This document shows positions 1 to 64,000 of a stretch of 64,000 bases of DNA, piece after piece; position 1 is the first letter of the stretch, and each line of letters begins with the position of its first letter. A model generated the notes under the pieces. The model had not been told where the DNA came from and searched no databases. It saw only the letters and a list, made by a program, of their open reading frames with translations. This DNA comes from Tribonema minus (taxonomy: Eukaryota; Sar; Xanthophyceae; Tribonematales; Tribonemataceae), in the NCBI GenBank assembly GCA_017506865.1, contig JAFCMP010000035.1:620001-684000 (forward strand), read 5' to 3'. The translations under genes and the position numbers were made by a program.

Positions 1-54
1 TTGTTCAGCATGACTTTTTGAAGCATTCCACGTGTGCCAGTGCAACAGCCTCAC

Positions 55-3000
55 CTGTCGGCTGACACCCCCGCCGGCAGGTGCCGTATAGGGTACTCTT
101 CCCCCCACTGGCACTCAAACAGAGCTCCAGCAGCCCAACCGTCGAACGTTGCCAGGAACCGGCCCGGGCCCGGAGCCGGTTCCTCGCTCGAAGGGTCTGG
201 ACAGTCGCAAGCGGGAGGGGAGCGTAGGCACAAGACCATGGTCATCAACCATATCGTTCTTCTTTGTTCATGCAATTCATCAGTCAATATAACAATCCGT
301 GTGATGCTGCCTTTCGCTCCTCGTGAAACCCTGTCAGGTCCAATGCAAATCCATTCACCTAGGGCAGGTGCACGGCCTGCAGAGCCTGTCAGCGGAGCAC
401 TGCCACGTGGCACCCGACCCCCCTACAACCCCCCAAGCCGCATCGCTGTCGTCTCAGCCCCTACCCATGATTACGATCAATCATATAGAAGCATGAGCCG
501 CTGCTACAGTGTCATGTTTACACTACAATGTTCTCACAGGCACTGTCCCGCAGCATGCCCCGTCTTCGCACATGTTCGAAGGAGGCATGCAAGCCGGAAG
601 GCGCTACAACGCAGAAGCTGCACCGTTCTGCTGTGCGGGCCCTGCAGTTGTAATCATCATGACCATCGCATCAGGCGCGGTACATGGCCTGGGCTTGCGA
701 TCAAAACACAATGTTGGTGCGTTGACGCTGCCACATGCGTGGCCCGCAGCGCCCGACCGCTGAGCGCTGCGCCGCTGTCCGCGTACACGACAAGTTCAAC
801 TTCGCCGGCACCGGTGCGCCAGCTGGACAGCCTCCATTCTGTGACGATCTCGTCCAAAACTGTGATTTCTTGCTAAACATCATATATGTGCGTTCGGCCC
901 GCATGCATGGCCTGCAGCGCCCGCATCGGCAGCCCTAAGCAAGCAGGCGTCAGCATACACGAGAAGTTGAACTTTGTGTGCGCCAGCCAGCCAGGACAGC
1001 CCCCGTGGGGGCCTGCAAGGCAACAGCACACAAGCCTCGCTCCCTTGCTGACCGTCGGGGAGGTACATGGCCTGCAGGGCCCGCACAGGCGGCACTTCGA
1101 GGGGCTCCTGCTGCTGGTTGCCGCCGCCGCCGCCGCCGCCGTCTTTGGCCGCGGAGGATCGGGGGCTGGGGGAATGAGCGCTGTCGCGCTGAGCGCCGTC
1201 ATGGCCTGTGGCAACAGGAAACCAGAAACATGCATTTGAGGAGCTGACGCCATCGGCTGTGGCAGCGACGCTCAGCAGCGGCTCGCAGTGACGGATGCGA
1301 ATGTTGACCAGCTCGAGCGATAGCTGCGTGAACGCTTTTGACATTGCTGAGCACTGCGCAGGTGGTGGCTCGCAGTGATCACGCATACGTCAAAGCGCAT
1401 CACTTCTCCATGCATGTCTCTCCTCCAATAAAATGTAGGCCTGGTATCTGGGTTCAGTCTACCCACAACCTCGAATTCATACAACCACAAATCCAGGCAT
1501 TTCCCATCAGTTTTTCTGCTCTGTGTAACTGCCTCTAACTGCCACTCACTCACCTCGCGCCTCCTGATCGCCGTCAGCGGCGCCCTCTTGCGGCTCCGGC
1601 GCCGGCGGCCTGAAAAGGAGTTGCGATGCGGGGTAAGAGAACGTGGTGGTTAGCAACCTCCTACTGTACTTGATTTATTTTTGCTTGAGGGGCAGAAAAG
1701 CCTGTGCTGGCCTGAGCTGGGGTCAGGGCTCAGGGCGAGAGCAGGGAAGGCTGCCATGGTTTGCATTCACATGACATGCTGTGGTAGAATAGGGTTACGC
1801 CCGGAGAGATGGTCCAGTTGCCTCGGGGCTGTTGCATTCCATGAGATCAGCAAATAAAAATGTAAAAATTCGCACGTTATGCTCTGACCACTTCTACAAA
1901 GGTGCCACATGGTGTCATGAACAGCTGCCATCCATCTGCTGCCAAGGAGTGCATGTCCAAAGGCTTCTCTACGGGTGTGAGCCATGGCTGTTCGACATCC
2001 TATCCACGCAAGTACGCCCACTTGAGCTTGAGCAGCAAGCTCTGCTGCCACAGGGGTGCATTTGGCATCACGTGGCCATGCGGAGACACGCGCAACATGG
2101 TTCATGCACAGGTGAAGGTGGGAAACAGCCATTGCACTCAGCGTGTGCATATCACTCTGAAGGCACCGGAAGGTAGGATTTACGTCGACACGCTTCACGC
2201 TACAACACAAGGCGTCCGCTTGGGAGGCAAATTCGGGCGGCGGGGGTGTGTCTGCGCCGACGAGTTGCCCATTGCGCAGAGCTGTGCGCAGCACTGTATG
2301 AGATTACATGCAGCAACGCGCGATGCGCCCACCACAACGCAGAGTACTGTTTTGCCTGTTGAGCGCCCCTGCGACAGCGGCGCGCGTCTCACACAGGAGC
2401 GCGCCATGTGTCCATCACGCAGTACTGCTTTACGGACCACGCGCAGCGTCGGTCGCGACTCCAACGCAGCAGTGTGATCGTGCTCACTTGAGTTTCAGCT
2501 GGTAGGCGCGCGACGATATGTTGGGCAGCAGGTACGTGTGCGAAGTGTCTGCACCCAGGAGCTGCCCATTGCTCAGGTCGTACTCAATCACGCCAGACAG
2601 GCCGCACGCTGCAGCAGCACGCGGGAGGCGCGGGGGGAGAGGGGGGGGGGGGGGGGTATTTTGAGCAAGGAGAAGGCATGTGTGTGCGTATGCGTTTAGC
2701 TTCGAGGTATCTGGGCTGATGATTACAGGGTAAGTACGACTATGCCTCATTGCTTGAAATCTACGAGGTGCTTGCGAAACTCAGCGTTTCTTCAGATTGC
2801 ATCGTCAGCAGTACCTTTAACCGTTGTGTATGTCCCTGTGCATGTAAGTAGACAATGAAAGCCGCTTAAGTTTTGCTTTTAAAAACCATGTGCTGCCAGG
2901 ACTATGACGCACGCGGCCGTGCACCTACACCATCCCACCCACCATTACTTTCGCCCCACAAGAGTGCAAGACCCCATCTGATCGGTGCACAGCCCCATGT

Positions 3001-6000
3001 AGCAGAGCATGGCTTCAAAGTGCATCATTCCAATTTTGGTAGGAGTCATCAGCAATGGGCATTAGTTCACTGAATGTAGACTCTGGTGGCAAGCTTGACA
3101 TGAACCATCTGGGCGTTCCCATGACTAAGCAAGCAAAAATGAAAAACGTTACTTCTATTCCCGCACATGGCGCACGAGCCGCGCGTGCACACGAGTCATG
3201 AGCCGCTACTGTAACCGCACGCCAATTCAGGGCGGGGCAGATGACACCTTCAACATACTTGCCCCGCGGGCGCCCCCGCTAGTCATACATCGGACGGACG
3301 TGCGCTGCGATCCGAGGTCCTATTGTGTTCGTGGTTCAATGATAATGATGATGGTTTGACAGCGCCGCAGGCGCTCGCCTGCCACGTGCAAACGAGGTTA
3401 CGGCTCGAGGTCTGTTCGCGGCTGATCGCCTGCCGCGAGGGCCTGAGAGTTGTGCCTCCACGCGATGCCAGTGCTATCGCTGTTCATGACCAACCACTAC
3501 GGCTAAGACATGATGATGCTTATGATACGATCATGGTTTCAAAACACTTTTGGTTATAATGAGTCTAGAGCTGCGTTGCGTGCGCTCACCTGCCGTGAGG
3601 GCGTGAGTGCCGAGCCTCCCACGGAATGCCGGTGCTACTGACTGATATTTCGACACGTTTAACGTTGTTGATGCAAGTATTTATAAGTATGATACGATTA
3701 TGATTCGATGTTGCGTTGCGCGCGCTCACCTGCCATGAGGGCCTGAGAGTCGTGCCTCCATGCGATGCCGGTGGGCGTGGTCCCGTCCGGCGTCCGCACA
3801 AAGCCGCCGGGAGAGTAGTGGAAGCCGTCGTCGAAGCCAACTGACGTCTTGGTGAAGAAGACGGTGCCGTCCTCGCCAGCTGTACAAGGCAGCAGATGAC
3901 AGCGACGCAGTTGCGCGGGTTCAGTAATCCCAACAGTCGGTGTTAAGTATACTCGGGCGTATTACAAAATAAGGTGCAGCAGAGTGAAGTGTTCACCTTA
4001 TGGTGGCTCTCACAGCAGCAGCTGTAAACAGAGCATGGGAGGCCGCAGGAGTACGATGCCGCGAAGCTGCGAAAGCAGACGTAACTCGAGGCAATCTCAA
4101 CTGCTACTTCAAGTGTGTGATGGCTTCATGCAAAATGCGCAGTGTGCGGTGAGCCATTCTTATCGGCACGTGAAGCGAGCTCTTGACTGCGCCCGCCTCC
4201 GAGTGCTGATCAACCTGCGTCAAACACATCATGGAGTCGGCCGTGGGACGCCACACCCCCAATCAGGGGCTGGTCTTCACGTCACCTCAACTCTCGCAAG
4301 TTGGGCAGTTCTCTCAAACAATTGGTGACTCAAGGCAGCTCGGGTGGTGTGTCACCGCTGCATGTAAGTACACGTTTGTTCTGTGAGCTGGGGGTTCAAC
4401 ATCACAACCCGCGCGTGTGTGATGGCAGTGCTCGGCAGCACTCACCTCCTGCGGCAGGCCAGCGCCAATTAAAACGAATGCTGAGTGCTGGGGATAACGT
4501 GAGGTCAGCGGTACTTCCTACCCTCGATAAGCCGCACTGATGCATCTCCGCACCGAAGAGACAAGTGTCCTGTGAGAGTGCAACTTATTAGGCATTAAGA
4601 TAACTTGTTCACCAATGTTGTGACACTTGTACTTAGAAGTATAACTTTAATGTTTAAAAGATAAGATACGACACAAAGCTTGACCACCTAAATTTTTAGA
4701 CAGTGCAGGTTTGAAGATGTGCGTGGTGGTGGCAGTGCTCAGCAGCACTCACCCGTGGCGAGCCACCGCCCGTCTGGGCTGTAGCTGGCGGCGGTCACCG
4801 CCTTGTTGTGGGGCTTGAGAGCCTGTGTCAGGGCGGCATGAGTGGATGGAAGGTAGAGCTCAGCTCTTGATTCTCAATGCAACTGCGAGAAACGGGGGCA
4901 ATGCCCTTTCAAGTAACCATACGGTGGGCACAGCTTGCAAGCGCGCACAACGCAGGAAGCGTGCCTCGGACGCTTGGCGTCTGGTTAGGGTTGGGCTAAG
5001 CCTGACCCTATCCCCACCTAAACCCGAATGCGGTTTTTGTGCTCCAACATAGGCGGAGCCATGGTGCACAACACTGTGAGGATCAACATAGGCGCGGCAC
5101 ACGCACGTTGCATGGATAAATGTCACAGATGCACCTGCTCAGAGCCGCATCTCACTTCCGCTCTCCGTTAAGTGCCATTGTGATTGCCCGAGTGGCTACG
5201 CTGAATCCGCATTTTTTTTCAATCGGTCGGTGCTCTCACTGGATTGTACTTTTATCATTTAGCAGGTGCTCACTGCTTAGTCTCAGAAAGGTCTTGATGG
5301 TACCGACGGTCCCAGCCATGGCCAGGCGTTTTTACCGCAAGTCACAAACATACACAGTAGTGAAACTGAATCGCCACATCAACTTGCCTTAGTGCAGTAC
5401 AACTTCAGAGCAGTGCAGGAAGTGATCACTCCCTACTTCTACAGAAACTCATACGGTGGAATAGCGTTATGTAGCGTTACCTGTGCGAGCCGCAGCTTGT
5501 GGCTATCTGGATGAACGCGCCACACCGACCTGGTTTAAGGCAGTGCAACTTCAAAGAAAAAAGCGGCAAATCTGGAGTGCAGAAAGTGGAAGCATCTACT
5601 TCTACAAAAATTTATATGGTGGAGTAGTGTTACCTGCGCGAGCCGCAGCTTGTGGCTATCGGGGTCGCGCACCAGCAGCCTCACCACGCCATCACTGCAA
5701 ACGAAGAGCAGGAGGACAGCAAGACGATGGTTGTTGCTCTGAGATGCTTTCCACGAAACCACCACACCTCACCACACCTCAAGAGATAAGCGACGGAAGG
5801 GGGGGGGGGGGGGAGGGGGGCTGAAGCGGCTGGCATGGCTGATTGACCTCAAGTTATTTCACAGTCACTCATTACTGAAATTATGGCAGCTACGAGAGGC
5901 ATGCCGCATAAGGTTGAGAAGGCATCCAACCGTAATCGCTCTGCAGCAAACAGTGCTGCCGGGAAGTTCGCTGCGAGCAAGGCCTGCACTGTGCGCAATC

Positions 6001-9000
6001 GCAGTGCTCAAGCAGAGCTAAGCGTGACCGCATTCTGTAGTTCCACTAATATTTTGATCAGATTGAGCAGATAGGCGGCAATGCTGGCTACCTGGCTGGT
6101 GTTGCCGTGTCTACGAGAGCTTGGCCTTGTGCGGTCTAGCGGAACATGAATGGCTGCCAACGCTCGCCTCCCCTTTCTGTGCCCCTTGCTGGTTCCTGGT
6201 TTTTGGCCCTAACTTTCCCCAAAATTGTCGAAAACTCTGAACCTGCCACAAGCACAATGAATTCACATCGGTGGCTCTAGCCCAAACCCTAACCTAGCTC
6301 ATCGCACCAAGTACTCCATACCTACATACCTGAATCCTACCACGATCATGGTGCCGTCAAGGTCCAGGAAGCTGGTCCCAACCCTAACCCTAACCCTAAC
6401 CCTAACCATACCTACATACCTGAACCCTGCCACGATCATGGTGCCGTCGAGGTCCAGGAAGCTGGGTGCCCACGTGACGCACGTGCTGGCTCCCGTGCCG
6501 TAGAAGGCCACTTCTAGGGGCACCTGTGACGCGCGGGCAGATGCAGGTTCACAGTCAGAGTGTGTATGTGGCTTGCAGAGGTCTGTAGGCTACATGTACA
6601 TTGACGTCACGTCGTGCAGGTGCCGACCATAACTCCAACAGCCTGTTTGCAGCAACAGAAGGCTAAGGATGGAGTACGCCTGCTCAGCGAAAGTGCCATC
6701 AACTTCAACTTCATAAGAAATCCCCTCCCTTGCCACCCTGACCCTTCAAACTGTAGACCAAAAGCAGCCGCGACTCGTGTCGCTGCGCCGTCATCAGCGC
6801 CGGCAGTCTTGCGAGCGTCAAGTTTGCAGTGCCTGAGTGACACGCAGCATCGCCAGCACACCATGTTTTTTTTTGCTTTGCGGCACCCGAGCGCGTGCTG
6901 ATTTCAAACTAGCACAGAGCGGGTGCGCACGCCGCCTTGACGGGCAGAGTACGACTAGTGGGCCTTTTCGCGCCCTGAGCGAGATTCTTATTTAAAAAAC
7001 CTACAGTAAGTGATACATACATACTCCGCACCTTGAGCCGCATGTCCCACGTGCGCACGGAGCCGTCGGCGCCGGTGGTGACGCACAGCGCGGCGCCCGC
7101 GCGCCCGCTCACTGCGACGCTCGTGACGGCGCCGCTGTGGAAGCACGCCGGCGGCGGCAGCGCTGCGCAGCGGGCGCGGGCGGCAGCAGCAGCAGCAGCA
7201 GCGGTGGCAGAAGCAGCAGCAGCGTAGCTCAGCAAATGGCGAGAAGGCCGAGTGCCACCGCTGCTCAGCAGGGGTGGCAGCAGCGGCGGCGGCAGCAGTG
7301 GCGGCGGCAGCAGCAGCAGCAGCATAACAGCTCAGCAATTGGCAAGCAGCTGTAGCACTACCTCCTCAGCAAAACAGAACTTTGCAGCTTCTGATGACGC
7401 CACCTTCAAAGCGCCCCAGCGGCAGCAACGCTGCTTGATCTGGTGCCCCCCAAAAGCCAGGTGGCTCGCCTTGCGTTGTTGTCCCTCTACCAGGTGTTGC
7501 GTGCTCGCTGAATGTGCATTCACTGTTCTTTCATATGGTACTACGCAGCTGATTTTGCATTGCGTTCGGGTTGGTCACGATGCATAATTTGAACTTCCAG
7601 GGGACTTTTCGTTGACCAGCCATGGTGCACTCTTCCAGCAACAGGCCGGACGCAACTGCTTTCTGTAAGCCGTACTTCACTCATGAGGCACATATTAGCA
7701 CCGGTTGCGGTAGCATGTCAAAGGTCCACATGAGCACACACGAAGAGGTAACATCAAGTGCCTTGCAGCAGCACTTCTTGAAAGACCTTGAAATCATTAT
7801 CATACATGCATAGTTCCAAAGCAACAATCAAGTCATTCATTGCTTCACCACATCACGACTGCCGCGGACGACACGCTGTCGGGGTAGCCACATCGGAAAC
7901 CGCAGCGCCTATCTATGATAACAGGTGCAATATTCCCAGAATAAACTTCAAATGATGGACCCTTTTTTGTTCAAACAGAACGAGGTCGTTTGATGCAAAA
8001 TCACGTGCAACAAAACGTAGAACTCGCGTCGATACTTCCTCTATCAGCGACGGTTTACATACTTGCGCCGTCGTCTTGCTCCCAGATGGCGGCCATGCGC
8101 AGCGCGCCTCGGCCACCTGCGGAACGTTCCGGCGCATCAAGAACCAGAAAATGGTCCCCGGACGGTTCCGGTGCGCCAGGCGCGGTCCCCGGCGCCAGTC
8201 CGCGCGGAACGACGCCCTCTCCCAGGAACAGCTCTTTCCACGGCTCTATCTCCACCTGTGAGGGTCCAGCAGATGGAGATTAATATGCCATGACGCAAGA
8301 AGAGGACCGGTGAATGTGAGTTGTGGCGATATAGCTGCGTGCTTGTTCGTGATAGCGCGCCACGACGGCAGGCATGGCTCTCGTTGCACTCGCTGTCGCT
8401 TCGGATTGATGCAATGCCGTGCAGTGGCGGCATGTTCTGACAGACAAAATCACGGACAGCAGAGAGTATTGCATTTATTGACATCCGAAACGATTCAGAT
8501 GGACCATTTGCGTCTCTTTGGTATGTGATCAATTGCTGAGTGTCAATTAAGCTCAAAATGCGCTCATGCGTACAACCACTGGGCCCGTGTAGCTACCTCT
8601 CGAGCAAATCCCTAGCCGCATCCTACTCCCCACTGGCATGTACTTTACTCGGTATGAGCGTCCGTTGCCTCTGCCGCATGCGCACCGGCAGAGACCCCCA
8701 GCTCCAACCCTATATTTGACACCAAGTTTCACCGTCATGTCACCCTGATGCCAAGGCATGAAAAATCAACATCAATAGCGTGCCCAGCCGGGCTCCGCGC
8801 ACGCAGCGACAGCCTCGGGCCGTAACCTCACAAATCTCAACAACCCTATACCGTATCCCCACTCCCCCACTTTCTCGGTACTGTACCGACCCTAAACGGC
8901 AAGCGGTGACACTCACATTCAGCGCGTGCTCAGCCCGGTCGAACAATGCTATACCGTATATATCCCCACTTCCAACTTCCCTGGTACCAACCAACTGACG

Positions 9001-12000
9001 GCAAGCGGTGACACTCACATCCAGCGCGTGCTCAGGGCCGGTTGCCTCATCATCTTCAACTTCCCTGGTACCAACAACGGCAAGCGGTGACACTCACGTC
9101 GAGCGCGTGCTCAGCTCCGGTAGCCTCATCGACAAAAATCAACTTCAAACTTCCTCAATACAAACCCTAAACGGCGACATCAATCATCCATCTTGAACTT
9201 CCTTGGTACCAACCCTGAACGACGACTTCAGTCATCCACGTCAACCTTCCTGCGTACGAACCAACAACGTCAAGCGGTGACACTCACGTCGAGCGCGTGC
9301 TCAGCGCCGGTCGGCTCCGCGGCGTCCACAGCCACGAAGGGCCACCAGCGCACCCAGCCGTCGGCGGCGGCGGTTACGAAGGACCCCGCCGCCCTGTCCA
9401 GCTCGACGTAGACGACCAGACCTGAGTGATGATGCACATCGCGCAAATCAATCGCATGTGTCTGTAATTGGCCATAAGGATGATACGTGATGAGGTAGGG
9501 ATGTGCGAGAGCTCGAGTTTGAGGGGATGCCAAGCGCGGCAACCTACACATGTGCTACGCAAGTTGTCGATCTCCGGCGCGCCCTCCCGCGCTGATCGCG
9601 ATGGCGACAAGCAGCGAGGACAGAGCACCACTGTTCTTGCGTCGTCATCAAATGCTCACTCCAAACTGCGTTGGTGCCATTTTTCTTGCGTCGTCATTGA
9701 ATGCTCTCGTTCACACCGCGATGGTGCTGCAGAGGGCATGCGCAGCCCATGCACGCAAACATACCTACCCCTACCTGTGTGGCACGGCTCGTTCCCGGGC
9801 CTGCGCAGCCTGCACTTGATGAAGGGGCCCTCCCACAGCAGCAGGTCGCCGCAGTCCGTGCCGCTGAGCACCTGATGCGGCGACGCGCGTGATCGCGGCG
9901 ACGAGTGCGACTCAGAGTCAGAGTCGTGGTTGACGGCAGCAAATTGCCGATACACTGTGTGCACATGGCGAAGTACCAGGTGTGAAAGCGAATGAGCGAG
10001 TCTGTAGAACAGCGGGTCGTTGCGGCCGCGGCCTGCGCGCACTTAGGGTTAGGGTTATGGTTATGGTCGACGACCCCCGGGGCGTAGTCACAATCGAGGA
10101 AGCGACAGGGTGCCCTTTTGTAAGGAAGGGGACTGGCAACAGTCCCTGATGCTTTGTGAGAAGCCTGCTGCTGAATCCGGAACCTAACCCTAATCCCCTG
10201 ACCCAGGCGAAGTTATATTACAGTGTGTACGTCCTCAGGGCTTCAGCTTCAGTTTTGCCAAATGCTTCGCAGACGGCAGGGATAGGCCTCGTCCTGCCTG
10301 CGAAGTGCACACCCCACAGCCACGGCAATGACCAGTCTCCCTCTTGCAAAAGCGAAAAAGGCTTCATTCATTCAGCATTGACAATTGCTGATTCCACACA
10401 GTTTTGAAACGAACGTCGGTTCACGTCATGACGGGGCGCTGTGACGGCTGCCTTCAGCTGCAACGCCCTTCTGCTCAGATGGCAGTGCTCAGTAAGGCAG
10501 CACTCAGGAGATGCACAGCTGCAGTGCTCAGCGTAGTGCAGGCCGGGCATCACAGAGCTTTGTGCTGGTCAGGATGGCGTACAATGTCAGGTGCATCGCG
10601 GCTCCTAGTTGTGGTCACAAGCCCTTCACTGGTGACAACTGAGCAAGTTCATTCGTGCACAGTGCGCCGGTGACGGCAGCGGTTCTCGCGGCACTTGAGA
10701 AGATTGTCGTTGGGCAGCACAGCGCACTTGAAGTACCTCAGCGCACACGCACAACAGGGCGCTGCCTACCTCACAAATTTAGCAGCGTGGCAAATGCATG
10801 CGGTCTTTCGTGCAATAATTGCGAGCTGACTTTCGATCAACTTTTGATTTGGAGATGGAAGAACAATGCACAGAAGCAATGTATTTTTGGAAAAGTGTTT
10901 TTTTTATTTCAAAACTTGAAGACAATAACATATGCTTTTTTTTCAGCAACCAAGCAGCGCTTGGCCCATGGCAGCGCTCACCTTGCCGTCGGGCAGCACG
11001 GCAAACGCCAGGACGTCTGACAGCTCCACTTTGCCAAACCTGCCGATGTCACCTGCGCCAGGACACGAGCACAGGTACATTGGGGGGGCAGTGTTGAGCT
11101 CGGCTTCCCGCAAGCCGTCATGATCTGGCCCCGACTGCGACCAGGCGCTCTATGACTTTACTCACATCAGGGGGACAATGTTGGTCATCCCTCGCCTAAG
11201 TAGCTGCATCCGCCGACGTGTTGAACTTCACGCAGCACACATAAGAAATCTCTCGGCCGTGAGGTCTGAGGAGATCACAGGTTCAAGCACACATTTGATA
11301 CGGTACCTCATACTTCTACATCGGCTGTGAATGCGACAGACCTGTGAGTTGTGAGAGAAAGGCAGGTTTCATACGCATTCGCCCAGCGGCAACGCGGCCC
11401 GTGGGCTCGGTCGTACTCCATCGGTGATCATAACCGGTCGGCCACTTCACATAGCTTTGGTTCAAGGCTTGCATTTCACGCCTTTGAGAGACAGGCCGCA
11501 CCGCTCAGCAAATGCAATACGGACATGGACACAGAAGAGTTCACCGGCAGGACAGTGTACAGATCATTCAGGTCACAGGCAGCACAACGTGCAGGCGACC
11601 TCTGCCGGGAGACGCGCTCGCTGCGCCAAGCATCGCCCCGAGCAGGACAGAGGAGTACATGTGCAGTACAGAGTACAGGCCACGCGGTTCACAGGCGGCA
11701 CAGAGCACAGATAACCTCAGCTCCGACACGTGCCCTTGCTGCCCCTCAGCCGGATGTACGTGATAGGCGCGCAGGCGTGCGCGCCAGGCGCCCTAGGGCT
11801 AGGGTTAGCGCTGGAGCGCACTGCACAGGCGACGCTCGGCCTGCCGGCGCACACGCGTGCTGCAGTATGAGATGTGCTGCATGGAAGGCGCATGCCATGC
11901 GCCACACGGCCAGCTTCCCCGAGACCTCCAGGCGTCTGAACATGGACACGTGGAGTGCCTTCCATTCCGTAGGGGCGCCACCAAGAACTTGCCAGAACTT

Positions 12001-15000
12001 CCTGGATGAACCTTCAGAACTGGACCGTGCCCTACCCCCAGGGTATGCGCTAAGTATTGGACCATCTCTGAATCCGACACCTTTCAATTGAGTGATTATC
12101 TCAACAGCGAGAAAGCGGCACTGTGCAACGCATGTGCTGACGATAAGCGGCTGCTGCACTCGCCGTGTGTGTACAGGTACGTACACCTACACCTTGGCTA
12201 TACCCTGCTACTGCGTGCAAATGGCTTCGACGCGACGCACCTTGCAGCTTGAGGCCCGTGAACGTGCTGGCCATGCGCCAGAAGCGGATGTGCCCTGTGC
12301 CCGAGGTCACCAGCCTGAACAGAGGCAAGCACGTTGCAGCTCAGGATGATGACTGATTGATTGGAGCACGCATGAGTGAGTGAGTGAGTGAGTGAGCGCA
12401 TGCGTAAAGTTATTGCAGGGTGGGTGACGTTGCCAGCCGAGGTCACCAGTTTGAACGGAAGGAAGTGAAGTTCAGCTTCGTGTGACAAGCGATTGGTTGG
12501 GGCAGGCATCAGCGAGCGCACGACTACAGTAGAGTGATTGAAACGTGGGTGACGTTGCCAGCTCAGGCGCAGCATGCGAGGCGCGCGGGATGGCTACAGC
12601 CTGATGCATGAGAGGAGGGGTGCGATAAAGCGTAGACGTCATCCCCCTGCACATGCGACGTGTACCCTCAACGGTCAGGTTGAGGCTGAGCGTCGAGGTA
12701 AGGGTCGGAGTGCGGTTTCAGTACTTGTACAAAGTAGTCCTGATCGGTGCTGCACGCCAATGAAGCGCAACGCCCCATGGGGGTGTCAAACGTTCCCCAA
12801 TAATAACGAAGCTCTGTCATTGTCAACTAGCTGCAGCACTCCCCACAGAGGGACAAGGCACAGTGACCCCAGCCTTAGATTTCCCTTTGACATCACCCAT
12901 TCTTGCGTGGCTCGAGGCACGCCTCTGCACCACCAGCATGGCGGCCAGGGTTGCGATGAGGGTTAAAATTAGGCTTGGGTTAGGTTAGGGTTAGGGTTAT
13001 GGTAAGGCGAGCAAGCGGGTTTTCCTCACCTGCCCTCGTCGTCGGGGGAGAACTTGACCGACAGGACGTCCTGGCCAAAAGCCTTGCACCTGGTGGTAGC
13101 AAGGAGGGGCATCACAGCGCAGGGGCAGGGGGTGTCAGCGCAAACTCTGCATATGCACTGCCACCATGCATTGACGTGCCACTGTGTGGCGACATGCAGC
13201 GCTGCACCGGGGTATAGTCGCTGATTGAAGTCAGACAGTCGACTCAAGTTAGTGCAACAGCACCCACTGCGCGTGATTCATACGCACACTGTACATCGCT
13301 CTGCATTGCTGAGGTGATACCGCGCTACGAAACACACGCGAGGGCATACGCCCACTTGTGTCTGCCTGTACATGTAAGGCAATGTGGACCGATCCGCGCA
13401 CAAGAGGGAGAGGGCCTCACAGCGCAACTGTGATGTGCACCGTTCCAGAAACATTGTTTACATGCACCAATGCTGCACCCCACCACGGTTCTCTCATCAC
13501 AGACGTGGCAATCGTGCGCGAGCGAGCCCAACATGGTGGTCTTGAAGTTGCCCATTTCTTTTTTCTCCGCTGCCATACCCAAGGTTGACAACCCGCTCTG
13601 CGCGCAGGGAGTCCACCTGCGGTACACACGGAGTGCAGTGAACTCTGCGATACCTGAGCTTGACTGCCTGCTGTTTCCAGTCCCATATCGTCAGCCCATA
13701 GTCCGGGCCCTGAGCGACGCTGGCCAGCTTGTCACCGGCAGTGTTGAAGTCGAGGCAGCTGTTGAAGTTTAAGAATGGGCAAAATGCAGAGAAATGAGCT
13801 TCAGCGCGTTGAAATTGAGGCAGCTGTTGAAGTTGAAGAATGGGCACAATGGAGATGCGAGCTTCGGCATGAGTCAGTTGCAGGTTTCGTATTGAGGCCA
13901 CGACCTGCGACCACGGCTGCAGTGGGGCTGGAGACGAAGCGCTGAGAGCGTGCTGATCGGCTGAACAACACGAAGCATTACCTCACGTATATGGAAATCC
14001 TACAGTTATTGAAGTTGACGTATGGCAGCAGAAAAATGGAGATGAAGATTGAGCACGAGCAGCATCTGCACCTGTATCCCCGTTCGGCTCCCCCAGCAGC
14101 ACCTTGACGACCGCAAAGTCTGGGTCAGAATCGCGCGCCGATGTTGCGGTGTGCGGCTTGCGCATGTTGCCGTATGATTGGGAAAGTCATTGAACTTGTA
14201 GCACTTCAGTACATCACAAAAGCACCTGTATCCCCGCTCGGCTCCCCCCAGCAGCACCTTGACATGGATGTCATGCGCCCCTTGAGCATGAACAAGACAC
14301 CGGGCCTATTTAAGATATTTCTGAGGCACCTCGCGCACCCATGTCCCGCTGTGCAGCTTGCACCTGCTGCTGAAATTCCTGACAGAAAGCGCCATTAGTA
14401 CAACTTTTCTCTTCGAGGAAGTTATTTATAAGCACCTGTATCCCCGCTCGGCTCCCCCCAGCAGCACCTTGACGACCGCAAAGTCCGGGTAGCGCAGGAT
14501 GTATATGCCGGGGTGGTCGCCCCCCCTCTCGCCCAATGCCACGAGGGCCCTGCCGGGATGCACAGCAAAGCAGCCCACGCCACCTGACAACACGCATGAG
14601 GGGGGGGGGAGGGGGGGGGGGGGGGTTGACGACCGCACAAATCGCTGCTGATGACAACTGGCAGATATTTCATGTGCGATATCAACGCTGGAGGCGGAGC
14701 ATCGAGGGCACTGGCGGCCAAAAGCGTTGGAAATGAGGGGGGTTCACGTAAGGGTCCCTCGTCTTAACCTCAACCTCAACCGTCAAAGCATACTCTAACC
14801 TCGACTCTTGAGGAACCCCAGGTGATAGCTTTTGTCAACGACTCCGACCCCCCCCCCCCCCCCCCCCCCCTTCAGAATTACCATGTGTTCACAGTTGAGT
14901 TTGCGCCACTCTGTCCGGCATCCCCTATTGCAGTAAAATCTGACTTGTATGCGCGCTCACAGCCCTACTAAACTGGTGCAGACGGCGGAGGAGGTCTACC

Positions 15001-18000
15001 GTACTTCAAGCACATAATTCATTTGCGTGGCGCCTCGCTGACTGCTGGCCGTGCGTTGCGCAGCGAGCATCTAGCTTGCGCGTGTCGTTGGCAAAACAAG
15101 TGAGTCAGCAAGTGAGTCAACAGCGCCAGGACGCGGAGGGGCGAAGGGGACCTGCACCTTGTGTCAGTGCTCTTGCAACAGGCGTCAGGCACCGCACACT
15201 AATTGGCAACGACCCTCAACCTGGTCCCCCCTCCGATTGTTGTACATGCCAGCCGGCTGCGCCCCTGCGTTTGACACTCTGCACGGCGCGCGGCTGGGTT
15301 TGCGCACTGCAAGGCCAAACGACAGTTATGCTGAGCTGCACATGGCTGGGTTACGTCATGGTCTGTCTGGCTGACATGTTTATTCTACGCACCTGCACTG
15401 CACTCGCGGGGTGCACTGCAAGGGGTTATTTTGGATGGTTGATTTTACCTGCAGGGGTCAAAGGCCGGCACCATAGCCGCCTTGCACAGGCACGTCAACT
15501 GCTTCTACAGGCACCGACACAACCCAGGCGCCTCAAGCGCACAAGCGTAACTGCACTGCCGAGACGCGCTGGCGCAGTGCGTCACAAGTTGACTCACAAC
15601 CCGGTGCTGCGGCTGCACAAGACCGGGCGGTTGCGCGCATATACCATGTGTATCATGTGCGCCTCGACACCATCGACGTAAGAAGTACCAAATGATGTGC
15701 TCGTACTGAAGTAGCGGAATAGGGGCAAGTGCTTGTCTCGACTGATCTGTCTGTATACGGGAGAACGATTGCGGTGCTCCAACAAGCACCGAAGTATTCG
15801 AATGTAGGCACTGTGCGAGAGCAGATGTACCGCTCCGAACGTGGCCTCACCTTCCCCCAAGCTGAAGACGCTGGTTCGGGCCAGTGTTGCCGTGTTGAGC
15901 ATCACCAGTGCGTTGCCCGCAGTATACAGCGCCTGGCCACAGACATCACAAATGCACACATGCACATGTATTAATGTACGTTACACTATTGCTCTCTGTC
16001 AACGGCACCATGCAGCGATGGTGTAAAGCTTGCTGTATACACAGCTTCGTTCATGTAGTGTTGAGCTACATGCTAAAAAAAAAAAGTTCTGCACTGTACT
16101 CTCAGGCTCCAAGTAGCTACATCGAAGTGTCTGCTAAACCTAACCCTAACCCCAATCCTAACCCTAGAGCATGCATACTACCCTGACGCGCTGCGCGCTC
16201 AGCTTTTGCTGCTGATCGATGAGCACATGATGACCGGCATAAACCGTTTGCAAACAAACGCGGCATGACTGACAACGATTGACGTGCCAATGGCTCAACT
16301 AAGGCTGCTGCAACTTCCTCAGATTGCCAGGTCGGTCCACCATGCTGACAGACTGATCAATCGACGATTGCCTGATTCTCAGAGCGTTGGTGTGCAGCTG
16401 TGCTGTGCTGACTGGATGAGCGCTAACTGATCGAACTCTGGGTAAACACAAGTCACAAAGCCCACAGCGCAGCGGGCAACTGCTGTCGCCAGCACGTCAC
16501 CAGCCCATATGCTCAGAGCGCTCACTCCAAGTGTCCGGTCAATGCCCAACTCCGTGTGTAGGCATACTCCACCACTGTGCACTTGCGACAGCGCGTGACA
16601 ACAATGCTACACAATGCAGCGACTCGAGGTGCCGATGCGCATGGTGCGAACTGCTGCCCCTGGGCCGACGTCGCCAAGGCATGTAATGTAATGTCCCGCC
16701 GACCGGCGCACCCAGCCCACCGCGGCAGCTGCCGCTCATGCGCGCCCTGCTGTAGTCCTAACCTACTTGGTGTCCACCATCCCGCCTCCCGCTGATCATA
16801 CATCACCCACGAATATGTCCGTTTGCCCCCACTGGCCGCAGGATGCTCGACGTGCCGCCGCCATCGCCGCCGCAGCTGCCGTCCAACCCACGCCCACGCC
16901 CCCATCATCGCAGCCGCGCCCCCCTCCCTTGAGCTCTGCCGTACTCTCACCTCGCCAGGCGCAATGGACTGCGCGTGTATAGGTCAGCCGCAGTGCTGCC
17001 CCGTGACCCCGACGCCCTCCCAGGCTGGACACACCTTCCTGCACCTCGGGTCAGCCCCCTCACCCCCCCCCCCCCCCTCTCCCCCTACATCCTGAGCGCT
17101 GCTGCCGCCTGCCCCTGAGCGCTGCTGTACTCTCACCTGGCCAGGCACACCATACAGCACACGTCGGCCAATCATCGTCCTGCCCTGACTGTGACCTCAG
17201 TGCCCTGACTCTGACCTCAGTACCTGTCGGGTCAGCCCCCCCCCCTCCCTTGCCCCCCTAAATCCCGAGCGCTGATGCCCTCTTGCCGATGACGCTCCTC
17301 ACTCACCTTGCCGGGCTCGATGTAGCGCAGGTTGGCCAGCCGCGCGGGATCCATCCCAAACGTGTGGTGCGGCGCCATCACCCCCGCGCGCCCCACCTCC
17401 CCCCTGCGCCCACCCCTCGGGGGTATGTATACTGCCTCCATGGCCGCGACGTCCACCGGCAGGACCTCCGCGGCGGGGGGAGGCACGGGGGGCAGCTCCT
17501 CCTGAAGGGGGCGCACGCGAGTGGGCGGGGGGTTGTGTGTGTGCGCGGGGGTTAGGGTGCATGGCGTCACAGGGCACCAGACTTGCCGTTACGGAACACG
17601 TGTACCATAAGATAGTGCACGATGAGTGCCTGCAGTTGCAGTGTCTGGTTGGTAAGCGGTGCTTGCAAAAAGGCTGGCGGTGTGCGTTCGTTTGCCTTCA
17701 ACCAGTGCTGAGGCGACGATCGCGTGATGCAGCGACGGCGTGGAGAGATGCGCTCCGCGGCAGCGACAGCCAGTGCCGTACGCTGCGGCGCCAACGGCGG
17801 CAGCTCTGCGGCGTCAACGGCGGCAGCGGCAGGGCTCAGCTCCTGCAGTACCTACAAAAGAGTTGGTGACGGTGAGGTGCAGCAAAGAGACCGCATTGCA
17901 CGTGCCGTTGCGTGCCCAGCGAGGGCCACAACGCTCAGCAAGACGGTCCTGTCATGCCGCCGCTGACAGGGCCGCCACCGCCACCGCCACCGCTACACCG

Positions 18001-19595
18001 CTATAGCAGGGGCTCGCAGTTGACTGCCAACTTGCACAATCATATTGATGTAAACGCTCATGGATCGGTTTTTCGGTGTTGCAGCGCTCAGCAAGAGCGT
18101 CTCTTCGTGCACGAGCCACTGGCGAGACGTCCGCCGCTGCCAGGCGCAGTGGAGCCAGACGTATTGCTGAGACATCAGAGGACTTTCTCCCAAAGCTGCA
18201 AGCAGTCCAATAGCACAGGTGCCTTGGGAATACATGCAAACCCATACGTCAAGAAGTGTACTACTCGGTGTCAACGATACTACCAATTACATTGTAATAT
18301 TTAGTGTCGCAGCGTCACGTGACAGGGCATCAACTGCTGACGGCAGCACTGCAATCAACTTCAACTTCAAGCACATAAATGAGGCGCGGGGCTGAAAGAC
18401 GCTTCGCCCGCTGCAGGTGGCAGCGTTTGCATCAGCATCTGCAATGGCTTAATGTCGACATTGTGAACAGCATGGCACGGTTGCGCATGCCAACGCGTGA
18501 CGCTCATGCATGTGAAGCTGTAATGTAATCACTCAGATTGTGAGCATTGAGAGAGGTCAGGGCCCTGTAGGCCCTGCGAGAGGCCGGCTGATAGCGAAGG
18601 CTTGAAGCAGAACCATATACCATGTCACGAGCTGCGCCATGCAACTACGTGGTCAGCTGTGCTATGCAACACGGCTTTCCAACCCACGCGTGCATGACAT
18701 TGTATGCTCTACGCGCTCCTGCGCTGCGGAATTTCTCACAGCAATGACGATGCAGCGCTCGGTAGTTGCTAACTTGCATGTTGCCCTTGCCTGCAGCACA
18801 GGCTCGGCATCCTTCCAATTACTTTCACCTAGTAGGCGCCCCATACAGCTGCAATTGTTGCTGCATGTGACAGCAGCCCGGCACAGAGCTGCCATATGCC
18901 CTGAGAATTGTACTTACTGCTTGTATACACGCACCAACTCCAGGACTGTGAAAGTCTCAGGTCCACTTCTCACCGCCACTAGCCATGCAAGTTCCCACGA
19001 CAGAATTGTGTACTTTGTGATTGAAGAGGTTGCAGCAGCCGGTGACAAGCTCGAGACAGTGGGGCCAAATTTTAAAAGGTGCTGACCATTATCGACCTTT
19101 TTTGTTTAATGAGAGCCTGAAAAGACTCAGAACAACTGACGTTGTTTTCTGTCGCCAGCTGCCGCCCCCCAAGGTGATCTGCTGCTGCTGGCTTGCCGAA
19201 TGCTTGAAGACGACAGCGCTCAAAAGTTATATCGGTAGCGTGCGCCAATGTCGCATTGGCGTGTTGGTGCCAGCAGGTTCCGCGTCATCGTATTGTCGCA
19301 GTAATACACAATGACGAACATGGATCTTGATGTTGTGGTGCTTGAGGCACTTCTTGCATTTGACGACATAGGTCGCGCCTGACAGCTGCAGGCAGTGTTG
19401 CTTTGCTGAATCGGTTTCGCAATCTGACGACTGAACAAAAACGATACGTTTCGCCAGTGTCTTGTACGAACACTAGAATGTTTGGTCAGGTACCTGCGGC
19501 TCATCCTCAGCGTCGCCATCCTCAACTGCAACATCCTCCTGATCGACCGACGCAGCAACGTCTTCCCTGCTCGCCTCTCCTTCTCCGGCCATCAT
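55..19595 (-). CDS. CFAP44: CFAP44 (WDR52-like) ciliary WD-repeat protein, 5' part, 19 exons, truncated at window edge
   Basis: CFAP44 pairs with CFAP43 in the axonemal tether/tether-head complex that anchors the inner-arm dynein f (I1) motor to the doublet microtubule (known for the family). Exons, 5' to 3': 19595-19494, 17501-17307, 15932-15851, 14583-14436, 13758-13654, 13089-13030, 12314-12241, 11052-10982, 9871-9775, 9421-9288, 8255-8063, 7162-7032, 6523-6420, 5694-5634, 4822-4753, 3879-3730, 2608-2488, 1165-1053, 196-55. Every junction is GT-AG and the phases agree throughout, giving about 717 codons. Family hallmarks in order: [143 protein letters not shown]. The start is Met-Met at 19595/19592 with an acidic first exon. 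The coiled-coil C-terminal half expected for the family lies off the left edge. The first exon is the least certain, since nothing but phase ties it to exon 2. Confidence 0.93.
730..1100 (-). repeat. Two decayed copies of CFAP44 exon 18 3' edge in intron 18
   Basis: The true exon 18 end ([11 protein letters not shown], 1053-1090) is echoed at 889-1010 and 733-840 on the same strand. The two copies also share a following segment (CACGAGAAGTTGAAC / CACGACAAGTTCAAC ... CCAGC-GGACAGCC) with each other. In neither copy is a GT donor kept. Another short fragment of the same type (GGTACATGGCCTG) lies at 678-690. Confidence 0.6.
2210..2300 (-). repeat. Decayed copy of CFAP44 exon 17 in intron 17
   Basis: On the minus strand this segment reads [12 protein letters not shown], closely matching [12 protein letters not shown] of the true exon 17 at 2488-2608. 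It lies about 300 bp downstream of the real exon in transcript sense and lacks the rest of the exon. Confidence 0.65.
3405..3795 (-). repeat. Three-copy array of CFAP44 exon 16 3' edge plus donor
   Basis: The exon edge (HDSQALMAG then GTGAGC) has its real donor at 3729. The copies have donors at about 3589 (GT kept) and 3429 (GT changed to GC). Spacing is 140 and 160 bp, and the intron part (with TATGATACGAT) is shared too. Confidence 0.8.
4400..4450 (-). repeat. Copy of CFAP44 exon 15 donor and intron start
   Basis: On the minus strand the real donor at 4752 begins GTGAGTGCTGCTGAGCACTG; here GTGAGTGCTGCCGAGCACTG is found with the neighbouring GATGGCA / GGTGGCA context. The exon part is short, but the donor and about 40 bp of intron are clearly duplicated. 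Confidence 0.65.
5400..5515 (-). repeat. Copy of CFAP44 exon 14 3' edge, donor and intron start
   Basis: The true junction at 5634 (DSHKLRLAQ then GTAACAC) is echoed about 156 bp away with an intact GT (GTAACGC) and about 70 bp of shared intron. Confidence 0.8.
6316..6412 (-). repeat. Copy of CFAP44 exon 13 3' edge plus donor, with interstitial telomere repeats at the join
   Basis: The edge [14 protein letters not shown] plus donor GTATGTAGG (real junction at 6420/6419) recurs at about 6322-6376 with intact GT. Between copy and original lie four to five CCCTAA units (6381-6408), placed where the duplicated segments meet. Confidence 0.85.
6381..6408. repeat. Interstitial telomere-type repeat (CCCTAA)n
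   Basis: This is the longest of about ten short blocks of CCCTAA/TTAGGG in introns. Others are at about 10043, 10182, 12970, 16136, 32161, 32327, 40845, 42841 and 45790, in both orientations. None was seen right of 46 kb. Confidence 0.9.
7195..7350. repeat. GCA/GGC-rich tract with three copies of GCTCAGCA-NNNTGGC
   Basis: Upstream of CFAP44 exon 12 in transcript sense the intron is a (GCA)n/(GGC)n tract broken by three copies of a unit containing GCTCAGCAAATGGC, CTCAGCAGGGGTGGC and GCTCAGCAATTGGC. Long polyserine/polyalanine reading frames here are by-products. Confidence 0.7.
8900..9300 (-). repeat. Four-copy array of CFAP44 exon 10 3' edge plus donor
   Basis: The real donor is at 9287 (EHALD then GTGAGTGTCACC). 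Copies have donors at 9097, 9018 and 8916, all keeping GTGAGTGTCACC, with spacing 190, 79 and 102 bp. The intron part AACTTCC-TGGTACCAAC recurs between copies. Confidence 0.9.
11870..11955 (-). repeat. Possible ancient copy of CFAP44 exon 7 in intron 7
   Basis: The minus strand reads [16 protein letters not shown], which aligns without gaps to [18 protein letters not shown] of exon 7 (12241-12314). Donor and acceptor are not obvious. The match is short and could be chance, though position and strand fit the pattern seen elsewhere. Confidence 0.4.
12296..12580 (-). repeat. Copies of CFAP44 exon 7 5' edge and preceding intron
   Basis: The true acceptor region (exon start 12314) is followed on the plus strand by about 120 bp that recurs at 12428-12540: GAGGTCACCAG, then a GATTGATTGG / GCGATTGGTTGG segment and the GAGCGCA segment. 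A shorter piece (GTTGCCAGC) recurs at 12555. A (GTGA)n run sits in the first unit at 12375-12395. The copy's AG acceptor is destroyed. Confidence 0.7.
13795..13870 (-). repeat. Copy of CFAP44 exon 5 5' edge plus acceptor
   Basis: The real acceptor at 13758 (CTTCAACAG then CTGCCTCGACTTC) is repeated about 65 bp upstream in transcript sense with an intact CAG and CTGCCTCAATTTC. Confidence 0.8.
14060..14470 (-). repeat. Three-copy array of CFAP44 exon 4 3' edge plus donor
   Basis: The edge [14 protein letters not shown] plus donor GTGC has its real donor at 14435. Copies have donors at 14225 and 14071, both with intact CAG-GT and good reading-frame identity ([12 protein letters not shown] in the further one in a shifted frame). 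Spacing is 210 and 154 bp. Confidence 0.9.
16935..17290 (-). repeat. Tandem duplication inside CFAP44 intron 2
   Basis: The segment containing TACTCTCACCT-GCCAGGC at about 16945 recurs at 17130. The G-run followed by GGCTGACCCGA (minus strand) near 17050 recurs at 17230. Period is about 180 bp. One unit resembles a donor (CCAG then GTGAGAGTAC). Confidence 0.6.
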
Positions 19596-20870
19596 GCTGC
19601 AGATATCCCGGTCGACGCCTTCAGGTAACTGTTTCTGAATCTATATCGTGTTCTTCATCGACACAGACAGCGAGAATGATTGCAGCTGATTGCAGTTCAG
19701 ATCCGTTACTACGCCAGAACTGCAACTACGACTTGAACTACATTATTGAGGTTCGATACACGTGGTGACGCGAGACGCTCGTTACCGCTGCTGTCGTTGA
19801 CTTGTACCATCAACGAGCTGAGGAAGAAGCAGCAGTGGTTGCACAGGCGCACACACCATGGTGCGCTGTTGTTGGAGCAAAAGTTGGTGTGTGGTCGCGG
19901 CGGCATGCTCGACCTGCTGCTTGTTGCAAACCAGCGTGTGTGAGGCGTTTGTTGGCGCGTGCAGCGACCTGGCAAGGCGAAGGAGCTGCGAGCACAGACG
20001 AGCATTGGGCGGTGCCGCCCCGAGGATGGTATTGTTACCGGAGAACAGCCCTTACGCTCAGGTGCATTCAAGTTCAACATTCGTGGTTATAACGTGCGTT
20101 GTGAAGGCAGATGTTTCAAGTTGCTGAGCTGCCATCATAATATCTTGATGTTGCACCCTCAGTGCCAGTGGTGCGCGATTGCTTACGGCTAGAGAATCAA
20201 TCGTCTCCGAGGCAAATCATAATGTTTGAAGCATGCGGATGCAGTCTAGTCAGCTTATGGTTGATACCCGCAGTGCCTAGTGCTGACAGCAGCCGACCGC
20301 GCGCGTCACGCGCTACAATCGACCCCGTGATGCAATCCTATGGTGTTGATCGCCCAACATTGGATTCTTAGAGCTTGCTCCAGGGAGGTTTTAGTGGTAA
20401 TACAGTCGTTTAAGACTTTTTACAAATATTGGCAACGGATTGATCAGCGGCAGTCCAGATTACGTAAATCAACTACAAACACCAATCCTTATCAGATGTG
20501 GGTTCAGCCTTCTGCCATACCAATATGTATAATTAGGCCCTGTGGCAGGTGGTCAGCATTTGTGTTTTCCCTTCAATACAGAGCCTGGACCACATTGTCG
20601 CTGCGTTAGTGACACAGTCAACTGGCCAATTGCGTCCGGCTGTGGCCTTGTTGTTCAAACCCTACTGCGCTTCTCAATCTACATCCGAAGGACAAGCTTG
20701 CATGGGAGGACCCCTGGCCTGGGCACATCGTAGGCATCCTTCCTGTGAGGCACGGAGTCAGTTTTTGAGGTGACGTACAAGAAAATGCGACAATTTTGCC
20801 ACAATTTTACATCCGAAACTCTTGTACCTGAATCAGGAGACACAAGGACGTACAGTCTCCATGCATCGCC
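19596..20870. promoter_or_regulatory. Region between the divergent CFAP44 and unidentified plus-strand genes
   Basis: CFAP44 starts leftward at 19595 and the first supported piece of the plus-strand gene begins near 20870, so transcription of both probably starts in this 1.3 kb. No TATA-like element or conserved promoter motif could be named. The 5' exon(s) of the plus-strand gene should lie here or slightly upstream, ending in phase 0, but none could be chosen. An open stretch around 20570-20680 preceded by a CAG acceptor is one weak candidate. Confidence 0.3.
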
Positions 20871-21090
20871 GGAACCAATGACGCTCGCTGAGAATTGCTC
20901 TCCCACAGCACCCGTGCCCTACTCAAATCTGCTGTTGACTGCGCCACGCTGCAGCCCAAGGACGAACCGAACGCGCTGCCCAAGTACAAGCCTGACCTGC
21001 ACTGTTGCTCTTGACTCCGCCGCGCCGCAGCCGAAGGATGAGCCGAACGCGCTGCCTAAGTACAAGCCGATGCCGGACTACCCCGGCAGC
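20870..21090 (+). repeat. Two copies of the 5' edge and acceptor of exon 21192-21349
   Basis: The true acceptor (CCGCTGCAG then CCGAAGGACGAG) is preceded by copies at 20951 (CACGCTGCAG then CCCAAGGACGAA) and 21029 (GCGCCGCAG then CCGAAGGATGAG). Both keep AG and read PKDEPNALPKYKP. The preceding intron segment (GGAACCAATGACGCT to CTGTTGACT) is repeated as well. Confidence 0.9.
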
Positions 21091-21191
21091 ACTCATGGCT
21101 GGAACCAATGACGCTAGCTGAGAATTGCTCTCCAACAACGCCTGTGCCGGACTCAACTCTTGCTGTTGACTGTGACCCCACCCCGCTGCAG

Positions 21192-23842
21192 CCGAAGGAC
21201 GAGCCGGACATGCTGCCCAAGTACAAGCCGATGCCGGACTACCCCGGCAGCTGCCAGCCGGGCACCACGGCAGAGAACGCCCCGCTGAGCGAGCTGGACA
21301 TGACGGTCGTGATACCCTACCCGCACTTCCAGACAGTGCGCTTCCACGAGTGAGTACGCTCGTAGGGTAGAGTTCGAATAGTCCTGATTTGCGTGGTGAG
21401 AACAGTAGTGCGCGATACTATACCTACTCTCTTGTCCAGACAGTGCCCTTCCGCAACGCGTAATCACCGTCGTACAGTGCCTACATGACCGTGGTGGTGA
21501 TCCGTACCTGTCGTTGCCGAACCCGTGCCTTTGCACGAGCGAGCGCGCATCCACCAGTGGTCACCCACGTATACGGCCCAAGTCTGTGTGCTTGGTGGTA
21601 AATCTAGTGGCATGTGTCAGATGCGTGCGCAGTTGTCGCACAACAGAGCACTGCAACGACGTGTGCGGCAGCGGTTTCGATTGCATGCTTTCGACTCGTT
21701 GGCCCTTCACCAGCAGCTCCTTAGGAGGCACATCATCAGCATCTGAGCGCGCCGCTGCGCACAGTGCGCACGCGTGACTACGCGCACCTACCTACTACAT
21801 GAGTCATTGCTCTGCAGCGCGCGCGTGGCAGCAGTGCTCAGCACACACCAAAAGCGCGCCGCGACCGCGTCGCAGCGCGTGCACGCAGTTCACCTCGTCT
21901 CGACTGCTGCGCGCATGCGAGCTCCGGGTGCGCCTCCCTCACTCCTGCCCCGCCCCGCTTTGTAACATCACTTCTCGCTGCTCTGTGTGATGTGCCGTGG
22001 CGCCGCTCAACACGACAGCGCGTGGCAGCCGGATTGAAAGCGCGCCCCGACCGTGCCGTCGTCGCACGCGCACCGCACGCACTCCACACATTTTCTCGAC
22101 TTCTGAACGCATACGATCATCGTGTTGCGCCTTCCTCACCTCTGCCTCTGCCTCCCCGCTGCGCAACATCGCTCAACACAACAGCGTGTGGCAGCCGGCG
22201 CACGACGCGCCGCTGGCCATCAAGGACTTGATAGCCGCGGCCGCGTCGCAGCACGCGCACGCGTTTCACATTTCTCTACGGCACTCATAACCATGTGTGC
22301 TGAGCACATGCGGGCTTCGCTTCGCCTCCCTCACCTCTGCCCCCTCACCTCTGCCTCCCCGCTGCGCAACATCGCTCAACACAACAGCGTGTGGCAGCCT
22401 GCGCACGACGCGCCGCTGGCCATCAAGGACTTCATAGAGGAGGCGGGGCTGTGGGACGAGGAAGGGGACGAGCCGCAGGCCAGCGGCAGGGGGAGGAGGG
22501 CCAAGGCGCCCGCGACCGGCGCGGCGCTCGTGGTGAGTCACTCGCTCGGGGGACGAGTCGCGCTGCTTGTGTGAGTCAAATGGCGAGTCGCGTGTAGAGA
22601 GTCTGACTTGAGACTTGCTGTGCTGTGTGGGAGTCAGATGAGCGAGCCTCTCTGTGGGCCTGCACTGCCGCATGTCAGTCGATGGCGCCTGCTTTTCAGA
22701 CGCGGCATTAAGGAGGATGGGTTACCATACACAATGGCTGGGCTGAGGGGAGCGAGCCTCAGAGGAAGGACCTCTCAGAAAAGTGCTTATCGTACCACGT
22801 GATCCACATGCCGCCCACGAACGTGTGTTTGATGACTTTCTGCGCGGCGGTGATGTGTCCCGCGGTGACCATTTGCTTGACGTGTGAGGGAATTCAATGA
22901 CGTGCATCTCGATGCATGCATACCTTGAGTCACGCTTGCCCCTAAGACGAGTCATCATCGCTGATCCATCGGCATGAGGCAGGCACTGATTGAGACCGTT
23001 GTAGCAGCTGCTCAGCAGACTGCCACTCTAGCCGCGCGCTGACTACGCGCATATAGTGGTGCCTCCAACGCGCTACGTCACTCTGTGGCAGCGCACGGGC
23101 TTGCACAATCTATTCATTACCCATCCCGCCGCACCGCCGTTTGGACTAGACAACAACGACGACGACGACGACGGGTCGCGCACGACCCTCGACGAGCAGC
23201 AGTTGCAATTTTCTGCAGGGGCGTGACGAGGAGCCTTTCAAGGCCATGGCGGAGACGCACGTCTTCGTGCGCACACGCTGACGCTCGCATCCGCGTACTC
23301 GATACAACGCATCGGTACCCGTAGGCACTAGTGTACACCTGGGCGCACGACGCAAGCACGGCACGCGGACGCGCCTCTTCGCGCGCAGACGCTGACACGT
23401 GCAGTTGCTTACTTCGCCGCGCGCGAGCCGCGCACAGACGGGCGCGGACGATGTCGACATGGAGGACATGCTCTTCGTGCGCAGACGCTGACGCGTGCAT
23501 CCGCTGACTTTGCCGCCTACGCTGCACACTGCTTCAACAAGAGCGACATGGAGGGCGTTCCTCAAGGCACATGTCAGCCGCGCCGCTCGTCTTTGTGCGC
23601 AGACAATGCTGACAAGCACATCTGCTGCCTTTGCTGCTCGCGCCGCGCAGACTGGCGCCGAAGACGAGGACATGGAGGACATGCTCGATGACACCCTCGA
23701 TGACACTGACGACTTTTTGGACGACGATCTGCTCGAAGACGCGCTAGGCCTCGGCAGCGTGGGGGGTGGCCTGGGGGGCGGCGAGGAGGATCTCGTGGGG
23801 GCCGGCGAGGGGCTGGACTTCACGGCCGAGGGCATCATCTAG
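21192..23842 (+). CDS. Unrecognised protein with very acidic C terminus, last three exons (5' end not found)
   Basis: Exons 21192-21349, 22388-22532 and 23651-23842 join with GT-AG borders and consistent phases (0 in, 2, 0, stop TAG at 23840-23842), giving 163 residues plus an unknown N-terminal part. Visible features: a Pro/Lys-rich stretch PKDEPDMLPKYKPMPDYPG; MTVVIPYPHFQTVRFHD across the first junction; VWQPAHDAPLAIKDF; a basic GRGRRAK patch; and a C-terminal tail dominated by Asp/Glu/Leu (DMEDMLDDTLDDTDDFLDD) then Gly-rich, ending GLDFTAEGII. I do not recognise the family. Strong GC at third positions, matching phases and exon-edge copies in both flanking introns mark it as a real gene. 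An extra exon in the 1.1-kb last intron cannot be excluded. It ends convergently with MFAP1. Confidence 0.72.
21410..21545 (+). repeat. Two copies of the 3' edge of exon 21192-21349
   Basis: The exon end (ATGACGGTCGTGATACC ... CCAGACAGTGCGCTTCC) is echoed at 21416-21459 (TTGTCCAGACAGTGCCCTTCC) and 21484-21545 (ATGACCGTGGTGGTGATCC ... CACGAGCGAG). In both the GT donor is lost. The exon is thus echoed on both of its sides. Confidence 0.8.
21980..22245 (+). repeat. Two copies of the 5' edge and acceptor of exon 22388-22532
   Basis: The true edge (CACAACAG then CGTGTGGCAGCC) recurs with acceptor intact at 22187 (with 55 bp of near-identical exon, HDAPLAIKDL) and more weakly at 22017 (CACGACAG then CGCGTGGCAGCC). 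The CTGCCTC-CCCGCTGCGCAACATCGCTCAAC intron tract is repeated with it. Confidence 0.9.
23240..23690 (+). repeat. Array of about 100-bp units upstream of the last exon 23651-23842
   Basis: Units containing CTTCGTGCGCAGACGCTGACG-GCATCCGC begin near 23263, 23378, 23474 and 23590. The third-from-last unit also carries a copy of the exon start (GCGCACAG then ACGGGCGCGGAC...GACATGGAGGACATGCTC at 23440-23482). The last unit leads into the true acceptor at 23650. Confidence 0.85.
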
Positions 23843-25126
23843 ACCTAGTTGTTGTGATGAATCCCTCAGTAATGTTATCTTGGATACCATCTTGCTGCGT
23901 GTGGGTTCGCGCCCTTGTTGTGACGCCGCTGGCGCTGCGCAATGTCTGCAGTAGTTGTAATCAGATTCTGGAGAGTGTTGTCTTGACTGCCACTGCTGCG
24001 TGTGGGCTGCACTCGTGACGCTGCCGGTGCTGCACGACACCTGCACTGCTGTCGCGTATGACGGGATGTTTTGGGGGGGGGGGGGGGGGGTGACGGCACG
24101 TCACCGCCGGCGCATGATGGGCAGAATGCGTTATAGTTGCGCCTCGCGTGCTGATTTAAGCGCGTGCTTGTTACAAAAATGCACTCTCCAACTATCTTAA
24201 AGGGTTGCACCATGCAATGGTTGTGGCGTGATCAGACTGTGCATAGTTGAGCTTTCACACCTTGCTGGACGCGCCATCAAGAACGAGCCAGCAAGAGTCT
24301 CCAAAAACTGTGTGTTAGCAGCATCGCGATCTGGCAAAGTTGCATCAGGTGCCGCTGCACAATGCGAGCGTCAAAAGCGCAAGCCAGCGAGACAGCCCCC
24401 CCTAGCTCCGGCTTTATTGAACGGCCTCAGTGCGGCAAGCTGGCGCAGTGATGTCCTCGCTGGTCCATTGTATGGCCACGCCTAACTCAACAGTGGTGTT
24501 GTCCGCTGCATGTCGAAACTGCATGTCGAAACGGGCCACGGATCTCATTGCCGCTGCCACTGCGGCCGCAGCCGCATGCGTTGATGCGTTCACAGACGCT
24601 TGGTCAGGCCAGAGCAAAGAATGCGCAGGATGCGCCGACACTGCGGCAGACCACATTGCGACAAGGCAAAGGCAGGCACGGTCTTGTCTTGCGCCACATG
24701 AGGTGTCAACGCAGAACATCGCCCTCAAGTGGAGCCATAAACGAGCACGACACTGTCATGCAAACCACAGGTCATCATCAATGCGATCGTGCAATAACGG
24801 TGGCTGGTGCGGTGATGCTCATCACTGCCATTGACGCACAGCCGGCAGAAGCGAGCTGCCTGAGCCACGCCGCACGACAAGAAGCAGCTGCTCACAGAGA
24901 CAAGCAGGTGAGCCGCGACACTATGTACGTGGCGCCATCACTGCGCTGCTACAGGTAGTCTGCACTTGTGAGTGAACGACAGGCAGTTTGCAGCGAGCAA
25001 GAAGGGCTCGAACAGCGCAGGCGGCGAAAATACGTTGCACGCGGGGATCCGCGCGGCACATGTATTATGCAGTGCTCTGTGATCTACCTAGCAATACGTG
25101 TGATGCCGCTCGAGTGCGGCACAACA
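23843..25126. other. Convergent intergenic region between the acidic-tail gene and MFAP1
   Basis: The two stop codons face each other across 1.28 kb. It holds a run of about 18 G at 24067-24088 and a short direct repeat of GCATGTCGAAAC near 24510-24535. Open stretches on both strands at 24430-24960 are Ala/Cys/His-rich, lack family resemblance and look like by-products of composition. No obvious polyadenylation signal was identified for either gene. Confidence 0.5.
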
Positions 25127-26116
25127 TCAGCCCACGTGATAGTGCGGCGGCGGCAGCGGCATCTGCTGGTAGTCGTGTTGGTCGCCGCCGCCGCCGCCGC
25201 CGCGCCGCCGTCGGAAGGGGGCGTCCACGTCGCCGGTGCCCGCCATTTTGCTCTCCAGCTTGGAGCGTATCGTGCGGTCGGACATGAGCTGCAACGTCGA
25301 AGGAAGGAGATGGTCAGTACGGGGGCGGTCGGTCTGGTGCGCTGCAAGCAGGATAGGGATTGATGTGACGACAGTCGATCATGGCAGCATTGACACTCGG
25401 AACAGCAGCAGGGGGGCTCCGCATTGCAGTAGTGTAGATGCCCCCCATGTCGCAGCGCGCCTCAGGAGCCAGATCTTGCAGTACCACTGAGGGTAACAAG
25501 AAGGCCAAAAGTCAGAGAGGACAGGATGTAAATGCTATCATGCAGAGGCCCGCATGAACTGCGTGCAGGCACGCAGCATCCCCGACGGCTGTGGAGTAGT
25601 GCCCTTGACATGTGATGTCATCCTTGTGGCGCGGCGGGGTCATGCATGTCTGAAGTCCCCCCTCGAGTGACAAAATGTTGTGACGCCACCTGATTATGGT
25701 TGCCCTGGCCGCCCACACCTCTGGTGAGCAGCTACAAGGTACGAACACATGCTTTTGGAGTCTGCCCGCGAGCTGCGTCAGAGCCAAGCTGGGTGCAGGT
25801 GTGAACCAACGCTTGCTTTTTGAGTTGAAACGGTGCAGGGGACTGTGCACCTATGCTTCATGCAATGCGCACTGCCAGTGTGCACATAGTACAGCACGTG
25901 TGGGTTTCCCCTACGACGCAGCGAGAGTGCCAGATCAGCAGGCAAAGCGCGCACTCACGAATGGCTCCGCCAGATTGGTGGTGTCCTCCGCCGCGAGGTG
26001 CGTCCACTTGGTCTGCCCGCTGCGGCCAAAGTTGTGGACCTGCGATGGTGCACAGCGCGCGCGGGGGCGTGCGGGGTTAACGAGGGCGCTACGCAGGAAA
26101 TGAGATTCTGTGTGCG

Positions 26117-26158
<42 letters not shown>

Positions 26159-29100
26159 GGAGCTCAAGTTTGGAGTGAAGGTCAGTGCGGCGCAGGTGAC
26201 CTGTGAGCGACGGCGCTCGGCACGAGGGGTCAGCGGGTCAGCGAAGGCGTCACCAACGCAAGTCACGGAACCGGGCTGGGACGGGGCATGCATGAATTGC
26301 AAAGTGTTACGAGTTGAGCCTCTGCGGCCGCAGTTGTGCACCTGCGACGGTGCACGCGGGTGCGTGCGGGGTTCACGATGGCGGGAAATGCCTCCTGGGC
26401 GTGAGCCCCGGGCTCGGGGTGAGAGTCAGCACCGACCGCGAGTGAACTGCAGGCGAGTGAATCGATGAATCGATGTACGTTGCGCAAAGGTCGCTGGTCG
26501 GCGCAGCGCAGCAGGTTGTTGGGATGCGGCGCCCTCTGCAGTGTGAGCATGGACAGCCACCACCTTGAGTGCATTGCCATCACCAACCGGGTGGAGGTGA
26601 TGCCATCTGCACGTTGAGGCTGTGGATTTCAACACAGCGCAGTCGTCGCACAGTAACTGCAGGTGCAAACGTGATGCGCTTGGAGTGCTCGACTTAAGCA
26701 ATCTGATGCCTACTGAGCCGAAGAACTCGGTGCAGGTGTCGACCAGTGCCTGTTACACTGACTGTACTTAAGCCTGAATGTGATGCCGCACCAAGGCTTC
26801 CTGTCCGCCAGTGGGACTGCACTGGTGTATCAGGGATAGCATTTAAATAGGGATGGCACTGCCGGCTTTCCCTCACTGCTCGACTGTACGCTCATGAGCA
26901 CAGCATCGAGGTTGAACCTGTCTGCCCAGATCGCGCCAACATTGTGCCGCAGCTGCACTTAATTACTTGAACCCTGCAATGGTCAACTGTAAGCATATGT
27001 CAAAGTGGTAGCTGATATACTGGCGCATGGCCCCGTGTGCGCTCCTGCATGACTTTCGGCATGGCGTCCATATTGAGCTGTCCTCTACCGTTACACGCCT
27101 CAGGCAGAAAGTTCAACAGTAGATTGGGGCCGCACCTGCAGCACTTTGGGCATGGCCTCCATGTTGAACTTGTCCTCGCCCGTTACATGCCCCCTTAGGA
27201 AGTTCAACAGTAGATCGGGCACCTGCATGACTTTCGGCATGGCCTCCATGTTGAACTTGTACGGTCTGATGTCACACACTTCAAGGGAAAAGTCTAACGC
27301 CAAAGTAGCTGGGGGGGCCGCGCGTGCGCACCTGCATGACTTTGGGCATGGCCTTCATGTTGAAACTGTCCTCTACCGTTACATGCTTCAGGCAGAAAGG
27401 TCAAGAGCAGATTGGGGCCGCACCTGCATGACTTTGGGCATGGCCTCCATGTTGAACTTGTCCTCACCCGTGGCGCCCGTGTTGTCGCGCAGGCGCACGT
27501 CGCCCCGGTCTTTGACGGAGTCCTCGTCCATGTAGAACACGCCCTGCGGCACAGCGGCACAGTACACAGCCGCGCGCGTCTGGTCAGCACATCATCGAAG
27601 TCTACACGACAACGCTGTCGATAAATGCGCGGTGAGATGAAACAGCAGCTGCGTCCGTGCGCGCTGTGTGACGGGGCCACACCCAAATTCACACACGCCT
27701 GAGCGTTATCATGACTGGCACCGCAGTCCACTTCAATTTCAAGGTGTCGACTCCGCGTTTTCACAGAGCACCACAGAACGACACGCCGCTCAAGCAACGG
27801 TGGCATAGCTCAACGGACAGCAGGCTGTCAGCGTACGCGCAGCATGAGTTAATGGGCGACGCAGCTTGGCCTTCAGCACGTCGATCGCGCGTGACAGGCG
27901 CGCGAACGATGCCTGCGCCCCGCACCGCACGCTGCGTTGCGGCGCGCCTCAGCAGCCGGCACGCGGCGCACGCCCTGCGGCATCAGCCGGCGACACGGCG
28001 CAGCAGTCAGCACGCGCTATGCCTGCATGGACGTACAACGCACCAACTAATCCCCGACTGTTATATACGTGGTCGCCCACCCTGACACTGCGCACCGCGC
28101 TCACGCTGCCGCCGGCGCATTGACAACGACGCCATCCCCACACGCAATGTCCGCGGCACGCATGCGCCAAGAACGCGCCGCGCCGCTCGCTGCGCACCAG
28201 CACTCGCGCGACCGACCGCAACCAGCTGCCGTGCACAATTCCGCAGTGCCTCGCGAGCGCGCGCCCGCGCGCGCGCGCACTGACCTGGTGGTAGTACTTC
28301 TGCATGAACTTCCACTTGCTCTTCTCCTTGCCGGCGCCCTTGCCGAGCTCCCTGTCCTCGCGGCGGCGCTCGTCCTCCGTCAGATTGCGGCGCCGCTCCG
28401 TCTCCGCGCGCTCGCGCGCGAGGGCCTCGCGCTCCTCCTTGTCGCGCGTGAGGCGCTGCATCTCGCGCACCTTCCAGGCCTCCAGCTCCTGCAAGGAAGC
28501 GAATGTTGCACACGCAGCGCGAAGCGATGTGATGCGATAGGTCAGTGGTAGAAATTGCGTCCACGATTGGATTGATTGGGGTATGTATGGTTCGTCGCAC
28601 GTGAGGCGCTGCATCCCGCGCACCTGCCTCCAGCTCCTGCATCGAAGCAGTCGCCAAGAGTGCACGGCGCGCAGCGGTCAGCAATGAGCGATCGCTTTCA
28701 CGATTGTACTGAGGTTTGTATAATGTGTGATCTTTCTCTTCGCGCGTGAGGCGCTGCATCTCGCGAACCTTCCAGGCCTCCAGCTCCTGCACGCGGGGGG
28801 CGAGGTGATGGCGAATGTTGGCATGCAGCGCGATGCGATTGGTCAGTTGCAGCAAATCGCTTTCGCGATTGGTGAGGATTTGTATGATGCGTGCTCCTCC
28901 TCGTCGCGCGTCAGGCGCTGCGTCTCGCGCACCTTCCAGGCCTCCAGCTGCTGCAATGAAGCGGGCGAGCCGAGCGCGTGACGCAGCGCGATGGTGAAGC
29001 GATGAGCAATCACACCTGAAGTGCTCGCAGCCCGAAATAGGTGGTCCCACTTCAACTTCAAGTGTGCGCACGGCGCCACTGTGACAATGCTCTGCAGGAA

Positions 29101-32100
29101 ACGCCATGGTTCATGCACGCGCGTGCCCGCTTTGTGATCAATGTCATCAGATATGCCTGTATGCGGGTACTTCACCTTTGCAAACCGCACTCGAAACAGA
29201 GCGCCCGCATGCCCCATCGCGCGTACAAACAAGCGCAACTGCCGTAGCGCCACTGCGCACAAGCACAGCCCTCGCATGGCTGTCGCCGCAATTGACGACC
29301 GCCACCGATCTGCGAGTGGCGTCAAGCGCTCCAAGGGCGCACATGCATGCATATCACAGCACGCAGCAGTACTGGCAGAGCTGCAGTAGGTACATACCAG
29401 TATGCAGAGCTGCGGTAGTACGTACCAGTATGCTGTCGGGATCGTCGGTGTCGTCTGGCAGCTCGCCATCGCTGCCGCCGCCGTCGAGCACTGCCACTGA
29501 CTTCTCCTGATCGCGCCTGATCTCCTCGGCGACGAGTTGCCTGTTGTCATGGTCAACGAGTCAAAAATCATAGTAAATGAGTCAAGAGTCACCGTCGCTG
29601 CCGCCGCCATCGACTGTCACGGAGTTCTCCTGCGACGAGCTGCCTGTTGTCATAGTCAACGACTCAAGAGCCATAGTCGATGAGTCATAGTAAATGAGTC
29701 AAGAGTCATCGTCGCTGCCGCCGCCAATCGAGCACTGCCGCGGACTTCTCCTGATAGCGCCTTATTCTTCCGCGACGAGTTGCCTGTTGTTGCGGCGCGA
29801 CGCGTTCCATGAGGCGCACCAAATTGATAAGTCAAGAGTCATAACCAATGAGTCAAGAGTCATACTCAAAGAGCCAAACGTCAATGGGTCAATAGTCCTA
29901 TTTGATGAGTCAAGAGTCGAAGTCATCCTGCTCACAGAGCGCGTGGAGAGCTGCGACATGCAACAAGCGCACCTGGTCAAATGTTGGCGTCATTTACTTT
30001 GTCTGACATGCACTGCTTCGCTGAAATGGGCCATGCACGCGAGTACAAGTGGGTATATACCAGTGTCAATACATCTCTCTGAGTTCGATGGACCTAGACT
30101 GAGCTTAGGGCTTAATGGCGCCTCATCTCTCCTGCAGTCAGCAATTGGGAAGTACATGATTGACGCTGTCATCGTGCTACAGCGCGAGCTGACCGTGCGT
30201 CGTCACCCATGTATGGGAGAGGCATGTAGCGCCTGAGGATATCAAAACTCAGGTCGACCGCTGCATCACAGTGCACAAATGTCAAGCGTCCACGCCTCGA
30301 TGTCCTCCTTTGAAGCATCACCACCGTTCACCTACACACGTCACTTCAACATATCCCTACTTCGAATTTTCAGCTCCCCACGCATGCTTTGCGCGCACCG
30401 CGTTTCGCGCTTCTTGCGCTCCAGCTCCTGCGCGTCCTTGTTCGACATGTTATCTCACGAGATACTATCACTAGACCCTGATTTAGGGCGCCTGCCGATT
30501 CCGCCACATCCGCAATAGTCATCATCTTTTTCGTACTTGGATTACAACATGAAGAATGCTTAGCATATAGATGAGTTTCGCGTGCACCTCATATAGATGA
30601 GTTTCGCGTGCACCTCGTCTCGCGCTTCTTGCGGTCCAGCTCCTGCGCGTCCTTGTGCGCCATATTCTCTCACGAAATATTGTCACTACTTAGAACCAAA
30701 TCTAGCGCGTCTGCCAATTCCGCCACATTTTCTAGATTAAAAACATGAAGAATGCTTCGTGATTATCACTTTCGCGCGCACCTCGTTTCGCGCTTCTTGC
30801 GCTCCAGCTCCTGCGCGTCCTTGTGCGCGCGCGCGCGCGCCGCGTCCTCCAGCGCCTTGGCCTGCAGCAGCGTCTCGCGCTTCTCGCGTGGGACAAAGAC
30901 GGGCTTCAGCAGCGCCACCTCGTCCGCCTCCGCCTCAGACTCAGAGTCTGTCTCCCACTCGTCGCTGCCCTCCTGCGGGGCGCCGAGCGATAATACATGT
31001 TAGAGGACGCCGTACTGATGATACACGAGTATTATTCATAAGGGGGCATGTGTGTGTGTGTGTGTGTGTGTGTGTTTGTGTGTGTGTGTAAGATACGGGC
31101 CCATATGGCGCTTGCAGTATTGCTGAGCAGCGCCACCTCGTCCGCCTCAGACTCAGACTCAGAGTCTGTCTCCCACTCGTCGCTGCCCTCCTGCGCGGCA
31201 CAGCAGGGAGAGGCGGGAATGCTGACGCGTCAGAAGACGTCCTACTGATGGTACACGAGTACTGCTGATGAAGAGGGGGGGGGCTCCTGCCAGGCAGCGG
31301 GACAGGCGTCGCCGCCAGGCGGGGGTAGCGGCGCGTCAGAGGACGCCGAACTGATGATACTTGAGAACTGGTGATAAGGGGGAGGGGGGGGGGGGACCCT
31401 GCGTGGTTTAAGCCGTATGGCGCGCGTGAATCGCGCACAGTGCCATGAGCAGCCGCCACGCCAAACTCAGACTGAGAGTCTGACTCCTGCTCATTGCCGT
31501 CCTCCCGCCAAGTGCAGCAGGCAGAACGCCGCGGGCACGCACACGTTTCACAGAGCACTCATGTCTTTGCCACCACAGGGTGTTTGCACACTCCGCACAC
31601 TACCTGCCCGAAAACGACGTGTACCATTAGAATCACCCAACAGCCAACCTTCAACACCAATGAAGAAGATATGATGATGCCAAGAACAGTGACTTGATGC
31701 CACACCCTAGAGCCTGCTGGCAGACCAGTTCCCTCACCTCCCCTTCCTCCTCCCCCTCCTCCTCCTCTGCCCCCCCTGGCTCCTCCAGCACGGCCGCCTC
31801 CGCCCTTTGGCGCGCCTTGGCTTCCTCGGCGGCCTTATCGGGGCCAGCGGACGCGGCGGCGCGCAAGCGCGCGCGGATCCTGGCGCGTCGCGCTGCCACG
31901 TCCTCCTCCTGCGTGCGCGGGCGAGCGGGGCGAGAGGGGTGACAGCGATCAGCAACGGCAGTAGCAGGTGAGGTGGAGTGGCAGCGTTCAGCGGCGAGCG
32001 GCTGGCAGCGCTGCGTGAGAGGGGCGACCATCGCCTCTCTGAGGGCAGCGGCGCGTGGCGACGCTGTCCTCCTGCGCCCCCCCCCCCCCGAGAGAGAGGC

Positions 32101-35100
32101 GATGGCGGGGTGGCAGCGCACAGCAACAGCAGCGGGCAGCGCTCAGCAAGAGATGTGACGCCAACCCTAACCCTACCCCTGACCCTATTTCCCCAGCCCT
32201 AGCCCTAACGGTGCAAGAGACGCAGTGGCAGTGATCAGCATCGGCAGCAGGCAGCGCTCAGCAAGTGAGGCGGTAGTAGTGGCAGCGATCAACAACAGCA
32301 GTGGGCAGCGCTCGGCACGCAGCGCAGCTAACCCTAACCCTGACCCTAAACAGAGCGAGGCAGGTCAATGTCATGGCGCCTCCGGGCATGTGCGAGCGCA
32401 AAGGTTGGCAGCTGCTCCCGCTGCTTAGAAGCCTAACGTGGCAAACGCTCGTGATTGCAGGCATGAATGCATGCGTGCCATAAATCAGTACGCGAGCTGC
32501 AAGACGGAGTGACTGACGCAAGCTCCAGTGCGCTGCCGCATGGCGACCCTTTTGCTGCAAGATGACTTGTAGTCTGTTACATATGGATGGATGAGCACTT
32601 ATGATGGAGCATGCGCTGCACATGTCACGGGGGCAAGCTGAGCAGTGAGTGTCTAGTGAAAACAGCAGCACTATACATAGGCGGCTTCAAACAGTCTGCC
32701 CATCGGGCAATGGGGGAACTCATGCAAGCACGACTGAATGACTGAAGTCACAACGAAGTGACGAGTTGGTGAATCACCAGCCGAGAACAGCAGCAGCGCA
32801 GCAGAGGAAAGGCATGCTGCGAAGTAAGCATACCCAGGTGCACATTGCTGTGCAATCATCGCATCCTCAAAGGTCTCACCTCCTGCAGGTGCACCCCCGG
32901 CCGCAGCCGTTTTGTTTTGTTCACAATCTTGCCTGCCGACAGTGCATTGCGAGGAACTTGAAAACTTGACGACAATATCTGGCCCTTCCAGTTGGCGCAA
33001 ACACCACAATATCTAGTGCTTGGAGTAGTATGCAGAATTGCGCGTCTCGCCTCTTCCTCCTGCTCGTCTGCCTGGCCAACTGCAACGTCCCCCTCCACAG
33101 GCGTCTCATCCGCGTCCCTGCGCTTGCCGGCGCCCTTTTGATAGGCCCCCTCAAGCTCCCCATCGCTCTCGCTCGCGCTCCCTGCGTCAACCCAAAGCGT
33201 TTCATGTCCATGATGACGATTGCGCTGAGTGATGTGTCAACCAGTCGCAGCCTGTTCCTGGTAGTATATGTATGAACAAGAGTGCACTGCGCCACCATCA
33301 GCTACGACCAGCATCAGCGCCAGCTGAGTGTCGTGTGGGGGGAAGCGTGTGCCCCCGCACGAAAGGCAGTTACAGCCGTTACGCACATTCAACAGTTGGA
33401 GTGACTGCACCTGCGGACCTCCGGACCTCAGATCACGCAAGACCCAGTACTGCGCGACTGCGCTCCTGCGTCCTCTGTTCGCAGACATAGATTTGCCAAT
33501 CCCAACAGACCCAAAACCACACACTTCGACTTCAACTAATGCACTCCTTCATCCCGGCACCAGCAGCTGTGTAGCCGCCACTTCGCAGGAGCGATATCTT
33601 TTGAAGTGAGCTCGGCATTTCTGATGATGTGGCCTGCTTAGTCATTTTTTTGGGTTGCCGAAACGCAACAACACACGCCACTCCCCACAGATCTCATTTG
33701 AAACACCCATTTTGGCAGCAGATACTCAGTCGTTATGCAGTGCGGGTGCAATCGGCTGTTCCCAGCGTTGTGGCCAGGGACGCGGACATGTGTGTGGGGG
33801 GAAGGGGGGGGTGCGGCGGGCTACCAGCTGCACTCAACGCAGCCCAAAACTCAACTGACAGGGCTGTTTACAAAGATTTGTGGATGTCAAGTTTCGTGTT
33901 GTATCGCAGAATGTGCACGTCTCGGCAGACTGTATTCGCCCGTGATGCAACATCCTGACCTCGGAAAAATGTGAACTTGCACTTTCTGAGAGCGACATGA
34001 AAGTAGAACCACCTTCAAATTGCATCAATACCCTCAACACTCAACAGCGCAATATGCGCCCCACGCCAGTGGCCGCCGCCCTGTTCACCAGACTCCCTCT
34101 GACTTGAAGTTACCACGGGAAGTGCCGTACTCCAAGCACCATGTAGCAGTCGTTGCACGGCTCATATCACTGCGCAGTCGGCCACAGGGCGCGCCTCGAT
34201 GACTTCAGCTTGACTGGAATGACGTGCTGCGTGCGCGCCCGCGACTTGACCCTCTGCTGCGCACCTCAAGTAACTGCCAATTCTTACACAAGGAGGCGTA
34301 CCTTCTATAACTTCAGCTTCGACGACGAGCCGCGCGCGCGCCCGCGCCTTCGACCTGGCCGCAGCACGCCTCCGCTCCTCATCGTCCTGCTCCTCAACGC
34401 TCAGCGGTCCAAACCCCTCCAGCAGAGCCCCCACCCCCGCCCCCTCCCCTGCAGAGGGCGCCACCGCTGCCTGGGTCGCCCCCTTGTCCCAGCCCTTTCT
34501 CCGACGCCGCGTGCCGCCCTCCTCGTCTTGGTGGTTCGCACCAAAGTTTGGCACCTGTCAGCGGGCAGAGTGTGGGTTGCGTAGTGAAGCCCGGTCAGTT
34601 GCGTGTGGTTCACGAGCTTCAGCATCGACCGTCTCACCCGTTCTGCCGCTGCATGCCGGCTCAAGCCAGTAGTGTGGGGAAACCAGTTGATGCGCAGAAT
34701 CGCCGCCTTCGCTGAGTGCAAAGGCGGCCGCCATTGGGGCGCTGGGATAAAGGGGGGTTCTGCAGTGTAGCATGCACTTTTGTGCAAAGTGCGGACTTGG
34801 GGAGGTGAAGCCCTGATTCCTAATGAACCTTGTCCTGCCTCCTGCTTGGCAGCAGCATCGTTGGAATGCACCTGAGGTTTTGACGTGTGTAAGAGTTTGA
34901 TGTGGCCAACGCTCCTAAATACAAAATGCCTTTCCTGGCATAGTGGCATGGCGTGTGACGGAAGACTTTGCCATCCATATAAACAAGATTATGACGCAAC
35001 AGCAGCCATCATAGTGGTGGGTAATTGTTCATTGCATCCGCCAGGGACACGCCAGGCAACCACCAGACTGGCTGCAGCAATTGGCAGTGAAGGGGAAGCA

Positions 35101-35557
35101 AACTATTCTTCAAGGAAGTAAAATGTTTATCATGAAGGTGAAGTTTGACCAACCGCCTTGCAGCACATTCAACAGAGAAGTGATCGATAGTGTCGACTTG
35201 TCGGGATCTTGACAGACCTTTTACAACTGTGAGACCTGTCATCATTCATAAGCGACACGAAGCTGGTCGGAACAATATTTACAGGACGCTTCAGAGTCTG
35301 GTAGTAGACACTTGCATGTTAATGGTCACCTGCACTCATACGCTTGTCGCTGGCCGCCAGTGTTCAATAATAGGATCATACCATGTACTGACCTGACCCG
35401 CCCTGTAAATGACCACTTTCTTTGTGGGATCGATCCTGGGCTTCAGCATCTCAGCCGGAGCTGCGTCCGCGGATGCATCCGCCGTGAACCGAAGACTGGC
35501 GGCATCCCCAACCTGATCCGGCAGCAGCAGCGCCAAATCCCTCTTTGTGAACTCCAT
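25127..35557 (-). CDS. MFAP1: MFAP1, spliceosomal B-complex protein (Micro-fibrillar-associated 1 family), 10 exons
   Basis: MFAP1 is a nuclear protein of the spliceosomal B complex that works with PRP38 and SNU23 during activation (family knowledge). Exons: 35557-35393, 34554-34302, 33181 to about 33051, 31908-31738, 30972-30782, 29540-29426, 28488-28285, 27543-27424, 26039-25959, 25288-25127 (stop TGA). Apart from exon 3 all borders are GT-AG and phases match. About 530 residues, against roughly 440 in human. Markers in order: KKVVIYRAGQVPNFG (N-terminal part), acidic Ser/Glu region, LKPVFVPREKRET, QLVAEEIRRDQEKSVAVLD, ELEAWKVREMQRLTRD, RRRNLTEDERR, KWKFMQKYYHQGVFYMDED, NMEAMPKVMQVHNFGRSGQTKWTHL, RTIRSKLESKM. 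The C terminus carries an Arg4-Gly6 run then HDYQQMPLPPPHYHVG. Start chosen as the only Met of the first exon. The exon 3 donor is unresolved: a GC donor after residue run QADEQEEE keeps frame, and weaker GT options at codon boundaries exist just upstream. Confidence 0.94.
26110..26156 (+). repeat. (GT)n microsatellite
   Basis: A run of about 20 GT units in an MFAP1 intron. A second (TG)n run, broken by TT, is at 31046-31090. Confidence 0.95.
26300..26395 (-). repeat. Copy of MFAP1 exon 9 5' edge plus acceptor
   Basis: The minus strand has GTCGCAG then GTGCACAACTGCGGCCGCAG, matching the true edge ATCGCAG then GTCCACAACTTTGGCCGCAG at 26039. The following GGGTGCGTGCGGGGTT intron part is shared. 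Separation is about 300 bp. Confidence 0.8.
27030..27470 (-). repeat. Five-copy array of MFAP1 exon 8 3' edge plus donor
   Basis: The core CTGCATGACTTTGGGCATGG starts at 27424 (real), 27332, 27223, 27136 and 27045, so spacing is 92, 109, 87 and 91 bp. Copies read FNMKAMPKVMQ, FNMEAMPKVMQ and FNMEAMPKVLQ; the most distant has a 1-bp deletion. The donor GT is kept in three copies and is GA in the most distant. Intron segments with GTTACATGC and GAAAGTTCAACAGTAG are repeated in step. Confidence 0.93.
28425..28970 (-). repeat. Four-copy array of MFAP1 exon 7 5' edge plus acceptor
   Basis: Exon starts are at 28488 (real), 28636, 28786 and 28950, spaced 148, 150 and 164 bp. All four keep an AG acceptor and the ELEAWKVRE coding edge (one copy with a short deletion, one starting QLEAW). 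The intron part with GATGCGAT...GGTTTGTAT is shared. Confidence 0.92.
29370..29800 (-). repeat. Copies of MFAP1 exon 6 and its borders
   Basis: Exon 6 is 29540-29426. Large parts recur at 29585-29660 and 29705-29795 (CGTCGCTGCCGCCGCC ... GACGAGTTGCCTGTTG), upstream in transcript sense and separated by GAGTCAAGAGTCATA repeats. The donor edge (GTACGTACCAGTATGC) is echoed at 29390-29405. Confidence 0.8.
29565..29930. repeat. GAGTCAAGAGTCATAG-type short tandem repeats
   Basis: Variants of ATGAGTCAAGAGTCATA occur at about 29577, 29663, 29691, 29830, 29850 and 29903 within MFAP1 intron 5, interleaved with the exon 6 copies. Confidence 0.8.
30385..30830 (-). repeat. Three-copy array of MFAP1 exon 5 3' edge plus donor
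   Basis: The edge KDAQELERKKRET with donor GTGCGC is real at 30781. Copies have donors near 30613 and 30398, both with GT intact. Each is followed by a shared intron part (CTCACGA-ATA-TATCACTA and CCGCCACAT). A 27-bp direct duplication (ATAGATGAGTTTCGCGTGCA) lies at 30570-30617. Confidence 0.85.
31125..31520 (-). repeat. Two copies of MFAP1 exon 5 5' edge plus acceptor
   Basis: The exon start EGSDEWETDSESE (real acceptor at 30973) is echoed at 31140-31205 and, more decayed, at 31465-31512. The nearer copy keeps the CAG acceptor region. The intron parts GTACACGAGTA-T and GGCGTCAGA are shared. Confidence 0.8.
34190..34270 (-). repeat. Copy of MFAP1 exon 2 3' edge
   Basis: The tract ACTTCAGCTTGACTGG ... 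GCGTGCGCGCCCGCGACTTGACC echoes the true exon end at 34310-34365 (ACTTCAGCTTCGACG ... GCGCGCGCCCGCGCCTTCGACC). The donor is lost. Confidence 0.65.
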
Positions 35558-38062
35558 GATGCTGTGTAGCCAAGCTTAGGGCTGAGCTCCTCTGCTTCGC
35601 CTGATTCCTGCTTTGCACAAATTCACTCCGCCTGAGCCAAATGGGCTCTGGAGTCGCCACAAGAGGCGCCTTCTTGACAACGACAGCCCACACTCCGCCG
35701 TCCCCCCGTTTTTCTCTCAGGTCATCACAATCAAAGTTCAAAACCTGCTTCAAAAGTTCAAACCTGTCGATCAGGGTGTTGATCCCCCAAAAAGAAGACA
35801 TACATTACGCGCGCAGGCCAGCTTCAAGCACCGCTGCATCAGCCTCTGCAACCGCTGTCTGCTAAGGTGAGAACCGCACCCGTACGATCTTGTCCCGGGC
35901 GTTCGTATCTGACTTCATCGAGGTGTGTGTTTTTGTAGGGTGGATTTTGAGCTTCCGCCTTATGTGCCTCTACATCTCCTGCAGTCGACGATGGCACAAT
36001 CGGACGGCCACGCAGGCGCTGCTGCTGCTGCTGTGATTGTCGTTTATCGTATGTTTTCGACGCATCACGATCCAAGCTTTAGCACCAGCGCATCTACTGG
36101 CCATGAAATCAGACAGTCGCCAGTCGCGCACAGGCAATCTACGACCGTCTGTGAAAGTTGAGATCCAGTCCAATTACACCTACGCTCCTGCTTTGCTGCC
36201 AGCACGGCCTCATCGCCTCGATACCAGCGTGAGATCGGATCGAGCGATATCTCAGCAGACGGGGTTTTGAACTTCACAGGTCTTGGAAACTCTGCACATA
36301 GAACTTGAAGTCCTTCTAGAGTCCTTTGCTGTGCCCTCTCAAACGCATGGGGTGCATACCTAATGCACCACCGTACTGCTAATCATCTCATCAGATTTGC
36401 AGCCATCCATATCATCAACTTGCCTTGTGCGCTTCGTACCCTTGCAAGGCGCACGACTGGCACAGGCTGCAATACTCATGAGCAATGGCAACCAAATACG
36501 TCGTCTTTATGACATCTTGATACATGATAATTTTTCCCGACTGCGCTGTGCGCCGCTTGCGACTCAATTAGTACAGTCTGCGTGGCACTGCAAATATTGT
36601 TTTTATTGCATCTACTTTCAGTCGGGTGCAACCCGGCATGTCGTGCAGGCTTTGCCCGCTGTCACGCACTGGTGTGTGGCTGTTGTTCGGATTTCGCAAC
36701 ACATTAACCTCAACTACGCCTATGCCTTTTGCTGTTTCATCACCCTTCTCGCAGCAGCGTCGGTGTAAAGGCAGCAGGAGCAGGAGCAGGAGCAGCAGCA
36801 GCAGCAGCAGCATTGGAAAGGCGATGCAGTCCCCAGGGAGCATGTTTGTGTACCCACGCACGCTGCAACAGGCAAGTGACCGCCGTCAGGCCTTATTTAA
36901 TCATGATCATTTATAACTTTATGACATAAATATGTAGTTGTTTAATATATCATGAATATGTAGTGATTTAATAAATTATGATCATTTATAACTCCATGAC
37001 ATGAATATGTAGTTGTTTATAAACTGACATATTTGATGCAAACATTTAGTTGTAAAAATCATAATTTGCAACTATACTTGGTAGGTACTCTGAAGCATAC
37101 ATGTTCGTATTACTTGATGTAGTGTGTAGGTTGTTGCATCTTCCACAGCTCCATGTCACAGTAATCGCTCCTTTGCCAGGCTTTGCAATCGTGACATTAC
37201 GTGCCCTTCAGCTTTAGTGCCAGATGCCAAGTGTGTGCAGCATAGAGTAATGGTGCGCATTCACCTGCTGAGCAATGCTGCAAAGAAATTAGCGCTGAGT
37301 ATCACTGTGTTCATGGCACGAATCTGGAACATCGGCAATGCTCTGTGCGGGCTGGCTGGTCGTTGACCCAACCATGGCACATCGGCAATACAGTGTGCAT
37401 ACTAACTGGGTATGTTAAATATCGAACAAGTTATCGACCCATGGCTGGTGCGTACTGCAGCGCAGGGGGTCTGTACAACAATACTTTGTTCAAGACAGAG
37501 CTGTTGACAGAGCTCAAGTTGGAGTTGACACGCTGAGCATGCGTGCTAGTTGCTACAGTGACCCGACCATAAACCTCAACGCATGCTGTTCACAGTCCAC
37601 TTTTTGGTGCAAGCGACGTGTCGCTGTCGTGAGTGCGCATCTGCGTGGCTGCCAGATTGCGTGACTCTGCCACGACGGTGTCGCTATACAGCGTCAAGCG
37701 CGTCCGTAACTCAACACGGCAAGGCAACCCGATGCCTGACATGAAGCCGGCAAGACTGGCGTTGATTACTTTGCAAGAGATTGGCTGGCGCACTCACAAT
37801 TTGATACCATGCAGATGCGCGTGACATGACATCACCTACGCAGTACGACATGCGGCGCACCGCGGCGCGCATCAGACCGCCCGACTCTGCACCGAACCTG
37901 CAACGCCCTTCACGCGCGGTGCCGCACTGCTCATGCGCGTGGCAATGTGTACTACGGTCAAAGTCATTACTTCAGATCGCATGCGCCCTGCCCAGAAACT
38001 TGCTTTCATCTCAGCACCTGAAGTGAGCACTCATTCAAACCTGCATGTGATTGCGCGCGCAG
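35558..38062. promoter_or_regulatory. Divergent intergenic region, MFAP1 / mitochondrial carrier
   Basis: MFAP1 starts leftward at 35557 and the carrier runs rightward from about 38063. Within these 2.5 kb I see a (GCA/CAG)n tract at 36770-36815 and an AT-rich block at 36900-37080 (listed separately). At 37845-37905 there is a sequence resembling the 5' edge of the provisional first carrier exon. The carrier's start-codon exon should be here; no ATG-containing exon could be chosen with confidence. Confidence 0.4.
36900..37080. repeat. AT-rich island with a 75-bp-period direct repeat
   Basis: A roughly 40-bp unit beginning GATCATTTATAAC occurs at 36905-36944 and again at 36980-37019 with three differences, and a partial third unit (CATGAATATGTAGT) lies between them. 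The surroundings are far poorer in GC than the rest of the window. It could be a matrix-attachment or replication-type element, or simply a decayed insertion; nothing decides this. Confidence 0.6.
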
Positions 38063-39681
38063 CGGCGGGATTCGGACCGCGCCGCCTCCGCCGTGGTGCT
38101 GCGAGCTGCGCCAGGTGAGCTGTGCGCGCACTCGCGGTGCGCTCAAGATCTCAGGCATGCGCTTCAAGCTGTCTTCACTGTTTTTCTGACTGAAGTCCCA
38201 TAGGTCGCCTCCCGCAAGTGTCGTTGATGAAAGGCCGGGTCGTCCCCCTCTCCCCCCTGCGCACTCATCCAAACCTCACGAGCAGCATCAGAGTACATCT
38301 TGCAATATGCTTTTCCCATCAATGGGCCATGCCCTGGTTGGCCGCTTCTGCCACATCGCACTTGCACCCTTACTGCGGATATTTCTGCATGTCTGCGAGC
38401 GGGACATGACCCCCCCCCCCGGTGCCCTCCCCGCCCCGCTGACCAGTTGCACTCTATAATATGTAGGGTACACAGTGGCGTCTGCTTGTGAAGACATGCC
38501 TGCTTGACCGCCTCTGCCTCACATGAGTGAGTCGCCCTTGTTTACAAGTCCCTGCGTGCCAATGAATGATTGAGAGACTGCTGTTATTCAACTTGGCTGC
38601 ACGTCAGGAGCACCTCTGGGCAACACGCTGCAGATTCGCGCACCACAGCGCATTTCCTCGACCTTGCAGCTTTCACAGTCTCCCCTCCTCAGGTTTGCAC
38701 TTTCCATTGTTTCTCCCTGTCCTCCTTCAACGCTGCGACTCCTTCCAGCGCCGCGCACGCTGGTGGCGACGTCTGCTGCCGCCGGCGCCAAGCAGGAGAC
38801 GCCGCTGGGCAAGGTCAGCATCACCATCACATGATACAACTTTGACTACTGTGGATATGGTGGCACTGTTTGACTCGTGGCCAATTGCCGCAGCAGCGGC
38901 GGCCACGGTTGTCTGTGGAAGGCATTCAATTTGACGGCTGACGACACCTTGTCACCCAGAGCTCTACGATCTTTTGATTCGTTTCCACAATACTTCAAGT
39001 ACATATATGACAGCATGTTCGTGACGTTCAAGTGAGGCGCGCACGCGCAGAAGCACCCAGGCGCTCGGGCTGTGCTGATTTCATTTTCAGATTTGTGGTT
39101 CATCAGCAGACGCGCCGCGCCGTGGAACATGCGTGGTCGCGCCATGACCGGCGCGTGTGCGTGCATTCTGGCAATGTCAGTCCAGCTCGACGATCATTGT
39201 CGCATGGGTCATGCGACATTCAGAAAGGCCATTGATCTCAGCTGTTTGGGCCTAGCAGGAGCTGCGTTCGATGGTGGTGGTGGGTGGTGGTGGGCCACAT
39301 GGTACCTCGCACTTTGTAACTGCCACCGCGCCCTCAGCAGCTCAGCGCCGTGCAAAAGTGTGCTGCAGCCAAGGCGCCTGTCACAGGAACTGGCGTAGCT
39401 TGTTTTTTTACTTGCTCGTTGTCGTTGTCTGTGCCACTTTGAGCTCGGCAGACGACGGCAGCGGCGATGCACGGTCATCCATGCCACTGAGCAGAGCCAG
39501 CCGCCCTTTTGAAGCTGCACAATTGAAGCGTGGCTGTCTCAGGGGTGCAGACGCGTGTCTGCGGCGTCTCCTGGCCCTCTGAATCCCCATCGAGCAGTGC
39601 TGCGCGCGCGTGGCCCGGTGTAGAGCATTGCCAAGTGCAGTCCGATGCACGCCGCCGCATGCTGTACATCTCCTCACGACG

Positions 39682-39721
<40 letters not shown>

Positions 39722-42700
39722 GCTGCTGCTGCTGCCGCTGCTGCTGCTGCCGCTGCCGCTGCCGCTGCTGCTGCTGCTGCTGCTGCCGCTGCTGCTGCTG
39801 CCGCCGCTACTGCTGCTGTCGCCTCTCCGCTGTGCCAGTTCCTCATCTCCGCGAGCGTCTCGTGGGTCTTTGAGGCCCTCGGCGGCCACTACCTAGAGTT
39901 CCTCAAGATAGTCAAGCAGACCAAGCCGGGGTCGTACGCGGCCCTCACCAGGGAGATGGTCGCGCAGAAGGGCATTGTCGGCCTGTGGGATGGTTTCTTC
40001 CCGTGGGGGTCCCTCCAGGTGCGGTTGGCCTCTCCCTCACATTTCAATGCTGACCCCCCCCTCTCCCCCCAGTGATTGAGAGATGGTCGCGCAGAAGGGC
40101 ATCGTCGGCCTGTGGGACGGCTTCTTCCCATGGGGGTCCCTCCAGGTGCGCTTGGCCTCTCCCTCACATTTCAATGCTTAACTCCCCCCGCCCCCCCCCC
40201 CCCAATGATTGCGAGATGTTAAATGGAAGGGCAGTGGGCCTGTGGGACGGCTTCTTCCCGTGGGGGTCCCTCCACGTGCGCAGCTTGGTCTCTCCCTCAC
40301 ACACACACACACCACCCCCCCATACCCATAACTGAGAAATGCTGAAGGGTATTGTGGCTCTATGGCTTTTTCCCGTGGGGGTCCTTCCAGGTGCGCAGCT
40401 TGGTCTGTCCCTCGGAGCTCATTGCTTACCCGCCCCCCCGCCCCCCCCCCCCCCCCCGTACTCATATATTTGAGAGATGTTAAACTGAAGGGCATTGTTG
40501 GCCTATGGGGATGGCTTCTTGCCGTGGGGGTCCATCCAGGTGCGCAGCCTGGTCATTCCCCCAGAGCTGTCTCATGGGGCATCGACAGAGCTCGTTTGCG
40601 TGTTCATCTTTTTGCGTACGTTGAATTGAATACACCCCTTGCCTATGCTCCAATACTGTGTGCGACTGCTACAACCCGCTTTCAGCGGGCGTTGTGCGTT
40701 TCAAGGCTCCATGAATTGTGCCAAGTTGCAGGTCTTTACCGGCACGTGAAGCTCATGTTGTTGGACTCGGCATGCAAGCAGCCGCACAGCAATGCAACCA
40801 AGGACACATATTTATATGACCGCTGCTAGCATGTCCGCGCAACTCTAACCTTAACCCTAAACCATACCTCAGCGACAAGATCATCTGCCGGTCAGCTGGT
40901 GCCTGCTGCGCCGCCGTCACGCATTGCTAACTCTCCCTATGCTGCTCCTGTTGAGCGTTGCTGCGAGCGCAGGCCGTCTGCAAGGGCGGTGTCTTCGGCG
41001 CCGGTCACACGTTTGCCAAGGGCCAGCTGAAGCCCTTCATGGAGAAGGGCTACATTGGTGAGCGACGCTGCATCATGCCGCCGTACCTACCGTATCATAC
41101 TATGTTACAACAGTGATGATGTACTTCGCGTATCGATATTGTCCATATACTAGCGGAGTTCTTCATTGCATATACGCAAAGGCTATATTGCTGCGGGATG
41201 GGTTGCGCGCGCGGGCCGCATGGGTTGCGCGTGTGGACGGCAATGTGCGAGCCGTTGCAGTACCGCATGTATGATATTGTACTTCATGAATGATAATGCG
41301 CGTCGATGAGAACATGGTTGACATGTCAATAGTTTACACAATGTCATGTATGAAAGCATAGGTCACGTCTGATACTATGGTTCACATACAATCCAATACG
41401 ATACCACAGTCCAAGCAAAATACAACAGCTTGTGTATGATACAAGTTCACAAATGATACCTACCTCAGTAAAACGTCAGATCCGCCACCATGTTTTTTCC
41501 ATCAGCAAAGTCACCAGCATCGTACCCTCGATGCTCCCCCGAGAGGAACGCACCTGGGACGCAGCACGCACGAAAAGGTGTGACGCCACCCCCGCCCTGG
41601 AATGCTTCTGGCAGGACACGGCGGGGGTCGTGAGGGACTGTTTTTTTTTCCCCCCCTTCGCCTGATTGCTCAGTGCGTAGGAGTTGGCATATTTTAAGAA
41701 GCATGTTGTCCCGCGCGCCTTACCGACTGGTTCTTCAAGGCCAAGTGCAAGGTGCCTGTTGCACGGGCAGGGGGGGGGGGGGGGGGGGGCTGCGTCCCGC
41801 CCCACCCCACTCCACTGTAGTCACATCGCCATGTTTGGGCGCGCATGCCGACTTCAATCGTCACATCTCACAGCTTCAGCCGCCCCCCTGGGCCCTGTGA
41901 ACCCAGTTTGTACTTATGATCTGTTGGTGCAGAAAAGTCCGCCTTTTTTAAAGAAATGTGCATCGGATGCAGCACTTCCTTTCCACAGCGAGTCTCGATT
42001 GCGAACCACGATTTCCCAGGTCTCCGACTGCGCTCACTGTTTGCAGTGCACGTACTGCAAGTCTGTGCGTCTGTTAGCTGACTCATCGTCCGTAACGACA
42101 AAAACATGTGAAAGGACAACATTGACTCCGTGCAGTCCTCCGACGCCCAGCTTTCGAACAATCAACAGAAATTTATGAAGCAGGCCTCTCTGACGGCTCC
42201 GCTTGCGCTGCTGCTGCGCCGAAAAGACACCAATCAAACTTTCAAGGTATAAATAAACGGTGTACGTCTCCATTATTTATGTTTTTTAAGAATGCGAAAA
42301 GAATTGAAAAAGCGCCCAGACTTCTCTCAAGGTCCTCATTTTTCAGGAAAGCTAACGCTGCGCCGCGCGCCCCCGCCGCCTGGCAGGCAATGGCACGTGG
42401 GAGGTCGCGTCCGGCGGCATCGGCGGCGGCATCCAGGGCCTCATCCTCAGGTAGGCAGCACTCAGAAAGCACAGCGCCATGCTCCAGCCCCCGAGACTTT
42501 GTGTCACGACAGGCCCGGCTGTCTCATGGTCGGGTGACTTGGCGATTGCGGCGCGGCGATTGCGGCGCGGTGACGTATGCCTACGTGGTCCCGGCGCAAG
42601 TGCTGGCGCGTGTGTACGAGGCGGGAACGGCAGCAACGGAGGCAGTTTCAGTAACTGTTTCACGTGCTGGCCGCACAAGGTCGAGCGGACGTCTGGCGTT

Positions 42701-45700
42701 GCGCTGATGCTCGGCCAGAGTTGCGGCATCGTAAATCGGCCTGTCTGCGTCTCGGACCCGCTCGCGACCTTGCCTTGGACAACTGCGATGGGCATTTGAT
42801 CGCCCGATTGCATGGATCGCGCAGCTGGCTCAGGGCTGGGTTCAGGGTTAGGGTTAGGGTGAGGCGCAATGCCAGGACCGCCCTCCAGAGAGTGGATGCA
42901 GCGCTCGGCGCACCCGGCATAGTGCAGGATTCGCGGTACACGACCCGCCCAGGTTGCCTGGCCGTGCATCCAATCACAACGGTTTGACGGCGAACCGTGG
43001 ACAGCCTGCTTTTCACTCACTTCAACTTCAAGTGACATGCCTGCCAGCTACAGCAGCCAGGTCGCCCCTTGACCTCTCCACACAACAAGAAAACAGGAAG
43101 GGCACGGCCCTGAACGTCCGAGGCCTCGCTGGCACCGGGCTAGTGTGCGCTGCATGTCTTGCTGACTTGTGGATCGTTGTTCTGTTCGTGCCTCCTGCTC
43201 AGCCCGACGCTGCTGCTGCAGACGCACCTGAGAGCACGCGGACCTGAGCGCTGAATGCTGTGCTTGCACGAGCTGTGTAGCGGGCACTAGATTTCTATTC
43301 ATTTGCTCCAGCAACTAACTCGAGCATGGGTTGCTGTCTCGCCCACGCCTCGTGCTCAGCCCGACGCTGCTGCTGAAGACGCGCGTGATGACAGACCCCG
43401 TCTTCAGGACCAACCTCTCCCTCATGGAGACCACCGCACAGGTATGCACATTACGGTAATCAGCGGACGTCACACTGATTTTTTCCTACCCGGTAAAGTG
43501 TAGTGCTCATTGGGGTTTTTGAGGCAGAAGAGCAGCCATGAGAGACAGACATCAATCTCATGACTTGCACAGTGCAGCAGATACAATTTCACTGTGACGC
43601 ATGAAAGAGGGGCCTGTCAAAGATGGCGGGGGCAGTGGCGACGGCGCCTGCACGCACGCTGCGACGTCTGATCTCCTGGCTGTGTGCCTGTGCACGCGCC
43701 TGTGCGCACACTTACTCGATGCAGTCATAGCATCATTCACACACAAGGACCCCCCTGAGGTTGTCAGTGGCAACGGCAATTGTAAATGCATCACGCGTGG
43801 AGCACGCGCATGGTGTGTACGTATTCCTGTTTGCCGGCCGCTAGCGCTGAGCGTTGCTGGCCTCTGTGTTGCTGAACGTTGCAGGCGCAGGCTCGAGCTT
43901 CATGTCGCTGCATTGAACAATTAGCATAGCTGAGGTTTCCTGAGTGAGCCGGAACACAGTTGAGCTTGCGTTGACTTTCATGCTGCTCTCATTGTCTAGC
44001 TGAGCGACTGGCGTCTGTTGCTGGTCATTGCTGCTTCGGCGCAGCTTCACGTCCCTCAATTCCGCTCGCCTCGTGTTCGGGATGGTCTGGCGTCAGGTGC
44101 GCTCACAACTAGGGCCATGGCGGACGTCAGTGCCCGAAGGACGGAGCGTGCCTTGACGTGCGCAACTGATGCTCTCTGCTGCTGAGCACCTGACGCTTAC
44201 TGCCACTGCGTGCTTGTCCCGCGCAGTCCTTCAAGGTGGGCATGAAGGTGATCCGCAACGAGGGGGCGCTGGGCCTGATGAAGGTGAGTCAGCCTCAACT
44301 GGAACTTGGCTCCAATGGGCGGATTGTCATGCTATCGCGTCGCATGCGGCGCACGCTGGACCGCCGGTCCAAGCGCAACTGCGCAGGGAAATGGCAGTAA
44401 CGATGTGACGATCAGAGCGCTTGTGTGCTTTTCCAATCTGAAGATGCAGCTCTGTGTACGCCGCTGCGCCGCTGGCTAAGTCACTGCAGCCCTCCGCTCA
44501 ACCCAACGCCCGCCGCAGCCGTGCGGACGCGTACACAATGCTCACAGCGCGATGCATGCAGCGCATGCAAACCTGTTGCTGGCCAGACAGCTATGACTCG
44601 TTCATACTTTGACTCAGACCCGTGCACTTGTCGCAAGTCACGGCGCCAGCTCTTCATGATAAATCCTGTACACCGCGAGCCCACGTCAACCGGAACGCGG
44701 GTAGCTCCGCCGCTGCAGCGGCGCACCTCGGAGCCAGACGCAGCAGAGCACTTCCCAGGATTCGCGCTTCTGCCGCGTGGGCAACGCTTCATGAACGATT
44801 CGTGCATAAGTGTGAATGGCCTGATTCGTGCATAAGTGTGAATGGCCTGATTCGTGCATAAGTGTGAATGGCCTGCCGCCGCCGCCGGGGCGTGCCCGTT
44901 GAACGCAACTGTTTCGGGCGCGGTAGCCGCACGTGCTGCTGTATCTCGTGCGCCCCATACGCATTGGCGTGTGCGATGCTTGCGATGAGACCGTGGTTGC
45001 CGGAAGCGCATGCGCGATGCGCGTTCACAAGGGCAATTGATTTGGAGAACGAGGGTGAAGCTGGCGCGTGGCAGGGGGGAGGGCCCTGCGCACACCCCTT
45101 AAGCACGCACCCGTTGCGGACTACAGCTCTACAAGCACATCGGTCCAGTCTGCTGGCGCCTGCGCAGTCCATAGCGCACATGTGTCTAGATCGATGACTA
45201 TGCACGACCCTGAATCCCCCCCCCCCCCCCTGCGACGCGATGGCTCTGCGCGTGCTGCTGCCTCTGCCGCTGCCAGGGCTCCATGGTGTTCTCCGGCAAG
45301 CGCGTAGGCGACTGGACGACGCGCTTCTTCTTTGCGGAGACGTGCGCAGAGTACCTCTTCAAGTGAGTGTGGCAGCGCTGCGCCCGCCCTTCACAACACA
45401 AATTCTATCAAGTGCTGCATTCTTTTCATGTAGCATGTAGAGAAAGCAGTCAATCATGACGTTACTCAGAGAATGATGTACGGAGATAACAGTTTGGCCG
45501 CGCACACATATATTCTACGGTAGTGTACCTCTTCAGGTGAGCGGCCGTGCTCAGCACGTCAGTAGTTTCTGCAGCCGCGTCGTACGTCGTATGGCCTGCT
45601 TAGGGGGGCATGCGTCAGCATCGCAGCGTGCCCCCCGGGCGCCGCGCCTCGCGCTGTTTATTATCATCGCAGCGTGCCCCCCGGGCGCCTCACGCTGGGT

Positions 45701-48700
45701 ATCACTCAGCTTCTCTCATTGCGCTCAAGCGGGATTTCCATTTGAGGGACGCAGGCGCAGTCAGGCGCGGCGGTGCGCAGCGGCAAGTGCTAGGGTTAGG
45801 GCAAGGGTTAGGGTCAGACAGTTGGCACTGAAGCCAACAAGAGGGCTGCTGGCATGAGACGACCATTCTTGCACAGCCTGCCTTTGAAAGAGGGCATGTC
45901 GCGTTCGACCACCCGCATGGCTAGATGGCGTTCGCTTCTCAAAGGCGGTCTGTGCTGAGGGGTGCTGGGTGATCGGGCAGTCGTTCTGCAAGTAAGGGTG
46001 ACGCACCCCTAAGAGACACAGTGCACAGATTGAGCAGCAGCGCTCAGCAATGCTGTTTGACTTACAGGGGGAGAACGGGAGGGGGGGGGGGGGGCAGAAA
46101 CCTGCACTTTGGAGTCGCATGCACGGCACTTGCGTGTGCTATACACCAGGCACGCCCGCGCACATTGTCGATGCAGCGCTGCCTACATTGCGGTCGTCAT
46201 GACCCCCTCTCAATGCACATCGCCCCCCTCCCCCCCACCTGCAGGAGGCGCAACCCGGATCGGGCCATGACCGTGGGCGAGCACATGACGTCGTCGATCC
46301 TGGGTATGTTGGCATGATGAAAACAAAACAAAGAGGAAGAGCTTCTTCGAAACACACAAAAATAACGTTCTCAAAAAAAGAAAACCATTTTCGCATTTTA
46401 TGCACGAGATGCCTCCTGTAGGGGTACAACGGCTGTCGCCAGCAACGTCGCCGCGCCGAGCGTTGTTTTGCAGCCACCACGTATCCTCTAGAAAATTACC
46501 AGTTGCGGCGCCGCCGCAGCCACGTTAGCAGAGACAGCCTGAACGTCAGCTCTCAAGTCCTTGTCGAATTCGTTCGGTGCCGCATGCGCATTCCCAGCAA
46601 AGCAGCAGTAGGCCATACTTTGCAGAAGTAGCAGTTTGAGATGGCAGTTGGCAGTGCTTGATAATTTCCTCAAAGTACCTCCTGGAGTAAAGCCAAAAAC
46701 ATCAGGCGCTGGGCTGCATTGTGCGTCTGCTTACGCTGCCCAAGCGGCACCACCAAGACCTCCATCATGACACAAAAGCATGAGCGCGACCTGTTGAAGG
46801 CATCTCACCTGATGCGGCAATACTCTTAGCGCCATCACCCACACGAAAGCGATCGCCACACATTCTGTTGCGAGATTCCGTTGTGCAACTGTTGCATGCT
46901 GCTGTTGCACCTAATGGTGCCGGTGGTATTCTGATGAGCTCTGAGGCATTATTCATCCCATAGACGTCACAAGTAGACGCCAAGTTCGTGCAGATTCAGC
47001 AGGCGAGCATTGGGGGACTACTCTTTCTGCCTCTCCCCACCCAAATAACGCCATCGATTTATAAGCAATTGTCCTATGACGCCCCCCTGCTCCCTCGCCC
47101 CTTGAGAATTCAAGAAGGCACTACTGGACTCAGACTCATTGCCATAGGCGTCATGTTTGCGCAAAGTCAGCAGGCGAGCAACTACTCTTGAGCAACTTCT
47201 GTTTCTGCCCTTTCCCCCCCAAACAACGTCATCAATTCATGAGCGATCGTCCTATGACACCCCCCCCCCCCCCCTCCGTCAAACCTTGACATTTAAACAA
47301 AAAAAAGGCGCACCACTTGACTCAGACTCATGATGACTCAGACTCATGGTTCCCCTCCGACTCCTCGTGTGCACCACGTTGACAGGCGGCGTCATGTCCG
47401 CGCTCTCCACCATCCCCATAGACGTCATGGTTCGCAGATCCAGCAGGCAACCTACTCTTTCTGCCCTTTCCCGCCGAAACAACGGCATCGATTCACAAGC
47501 AATCGTCCCATGACACCCCTGATATTTTTACAGGAGAGGCACCACTCGACTCAGACTCTTAATTTTCCCCTGAATCCTCGCGACAGGCGGCGTCATGTCC
47601 GCACTGTCCACCATCCCCATAGACGTCATGGTCGCGCAGATCCAGCAGGCGAGCAAGGCGGGCGAGAAGGTGTCCATCATGGACACCTTCAGGGCGCAGT
47701 ACAGGGAGGGCGGGGTGAGTGCGCTCGTTCACAAATTGAATCACAACAGCAGAAGATGTAGGCAAAAATCAACAGCAAATCAAATTGTTCTCGATGTGCT
47801 CTTTGAACGATTGTTGCGTTGTTCATGTTAGCCACCTGTGTGGAGAACAGGCCTCGGAATGTGTACTGTTTGCGAAGAGTCCGGGAGCAGGATGCGGGCC
47901 GCACATTTATTTATAATCAACTGGTACTGGCCAGCGAGTGCAGGCACGTAGCAGCAGAGTACTGTACTAGCCGGTAGGGTAGCATAGCAAGATGCCCTTG
48001 ACGACCAACATCAGCGGTTGGCCACACTGAGAGGAAATCATGCAGTGCAGGGAGGGTGGGGTGAGCGTGCTCATTTACAATATATCCATGGTGTCACTTT
48101 TTGAATAGATGGGAGTTAGCGCATCATGTTGAAGTTTCATTTCAGGTCAGCAAAGACATATTCCAGCCTTCACCTCTCACTACCACACACCTCAACGCAG
48201 AGTCACGCAGAGGTGTGTCTATCATGAATAACATGAAGTTCAGGGCACAAGGAGCAGGGCGCGTTCCCCTTTGAGCTAGGGCACTGGGTGATGTCCCGCT
48301 GCTTGCTGAACTACAGAGTCGCCTGTGCCACTATTTGTGATGGGTGCCTAATAGCATTATTCTGCTGCAGCGACAGGCAAACGATGTCTAGCTTACCGTG
48401 TGCGCAGTGCAGTGCGGCACAAGGGCGCTGGCATGGCAGCGCCAGCACACCGCGCGCCACTGCGTGGTGTGATTTGCTGCGCCTGCACCGGTGTACATGA
48501 GCTCACTTTTCTCATCCCCCTCTATACTTGCGCCGATCAGCACTACTGTACAGCCGCGGTTACGTGAGTGCGCTGCCAAGGCGCGAATCATGCGGTGCAT
48601 ACCCCCAATAGCCTCCAGGTCTCTACGTGCACAAGCTCAGTAAGAGCATACGCATTGTGGAGTACGACGTGGTGCAGAATGGGGTTTCCGCCACTGAAAC

Positions 48701-49606
48701 GGAAGTAAATCAAGTGCCATTTGGTATTGATTAAAGTACTATTCTGTGCTGACTAGAAAGTTTTTACCCGTTGTCCGCTACCCTCCTGAGCACTGCAGGC
48801 GCAGCAGATCGTGGGCTTTGCCACGCGCGGCTTCCTGGCGCGCGCTACGCACGTCGCCCTGGTCACCATGTGAGCCGTGATGATTGAGCGTTGTTGCCGT
48901 CGCCTGACGACCTCTGTGGTGAATCTTTGGATGTCACAGACTTTCGTCGTGTGAAGAGTCGTAGATGATGTAGATGATGTGAGAATCGCAGCTCGCTCGA
49001 GAGGGCTTGAACGACAAAAATGCAAAATTGAAGTGCAGTACTGTGTGTATGTGGTTGGAACGCTTTGCACTACACCACATGGCAGACTTTCAGGAGGTGC
49101 CACAGCGCCCTCGAGCACCTTGACAATTTAGCGTTTCCGTACACGCAAAGTTACGCATGCGTACACGTGGGCCTACATACAAACACTTCGACCGCAGGTC
49201 AAGGCCTGATGACTTTTAATCTTCAACTACCCCATCCAAGCAAGGGAACACTTTCGCCCTGGCAGCATTTTCAGAGGGTGCGCTCACTCGGCGACCTCCG
49301 CTTGTGAATGCCCGCACCACCCTGGTCCACGCTGCTGCTGCTGCCAGCAGCACCGCTCAGCGATGCCACTCTGCTACCGTGCTCAGCCCTGCACTCTTCG
49401 CACTGCAAAGCATGGCCGATAGTGCCATGCTAATCCACAATGCGCGCGTGCGATGCAAGTCTGCATTCACACGGGGAGCGCGTCGTTCCGCTCACTGGCC
49501 TCTGTTCACGACTGTCAATGCCGACGGCTGCCGCAGGCTCATGAAGACGGGCGCGTCCTACGTGTACGAGTTTGTGTACGGCACAACGCCCACCAAGAAG
49601 CACTGA
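38063..49606 (+). CDS. Mitochondrial carrier family (SLC25) protein, Yhm2-like, 12 exons
   Basis: Predicted inner-mitochondrial-membrane solute carrier. Exons: 38063-38114 (provisional), 38749-38813, 39839-40018, 40973-41057, 42387-42450, 43360-43441, 44227-44283, 45277-45362, 46245-46303, 47587-47714, 48799-48869, 49537-49606 (stop TGA). All borders are GT-AG with matching phases; about 332 residues with the provisional exon. The three carrier repeats are recognisable but their P-x-D/E-x-x-K/R motifs are altered: GGHYLEFLKIVKQT (first), LSPTLLLKTRVMTDP (second), STIPIDVMVAQIQQ (third). GLWDGFFPWGSL, VCKGGVFGAGH, GKRVGDWTTRFFF and ATRGFLARATHVALV match the fungal/oomycete Yhm2-type branch; Yhm2 exchanges citrate and oxoglutarate, but the substrate here is only an inference. 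The N-terminal stretch RTLVATSAAAGAK could be a presequence. The initiator Met exon was not found. Confidence 0.9.
39684..39832. repeat. Interrupted (CTG)n/(GCC)n tract in front of carrier exon 3
   Basis: About 50 triplets of CTG with CCG interruptions end 7 bp before the acceptor at 39838. The tract occupies the place of a polypyrimidine tract. Polyalanine, polyleucine and polyserine frames through it are not coding. Confidence 0.95.
39960..40570 (+). repeat. Five-copy array of carrier exon 3 (39839-40018) 3' edge plus donor
   Basis: The edge KGIVGLWDGFFPWGSLQ with donor GTGCG is real at 40019. Copies have donors at 40146, 40276, 40391 and 40540, all with GT kept; spacing is 127, 130, 115 and 149 bp. 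Units are joined by C-rich tracts; one (before 40073) ends CCCCCCAG and thus looks like an acceptor, but the reading frame then meets TGA at once. Confidence 0.95.
43185..43230 (+). repeat. Copy of carrier exon 6 (43360-43441) 5' edge plus acceptor
   Basis: CCTCCTGCTCAG then CCCGACGCTGCTGCTG at 43199 duplicates CCTCGTGCTCAG then CCCGACGCTGCTGCTG at 43360, with the AG intact. Separation is 161 bp. Confidence 0.85.
44800..44875. repeat. Triplicated 23-bp unit
   Basis: TTCGTGCATAAGTGTGAATGGCCTGA occurs three times head to tail (about 44799, 44826, 44849) in a carrier intron; the last is truncated after GCCTG. Confidence 0.95.
45515..45555 (+). repeat. Copy of carrier exon 8 (45277-45362) 3' edge plus donor
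   Basis: GTGTACCTCTTCAGGTGAGCGG repeats the true edge GAGTACCTCTTCAAGTGAGTG, about 175 bp downstream, donor intact. Confidence 0.75.
46955..47700 (+). repeat. Four-copy array of carrier exon 10 (47587-47714) 5' edge plus acceptor
   Basis: Exon starts at 47587 (real), 47386 (acceptor intact, reads MSALSTIPIDVM), 47148 (AG kept, decayed) and about 46961 (decayed). The copies also carry the ATCCAGCAGGCGA exon stretch and then an intron-like tail ACTACTCTTTCTGCC-TTTCCC, and share CGACTCAGACTC upstream. Confidence 0.88.
48025..48260 (+). repeat. Two fragments copied from carrier exon 10 3' part
   Basis: ATGCAGTGCAGGGAGGGTGGGGTGAGCG at 48038 repeats the exon end plus donor (GT kept) of 47695-47720. 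GAGGTGTGTCTATCATGAATAACATGAAGTTCAGGG near 48210 repeats the exon stretch for KVSIMDTFR. Confidence 0.75.
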
Positions 49607-51290
49607 GCACTGGTGCCGGTCCTCCCAGCGAGTTCCGTGCCTCGCGCGCCCTGCGCCTAGAATGTTCTCGCCCGTAGACAAGCGCCTGCAAGAGCTGCAC
49701 GGAACTGTCTTGTGAGCGCACTAGATCTATGGCCGCAGTGGCTGTGCTTGCAAGTACCTTGAACAGCGCAAGCAGGGGGAAGGGGGAGCTTGGGGGGGGG
49801 GAGGGGGGGGGGAGCTGACAGCGGCACTGATTAGAGGCCATCAGCTGTTCATCAAGGGGGTTGATGGCCGCATGGTGCAGGCTGGTGCTCAACGCTCAGC
49901 AAGGGGGGCAGCGCTGACAGTGATGTAGTGGCAGTTTCGCAGCAGCATGCGCGGGGATCAGTAGGATAGGATGACCGGCGGCGTCGTGAGCCTTGCAGCC
50001 TGAGGGGTAGTTGTGGTTACTGTGGCGCTTTGTGGTTGGCGCAGGTCTCGGGCGCATCGCCCCCCGCCCCAATCTTGAAGATTTTCTCCACCGACGTCGG
50101 ATTATTTTTGGCGGTGCACGTAGCGCAAGGTTTTCGTCTTGCATTTGAGGGGTCGACGAAGAGCCTGCAGACGCGGGCAATTTTTTGTAGCTGAGATGTG
50201 CTGCCGGTGACGGCCGGTCTGTGAACCGGCGGATGAGAGTGCTGGGGGTAGCTGGATTCAGGGGGGAGGGGGGGGGGTCTAGTTGTGTAGGGTTTGGTGA
50301 AAACCAACCAGGGGTTTCGGCAGTTGCAAGGTGGGAAGTGCGCACACCGTGAGGCGCACTTTCTTTCTCCCAACGAACACACATCTTGAGGAATGTTGCA
50401 GTGTGAGAGTCCCTGTGTTGCACTGCCTAGACCGCCTCTTGTGCTGCTGCAGCCCCTGCTGCTGTTATGCTGTCCATCTCCTCTGAAAGCATGTGATACT
50501 TGAGCTACTTATCATGTACATGCAAGCAGGAGGGGGGGTTCTGATGCTGTCGTCGCTGCTGCTGCTGCTGCGGCGGCTCCTGTCACAAGCGTAGTGGCGC
50601 TTCAACAGCGACGAAGCGCACTATGGCATCATATGCACGGGTCGGTGATACCGACCATTCGATTGTAGCTTCTTGCCATGTTCGGATTGCCGCTGCGGCA
50701 CTGTGTTTACGCAATTGACCTGCTTGGTCGCTGTCGGCATAGACACATCCGCACCTGCCAGTGTTGAATGGCCAGCCAGCTCTGCAGGTCACAAACCGCA
50801 ATGAAGGCGCACCGCCGCAATGGGCTGTACGGTACCACTACAACAGGCGGTCACATCTGTTGGTGTCATGATTGAATCCGATGACAACACAGTACACTAC
50901 ATGCTCGCGTGCGAATACCCGTGCCAGCGTCACTCGACTGCCTGGACTGCATGCCACATCCCGCGCGTGAGCGCGATGTGCACGCAAGGCGCCCCTTCTG
51001 CCGACAACACACAGCCACGATGGTAATGACAAGGCTGCCTGATGCGCATGGTGGCAGAAAGGCTTCGGCCATTGGCTAAGTCTTGTCATACATAGCTCTG
51101 GCTAGCTGATCATGCGTGGGCACAGTTGCACCCTCTGTTGGACCGTGATACCATACTGAGCACTGCGCATATTTGCTGCAAACAAACACCAGGGCAACGC
51201 CCAACAGGCCTACGCAGCAGCGAGCAGTGCTACACACGCCTTTCTTGCCCTTGATGCAGGGCTTGAGGAGCAGCAGAGGACCAGGATCAG
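49607..51290. other. Region downstream of the carrier gene without a supported gene
   Basis: It contains a G-run at 49786-49813, the CGCTCAGCAAGG motif at 49889 and a (GCT)n stretch at 50550-50575. A possible small plus-strand exon at 51259-51290 (acceptor TGATGCAG, donor GTAACG, coding LEEQQRTRIR in one frame) has no partner exon and is not called. Confidence 0.4.
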
Positions 51291-51339
51291 GTAACGTATC
51301 AATTTTAAAAAACGACGGGCTCGCAAATCGAGCCGCATG

Positions 51340-51910
51340 TATGCATTAAAATAACCGCGTCAAAGCGCTGCAACGCCTGTCTTGTTCCCTCTCGGGCCAT
51401 GACGATGGCACACACAGTAGACGCGCATGCGCCAACAAGGCACCGCTAGAAGCTTGCCCGGCAGAAGCCCTACAAACACCGACTAGCCCCTGCTTCTCAA
51501 AACGCTGCTGGCCGCCTTCCACGTGAATGACCGCAACACACGGCGCTGGTTCTCTAGAAGTGCGAAGTTCACTCGCCCCCGCAAAGACATTTCCATCAGC
51601 TGACATCGTGCACTCGGCGACTTCGCCCGCGCTCTAAGGACGCCGTCATGGCTGACGTAGTCGGTACATGGCAGCGAGTAGGTAGCCGCATCCGTCGCCG
51701 CGCCGGCGACTGCCTCGGTGACCTCGGCGCTGCCGACGCTGGTTGTAGGCACCCTAGTCCCCTTGCCCGCAGATATACATTGCTGTGCGCCGTTGTGACT
51801 ATCGGGTCGTTGTCCATCGCCAAGACCGTCTCCACTTGCACGCCGTCAAGTTGTTCAATCCCCGCTTCCCATCTGCCAATGCCGTTGAACAGCGACGCGT
51901 GGCGCAGCAC
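51340..51910 (-). pseudogene. Decayed C5 DNA (cytosine-5) methyltransferase
   Basis: Read on the minus strand, conserved C5-methyltransferase blocks appear in the right order. Motif I is RHASLFNGIGRWEAGIEQ. The motif II region is VLAMDNDP. A PC motif (SLPCTDYVSHDG) stands where the catalytic Pro-Cys is expected, LLEN where the ENV motif is expected, and VPCWRMRVYCV resembles the QRR motif VIII. The reading frame shifts by one base near 51775, between motifs II and IV, and there is an in-frame TAG at 51485-51483 before motif VIII. It has no introns or exon-edge copies, unlike neighbouring genes, so it is probably a transferred or element-borne gene that has died. The target-recognition domain is not visible. 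Confidence 0.6.
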
Positions 51911-52870
51911 TTGTGCTGGCCCGCTCTCCGTCTGGCGAATGACAGTCTGTTACGGAGGGGGAGGGGGGGGGGGGCACAAGACAGGGGGGAGGGGGCGGAA
52001 CAAGCCGGGGGTACGAAGGCGGAGTGAGCATCACGTCGTCGCTAGCTGTGTCAAGCTCGATATTAGGGCAGGCGCGGCCAGGCGGCTCGATGATCAGCTA
52101 TATGCCAAGTTAGATGTGATGCGATGACTAGGCTCGGCGATAGAGCTATGGCAGCGCCTCGGCGCCGCCACCGCTGCATGTGATGAGCGCTGCCACATGT
52201 TAGCCTCCACGGCGCGAGACTGCACACGCACGTTGCTGTCTGAGTGCAATGCGTGTCTTGAAGTGTTGTATTGTATTACTGCTGGCCCCATGGCAGACCA
52301 ACAGTGCTCAACACACATAAAGCAAGTCGCAATCCGAAAAGGGGGCAATCAAAGAAAGGGAGTCAGGCCACTGGCATAGCATAGTATGTGCAACTGTTGC
52401 CCTGGACGGCTCTAAGCCGCTGCAGACCCACTGGCGTCTGCCAAGTTCAACTTTGTGTAAATAATCACCTTTGTTGTAAACCATCATTTGAGAGCCTGTA
52501 GTCGTGGAGGTGGCGCGAGTTACTAATTGCTTCTTGAGTCCTTGAAGTGTAGCACTCGAGTGGCGCTGGAGCAGAATGGTCGCTCACTGTGGCAAAGTGT
52601 TGCGTCGTGCGGGGCGTGACGCCACGTCTCCTGACTTGAAGTTTCATGCCTCTCTACTGCATCTTCTATGTACATATCTCTGCAGGTAATGATGACACCG
52701 GAGGGTGTGTCCTGCAACAGCTGGTTTTGCCATCATTGTAAGGGACCTCACCCATGTCAAGCAGAACCGGCGCGCCGCCGAGAGGGAAATACTTCAAAGC
52801 ATTTCAAGCCAGCTTAAGTTGAAACGCGCTCATGTAGGACCTCGGCATCCTGGCGCTAAGTAGATGCATA
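51911..52870. other. Spacer between methyltransferase relic and inverted repeat
   Basis: No supported gene. It has a G-run near 51957-51973 and otherwise unremarkable sequence. It may belong to the same element as its two neighbours, but no terminal repeat or target-site duplication could be recognised. Confidence 0.35.
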
Positions 52871-52949
52871 TGCAGCGCTTCGTCAGGCGCTGCCGGTGCT
52901 GCGCGGCCTGCACGTCGTCATCTCCGGCTGTCAGCAACTCGCAGACGCC

Positions 52950-54883
52950 CGCCTGGCAGGATCACGCTGCACCCCGCAGACTGCAAGTCATGCAGTTTCA
53001 GCGTTCCAGGACGCACTGACCTAACGCGCAGCTGCCCCTACCTCGAGTTCAAGTTCAACGGCACCGACCACACCGTTGAAGCCGTCGTCGCCCACAATCC
53101 ACCCTTTCTGCTCGACGACACGCTGAGGCGCTTCACGGAACGCCAAATCACCGGCATCAGCTCGCAGGTGACGGCAACAGGCATGGGCGCTTCTTCGATG
53201 ATGCCAACGTGGCACACCTCGAGAGCAGGACGGCGGCGAACTCGGTCGTGGCTCACACAGCCACTGACTTGGACGAACTGGCGGAGCACCTTCGGCGCTG
53301 CAAGGAACGTCACGGGCACGGGGACGCAGCTACAAAACCTTTCGCGAGGGAGCTCATCGACGTGTGCGCGCCGGCAGCAGCGCGGCGCGCTGCCGCCGAC
53401 AACCTTGGCGCGGACCCGACGGAGCTGAAGGCGGGCGCCCAGTTCAGGTCATGCACCATCGCCAACATGGTGCGGGCCTTCGCCTGCTCCAAGCGCCTCC
53501 TGACGGAAGTAGACGCGGAGCAGCTCATCACCAAGAAGGCGATCGGCGCTTCACGCGGCATGCCCATTGCGGCCTGGAAGGGGGGCGACCCACAAGGCGG
53601 CGGTGTGCTGGAGCAGATGCGCCTGGCGCAGGGCCGCGCGCAGCAGATCACGATGCTGCAGGAGCCACCCCGCGCTTGCAAGCACTGCGGCACGCCCTTC
53701 TACCGCCAGTGGCGCCTGGTGGCCGCACACCGCGTGCTCGCGCACACGCCTTTCAGCACGTGCAGCGGCCATCCAAACAAGGACAAAGTGCGCGAGCTGC
53801 TGGCGGAGGTCAGGGAGCAGGCGCGAGCGGCTGCGCGGTCGCTCGGTGTCGACTGTGCGCAGCAGCACGGCAGCAGTGGCGCAGAGAGCAGCGACGGAGG
53901 TAGCAGTGACGCAGCGAGCAGCGACGGAGGCAGCAGTAACGGAGGGAGCAGCGGCGGAGGCACAGCGACGGAGGCAGCAGTGACGGAGGCGCAGCAGCTG
54001 CGGCAGTCCAGCACATCCCGTCGCCACCTGCGGGGGCAGCAGACCGCGATCGACTGCCAGCAGTGCGGAGGCAGCTGCTGCCGCAGCGGCTGGCGATGCC
54101 GCGGTGCGCTGCGCGCTGGAGGCTCGTGACATCGCAGCGCGCACCGCAGCACGCGCACGCCGCGGCAACGAGCGCGTCGTCGGCAAGTCCTTCAGTCGCG
54201 CAGCACGGCAGGACATGCTGGACGCCATTGGACAGCTTGACGCGCTGGGCCTGGCGTACCCGGACGCGGAGGAGCCCACCGTCAGGCGCCTGCTAGCTGC
54301 GGTGCAGCGCGGCGGCAAGAACGGACTTCAGGTGCTGACTGAGCAGCTCAGCATCTACGACATGTCCAATCAGTCGACGGCGTCGCGGGGCTACATGGGC
54401 CTGTCGATGCAGTCCATCGGCTTGCTGCAGGACACCGCCGTCAACCGCGGTCTGGCGCTGCGCATCATGCTGCCCACTTTAACCACCAGCGGCGAACCTG
54501 CGAGCGTCTTCCTCGCCATGCCCATCGGCCAGCTGCTCATGGCGAAACTTGTTCTCGGCGGCTACGCCGACCGTGGCCTCCCTCCGCACCACCCGTCTGC
54601 GCAGCGCATTGTGCACGAGCTCATCTGGAGCTGCGTGTGCCGCTCCATGCGCAGCGCGCCGGTTGGTACTGGCAACAGTAACTTATGTTCATCGTTGCTC
54701 AACAAGGTCCGCATGTACGCAAACCGGCGACAGCCACCACACATTGCGCGGACGGGTGGTGCGGAGGGAGGTCACGGTCAGCGTAGCCACCGAGAACAAG
54801 TTTCGCCATCAGCAGCTGGCCGATGGGCATGGAGAGGAAGGCGCCCGCAGGTTCGCCGCTGGTGGTTGATGTCGGCAGCATGA
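52950..54883 (+). pseudogene. Left-arm copy of unrecognised Cys/His-containing protein gene, frameshifted
   Basis: Coding-like sequence runs through three frame changes. A first block has two possible metal-binding Cys pairs (HPADCKSCSFSVPG) and DDTLRRFTERQITGISS. Then a one-frame shift near 53175 leads to FFDDANVAHLESRTA, FARELIDVCAPAAARRA, FRSCTIANMVRAFACSKRLL and a second cluster, CKHCGTPFYRQWRLVAAHRV ... CSGH. Next come about 130 bp of a GGAGGCAGCAGTGACG minisatellite (53868-53995), then another frame change to ARRGNERVVGKSFSRAARQD, NQSTASRGYMGLSMQSIG, LRIMLPTLTTSGEP and QLLMAKLVLGGYADRGLPP. The two parts could be one protein or two. I do not recognise the family and no close homologue comes to mind. 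Confidence 0.6.
53868..53998 (+). repeat. GGAGGCAGCAGTGACG minisatellite in left arm
   Basis: About eight degenerate 15-bp units encode Ser/Gly/Ala-rich sequence. A shorter counterpart on the other strand is at 55400-55455 in the right arm, so the array predates or was expanded after the inverted duplication. Confidence 0.8.
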
Positions 54884-56585
54884 TGCGCAGCGCCAGGCCA
54901 CGGTTGATGGCGGTGTCCTGCAGCAACTTGAAGCCAATGGACTCCATCGACAGGCCCATGTAGCCCCGCGATGCCGTCGACTGATTGGAGTTGTCGTAGA
55001 CGCTGAGGTCCTCAGTCAACACCTGAAATTCTGACAGAACTCCGCTCCTGCCCGCTGCGCTGCACCGCATCTAGCAGACCCCTGATGACGGGCTTGTCCT
55101 CTTCCGGCTGCGCTAGGCCCAGCGCGGTGAGATCTCTGATGCCGTTCAGCATGTCCTGTCGCGCTGCGGGACTGATGGGCTTGCTGACAACAAGCTCGTT
55201 GCCACGGCGGGCGAATGCTGCATGTGCGCTTTGATGTCACGTGCGTCCATCGCGCTGCGCACCATTTCATTACCAGCCGCTGCGACAGCAGCTGCCGGCA
55301 GTGGCAAAGTCAACAGCTTCCTGCCTCAATGGCAACAGAAGCTGCTCGACTGCCGCGGCTGCTGCGCCTGTAGCATCTGAAGCATCCATGGTGTCCTTCC
55401 GTCCGTCACTGCTGCCTCCGTCGTTGCTCTGTCCGTCATGCTCCCTCCATCACTGTTGCCCTTGTGCTGCACACAGCCCAGTGGCACGATGAGCTGTCGC
55501 GCAGCGGCTCGTGCCTGCTCCGTGGCCGCTGCCATCAGCGTGTGCAGGTTCTGCTTGTTGGCATGGCCGCTGTACGTGCTGAAGGACGTGTGCGCAAGCG
55601 CGCGGTGCGCGGCCACCAAAACGCCACTGGCGATAGAAGAGCACCCCGCAGTGCTCACAAGTGCGGGGTGGCTCCTGCAGCACCGGCTACGCGCATTGCT
55701 GTGCCAAGCGCATCTGTTCCAGCCCACCGCCGCCTTGTGGTTTCAAATTGCCCCCCGCTCCACGCTGCGCTGGGCATGCCGCTAGAAGGGCAGACCGCCT
55801 TTTCGATAATTTAAAAATTAAATGTGCAGCGCCGTGTCTGCTTCCGTCAGGAGGCGCTTGGAGCAGGCAAAGTCCCGCACCATGTTGACGACGGTGCATG
55901 ACCTGAACTGGGCGCCCGCCCATCAGCTCTGCCGGGTCCACGCCGAGGTCGTCGTCGGCAGAGCGCCTTGCTGCTGCCGGCGCGCACAAGTCAATGAGCT
56001 CCCTCAAGAAACTTTCTGTAGCTGCGTGCTTCGCCCGTGACGCTCTCTGCACTGCTGAAGGTGCTCCGCCAGTTCGTCCAGGTCGGTGGCTGTGTGAGCC
56101 AAGACTGGGTTTGCCGCCGTCCTGCAATCCAGGTGTGCGATGTCGCCATCCTCGGAGAAGCGCTCGCCGCCGGCGCGGCGTGCCTGTTCTGCGTCGACCG
56201 CGAGCTGATGCTGGTGATCTGCCGTTCTGTGAGCCGCCTCAGGGTGTCGTTGAGCGCATGGGTGGGTTGTGGGCAATGAATGCTTGGACAGTATGGTCGG
56301 TCAGTGCCTTCAAGGTTTGAAATTGAACTCGAGGCGGGGGCAGCTGCGCTGAAGGTCGGTGCATCCTGGAATGCTGAAACTGCACGACTTGCAGTCTGAC
56401 GGATGCAGCGTGAAGACGCATCCTGCCGGGCAGGCATCTGCAAGTTGCTCACGACTGGAGATGACGACGTGCAGGCCGCACATAAGCGCCTAGGTGTTGC
56501 CGATACAACGAATCTCGGCAACTGTACAAGACAGCGCATTTCGACAACACCTGGGCGCACACGCAGCACTGGCAGCGCCTGACGT
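54741..56585 (-). pseudogene. Right-arm copy of the same unrecognised protein gene, more decayed
   Basis: The minus strand carries counterparts of the left-arm blocks: NDTLRRLTERQITSIS, SFLRELIDLCAPAAARR, EPPRTCEHCGVLFYRQWRFG, NQSTASRGYMGLSMESIG, LRIMLPTSTTSGEP, MPIGQLLMAKLVLGGYADRD. Several frame changes separate them. A run of A/T-rich sequence (CGATAATTTAAAAATTAAATG) near 55803-55822 replaces part of the left-arm coding sequence. The CxxC ... H pattern is partly kept, suggesting the protein was once under selection. Confidence 0.6.
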
Positions 56586-57246
56586 ACCATATTACATCAT
56601 GATTGCTCATTTAAAATAAGCCTATGGGGCAAGTGATTGGCAAACTTCACTGCGCTCATACACTGTGTTGGCAATGAAGCGCCACCCTTTGTTCGTGCTC
56701 GTAATAATGTGCCCCCCCCCCCCTCTCCCCTTGTTCAGCAAGTGCAATCCTTCTTGCATGTGCACTGTCGCACGTCGATTATCGTCAAAAAATGCAAGTC
56801 AGTCACAAAAACCTTGTGTCGTCCACACTATAGCACAAGTAACTGCTGCTCGTGGTGCTGCTGCACTGCCAGAGTACAGATACTCAGCATGCTGCGCCAT
56901 TGGTATTGCGACACCTTGCGTAAGCTGAGCGCCAGGCTTACTTAGATGCCACAGCCTAACATGACTTGAAATATAGTGCTAACTTCATATTGATCATGGG
57001 CTTCTTCAACGTGCGGTAGGGGACCATGATGCGACATGCTAATCAGGCCTCAAGATGCATTCAATGCATCCAACTCTCTTTTCGGGCTCACAAAGAGGGC
57101 ACCCCACCCCCCTTCTTTTGCCCCAAGAAGGAATTCGCCCCATGGGCATAGGAATTTATTGTCTCTAAATATCGTTTAAAAAAAAAGAATCACATGTAAA
57201 AACGGTTTACTCGAACCATCACCAAACCTAATGATTTTGGGAAAAG

Positions 57247-57288
57247 GATCATGTCATACTTCGAAGTATCATATTCAGAGACATGATC
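57247..57288. repeat. Nested inverted repeat in AT-rich block
   Basis: A 9-bp inverted repeat GATCATGTC ... GACATGATC encloses the perfect palindrome ACTTCGAAGT. It could form a hairpin or be an end of a small inverted-repeat element. Confidence 0.6.
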
Positions 57289-57932
57289 AGCCTGAGCCAC
57301 GGGATACTCGACGTTCAGATTCAATTAAGCTCACAAACTTCAAAAAGTATGCCAAAATACACAACAGACATCATGTCAATCCACAACAGAACAATTGCCC
57401 AAAAAGTATTTCAGGATTATCATTCGAAAGGTTAACTACAGCGAACACGTAAGCGGAAATAGATATCAATTAGGGAGACGGATTAAAAGATCGTAGAGCT
57501 CTATGTTAGAAAATATAACTAGCGTTTTTTTTTCAGTATTCATGGCTATGAGTCACCACTGTGACAATTTAAGCCAAGTAGGGTGGCTCAAGCTATGGAC
57601 ATGGTGCGTACAAAGTACCTCCCTGCAAATGCAAATGGGACTTTTCACCCAACTCTGGGGTGATCTGACCGTACGTACGACTCATTTTCTTCACAGACGT
57701 CCACCGCTGACAGCTCCCAACAAGGTGCAACATGTTGTGTACACCTCCAGGCCAGGGCCGACCACCACCGATGCTGTGCCGCCAGTGCAGCCTCTGCCAC
57801 CACCACTGCTGCAACACCACCATGAGGACTACCACCATGCGCACTGTGAGTCAGTGACCACCACTGGTCACCGGTACAGCATCTTGCGACGCATCTGTCA
57901 AAGTCGCCACGTCGACCGTCGCAACACAGACC

Positions 57933-58250
57933 GTGACGTATATACCCGTGCCCGCCACTGCCTTAGCTTTATATTTAATGCATGGAGTGCAGATATTCAC
58001 AATCCTCTGCACTGCAGTTTCTTGCGCTGGAGGTTCATGTATGCTGACTCGCGCCGCTGAGTCAGGGCTGTTGTTGGCGCAGAGGGTAAAGGCAAGCGGG
58101 GGGGCTGTGACACCTGAGCTCATCCGCCGTTGCTGGGCTAAAAGCGGCGTAATGCTGCCTCTTGACGGTAGTAGAGATGCAGATGGGGTGGTGTTGCAGT
58201 TTGAAGAAGCACCAGCGGCTGCTGACCAGTCTGCAGCATCTGAGTCTTAG
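57933..58250 (+). pseudogene. Possible DDE transposase tail (pogo/Tigger-like), fragment
   Basis: Only the block VTPELIRRCWAKSGVM followed by an acidic tail ending QSAASES resembles the C terminus of pogo/Tigger DDE transposases, where a 'pattern of T-x-x-I-x-x-C-W' precedes the end. The catalytic Asp residues and helix-turn-helix domains were not found nearby in any frame. Treat as a weak lead. Confidence 0.25.
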
Positions 58251-61200
58251 CCTGAGACCACTGCTGATGGCAACATCAGTGATGGCTCTCTGCTGGATGA
58301 GTCTGAGGGCGAGCTCGGGGGCGAAGAGTCTGAGTCTGCAGCTGATGGCAATCTCTGACTAGCTGCTTGCCTACTCAGCGTGCGCGCTCACGCCGTTTGT
58401 TGCAATGAGTTCATCTGGTCCAATAACACGGCACCCACACTGATTGGCATTGCCATCAAATGCATGCACGTGTGTCATAACTTATTTGGCCACCGTGCTC
58501 AACATTGAGCTGCATTTGTTGTATATTGAACATGCTGTTATGTTGCACTTTCAAATTGCTCTGGCAGTTCATGTTGCTTGTGGATTGGCGTGTTATCAGC
58601 TTGGCAATGGCGTGTTTTGCCATGTACTTCTGCTCTTTGCACTATTTCAAGTGAGTGTGTGCGCCAACCTTAGGTATGTAGGTGTACATATGCCCATTGA
58701 CATTAATGGCGGACTTGGCCTTGGGGAAGGATGGGAGGGAGGGGGTATTATAATCCGTTTCCTGCGGTATCATGCTTCATCTTGCAGACTAGTTGCTTTG
58801 GGCAGTGCAACAGCTCAGAACTACATGTACAAGAGCAGGCCTCTGTGAACGCTCATTTTTGGTGTCACTTGTGTCTTGAGATCACCACCATCGTGCGCCA
58901 TTTCCTGCTCTAGAGCTGTGCCGCAACCTGGTCTGCTATCAAAGCCCAAAGGGCGCCAAGCTGCAGCGGCAGCAGCTGTTGTCAAACGTCATCATGGAAT
59001 GCTGCACGATCACAACAGTGTTGTTGCCCATCCTCCTGAAAGGCCGCCTTAAGGTGCTGCTGTTGCATCAGTTACGAATGACTTTACGCTACGCTGACCC
59101 TGATTCAACAAGAGGATCAGATGCACGGTCATTACCAGCACTGATGGATGCACTGCTCACATGTGCTGCGATGTGTGTATTGCTGACGCAAACTTGCTTC
59201 ACCTTTTCCGTTTCTGCACTTGGGCGTTTTATGATTGCGCCACCTGCGGTTTGATGACTGATGCGTGCACAGCAACTCCCTGAAGAAATACTCTCACTAT
59301 CCCACCACTCGCCGCACTGGACTTCGCTGTGTACTGCATGATGTCGACCGTGACCAACAAAATTTCACAGTTGGCCGAATACTTCACATCTTGCAGTTAC
59401 ACTTCATATTTCAATGAGCACGACAAAAGTTCAACAATGTGTATCTGCTAGTATGGTACCAGAACCCACGCAAGCGCATGATGTCCAAGAAAGGCGCCCA
59501 ACCAGAAAACCGCTCGCCAATAATGAATCAATGAACCAGATTTTCTCAGCCCAAACGCAACCCAGAAAGCCACAAGGCAACCGACGCAATGATGCTATAA
59601 TGAGGTCTGTCAAGACAAGAAAATTGTCGGAGTTGAGTTGTACCAGTTGATGGCTGCATTAGACACACCCAACTATGTGTTTCGATGAAGTTGAGGTAGG
59701 TTGAGATGTGATACTGCACGCTGAGTGGTGAAATTGGAGATGAAGATAGCTAACAAATTAAAGGTCAGAACCACCATTGGAGTGTGATATCTCATCAGGA
59801 TGAATGAAACCTTAAAAAATTGAGTGAGTACTCTATGGTCAGCAGGTGCGCCTGAAAAAGGGCTACAACGTGACAGCACCAAACTTCAACAATACTTCAG
59901 CGTTGGTGTCATCATTGGAGAAAAGCATCGTTTGCATTTATCGATGGGCGTTTGGGGGTGTGTATGGGCTAAGCGAGGCCATCAGATGCTGAGTTTGTAG
60001 TCCAAACTTTCCTCAATGGTGAGCGTCATCTCTATGTTACCATGCCACATTGAGAGGGCATCAAATAGACATTGCGGGAGCCGCCCACCTGTTTGTCTCT
60101 GTAAGGAGGGGTTGGGAGCCATAAATCGCCTAGCGTCCTGCCTTGTTGCTCGCACTGGTGTCCTGCACAAGCAGTGATGACAGAGGGCATGCGAATAGGT
60201 CATTTGCTCATCACACGGCCAGTGAAAGGCGCACTAGCCATCCTATGCACTTGTAAGCATTGATGCATAATCATCCAGTGTACTGTACACCAGTCAAAGC
60301 GACTGTGGGTGGGTGCAGGGAAGTTACTTGCAATAGAAATCAACAGCAGACGCGACACAACAAAAAAACCAATCAATGCAGAGCTAAACCTGTCGGACCT
60401 TCAGGAAGGGAGATGATGCGCACACAGGCTACATCTTGGAGGGCCGTTATCCATGTGGTGGTGCCATTGCGTGTGCACAACTAGTGCAACAGCCACAACA
60501 GAGCGTCAACAATGCTACTTGAAGATTACACAAGGGTAAGGTCAGGATTGGGACTGAACCTAGTAGTAGTAAAACCTGAACCCCAGGCAAGTCTCGTGAA
60601 CAAGCTCGCAAGACAACGATGGCACTTGCAAGTGCCACTTAAACCACTTGGGCCACCGACTGGGAAAGCTGGCCACTCTCTCCGTAGTGGCACAAAGGGC
60701 CACCGAGGCCTTCATTGGCATCAAGTAGACCTGGATGCTATATAGAAAAGCGACAAAGGGTGAGGTTAAAGCCTATGTACTGATATAGTGAAGTTCCGAG
60801 AATGCAAAATGTTGAAGTAGAAGAATTAAATCTGAGCATGGAAGTGAGCATAAATTTAAGTTGCATTGTTAAAGCAAACCTCATCCCAATGATTATCTTA
60901 CCGTGCCCTTACCGTGCCGGTTGGGTGCTGAGGTAGCTACGTACTGATAGTCTAGTCAAGATCCAGGAATTGAAAATTTGAACTTGAAGAAATGAATAAA
61001 TTTGAGCATGGAATTACTGAGCATAAACTAAAGTGGAACTGTTGAAGCTAACTGCATCTTGATGATCAAGCTCATTATGCTTGAGTTACATCATCCAAAT
61101 CGTGCATTTTCAGTAAATGCTATGGTGAAGTTGACAATTAGTTGCGACATTAGAAAGGCTGCTTTATGTTGGCAGCGACTTTCAGCGTATCTGTCGTTGG

Positions 61201-61610
61201 GGTTCGTCACCGCCACCATGTTGAACATACACGTATATTCAATATCAGTTTGGCGCTGGGCTAGCCCTACTCAGGTGCAGCGAACAGCCGCCATGTGCCA
61301 TGCACTATGACACAACCAAATTGTTCTGCACTGCACAATTCGTGCAACATACTGAAGCAGCAATACATTCGCCAATGCAAAACTGTACATTTAAGTATGA
61401 TTCAACCACAGTGTCAGCGCTGTCTCTTCCGACTTGAACACGTGTCTGTGCATACCTATGACCTATGTATTGGTGGCACTACAGAATGACATGAGCACAT
61501 CACACTTACAAAAGTTTCTCGCTGCGCCATCCCGCCGCGCATACACCGTGACCGCTGCCCCTGATGCTCATACACAGTACGGTCATGGGCGTGTGCGATT
61601 ACGTTCTCAC

Positions 61611-62863
61611 CGAATAATTGGACTCAGGGTCATCGTTGACGCCACTTGCGATGCTGCTGTCGGCCTCCGCGCCCACAGTTGCGGGTACAGAAGCCACTGA
61701 GACCCGGCGGCCCTTCGTCTTCAGCCCCTCAGCGCGGTGCGTTGCCGGCGTCTGGTGAGGTGATGGTGTGCGCGAGTCCCATCAGTTAGAGGTCCTGGTG
61801 AGCCCGTCCCAGCGCTGACCTACCGTGATCTTACACTTTTGCAGTGGCCGACGCGGCTCCTGAGAATCAGACAAGATGTGCAAGCGAGGGTGAGGTGATG
61901 GTGCTACCAGGCAATCAGATTGAATGCTCTGGTGTGGCAGCAGTGCTCCGCAAATGAACATGTGTGCGCACAATACTTGCATCCTGCGCTAATGCACATG
62001 ATGCATGCAGCGCCACCACGCATGCACGTGTCCATGCGCATGGGACAAGGTACGAGCTCAATTTCACGCACAAGAAAGCGCCCCACTCCTAAGGAAACGG
62101 GGGCGAGCGACCTGGCAAGAGACAGCCTCTTTTGCAAGTTGTGCTTGAAGCAAGTCAGAGATTATCACCTCAATGTTTGCCTTGAATCTAATACGAATGT
62201 GCGCCACATCATGGTGTTTGCTTCCAGATCATGTTGCGTGCAAGCTGTGGCACTACATCGGCATTGCCATTAAACAGTGCTGTTGCCACGCAAAGCACAG
62301 TCAACACCACCACGCTCTGGCGATGCCAGCGCCAAAAGTGCTAGCAAAGAATATGCCGCAGCAAACTTCAAAGCCATTATGCACAACTTCGTGTACGGTG
62401 GGCACACCTTGAAAGTGGAGACACTGTGCCCTCTGCAGGCCGCAAAGCATGGCCTCAAGCTTAAAGACTGCAGTACGATACGTGCTACGCATCAATACGC
62501 TGCATGCGGTCAGCGCTGTGCAGCAACACCGCACGTGCTGGCGAGCCAGCGCCAGAATACGCTGCAGCTTAAAAAAAAGGCAAGCGTGGCATCACTTTTG
62601 TGCATCGGTAGTGCGGAGAGCCGCACACGCTACGTGATGTAAGGAGGCTCAGGCCCTGAGGGGTCAAGAGCGTATGCCGGTGCATACGCGAGCATCAGTG
62701 GCTGCAGTTAAGACCAGGTCTCAGTTGTCTGCCAGGCGTTGTTTCCTGCATGCTTACTATGCGGAATTTTGAACAAAGGAGTACATGCATACAAACCACT
62801 GTATGCTGTCAAACATACCCATACCTCGAAGTTCAGGTGTTCGTTGCCCGCGCCGCCGGCCAT
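61611..62863 (-). CDS. Possible start of an unrecognised minus-strand gene (two phase-compatible exons)
   Basis: Exon 62863-62825 begins with ATG (MAGGAGNEHLNFE) and ends in phase 0 at a GTATGG donor. Exon 61751-61611 begins after an AG acceptor and ends in phase 0 at GTGAGA, coding TPATHRAEGLKTKGRRVSVA then VPATVGAEADSSIASGVNDD. The acceptor's neighbourhood (GGTGAGGTGATGGTG) is duplicated at about 61890-61908, as seen in the window's firm genes. KGRRVSV resembles the autoinhibitory site of type II PKA regulatory subunits (RRVSV), but no cyclic-nucleotide-binding exon was found to the left, so this is not a functional call. Confidence 0.4.
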
Positions 62864-64000
62864 CGCGCCCTCCCTTAGCTGACGCCACCCGAAATGCTCT
62901 CATCGTCTGCACTGCTTTCGTTGCTGGCGCTGCCCTGCGGACCAGCGGTGCAAGCACGTACCATAAGTCGTCTCCTTCAGTGAGCTCGTGAGAACCGCCC
63001 GACCCTATGACAAAGCAGTAAGCAAAAGCGGTATGATTCGACACTGAATTTGTTGATGCTCTCTGGCACCCGCCCAGACCTTATGGTGGTAAGCCGCCCA
63101 CACGAAATCTGTCATTTGGCATTAATGCGGCAAGAGCGGATGCTATCCGATGCAGCAGCATAGCGGATGAAGATATTGCTAATAGAATTGGTACATGCGA
63201 TTCAGTAAGCACACATGGCAAGAGCAATACATAGTACTCATCCAGAGGGGTGGTGACCATGGATGCAGCACAACAGCAAATTCGCCAGTGAGCAGTATGT
63301 ACGTACCTCATGCACACCCTGTATGACATTTGAAGCACAGGCATGAGTCACTTGCGATGGCCTGTGTCAGCACAACCTCTGGTTCACGAAGCCAGCTAAT
63401 GGCGATGCCTCTGATTTTACATTGCCTTTTTCTACTTCGAAAGCATTGTCGCAGATAGTCACTGAAAAATTTACTGATCAGGCTGAGCTCAGGGCAGCCT
63501 GGAGCAGCAGCGATACAAGCACCTTTTCTCTCTGAAGAAAAACACATTACTACAAGGCAAACGTGATCTCGTGATATCGTGTTGATGTAGCCAGCCTCGT
63601 ACCTGTGCTTGGCCTGAAGAGCTGTGCCCTGCCCCTAGTCTCCTGCACTGCCCTTCAAGTCTGAATCGTCGTATCCATCTTGACGAATTCAGACTTGATG
63701 GCTCGAGCTGTCCAGGCAGGCGACCATGAGGGGGCGTGGCTGCTCCTTGCTGCGGAGCTGTCGGTCGTCAGTCCGTGATGACTTTTGTGTGAGCAGTGTG
63801 TGGAGCAGCATCGGCTGCTGATTGATCTGAGATTTTAGGTGACACGCCACCGTCAATACTACGTTACCGTAGTAAGAGGGGAGCAAAAAGTGCAGATGCT
63901 GACCGCTGCGGCGGCAATTAATGGCACGTGTGCCGCCGCCATTGCAAAGATCAGGTCTGCCCGTTCTGCCACCACCAACAGCAGCAGCCGCTGCTGCCGC
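62864..64000. other. Right-hand end without a supported gene
   Basis: It holds an 11-bp inverted repeat CAAGTCTGAAT ... ATTCAGACTTG at 63658-63699. Near 63912-63945 the sequence GGCGGCAATTAATGGCACGTGTGCCGCCGCC can also fold. No coherent exon series was found on either strand. Confidence 0.4.
63658..63699. repeat. 11-bp inverted repeat with 20-bp loop
   Basis: CAAGTCTGAAT and ATTCAGACTTG are perfect reverse complements. Function unknown; it could be a terminator-like hairpin or a palindromic remnant. Confidence 0.7.

Follow-up and report, generated by a model that had tools for sequence, protein, structure and literature searches.

The window, a 64,000-nucleotide stretch of contig JAFCMP010000035.1 (positions 620,001 to 684,000) from Tribonema minus, carries four exon borders whose splice junctions recur as series of direct copies in the adjoining intron (Table 1). 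Reading the sequence base by base, we found the coordinates that a preliminary description had given for all four arrays to be correct. An exon of the CFAP44-like gene matched FAP44 of PDB 8glv (chain Do, E 2.1e-6); the names of the MFAP1-like and putative carrier genes are kept from the preliminary description. At the exon 8 donor of the MFAP1-like gene, the copies follow one another in steps of 92, 109, 87, and 91 bp, and GT is lost in the last of them. Copy-to-copy alignment of the carrier donor array gave a unit of ~127 bp, ~66 bp of it exon, and TRF reported a period of 127 at 39953-40301 within the same array. Direct repeats are found well beyond these four borders: a scan of the whole window identified 31 direct-repeat arrays with spacings of 60-400 bp, whereas a single block-shuffled version of the window yielded 0 repeat pairs, and 24-mers recurring at an identity of at least 21/24 were direct in 113 cases versus 10 inverted. 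The last 14 kb of the window contain 2 of the 31 arrays, a slight hint of a lower density there. When 30 ORFs of the window were scanned against Pfam, none passed the cut-off and a single weak match fell short of it; two of the ORFs searched against PDB had no match.

Table 1. Junction copies and direct-repeat arrays in the window (positions are those of the window)
Feature	Span	Strand	Junction and copies	Remarks
CFAP44-like gene (FAP44), donor	8883..9317	-	donor G 9287; junction-spanning copies 9097, 9018, 8916	read base by base
MFAP1-like gene, exon 8 donor	27025..27471	-	exon end 27424; copy ends 27332, 27223, 27136, 27045	
MFAP1-like gene, exon 7 acceptor	28429..28955	-	start 28488; upstream copies 28636, 28786, 28950	unit ~150 bp
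Putative carrier gene, donor	39946..40568	+	donor G 40019; copies 40146, 40276 (CACGTG), 40391, 40540	
29 of the 31 window arrays	771..48080	.		all before 49,606; include the four arrays above, for which junction spanning was shown
Remaining two window arrays	start 53867 and 60842			direct-repeat scan

Copies of exon borders, hereafter echoes, are frequent in the rest of the genome. We sampled two gene families of this one genome, the kinesins and the mitochondrial carriers, on contigs other than that of the window; of the 132 kinesin and 146 carrier matches listed, we used the 158 that lay in the gene sequences examined. After edges at domain ends and flanks shorter than 150 bases were removed, 212 exon edges were tested, and at 56 of these the adjoining flank held a same-orientation copy of the exonic end. 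By comparison, reverse-complement probes scored at 0/212 edges (Fisher p 4e-19), exon-interior probes at 3/159, and other-family flanks in 1/2120 comparisons. At least one echo was present in 30 of the 49 stretches and on 27 of the 39 contigs examined, and 24 of 48 exactly mapped introns contained a junction-spanning array; in a small later sample, echoes were found at 0/3 edges. Decayed copies of their own borders are thus present at about a quarter of the tested edges and in half of the introns mapped in full. The preliminary description had named a lack of enrichment elsewhere in the genome as a refuting outcome; the spread over contigs speaks against that outcome, and the proposal that tandem duplication runs across existing junctions is supported for donors (24/101) and acceptors (32/111) alike. 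TRF, the detector for minisatellite-like head-to-tail copies, finds young arrays such as that at the carrier donor. Under lenient settings, however, it reported 66 arrays with a period of at least 40 in 251 kb, 11 of them overlapping a known exon, in sequence that contains 56 echo-bearing edges; we rejected it as a detector, since it sees few of the arrays. One echo is a Pfam match in its own right, and echoes may be called as exons by gene predictors.

Successive copies lie a median of 148 bp apart (quartiles 118-188), each typically combining the splice site with roughly 30-60 bp of exon on one side and a piece of intron on the other. The exon share of the unit, measured on the 49 of 57 nearest copies found within 260 bp, a set that retains weakly placed junctions, has a median of 43 bp and is shorter than uniform breakpoints predict (KS p 3e-6). 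On the intron side, 80 intron bases scored above controls (p<0.05) in 25/33 young and 25/46 older copies, direct extension beside the nearest copy recovered 31 bp of matching intron at the median, and, at a distance of 50-90 bp from the junction, intron windows scored higher than controls in 13/41 donor and 18/46 acceptor copies. An ungapped profile had pointed to only 10-20 bp of copied intron, a reading that we rejected on gapped comparison, which revealed more shared intron, fading with distance; the remainder of the unit length we infer from the spacing. In the 48 introns, direct repeats outnumber inverted ones by 245 to 14, with each inverted one counted twice. The nearest copy outscored the farthest at 17 edges, scored lower at 4, and tied at 3 (p 0.007), indicating outward growth. 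Introns with echoes are also longer than those without (1092 bp versus 652 bp, p 0.0016), a difference that has to be read with the greater room that longer introns offer for finding an array. Both observations support the serial growth of introns that the preliminary description had proposed.

Tandem arrays are equally numerous away from the junctions. Across 47 introns (one of the 48, longer than 2,500 bp, was left out), we counted 31 junction-spanning and 29 intron-internal arrays, with a median shift of 141 bp for both kinds pooled. Tandem duplication is a general process in these introns, and echoes at junctions account for about half of it. The idea that introns grow by duplication of their junctions is partly supported: the process is not confined to junctions. 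The near parity of the two classes favors the strongest rival explanation, plain uniform tandem duplication, by which events of ~150 bp fall at random over genes, exonic ones are purged, and spanning arrays are the survivors at intron edges, with no master copy involved. Against a null of uniform breakpoints we observed 51 spanning arrays where 22.4 were expected, although simulation showed that part of the apparent junction excess, and perhaps much of it, arises because copies of conserved exon are more visible than copies of intron. When arrays were detected from intron sequence alone, 16/35 touched a junction, compared with an expectation of 10.6 +- 2.5 (p 0.03); corrected in this way for ease of detection, the preference for junctions is modest. 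The simulated spanning share under the uniform null was ~24% overall and rose to roughly one half for events with an age of 0.20-0.35 changes per site; the observed share is 31/60, at a divergence of ~10% (codon positions 1 and 2) that does not correspond to the oldest class. The short exon share described above is likewise far from uniform, and spanning arrays are richer in copies than internal ones (2.75 versus 2.18 per array, p 0.006), a measure open to detection bias in favor of spanning arrays, whose conserved-exon copies are easier to detect. Taking both sides together, we consider plain uniform duplication plausible, if somewhat short of likely.

To follow the fate of the copies, we compared 110 of them with their exons. 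Differences at codon positions 1, 2, and 3 stood at 151:150:281, giving a third-position share of 0.48 (95% 0.43-0.54), where 0.50 would be the maximum with constraint on the exon alone; exon-copy divergence at positions 1 and 2 was ~10% (151/1499 and 150/1493). The copies decay neutrally, like unused DNA. Splice-site scoring, which excluded weakly placed junctions and those with fewer than 12/20 matches around the junction, covered 41 donor and 46 acceptor copies for strength and 31 and 39, respectively, for dinucleotides: GT was kept in 26/31 and AG in 32/39, no better than neighboring bases, and 24/41 donor and 23/46 acceptor copies still scored as good splice sites. Such scores are what one might hope to see if the copies were functional, whether as alternative splice sites or exon ends under selection or as spare sites that buffer splicing. 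However, positions 1 and 2 differ equally, leaving no sign of codon constraint, and use of the nearest copy would introduce a stop or frameshift at 43/46 edges. On the codon-position pattern, the dinucleotide decay, and the frame breakage, we rejected functional alternative exon ends, and we regard a functional role for the copies as very unlikely. The preliminary description had held that a single copy stays in use; the neutral decay of the others agrees with this, and protein continuity suggests that the exon-proximal site is the one spliced.

Duplications that carry splice sites have been encountered in other genomes. Zhuo et al. in 2007 reportedly described human introns that arose from tandem arrays, and the minisatellite of interferon gene 6-16, reported by Turri et al. 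in 1995 to offer several splice donors, is said to be a donor-spanning array. Those cases share with ours tandem repeats carrying splice sites but reportedly concern particular genes or short repeats, whereas in Tribonema exon edges are commonly copied, in units of ~150 bp. In the potato RdRp gene, according to Ma, Lan and Niu 2016 (PMC4974935), a tandem duplication across an acceptor junction gave rise to a new intron along with an insertion of exon sequence, and an 83 bp duplication within the first intron left the exon structure unaltered. The potato case resembles ours in that direct neighboring copies hold the exon edge, the splice site, and intron; it differs in being one event that made a new intron, whereas Tribonema has serial copies in existing introns, at about a quarter of edges and at donors and acceptors both. 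The Drosophila introns attributed to tandem duplication, as presented by Lehmann et al. 2010 (PMC2891723), similarly involve local tandem duplication of exon with splice signals, but there proto-splice sites gave rise to new intron positions, and the surrounding duplication is no longer recognizable. In a limited literature search, we found single junction-crossing duplications to be known and no account of junction copying at such a scale.

The same mutation class could in principle have given rise to the introns themselves, with the echoes as remains of their birth by duplication of AGGT-containing exon. In this segmental-duplication model (the Rogers model and Hellsten et al. 2011, both as outlined in PMC4974935), splice-site-bearing exon sequence is duplicated, as it is in Tribonema, and the newborn intron has matching ends; the potato intron is an instance of a junction-crossing tandem duplication having made a new one. 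By contrast, the surroundings of the donor resembled those of its own acceptor in 0/48 Tribonema introns (threshold score 18; best 13), and a single array reached both junctions in 0/48. Origin by AGGT duplication is already contradicted for the 48 introns tested, and we rejected it as very improbable. Introner-like or other mobile elements carrying splice sites, which PMC7789003 records for introners from a green alga, a stramenopile alga, and a dinoflagellate, were rejected as having almost no chance of explaining the arrays, given that each array copies its own exon, that exon probes matched 1/2120 other-family flanks, and that inverted repeats are rare. Assembly error, to which tandem repeats are prone, is also next to impossible and was rejected on the divergence of the copies from their exons and their spread over contigs.

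The explanation that we favor, and hold to be probably correct, is that tolerated short-range tandem duplication grows introns, with the selected exon edge as the one copy that never decays. Same-orientation tandem duplication at a spacing of ~150 bp would lengthen introns, with many of the units straddling a splice junction. Such duplications would be tolerated because the junction adjoining the exon (the first donor or the last acceptor) stays in use: the spliceosome would keep to it, the messenger would be unchanged, and an extra copy, presumably ignored by splicing, would be left in the intron. Because selection on the protein keeps the exon edge unchanged, that edge may act as a master copy that goes on offering identity for further slippage or unequal exchange; arrays at junctions would then persist longer and accumulate more copies than those lying wholly within introns. 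Long pieces of exon, being recognizable as exon extensions, would be removed by selection, which may be why the exon share of units is short. In old arrays, too, the unit would be continuous from copy to copy, as is visible in young ones.

Intron lengthening is usually credited to transposons and small insertions. The pattern seen here suggests that introns lengthen by repeated local duplication, with only the border adjoining the exon being used. In this case the source of new intron sequence is directly readable and can be linked to a template under selection, while the copies form a neutral record. The equal tolerance of duplication at donors and acceptors suggests exon definition, that is, recognition across the exon. 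More tentatively, it is possible that much of the intron length in this lineage consists of the introns' own splice junctions, with the exon edge as a permanent template that seeds and renews the arrays, so that coding constraint would itself cause introns to grow at either end, with the spliceosome routinely picking the exon-proximal of up to eight related sites. Since an echo-bearing intron lines up two to eight related sites, it amounts to a natural experiment in which splice sites compete for use.

The genome around the window comprises 158 Mb in 554 contigs, and copies of exon edges are found in adjoining introns well beyond the window. We sampled kinesin and mitochondrial-carrier exons placed by Pfam, together with the surrounding DNA, and compared the terminal 45 coding bases of each edge with the adjoining flank (at most 1,500 bases, ended at the next known exon), counting same-orientation matches scoring at least 18 as echoes. 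Own-flank echoes occurred at 56 of 212 edges (24/101 donors, 32/111 acceptors), against 0/212 for the reverse complement, 3/159 for exon-interior probes and 1/2120 comparisons with flanks of the other gene family, and the excess was stable across thresholds (60 vs 1 at 16, 39 vs 0 at 25). At least one echo was present in 30/49 stretches (kinesin 23/35, carrier 7/14); a further small sample of carrier edges had echoes at 0/3. The pattern is real and quantitatively strong, and present in both sampled gene families across the genome, extending the pattern noted in the preliminary description beyond the window.

Within the window, direct reading of the sequence placed the four arrays named in that description exactly where it had put them (see table). 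For the CFAP44 exon the structural match is FAP44 in PDB entry 8glv, from Chlamydomonas; MFAP1 and carrier are putative labels carried over. We counted 31 direct-repeat arrays with 60–400 bp spacing and none in one shuffled copy of the window, with 113 direct and 10 inverted repeats overall. The carrier array is young, its unit continuous from copy to copy; a C-rich tract in the units varies in length among copies and is a possible slippage site. Arrays may be rare outside genes, since window 49607–64000 holds only 2/31 and no coding-like segment was detected at 56–64 kb. Genome-wide, light-harvesting proteins are abundant (92 matches; the one tested is nearest to fucoxanthin-chlorophyll proteins), and the EsV-1-7 cysteine motif is greatly expanded (at least 150 matches, with 150 scored of 550 candidates), several motifs lying consecutively within single reading frames. 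Together with introns near 800 bp in length, this would be in keeping with a brown alga.

Positions of echo arrays and related features
Feature	Sequence	Positions
CFAP44 exon 10 donor	window	9287, 9097, 9018, 8916
MFAP1 exon 8 donor	window	27424, plus four copies about 90-110 bp apart
MFAP1 exon 7 acceptor	window	28488, 28636, 28786, 28950
Carrier donor	window	40019, 40146, 40276, 40391, 40540
Carrier units holding a C-rich tract	window	40050-40460
Kinesin exon echo, sampled locus L012	G000:C246 (one contig of this genome)	701357-701488

Both splice sites were placed for 48 neighbouring exon pairs, whose introns are ordinary (CAG/GTGAGT ... CAG/G; median length 809 bp). Junction-spanning arrays were found in 24/48 (donor side in 15, acceptor side in 17, both ends in 8), and recognisable direct repeats cover about a quarter of intron bases; within exons, coverage falls from 0.30 in the last 20 bp to 0.01 at 80–100 bp and 0 farther in. 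Echo-bearing edges have one to seven copies at a median spacing of 148 bp. The exon part of nearest copies has a median of 43 bp (quartiles 31–58), and pieces above 75 bp are seldom seen (5/49 nearest copies, counted by eye in loci L001-L064), though most exons are longer. Exon pieces are shorter than under uniform breakpoints (KS p 3e-6), and longer ones may be selected against. On the intron side, the match weakens with distance and direct extension spans 31 bp at the median; 80 intron bases scored above controls in 25/33 young and 25/46 older copies, and we infer that the unit is continuous in old arrays as well.

Differences between copy and exon at codon positions 1, 2 and 3 numbered 151, 150 and 281 (110 copies), a ratio of 1:1:1.87 (bootstrap 1.49–2.33), in agreement with the 1:1:2 at most that free drift of the copy and purely silent change in the exon would give. 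Nothing therefore points to translation of the copies, and the splice sites they hold decay at the pace of the surrounding sequence. Use of the nearest copy is predicted to introduce a stop at 38/46 edges and a frameshift at 5 more, so either site choice is accurate or faulty messages are destroyed; the site used in splicing is predicted to be the exon-proximal one. The L012 echo, identical to its exon at 45/45 bases at the edge, is listed as its own Pfam match (268–311) beside the true exon (191–311), and gene predictors may therefore call echoes as exons.

Internal and spanning arrays are about equal in number (29 and 31, respectively, across 47 introns). Simulated uniform duplications gave about 24% spanning, against 31/60 observed, yet in the oldest events still detectable the simulated share was close to one half; with intron sequence alone as detector, 16/35 arrays touched a junction (expected 10.6 ± 2.5, p 0.03). 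A preference for junctions is thus likely, but modest. The evidence weighs against introners, alternative exons or assembly error as explanations of the echoes. Intron birth by AGGT duplication was supported in 0/48 introns tested.

Introns with echoes exceed those lacking them in length (1092 bp against 652 bp, p 0.0016), with the caveat that longer introns offer more room for arrays. The nearest copy is more exon-like than the farthest at 17 edges, less so at 4 and tied at 3, and copy number is higher in spanning than in internal arrays (2.75 vs 2.18, p 0.006), an excess in the direction of detection bias, as conserved exon is easier to match. All three fit serial growth outward from the exon. 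Earlier work describes a single junction-crossing tandem duplication in potato (PMC4974935) and introns from tandem duplication in Drosophila (PMC2891723, PMC2809761, PMC3296678); the comparison also covered one review (PMC3488318) and the paper on the Amoebophrya genome (PMC7789003). A limited literature search found no genome reported with junction echoes as the common state of exon edges. The proposal that introns lengthen by serial junction-spanning duplication, one copy staying in use, is mostly upheld, as one part of a wider intronic tandem-duplication process.
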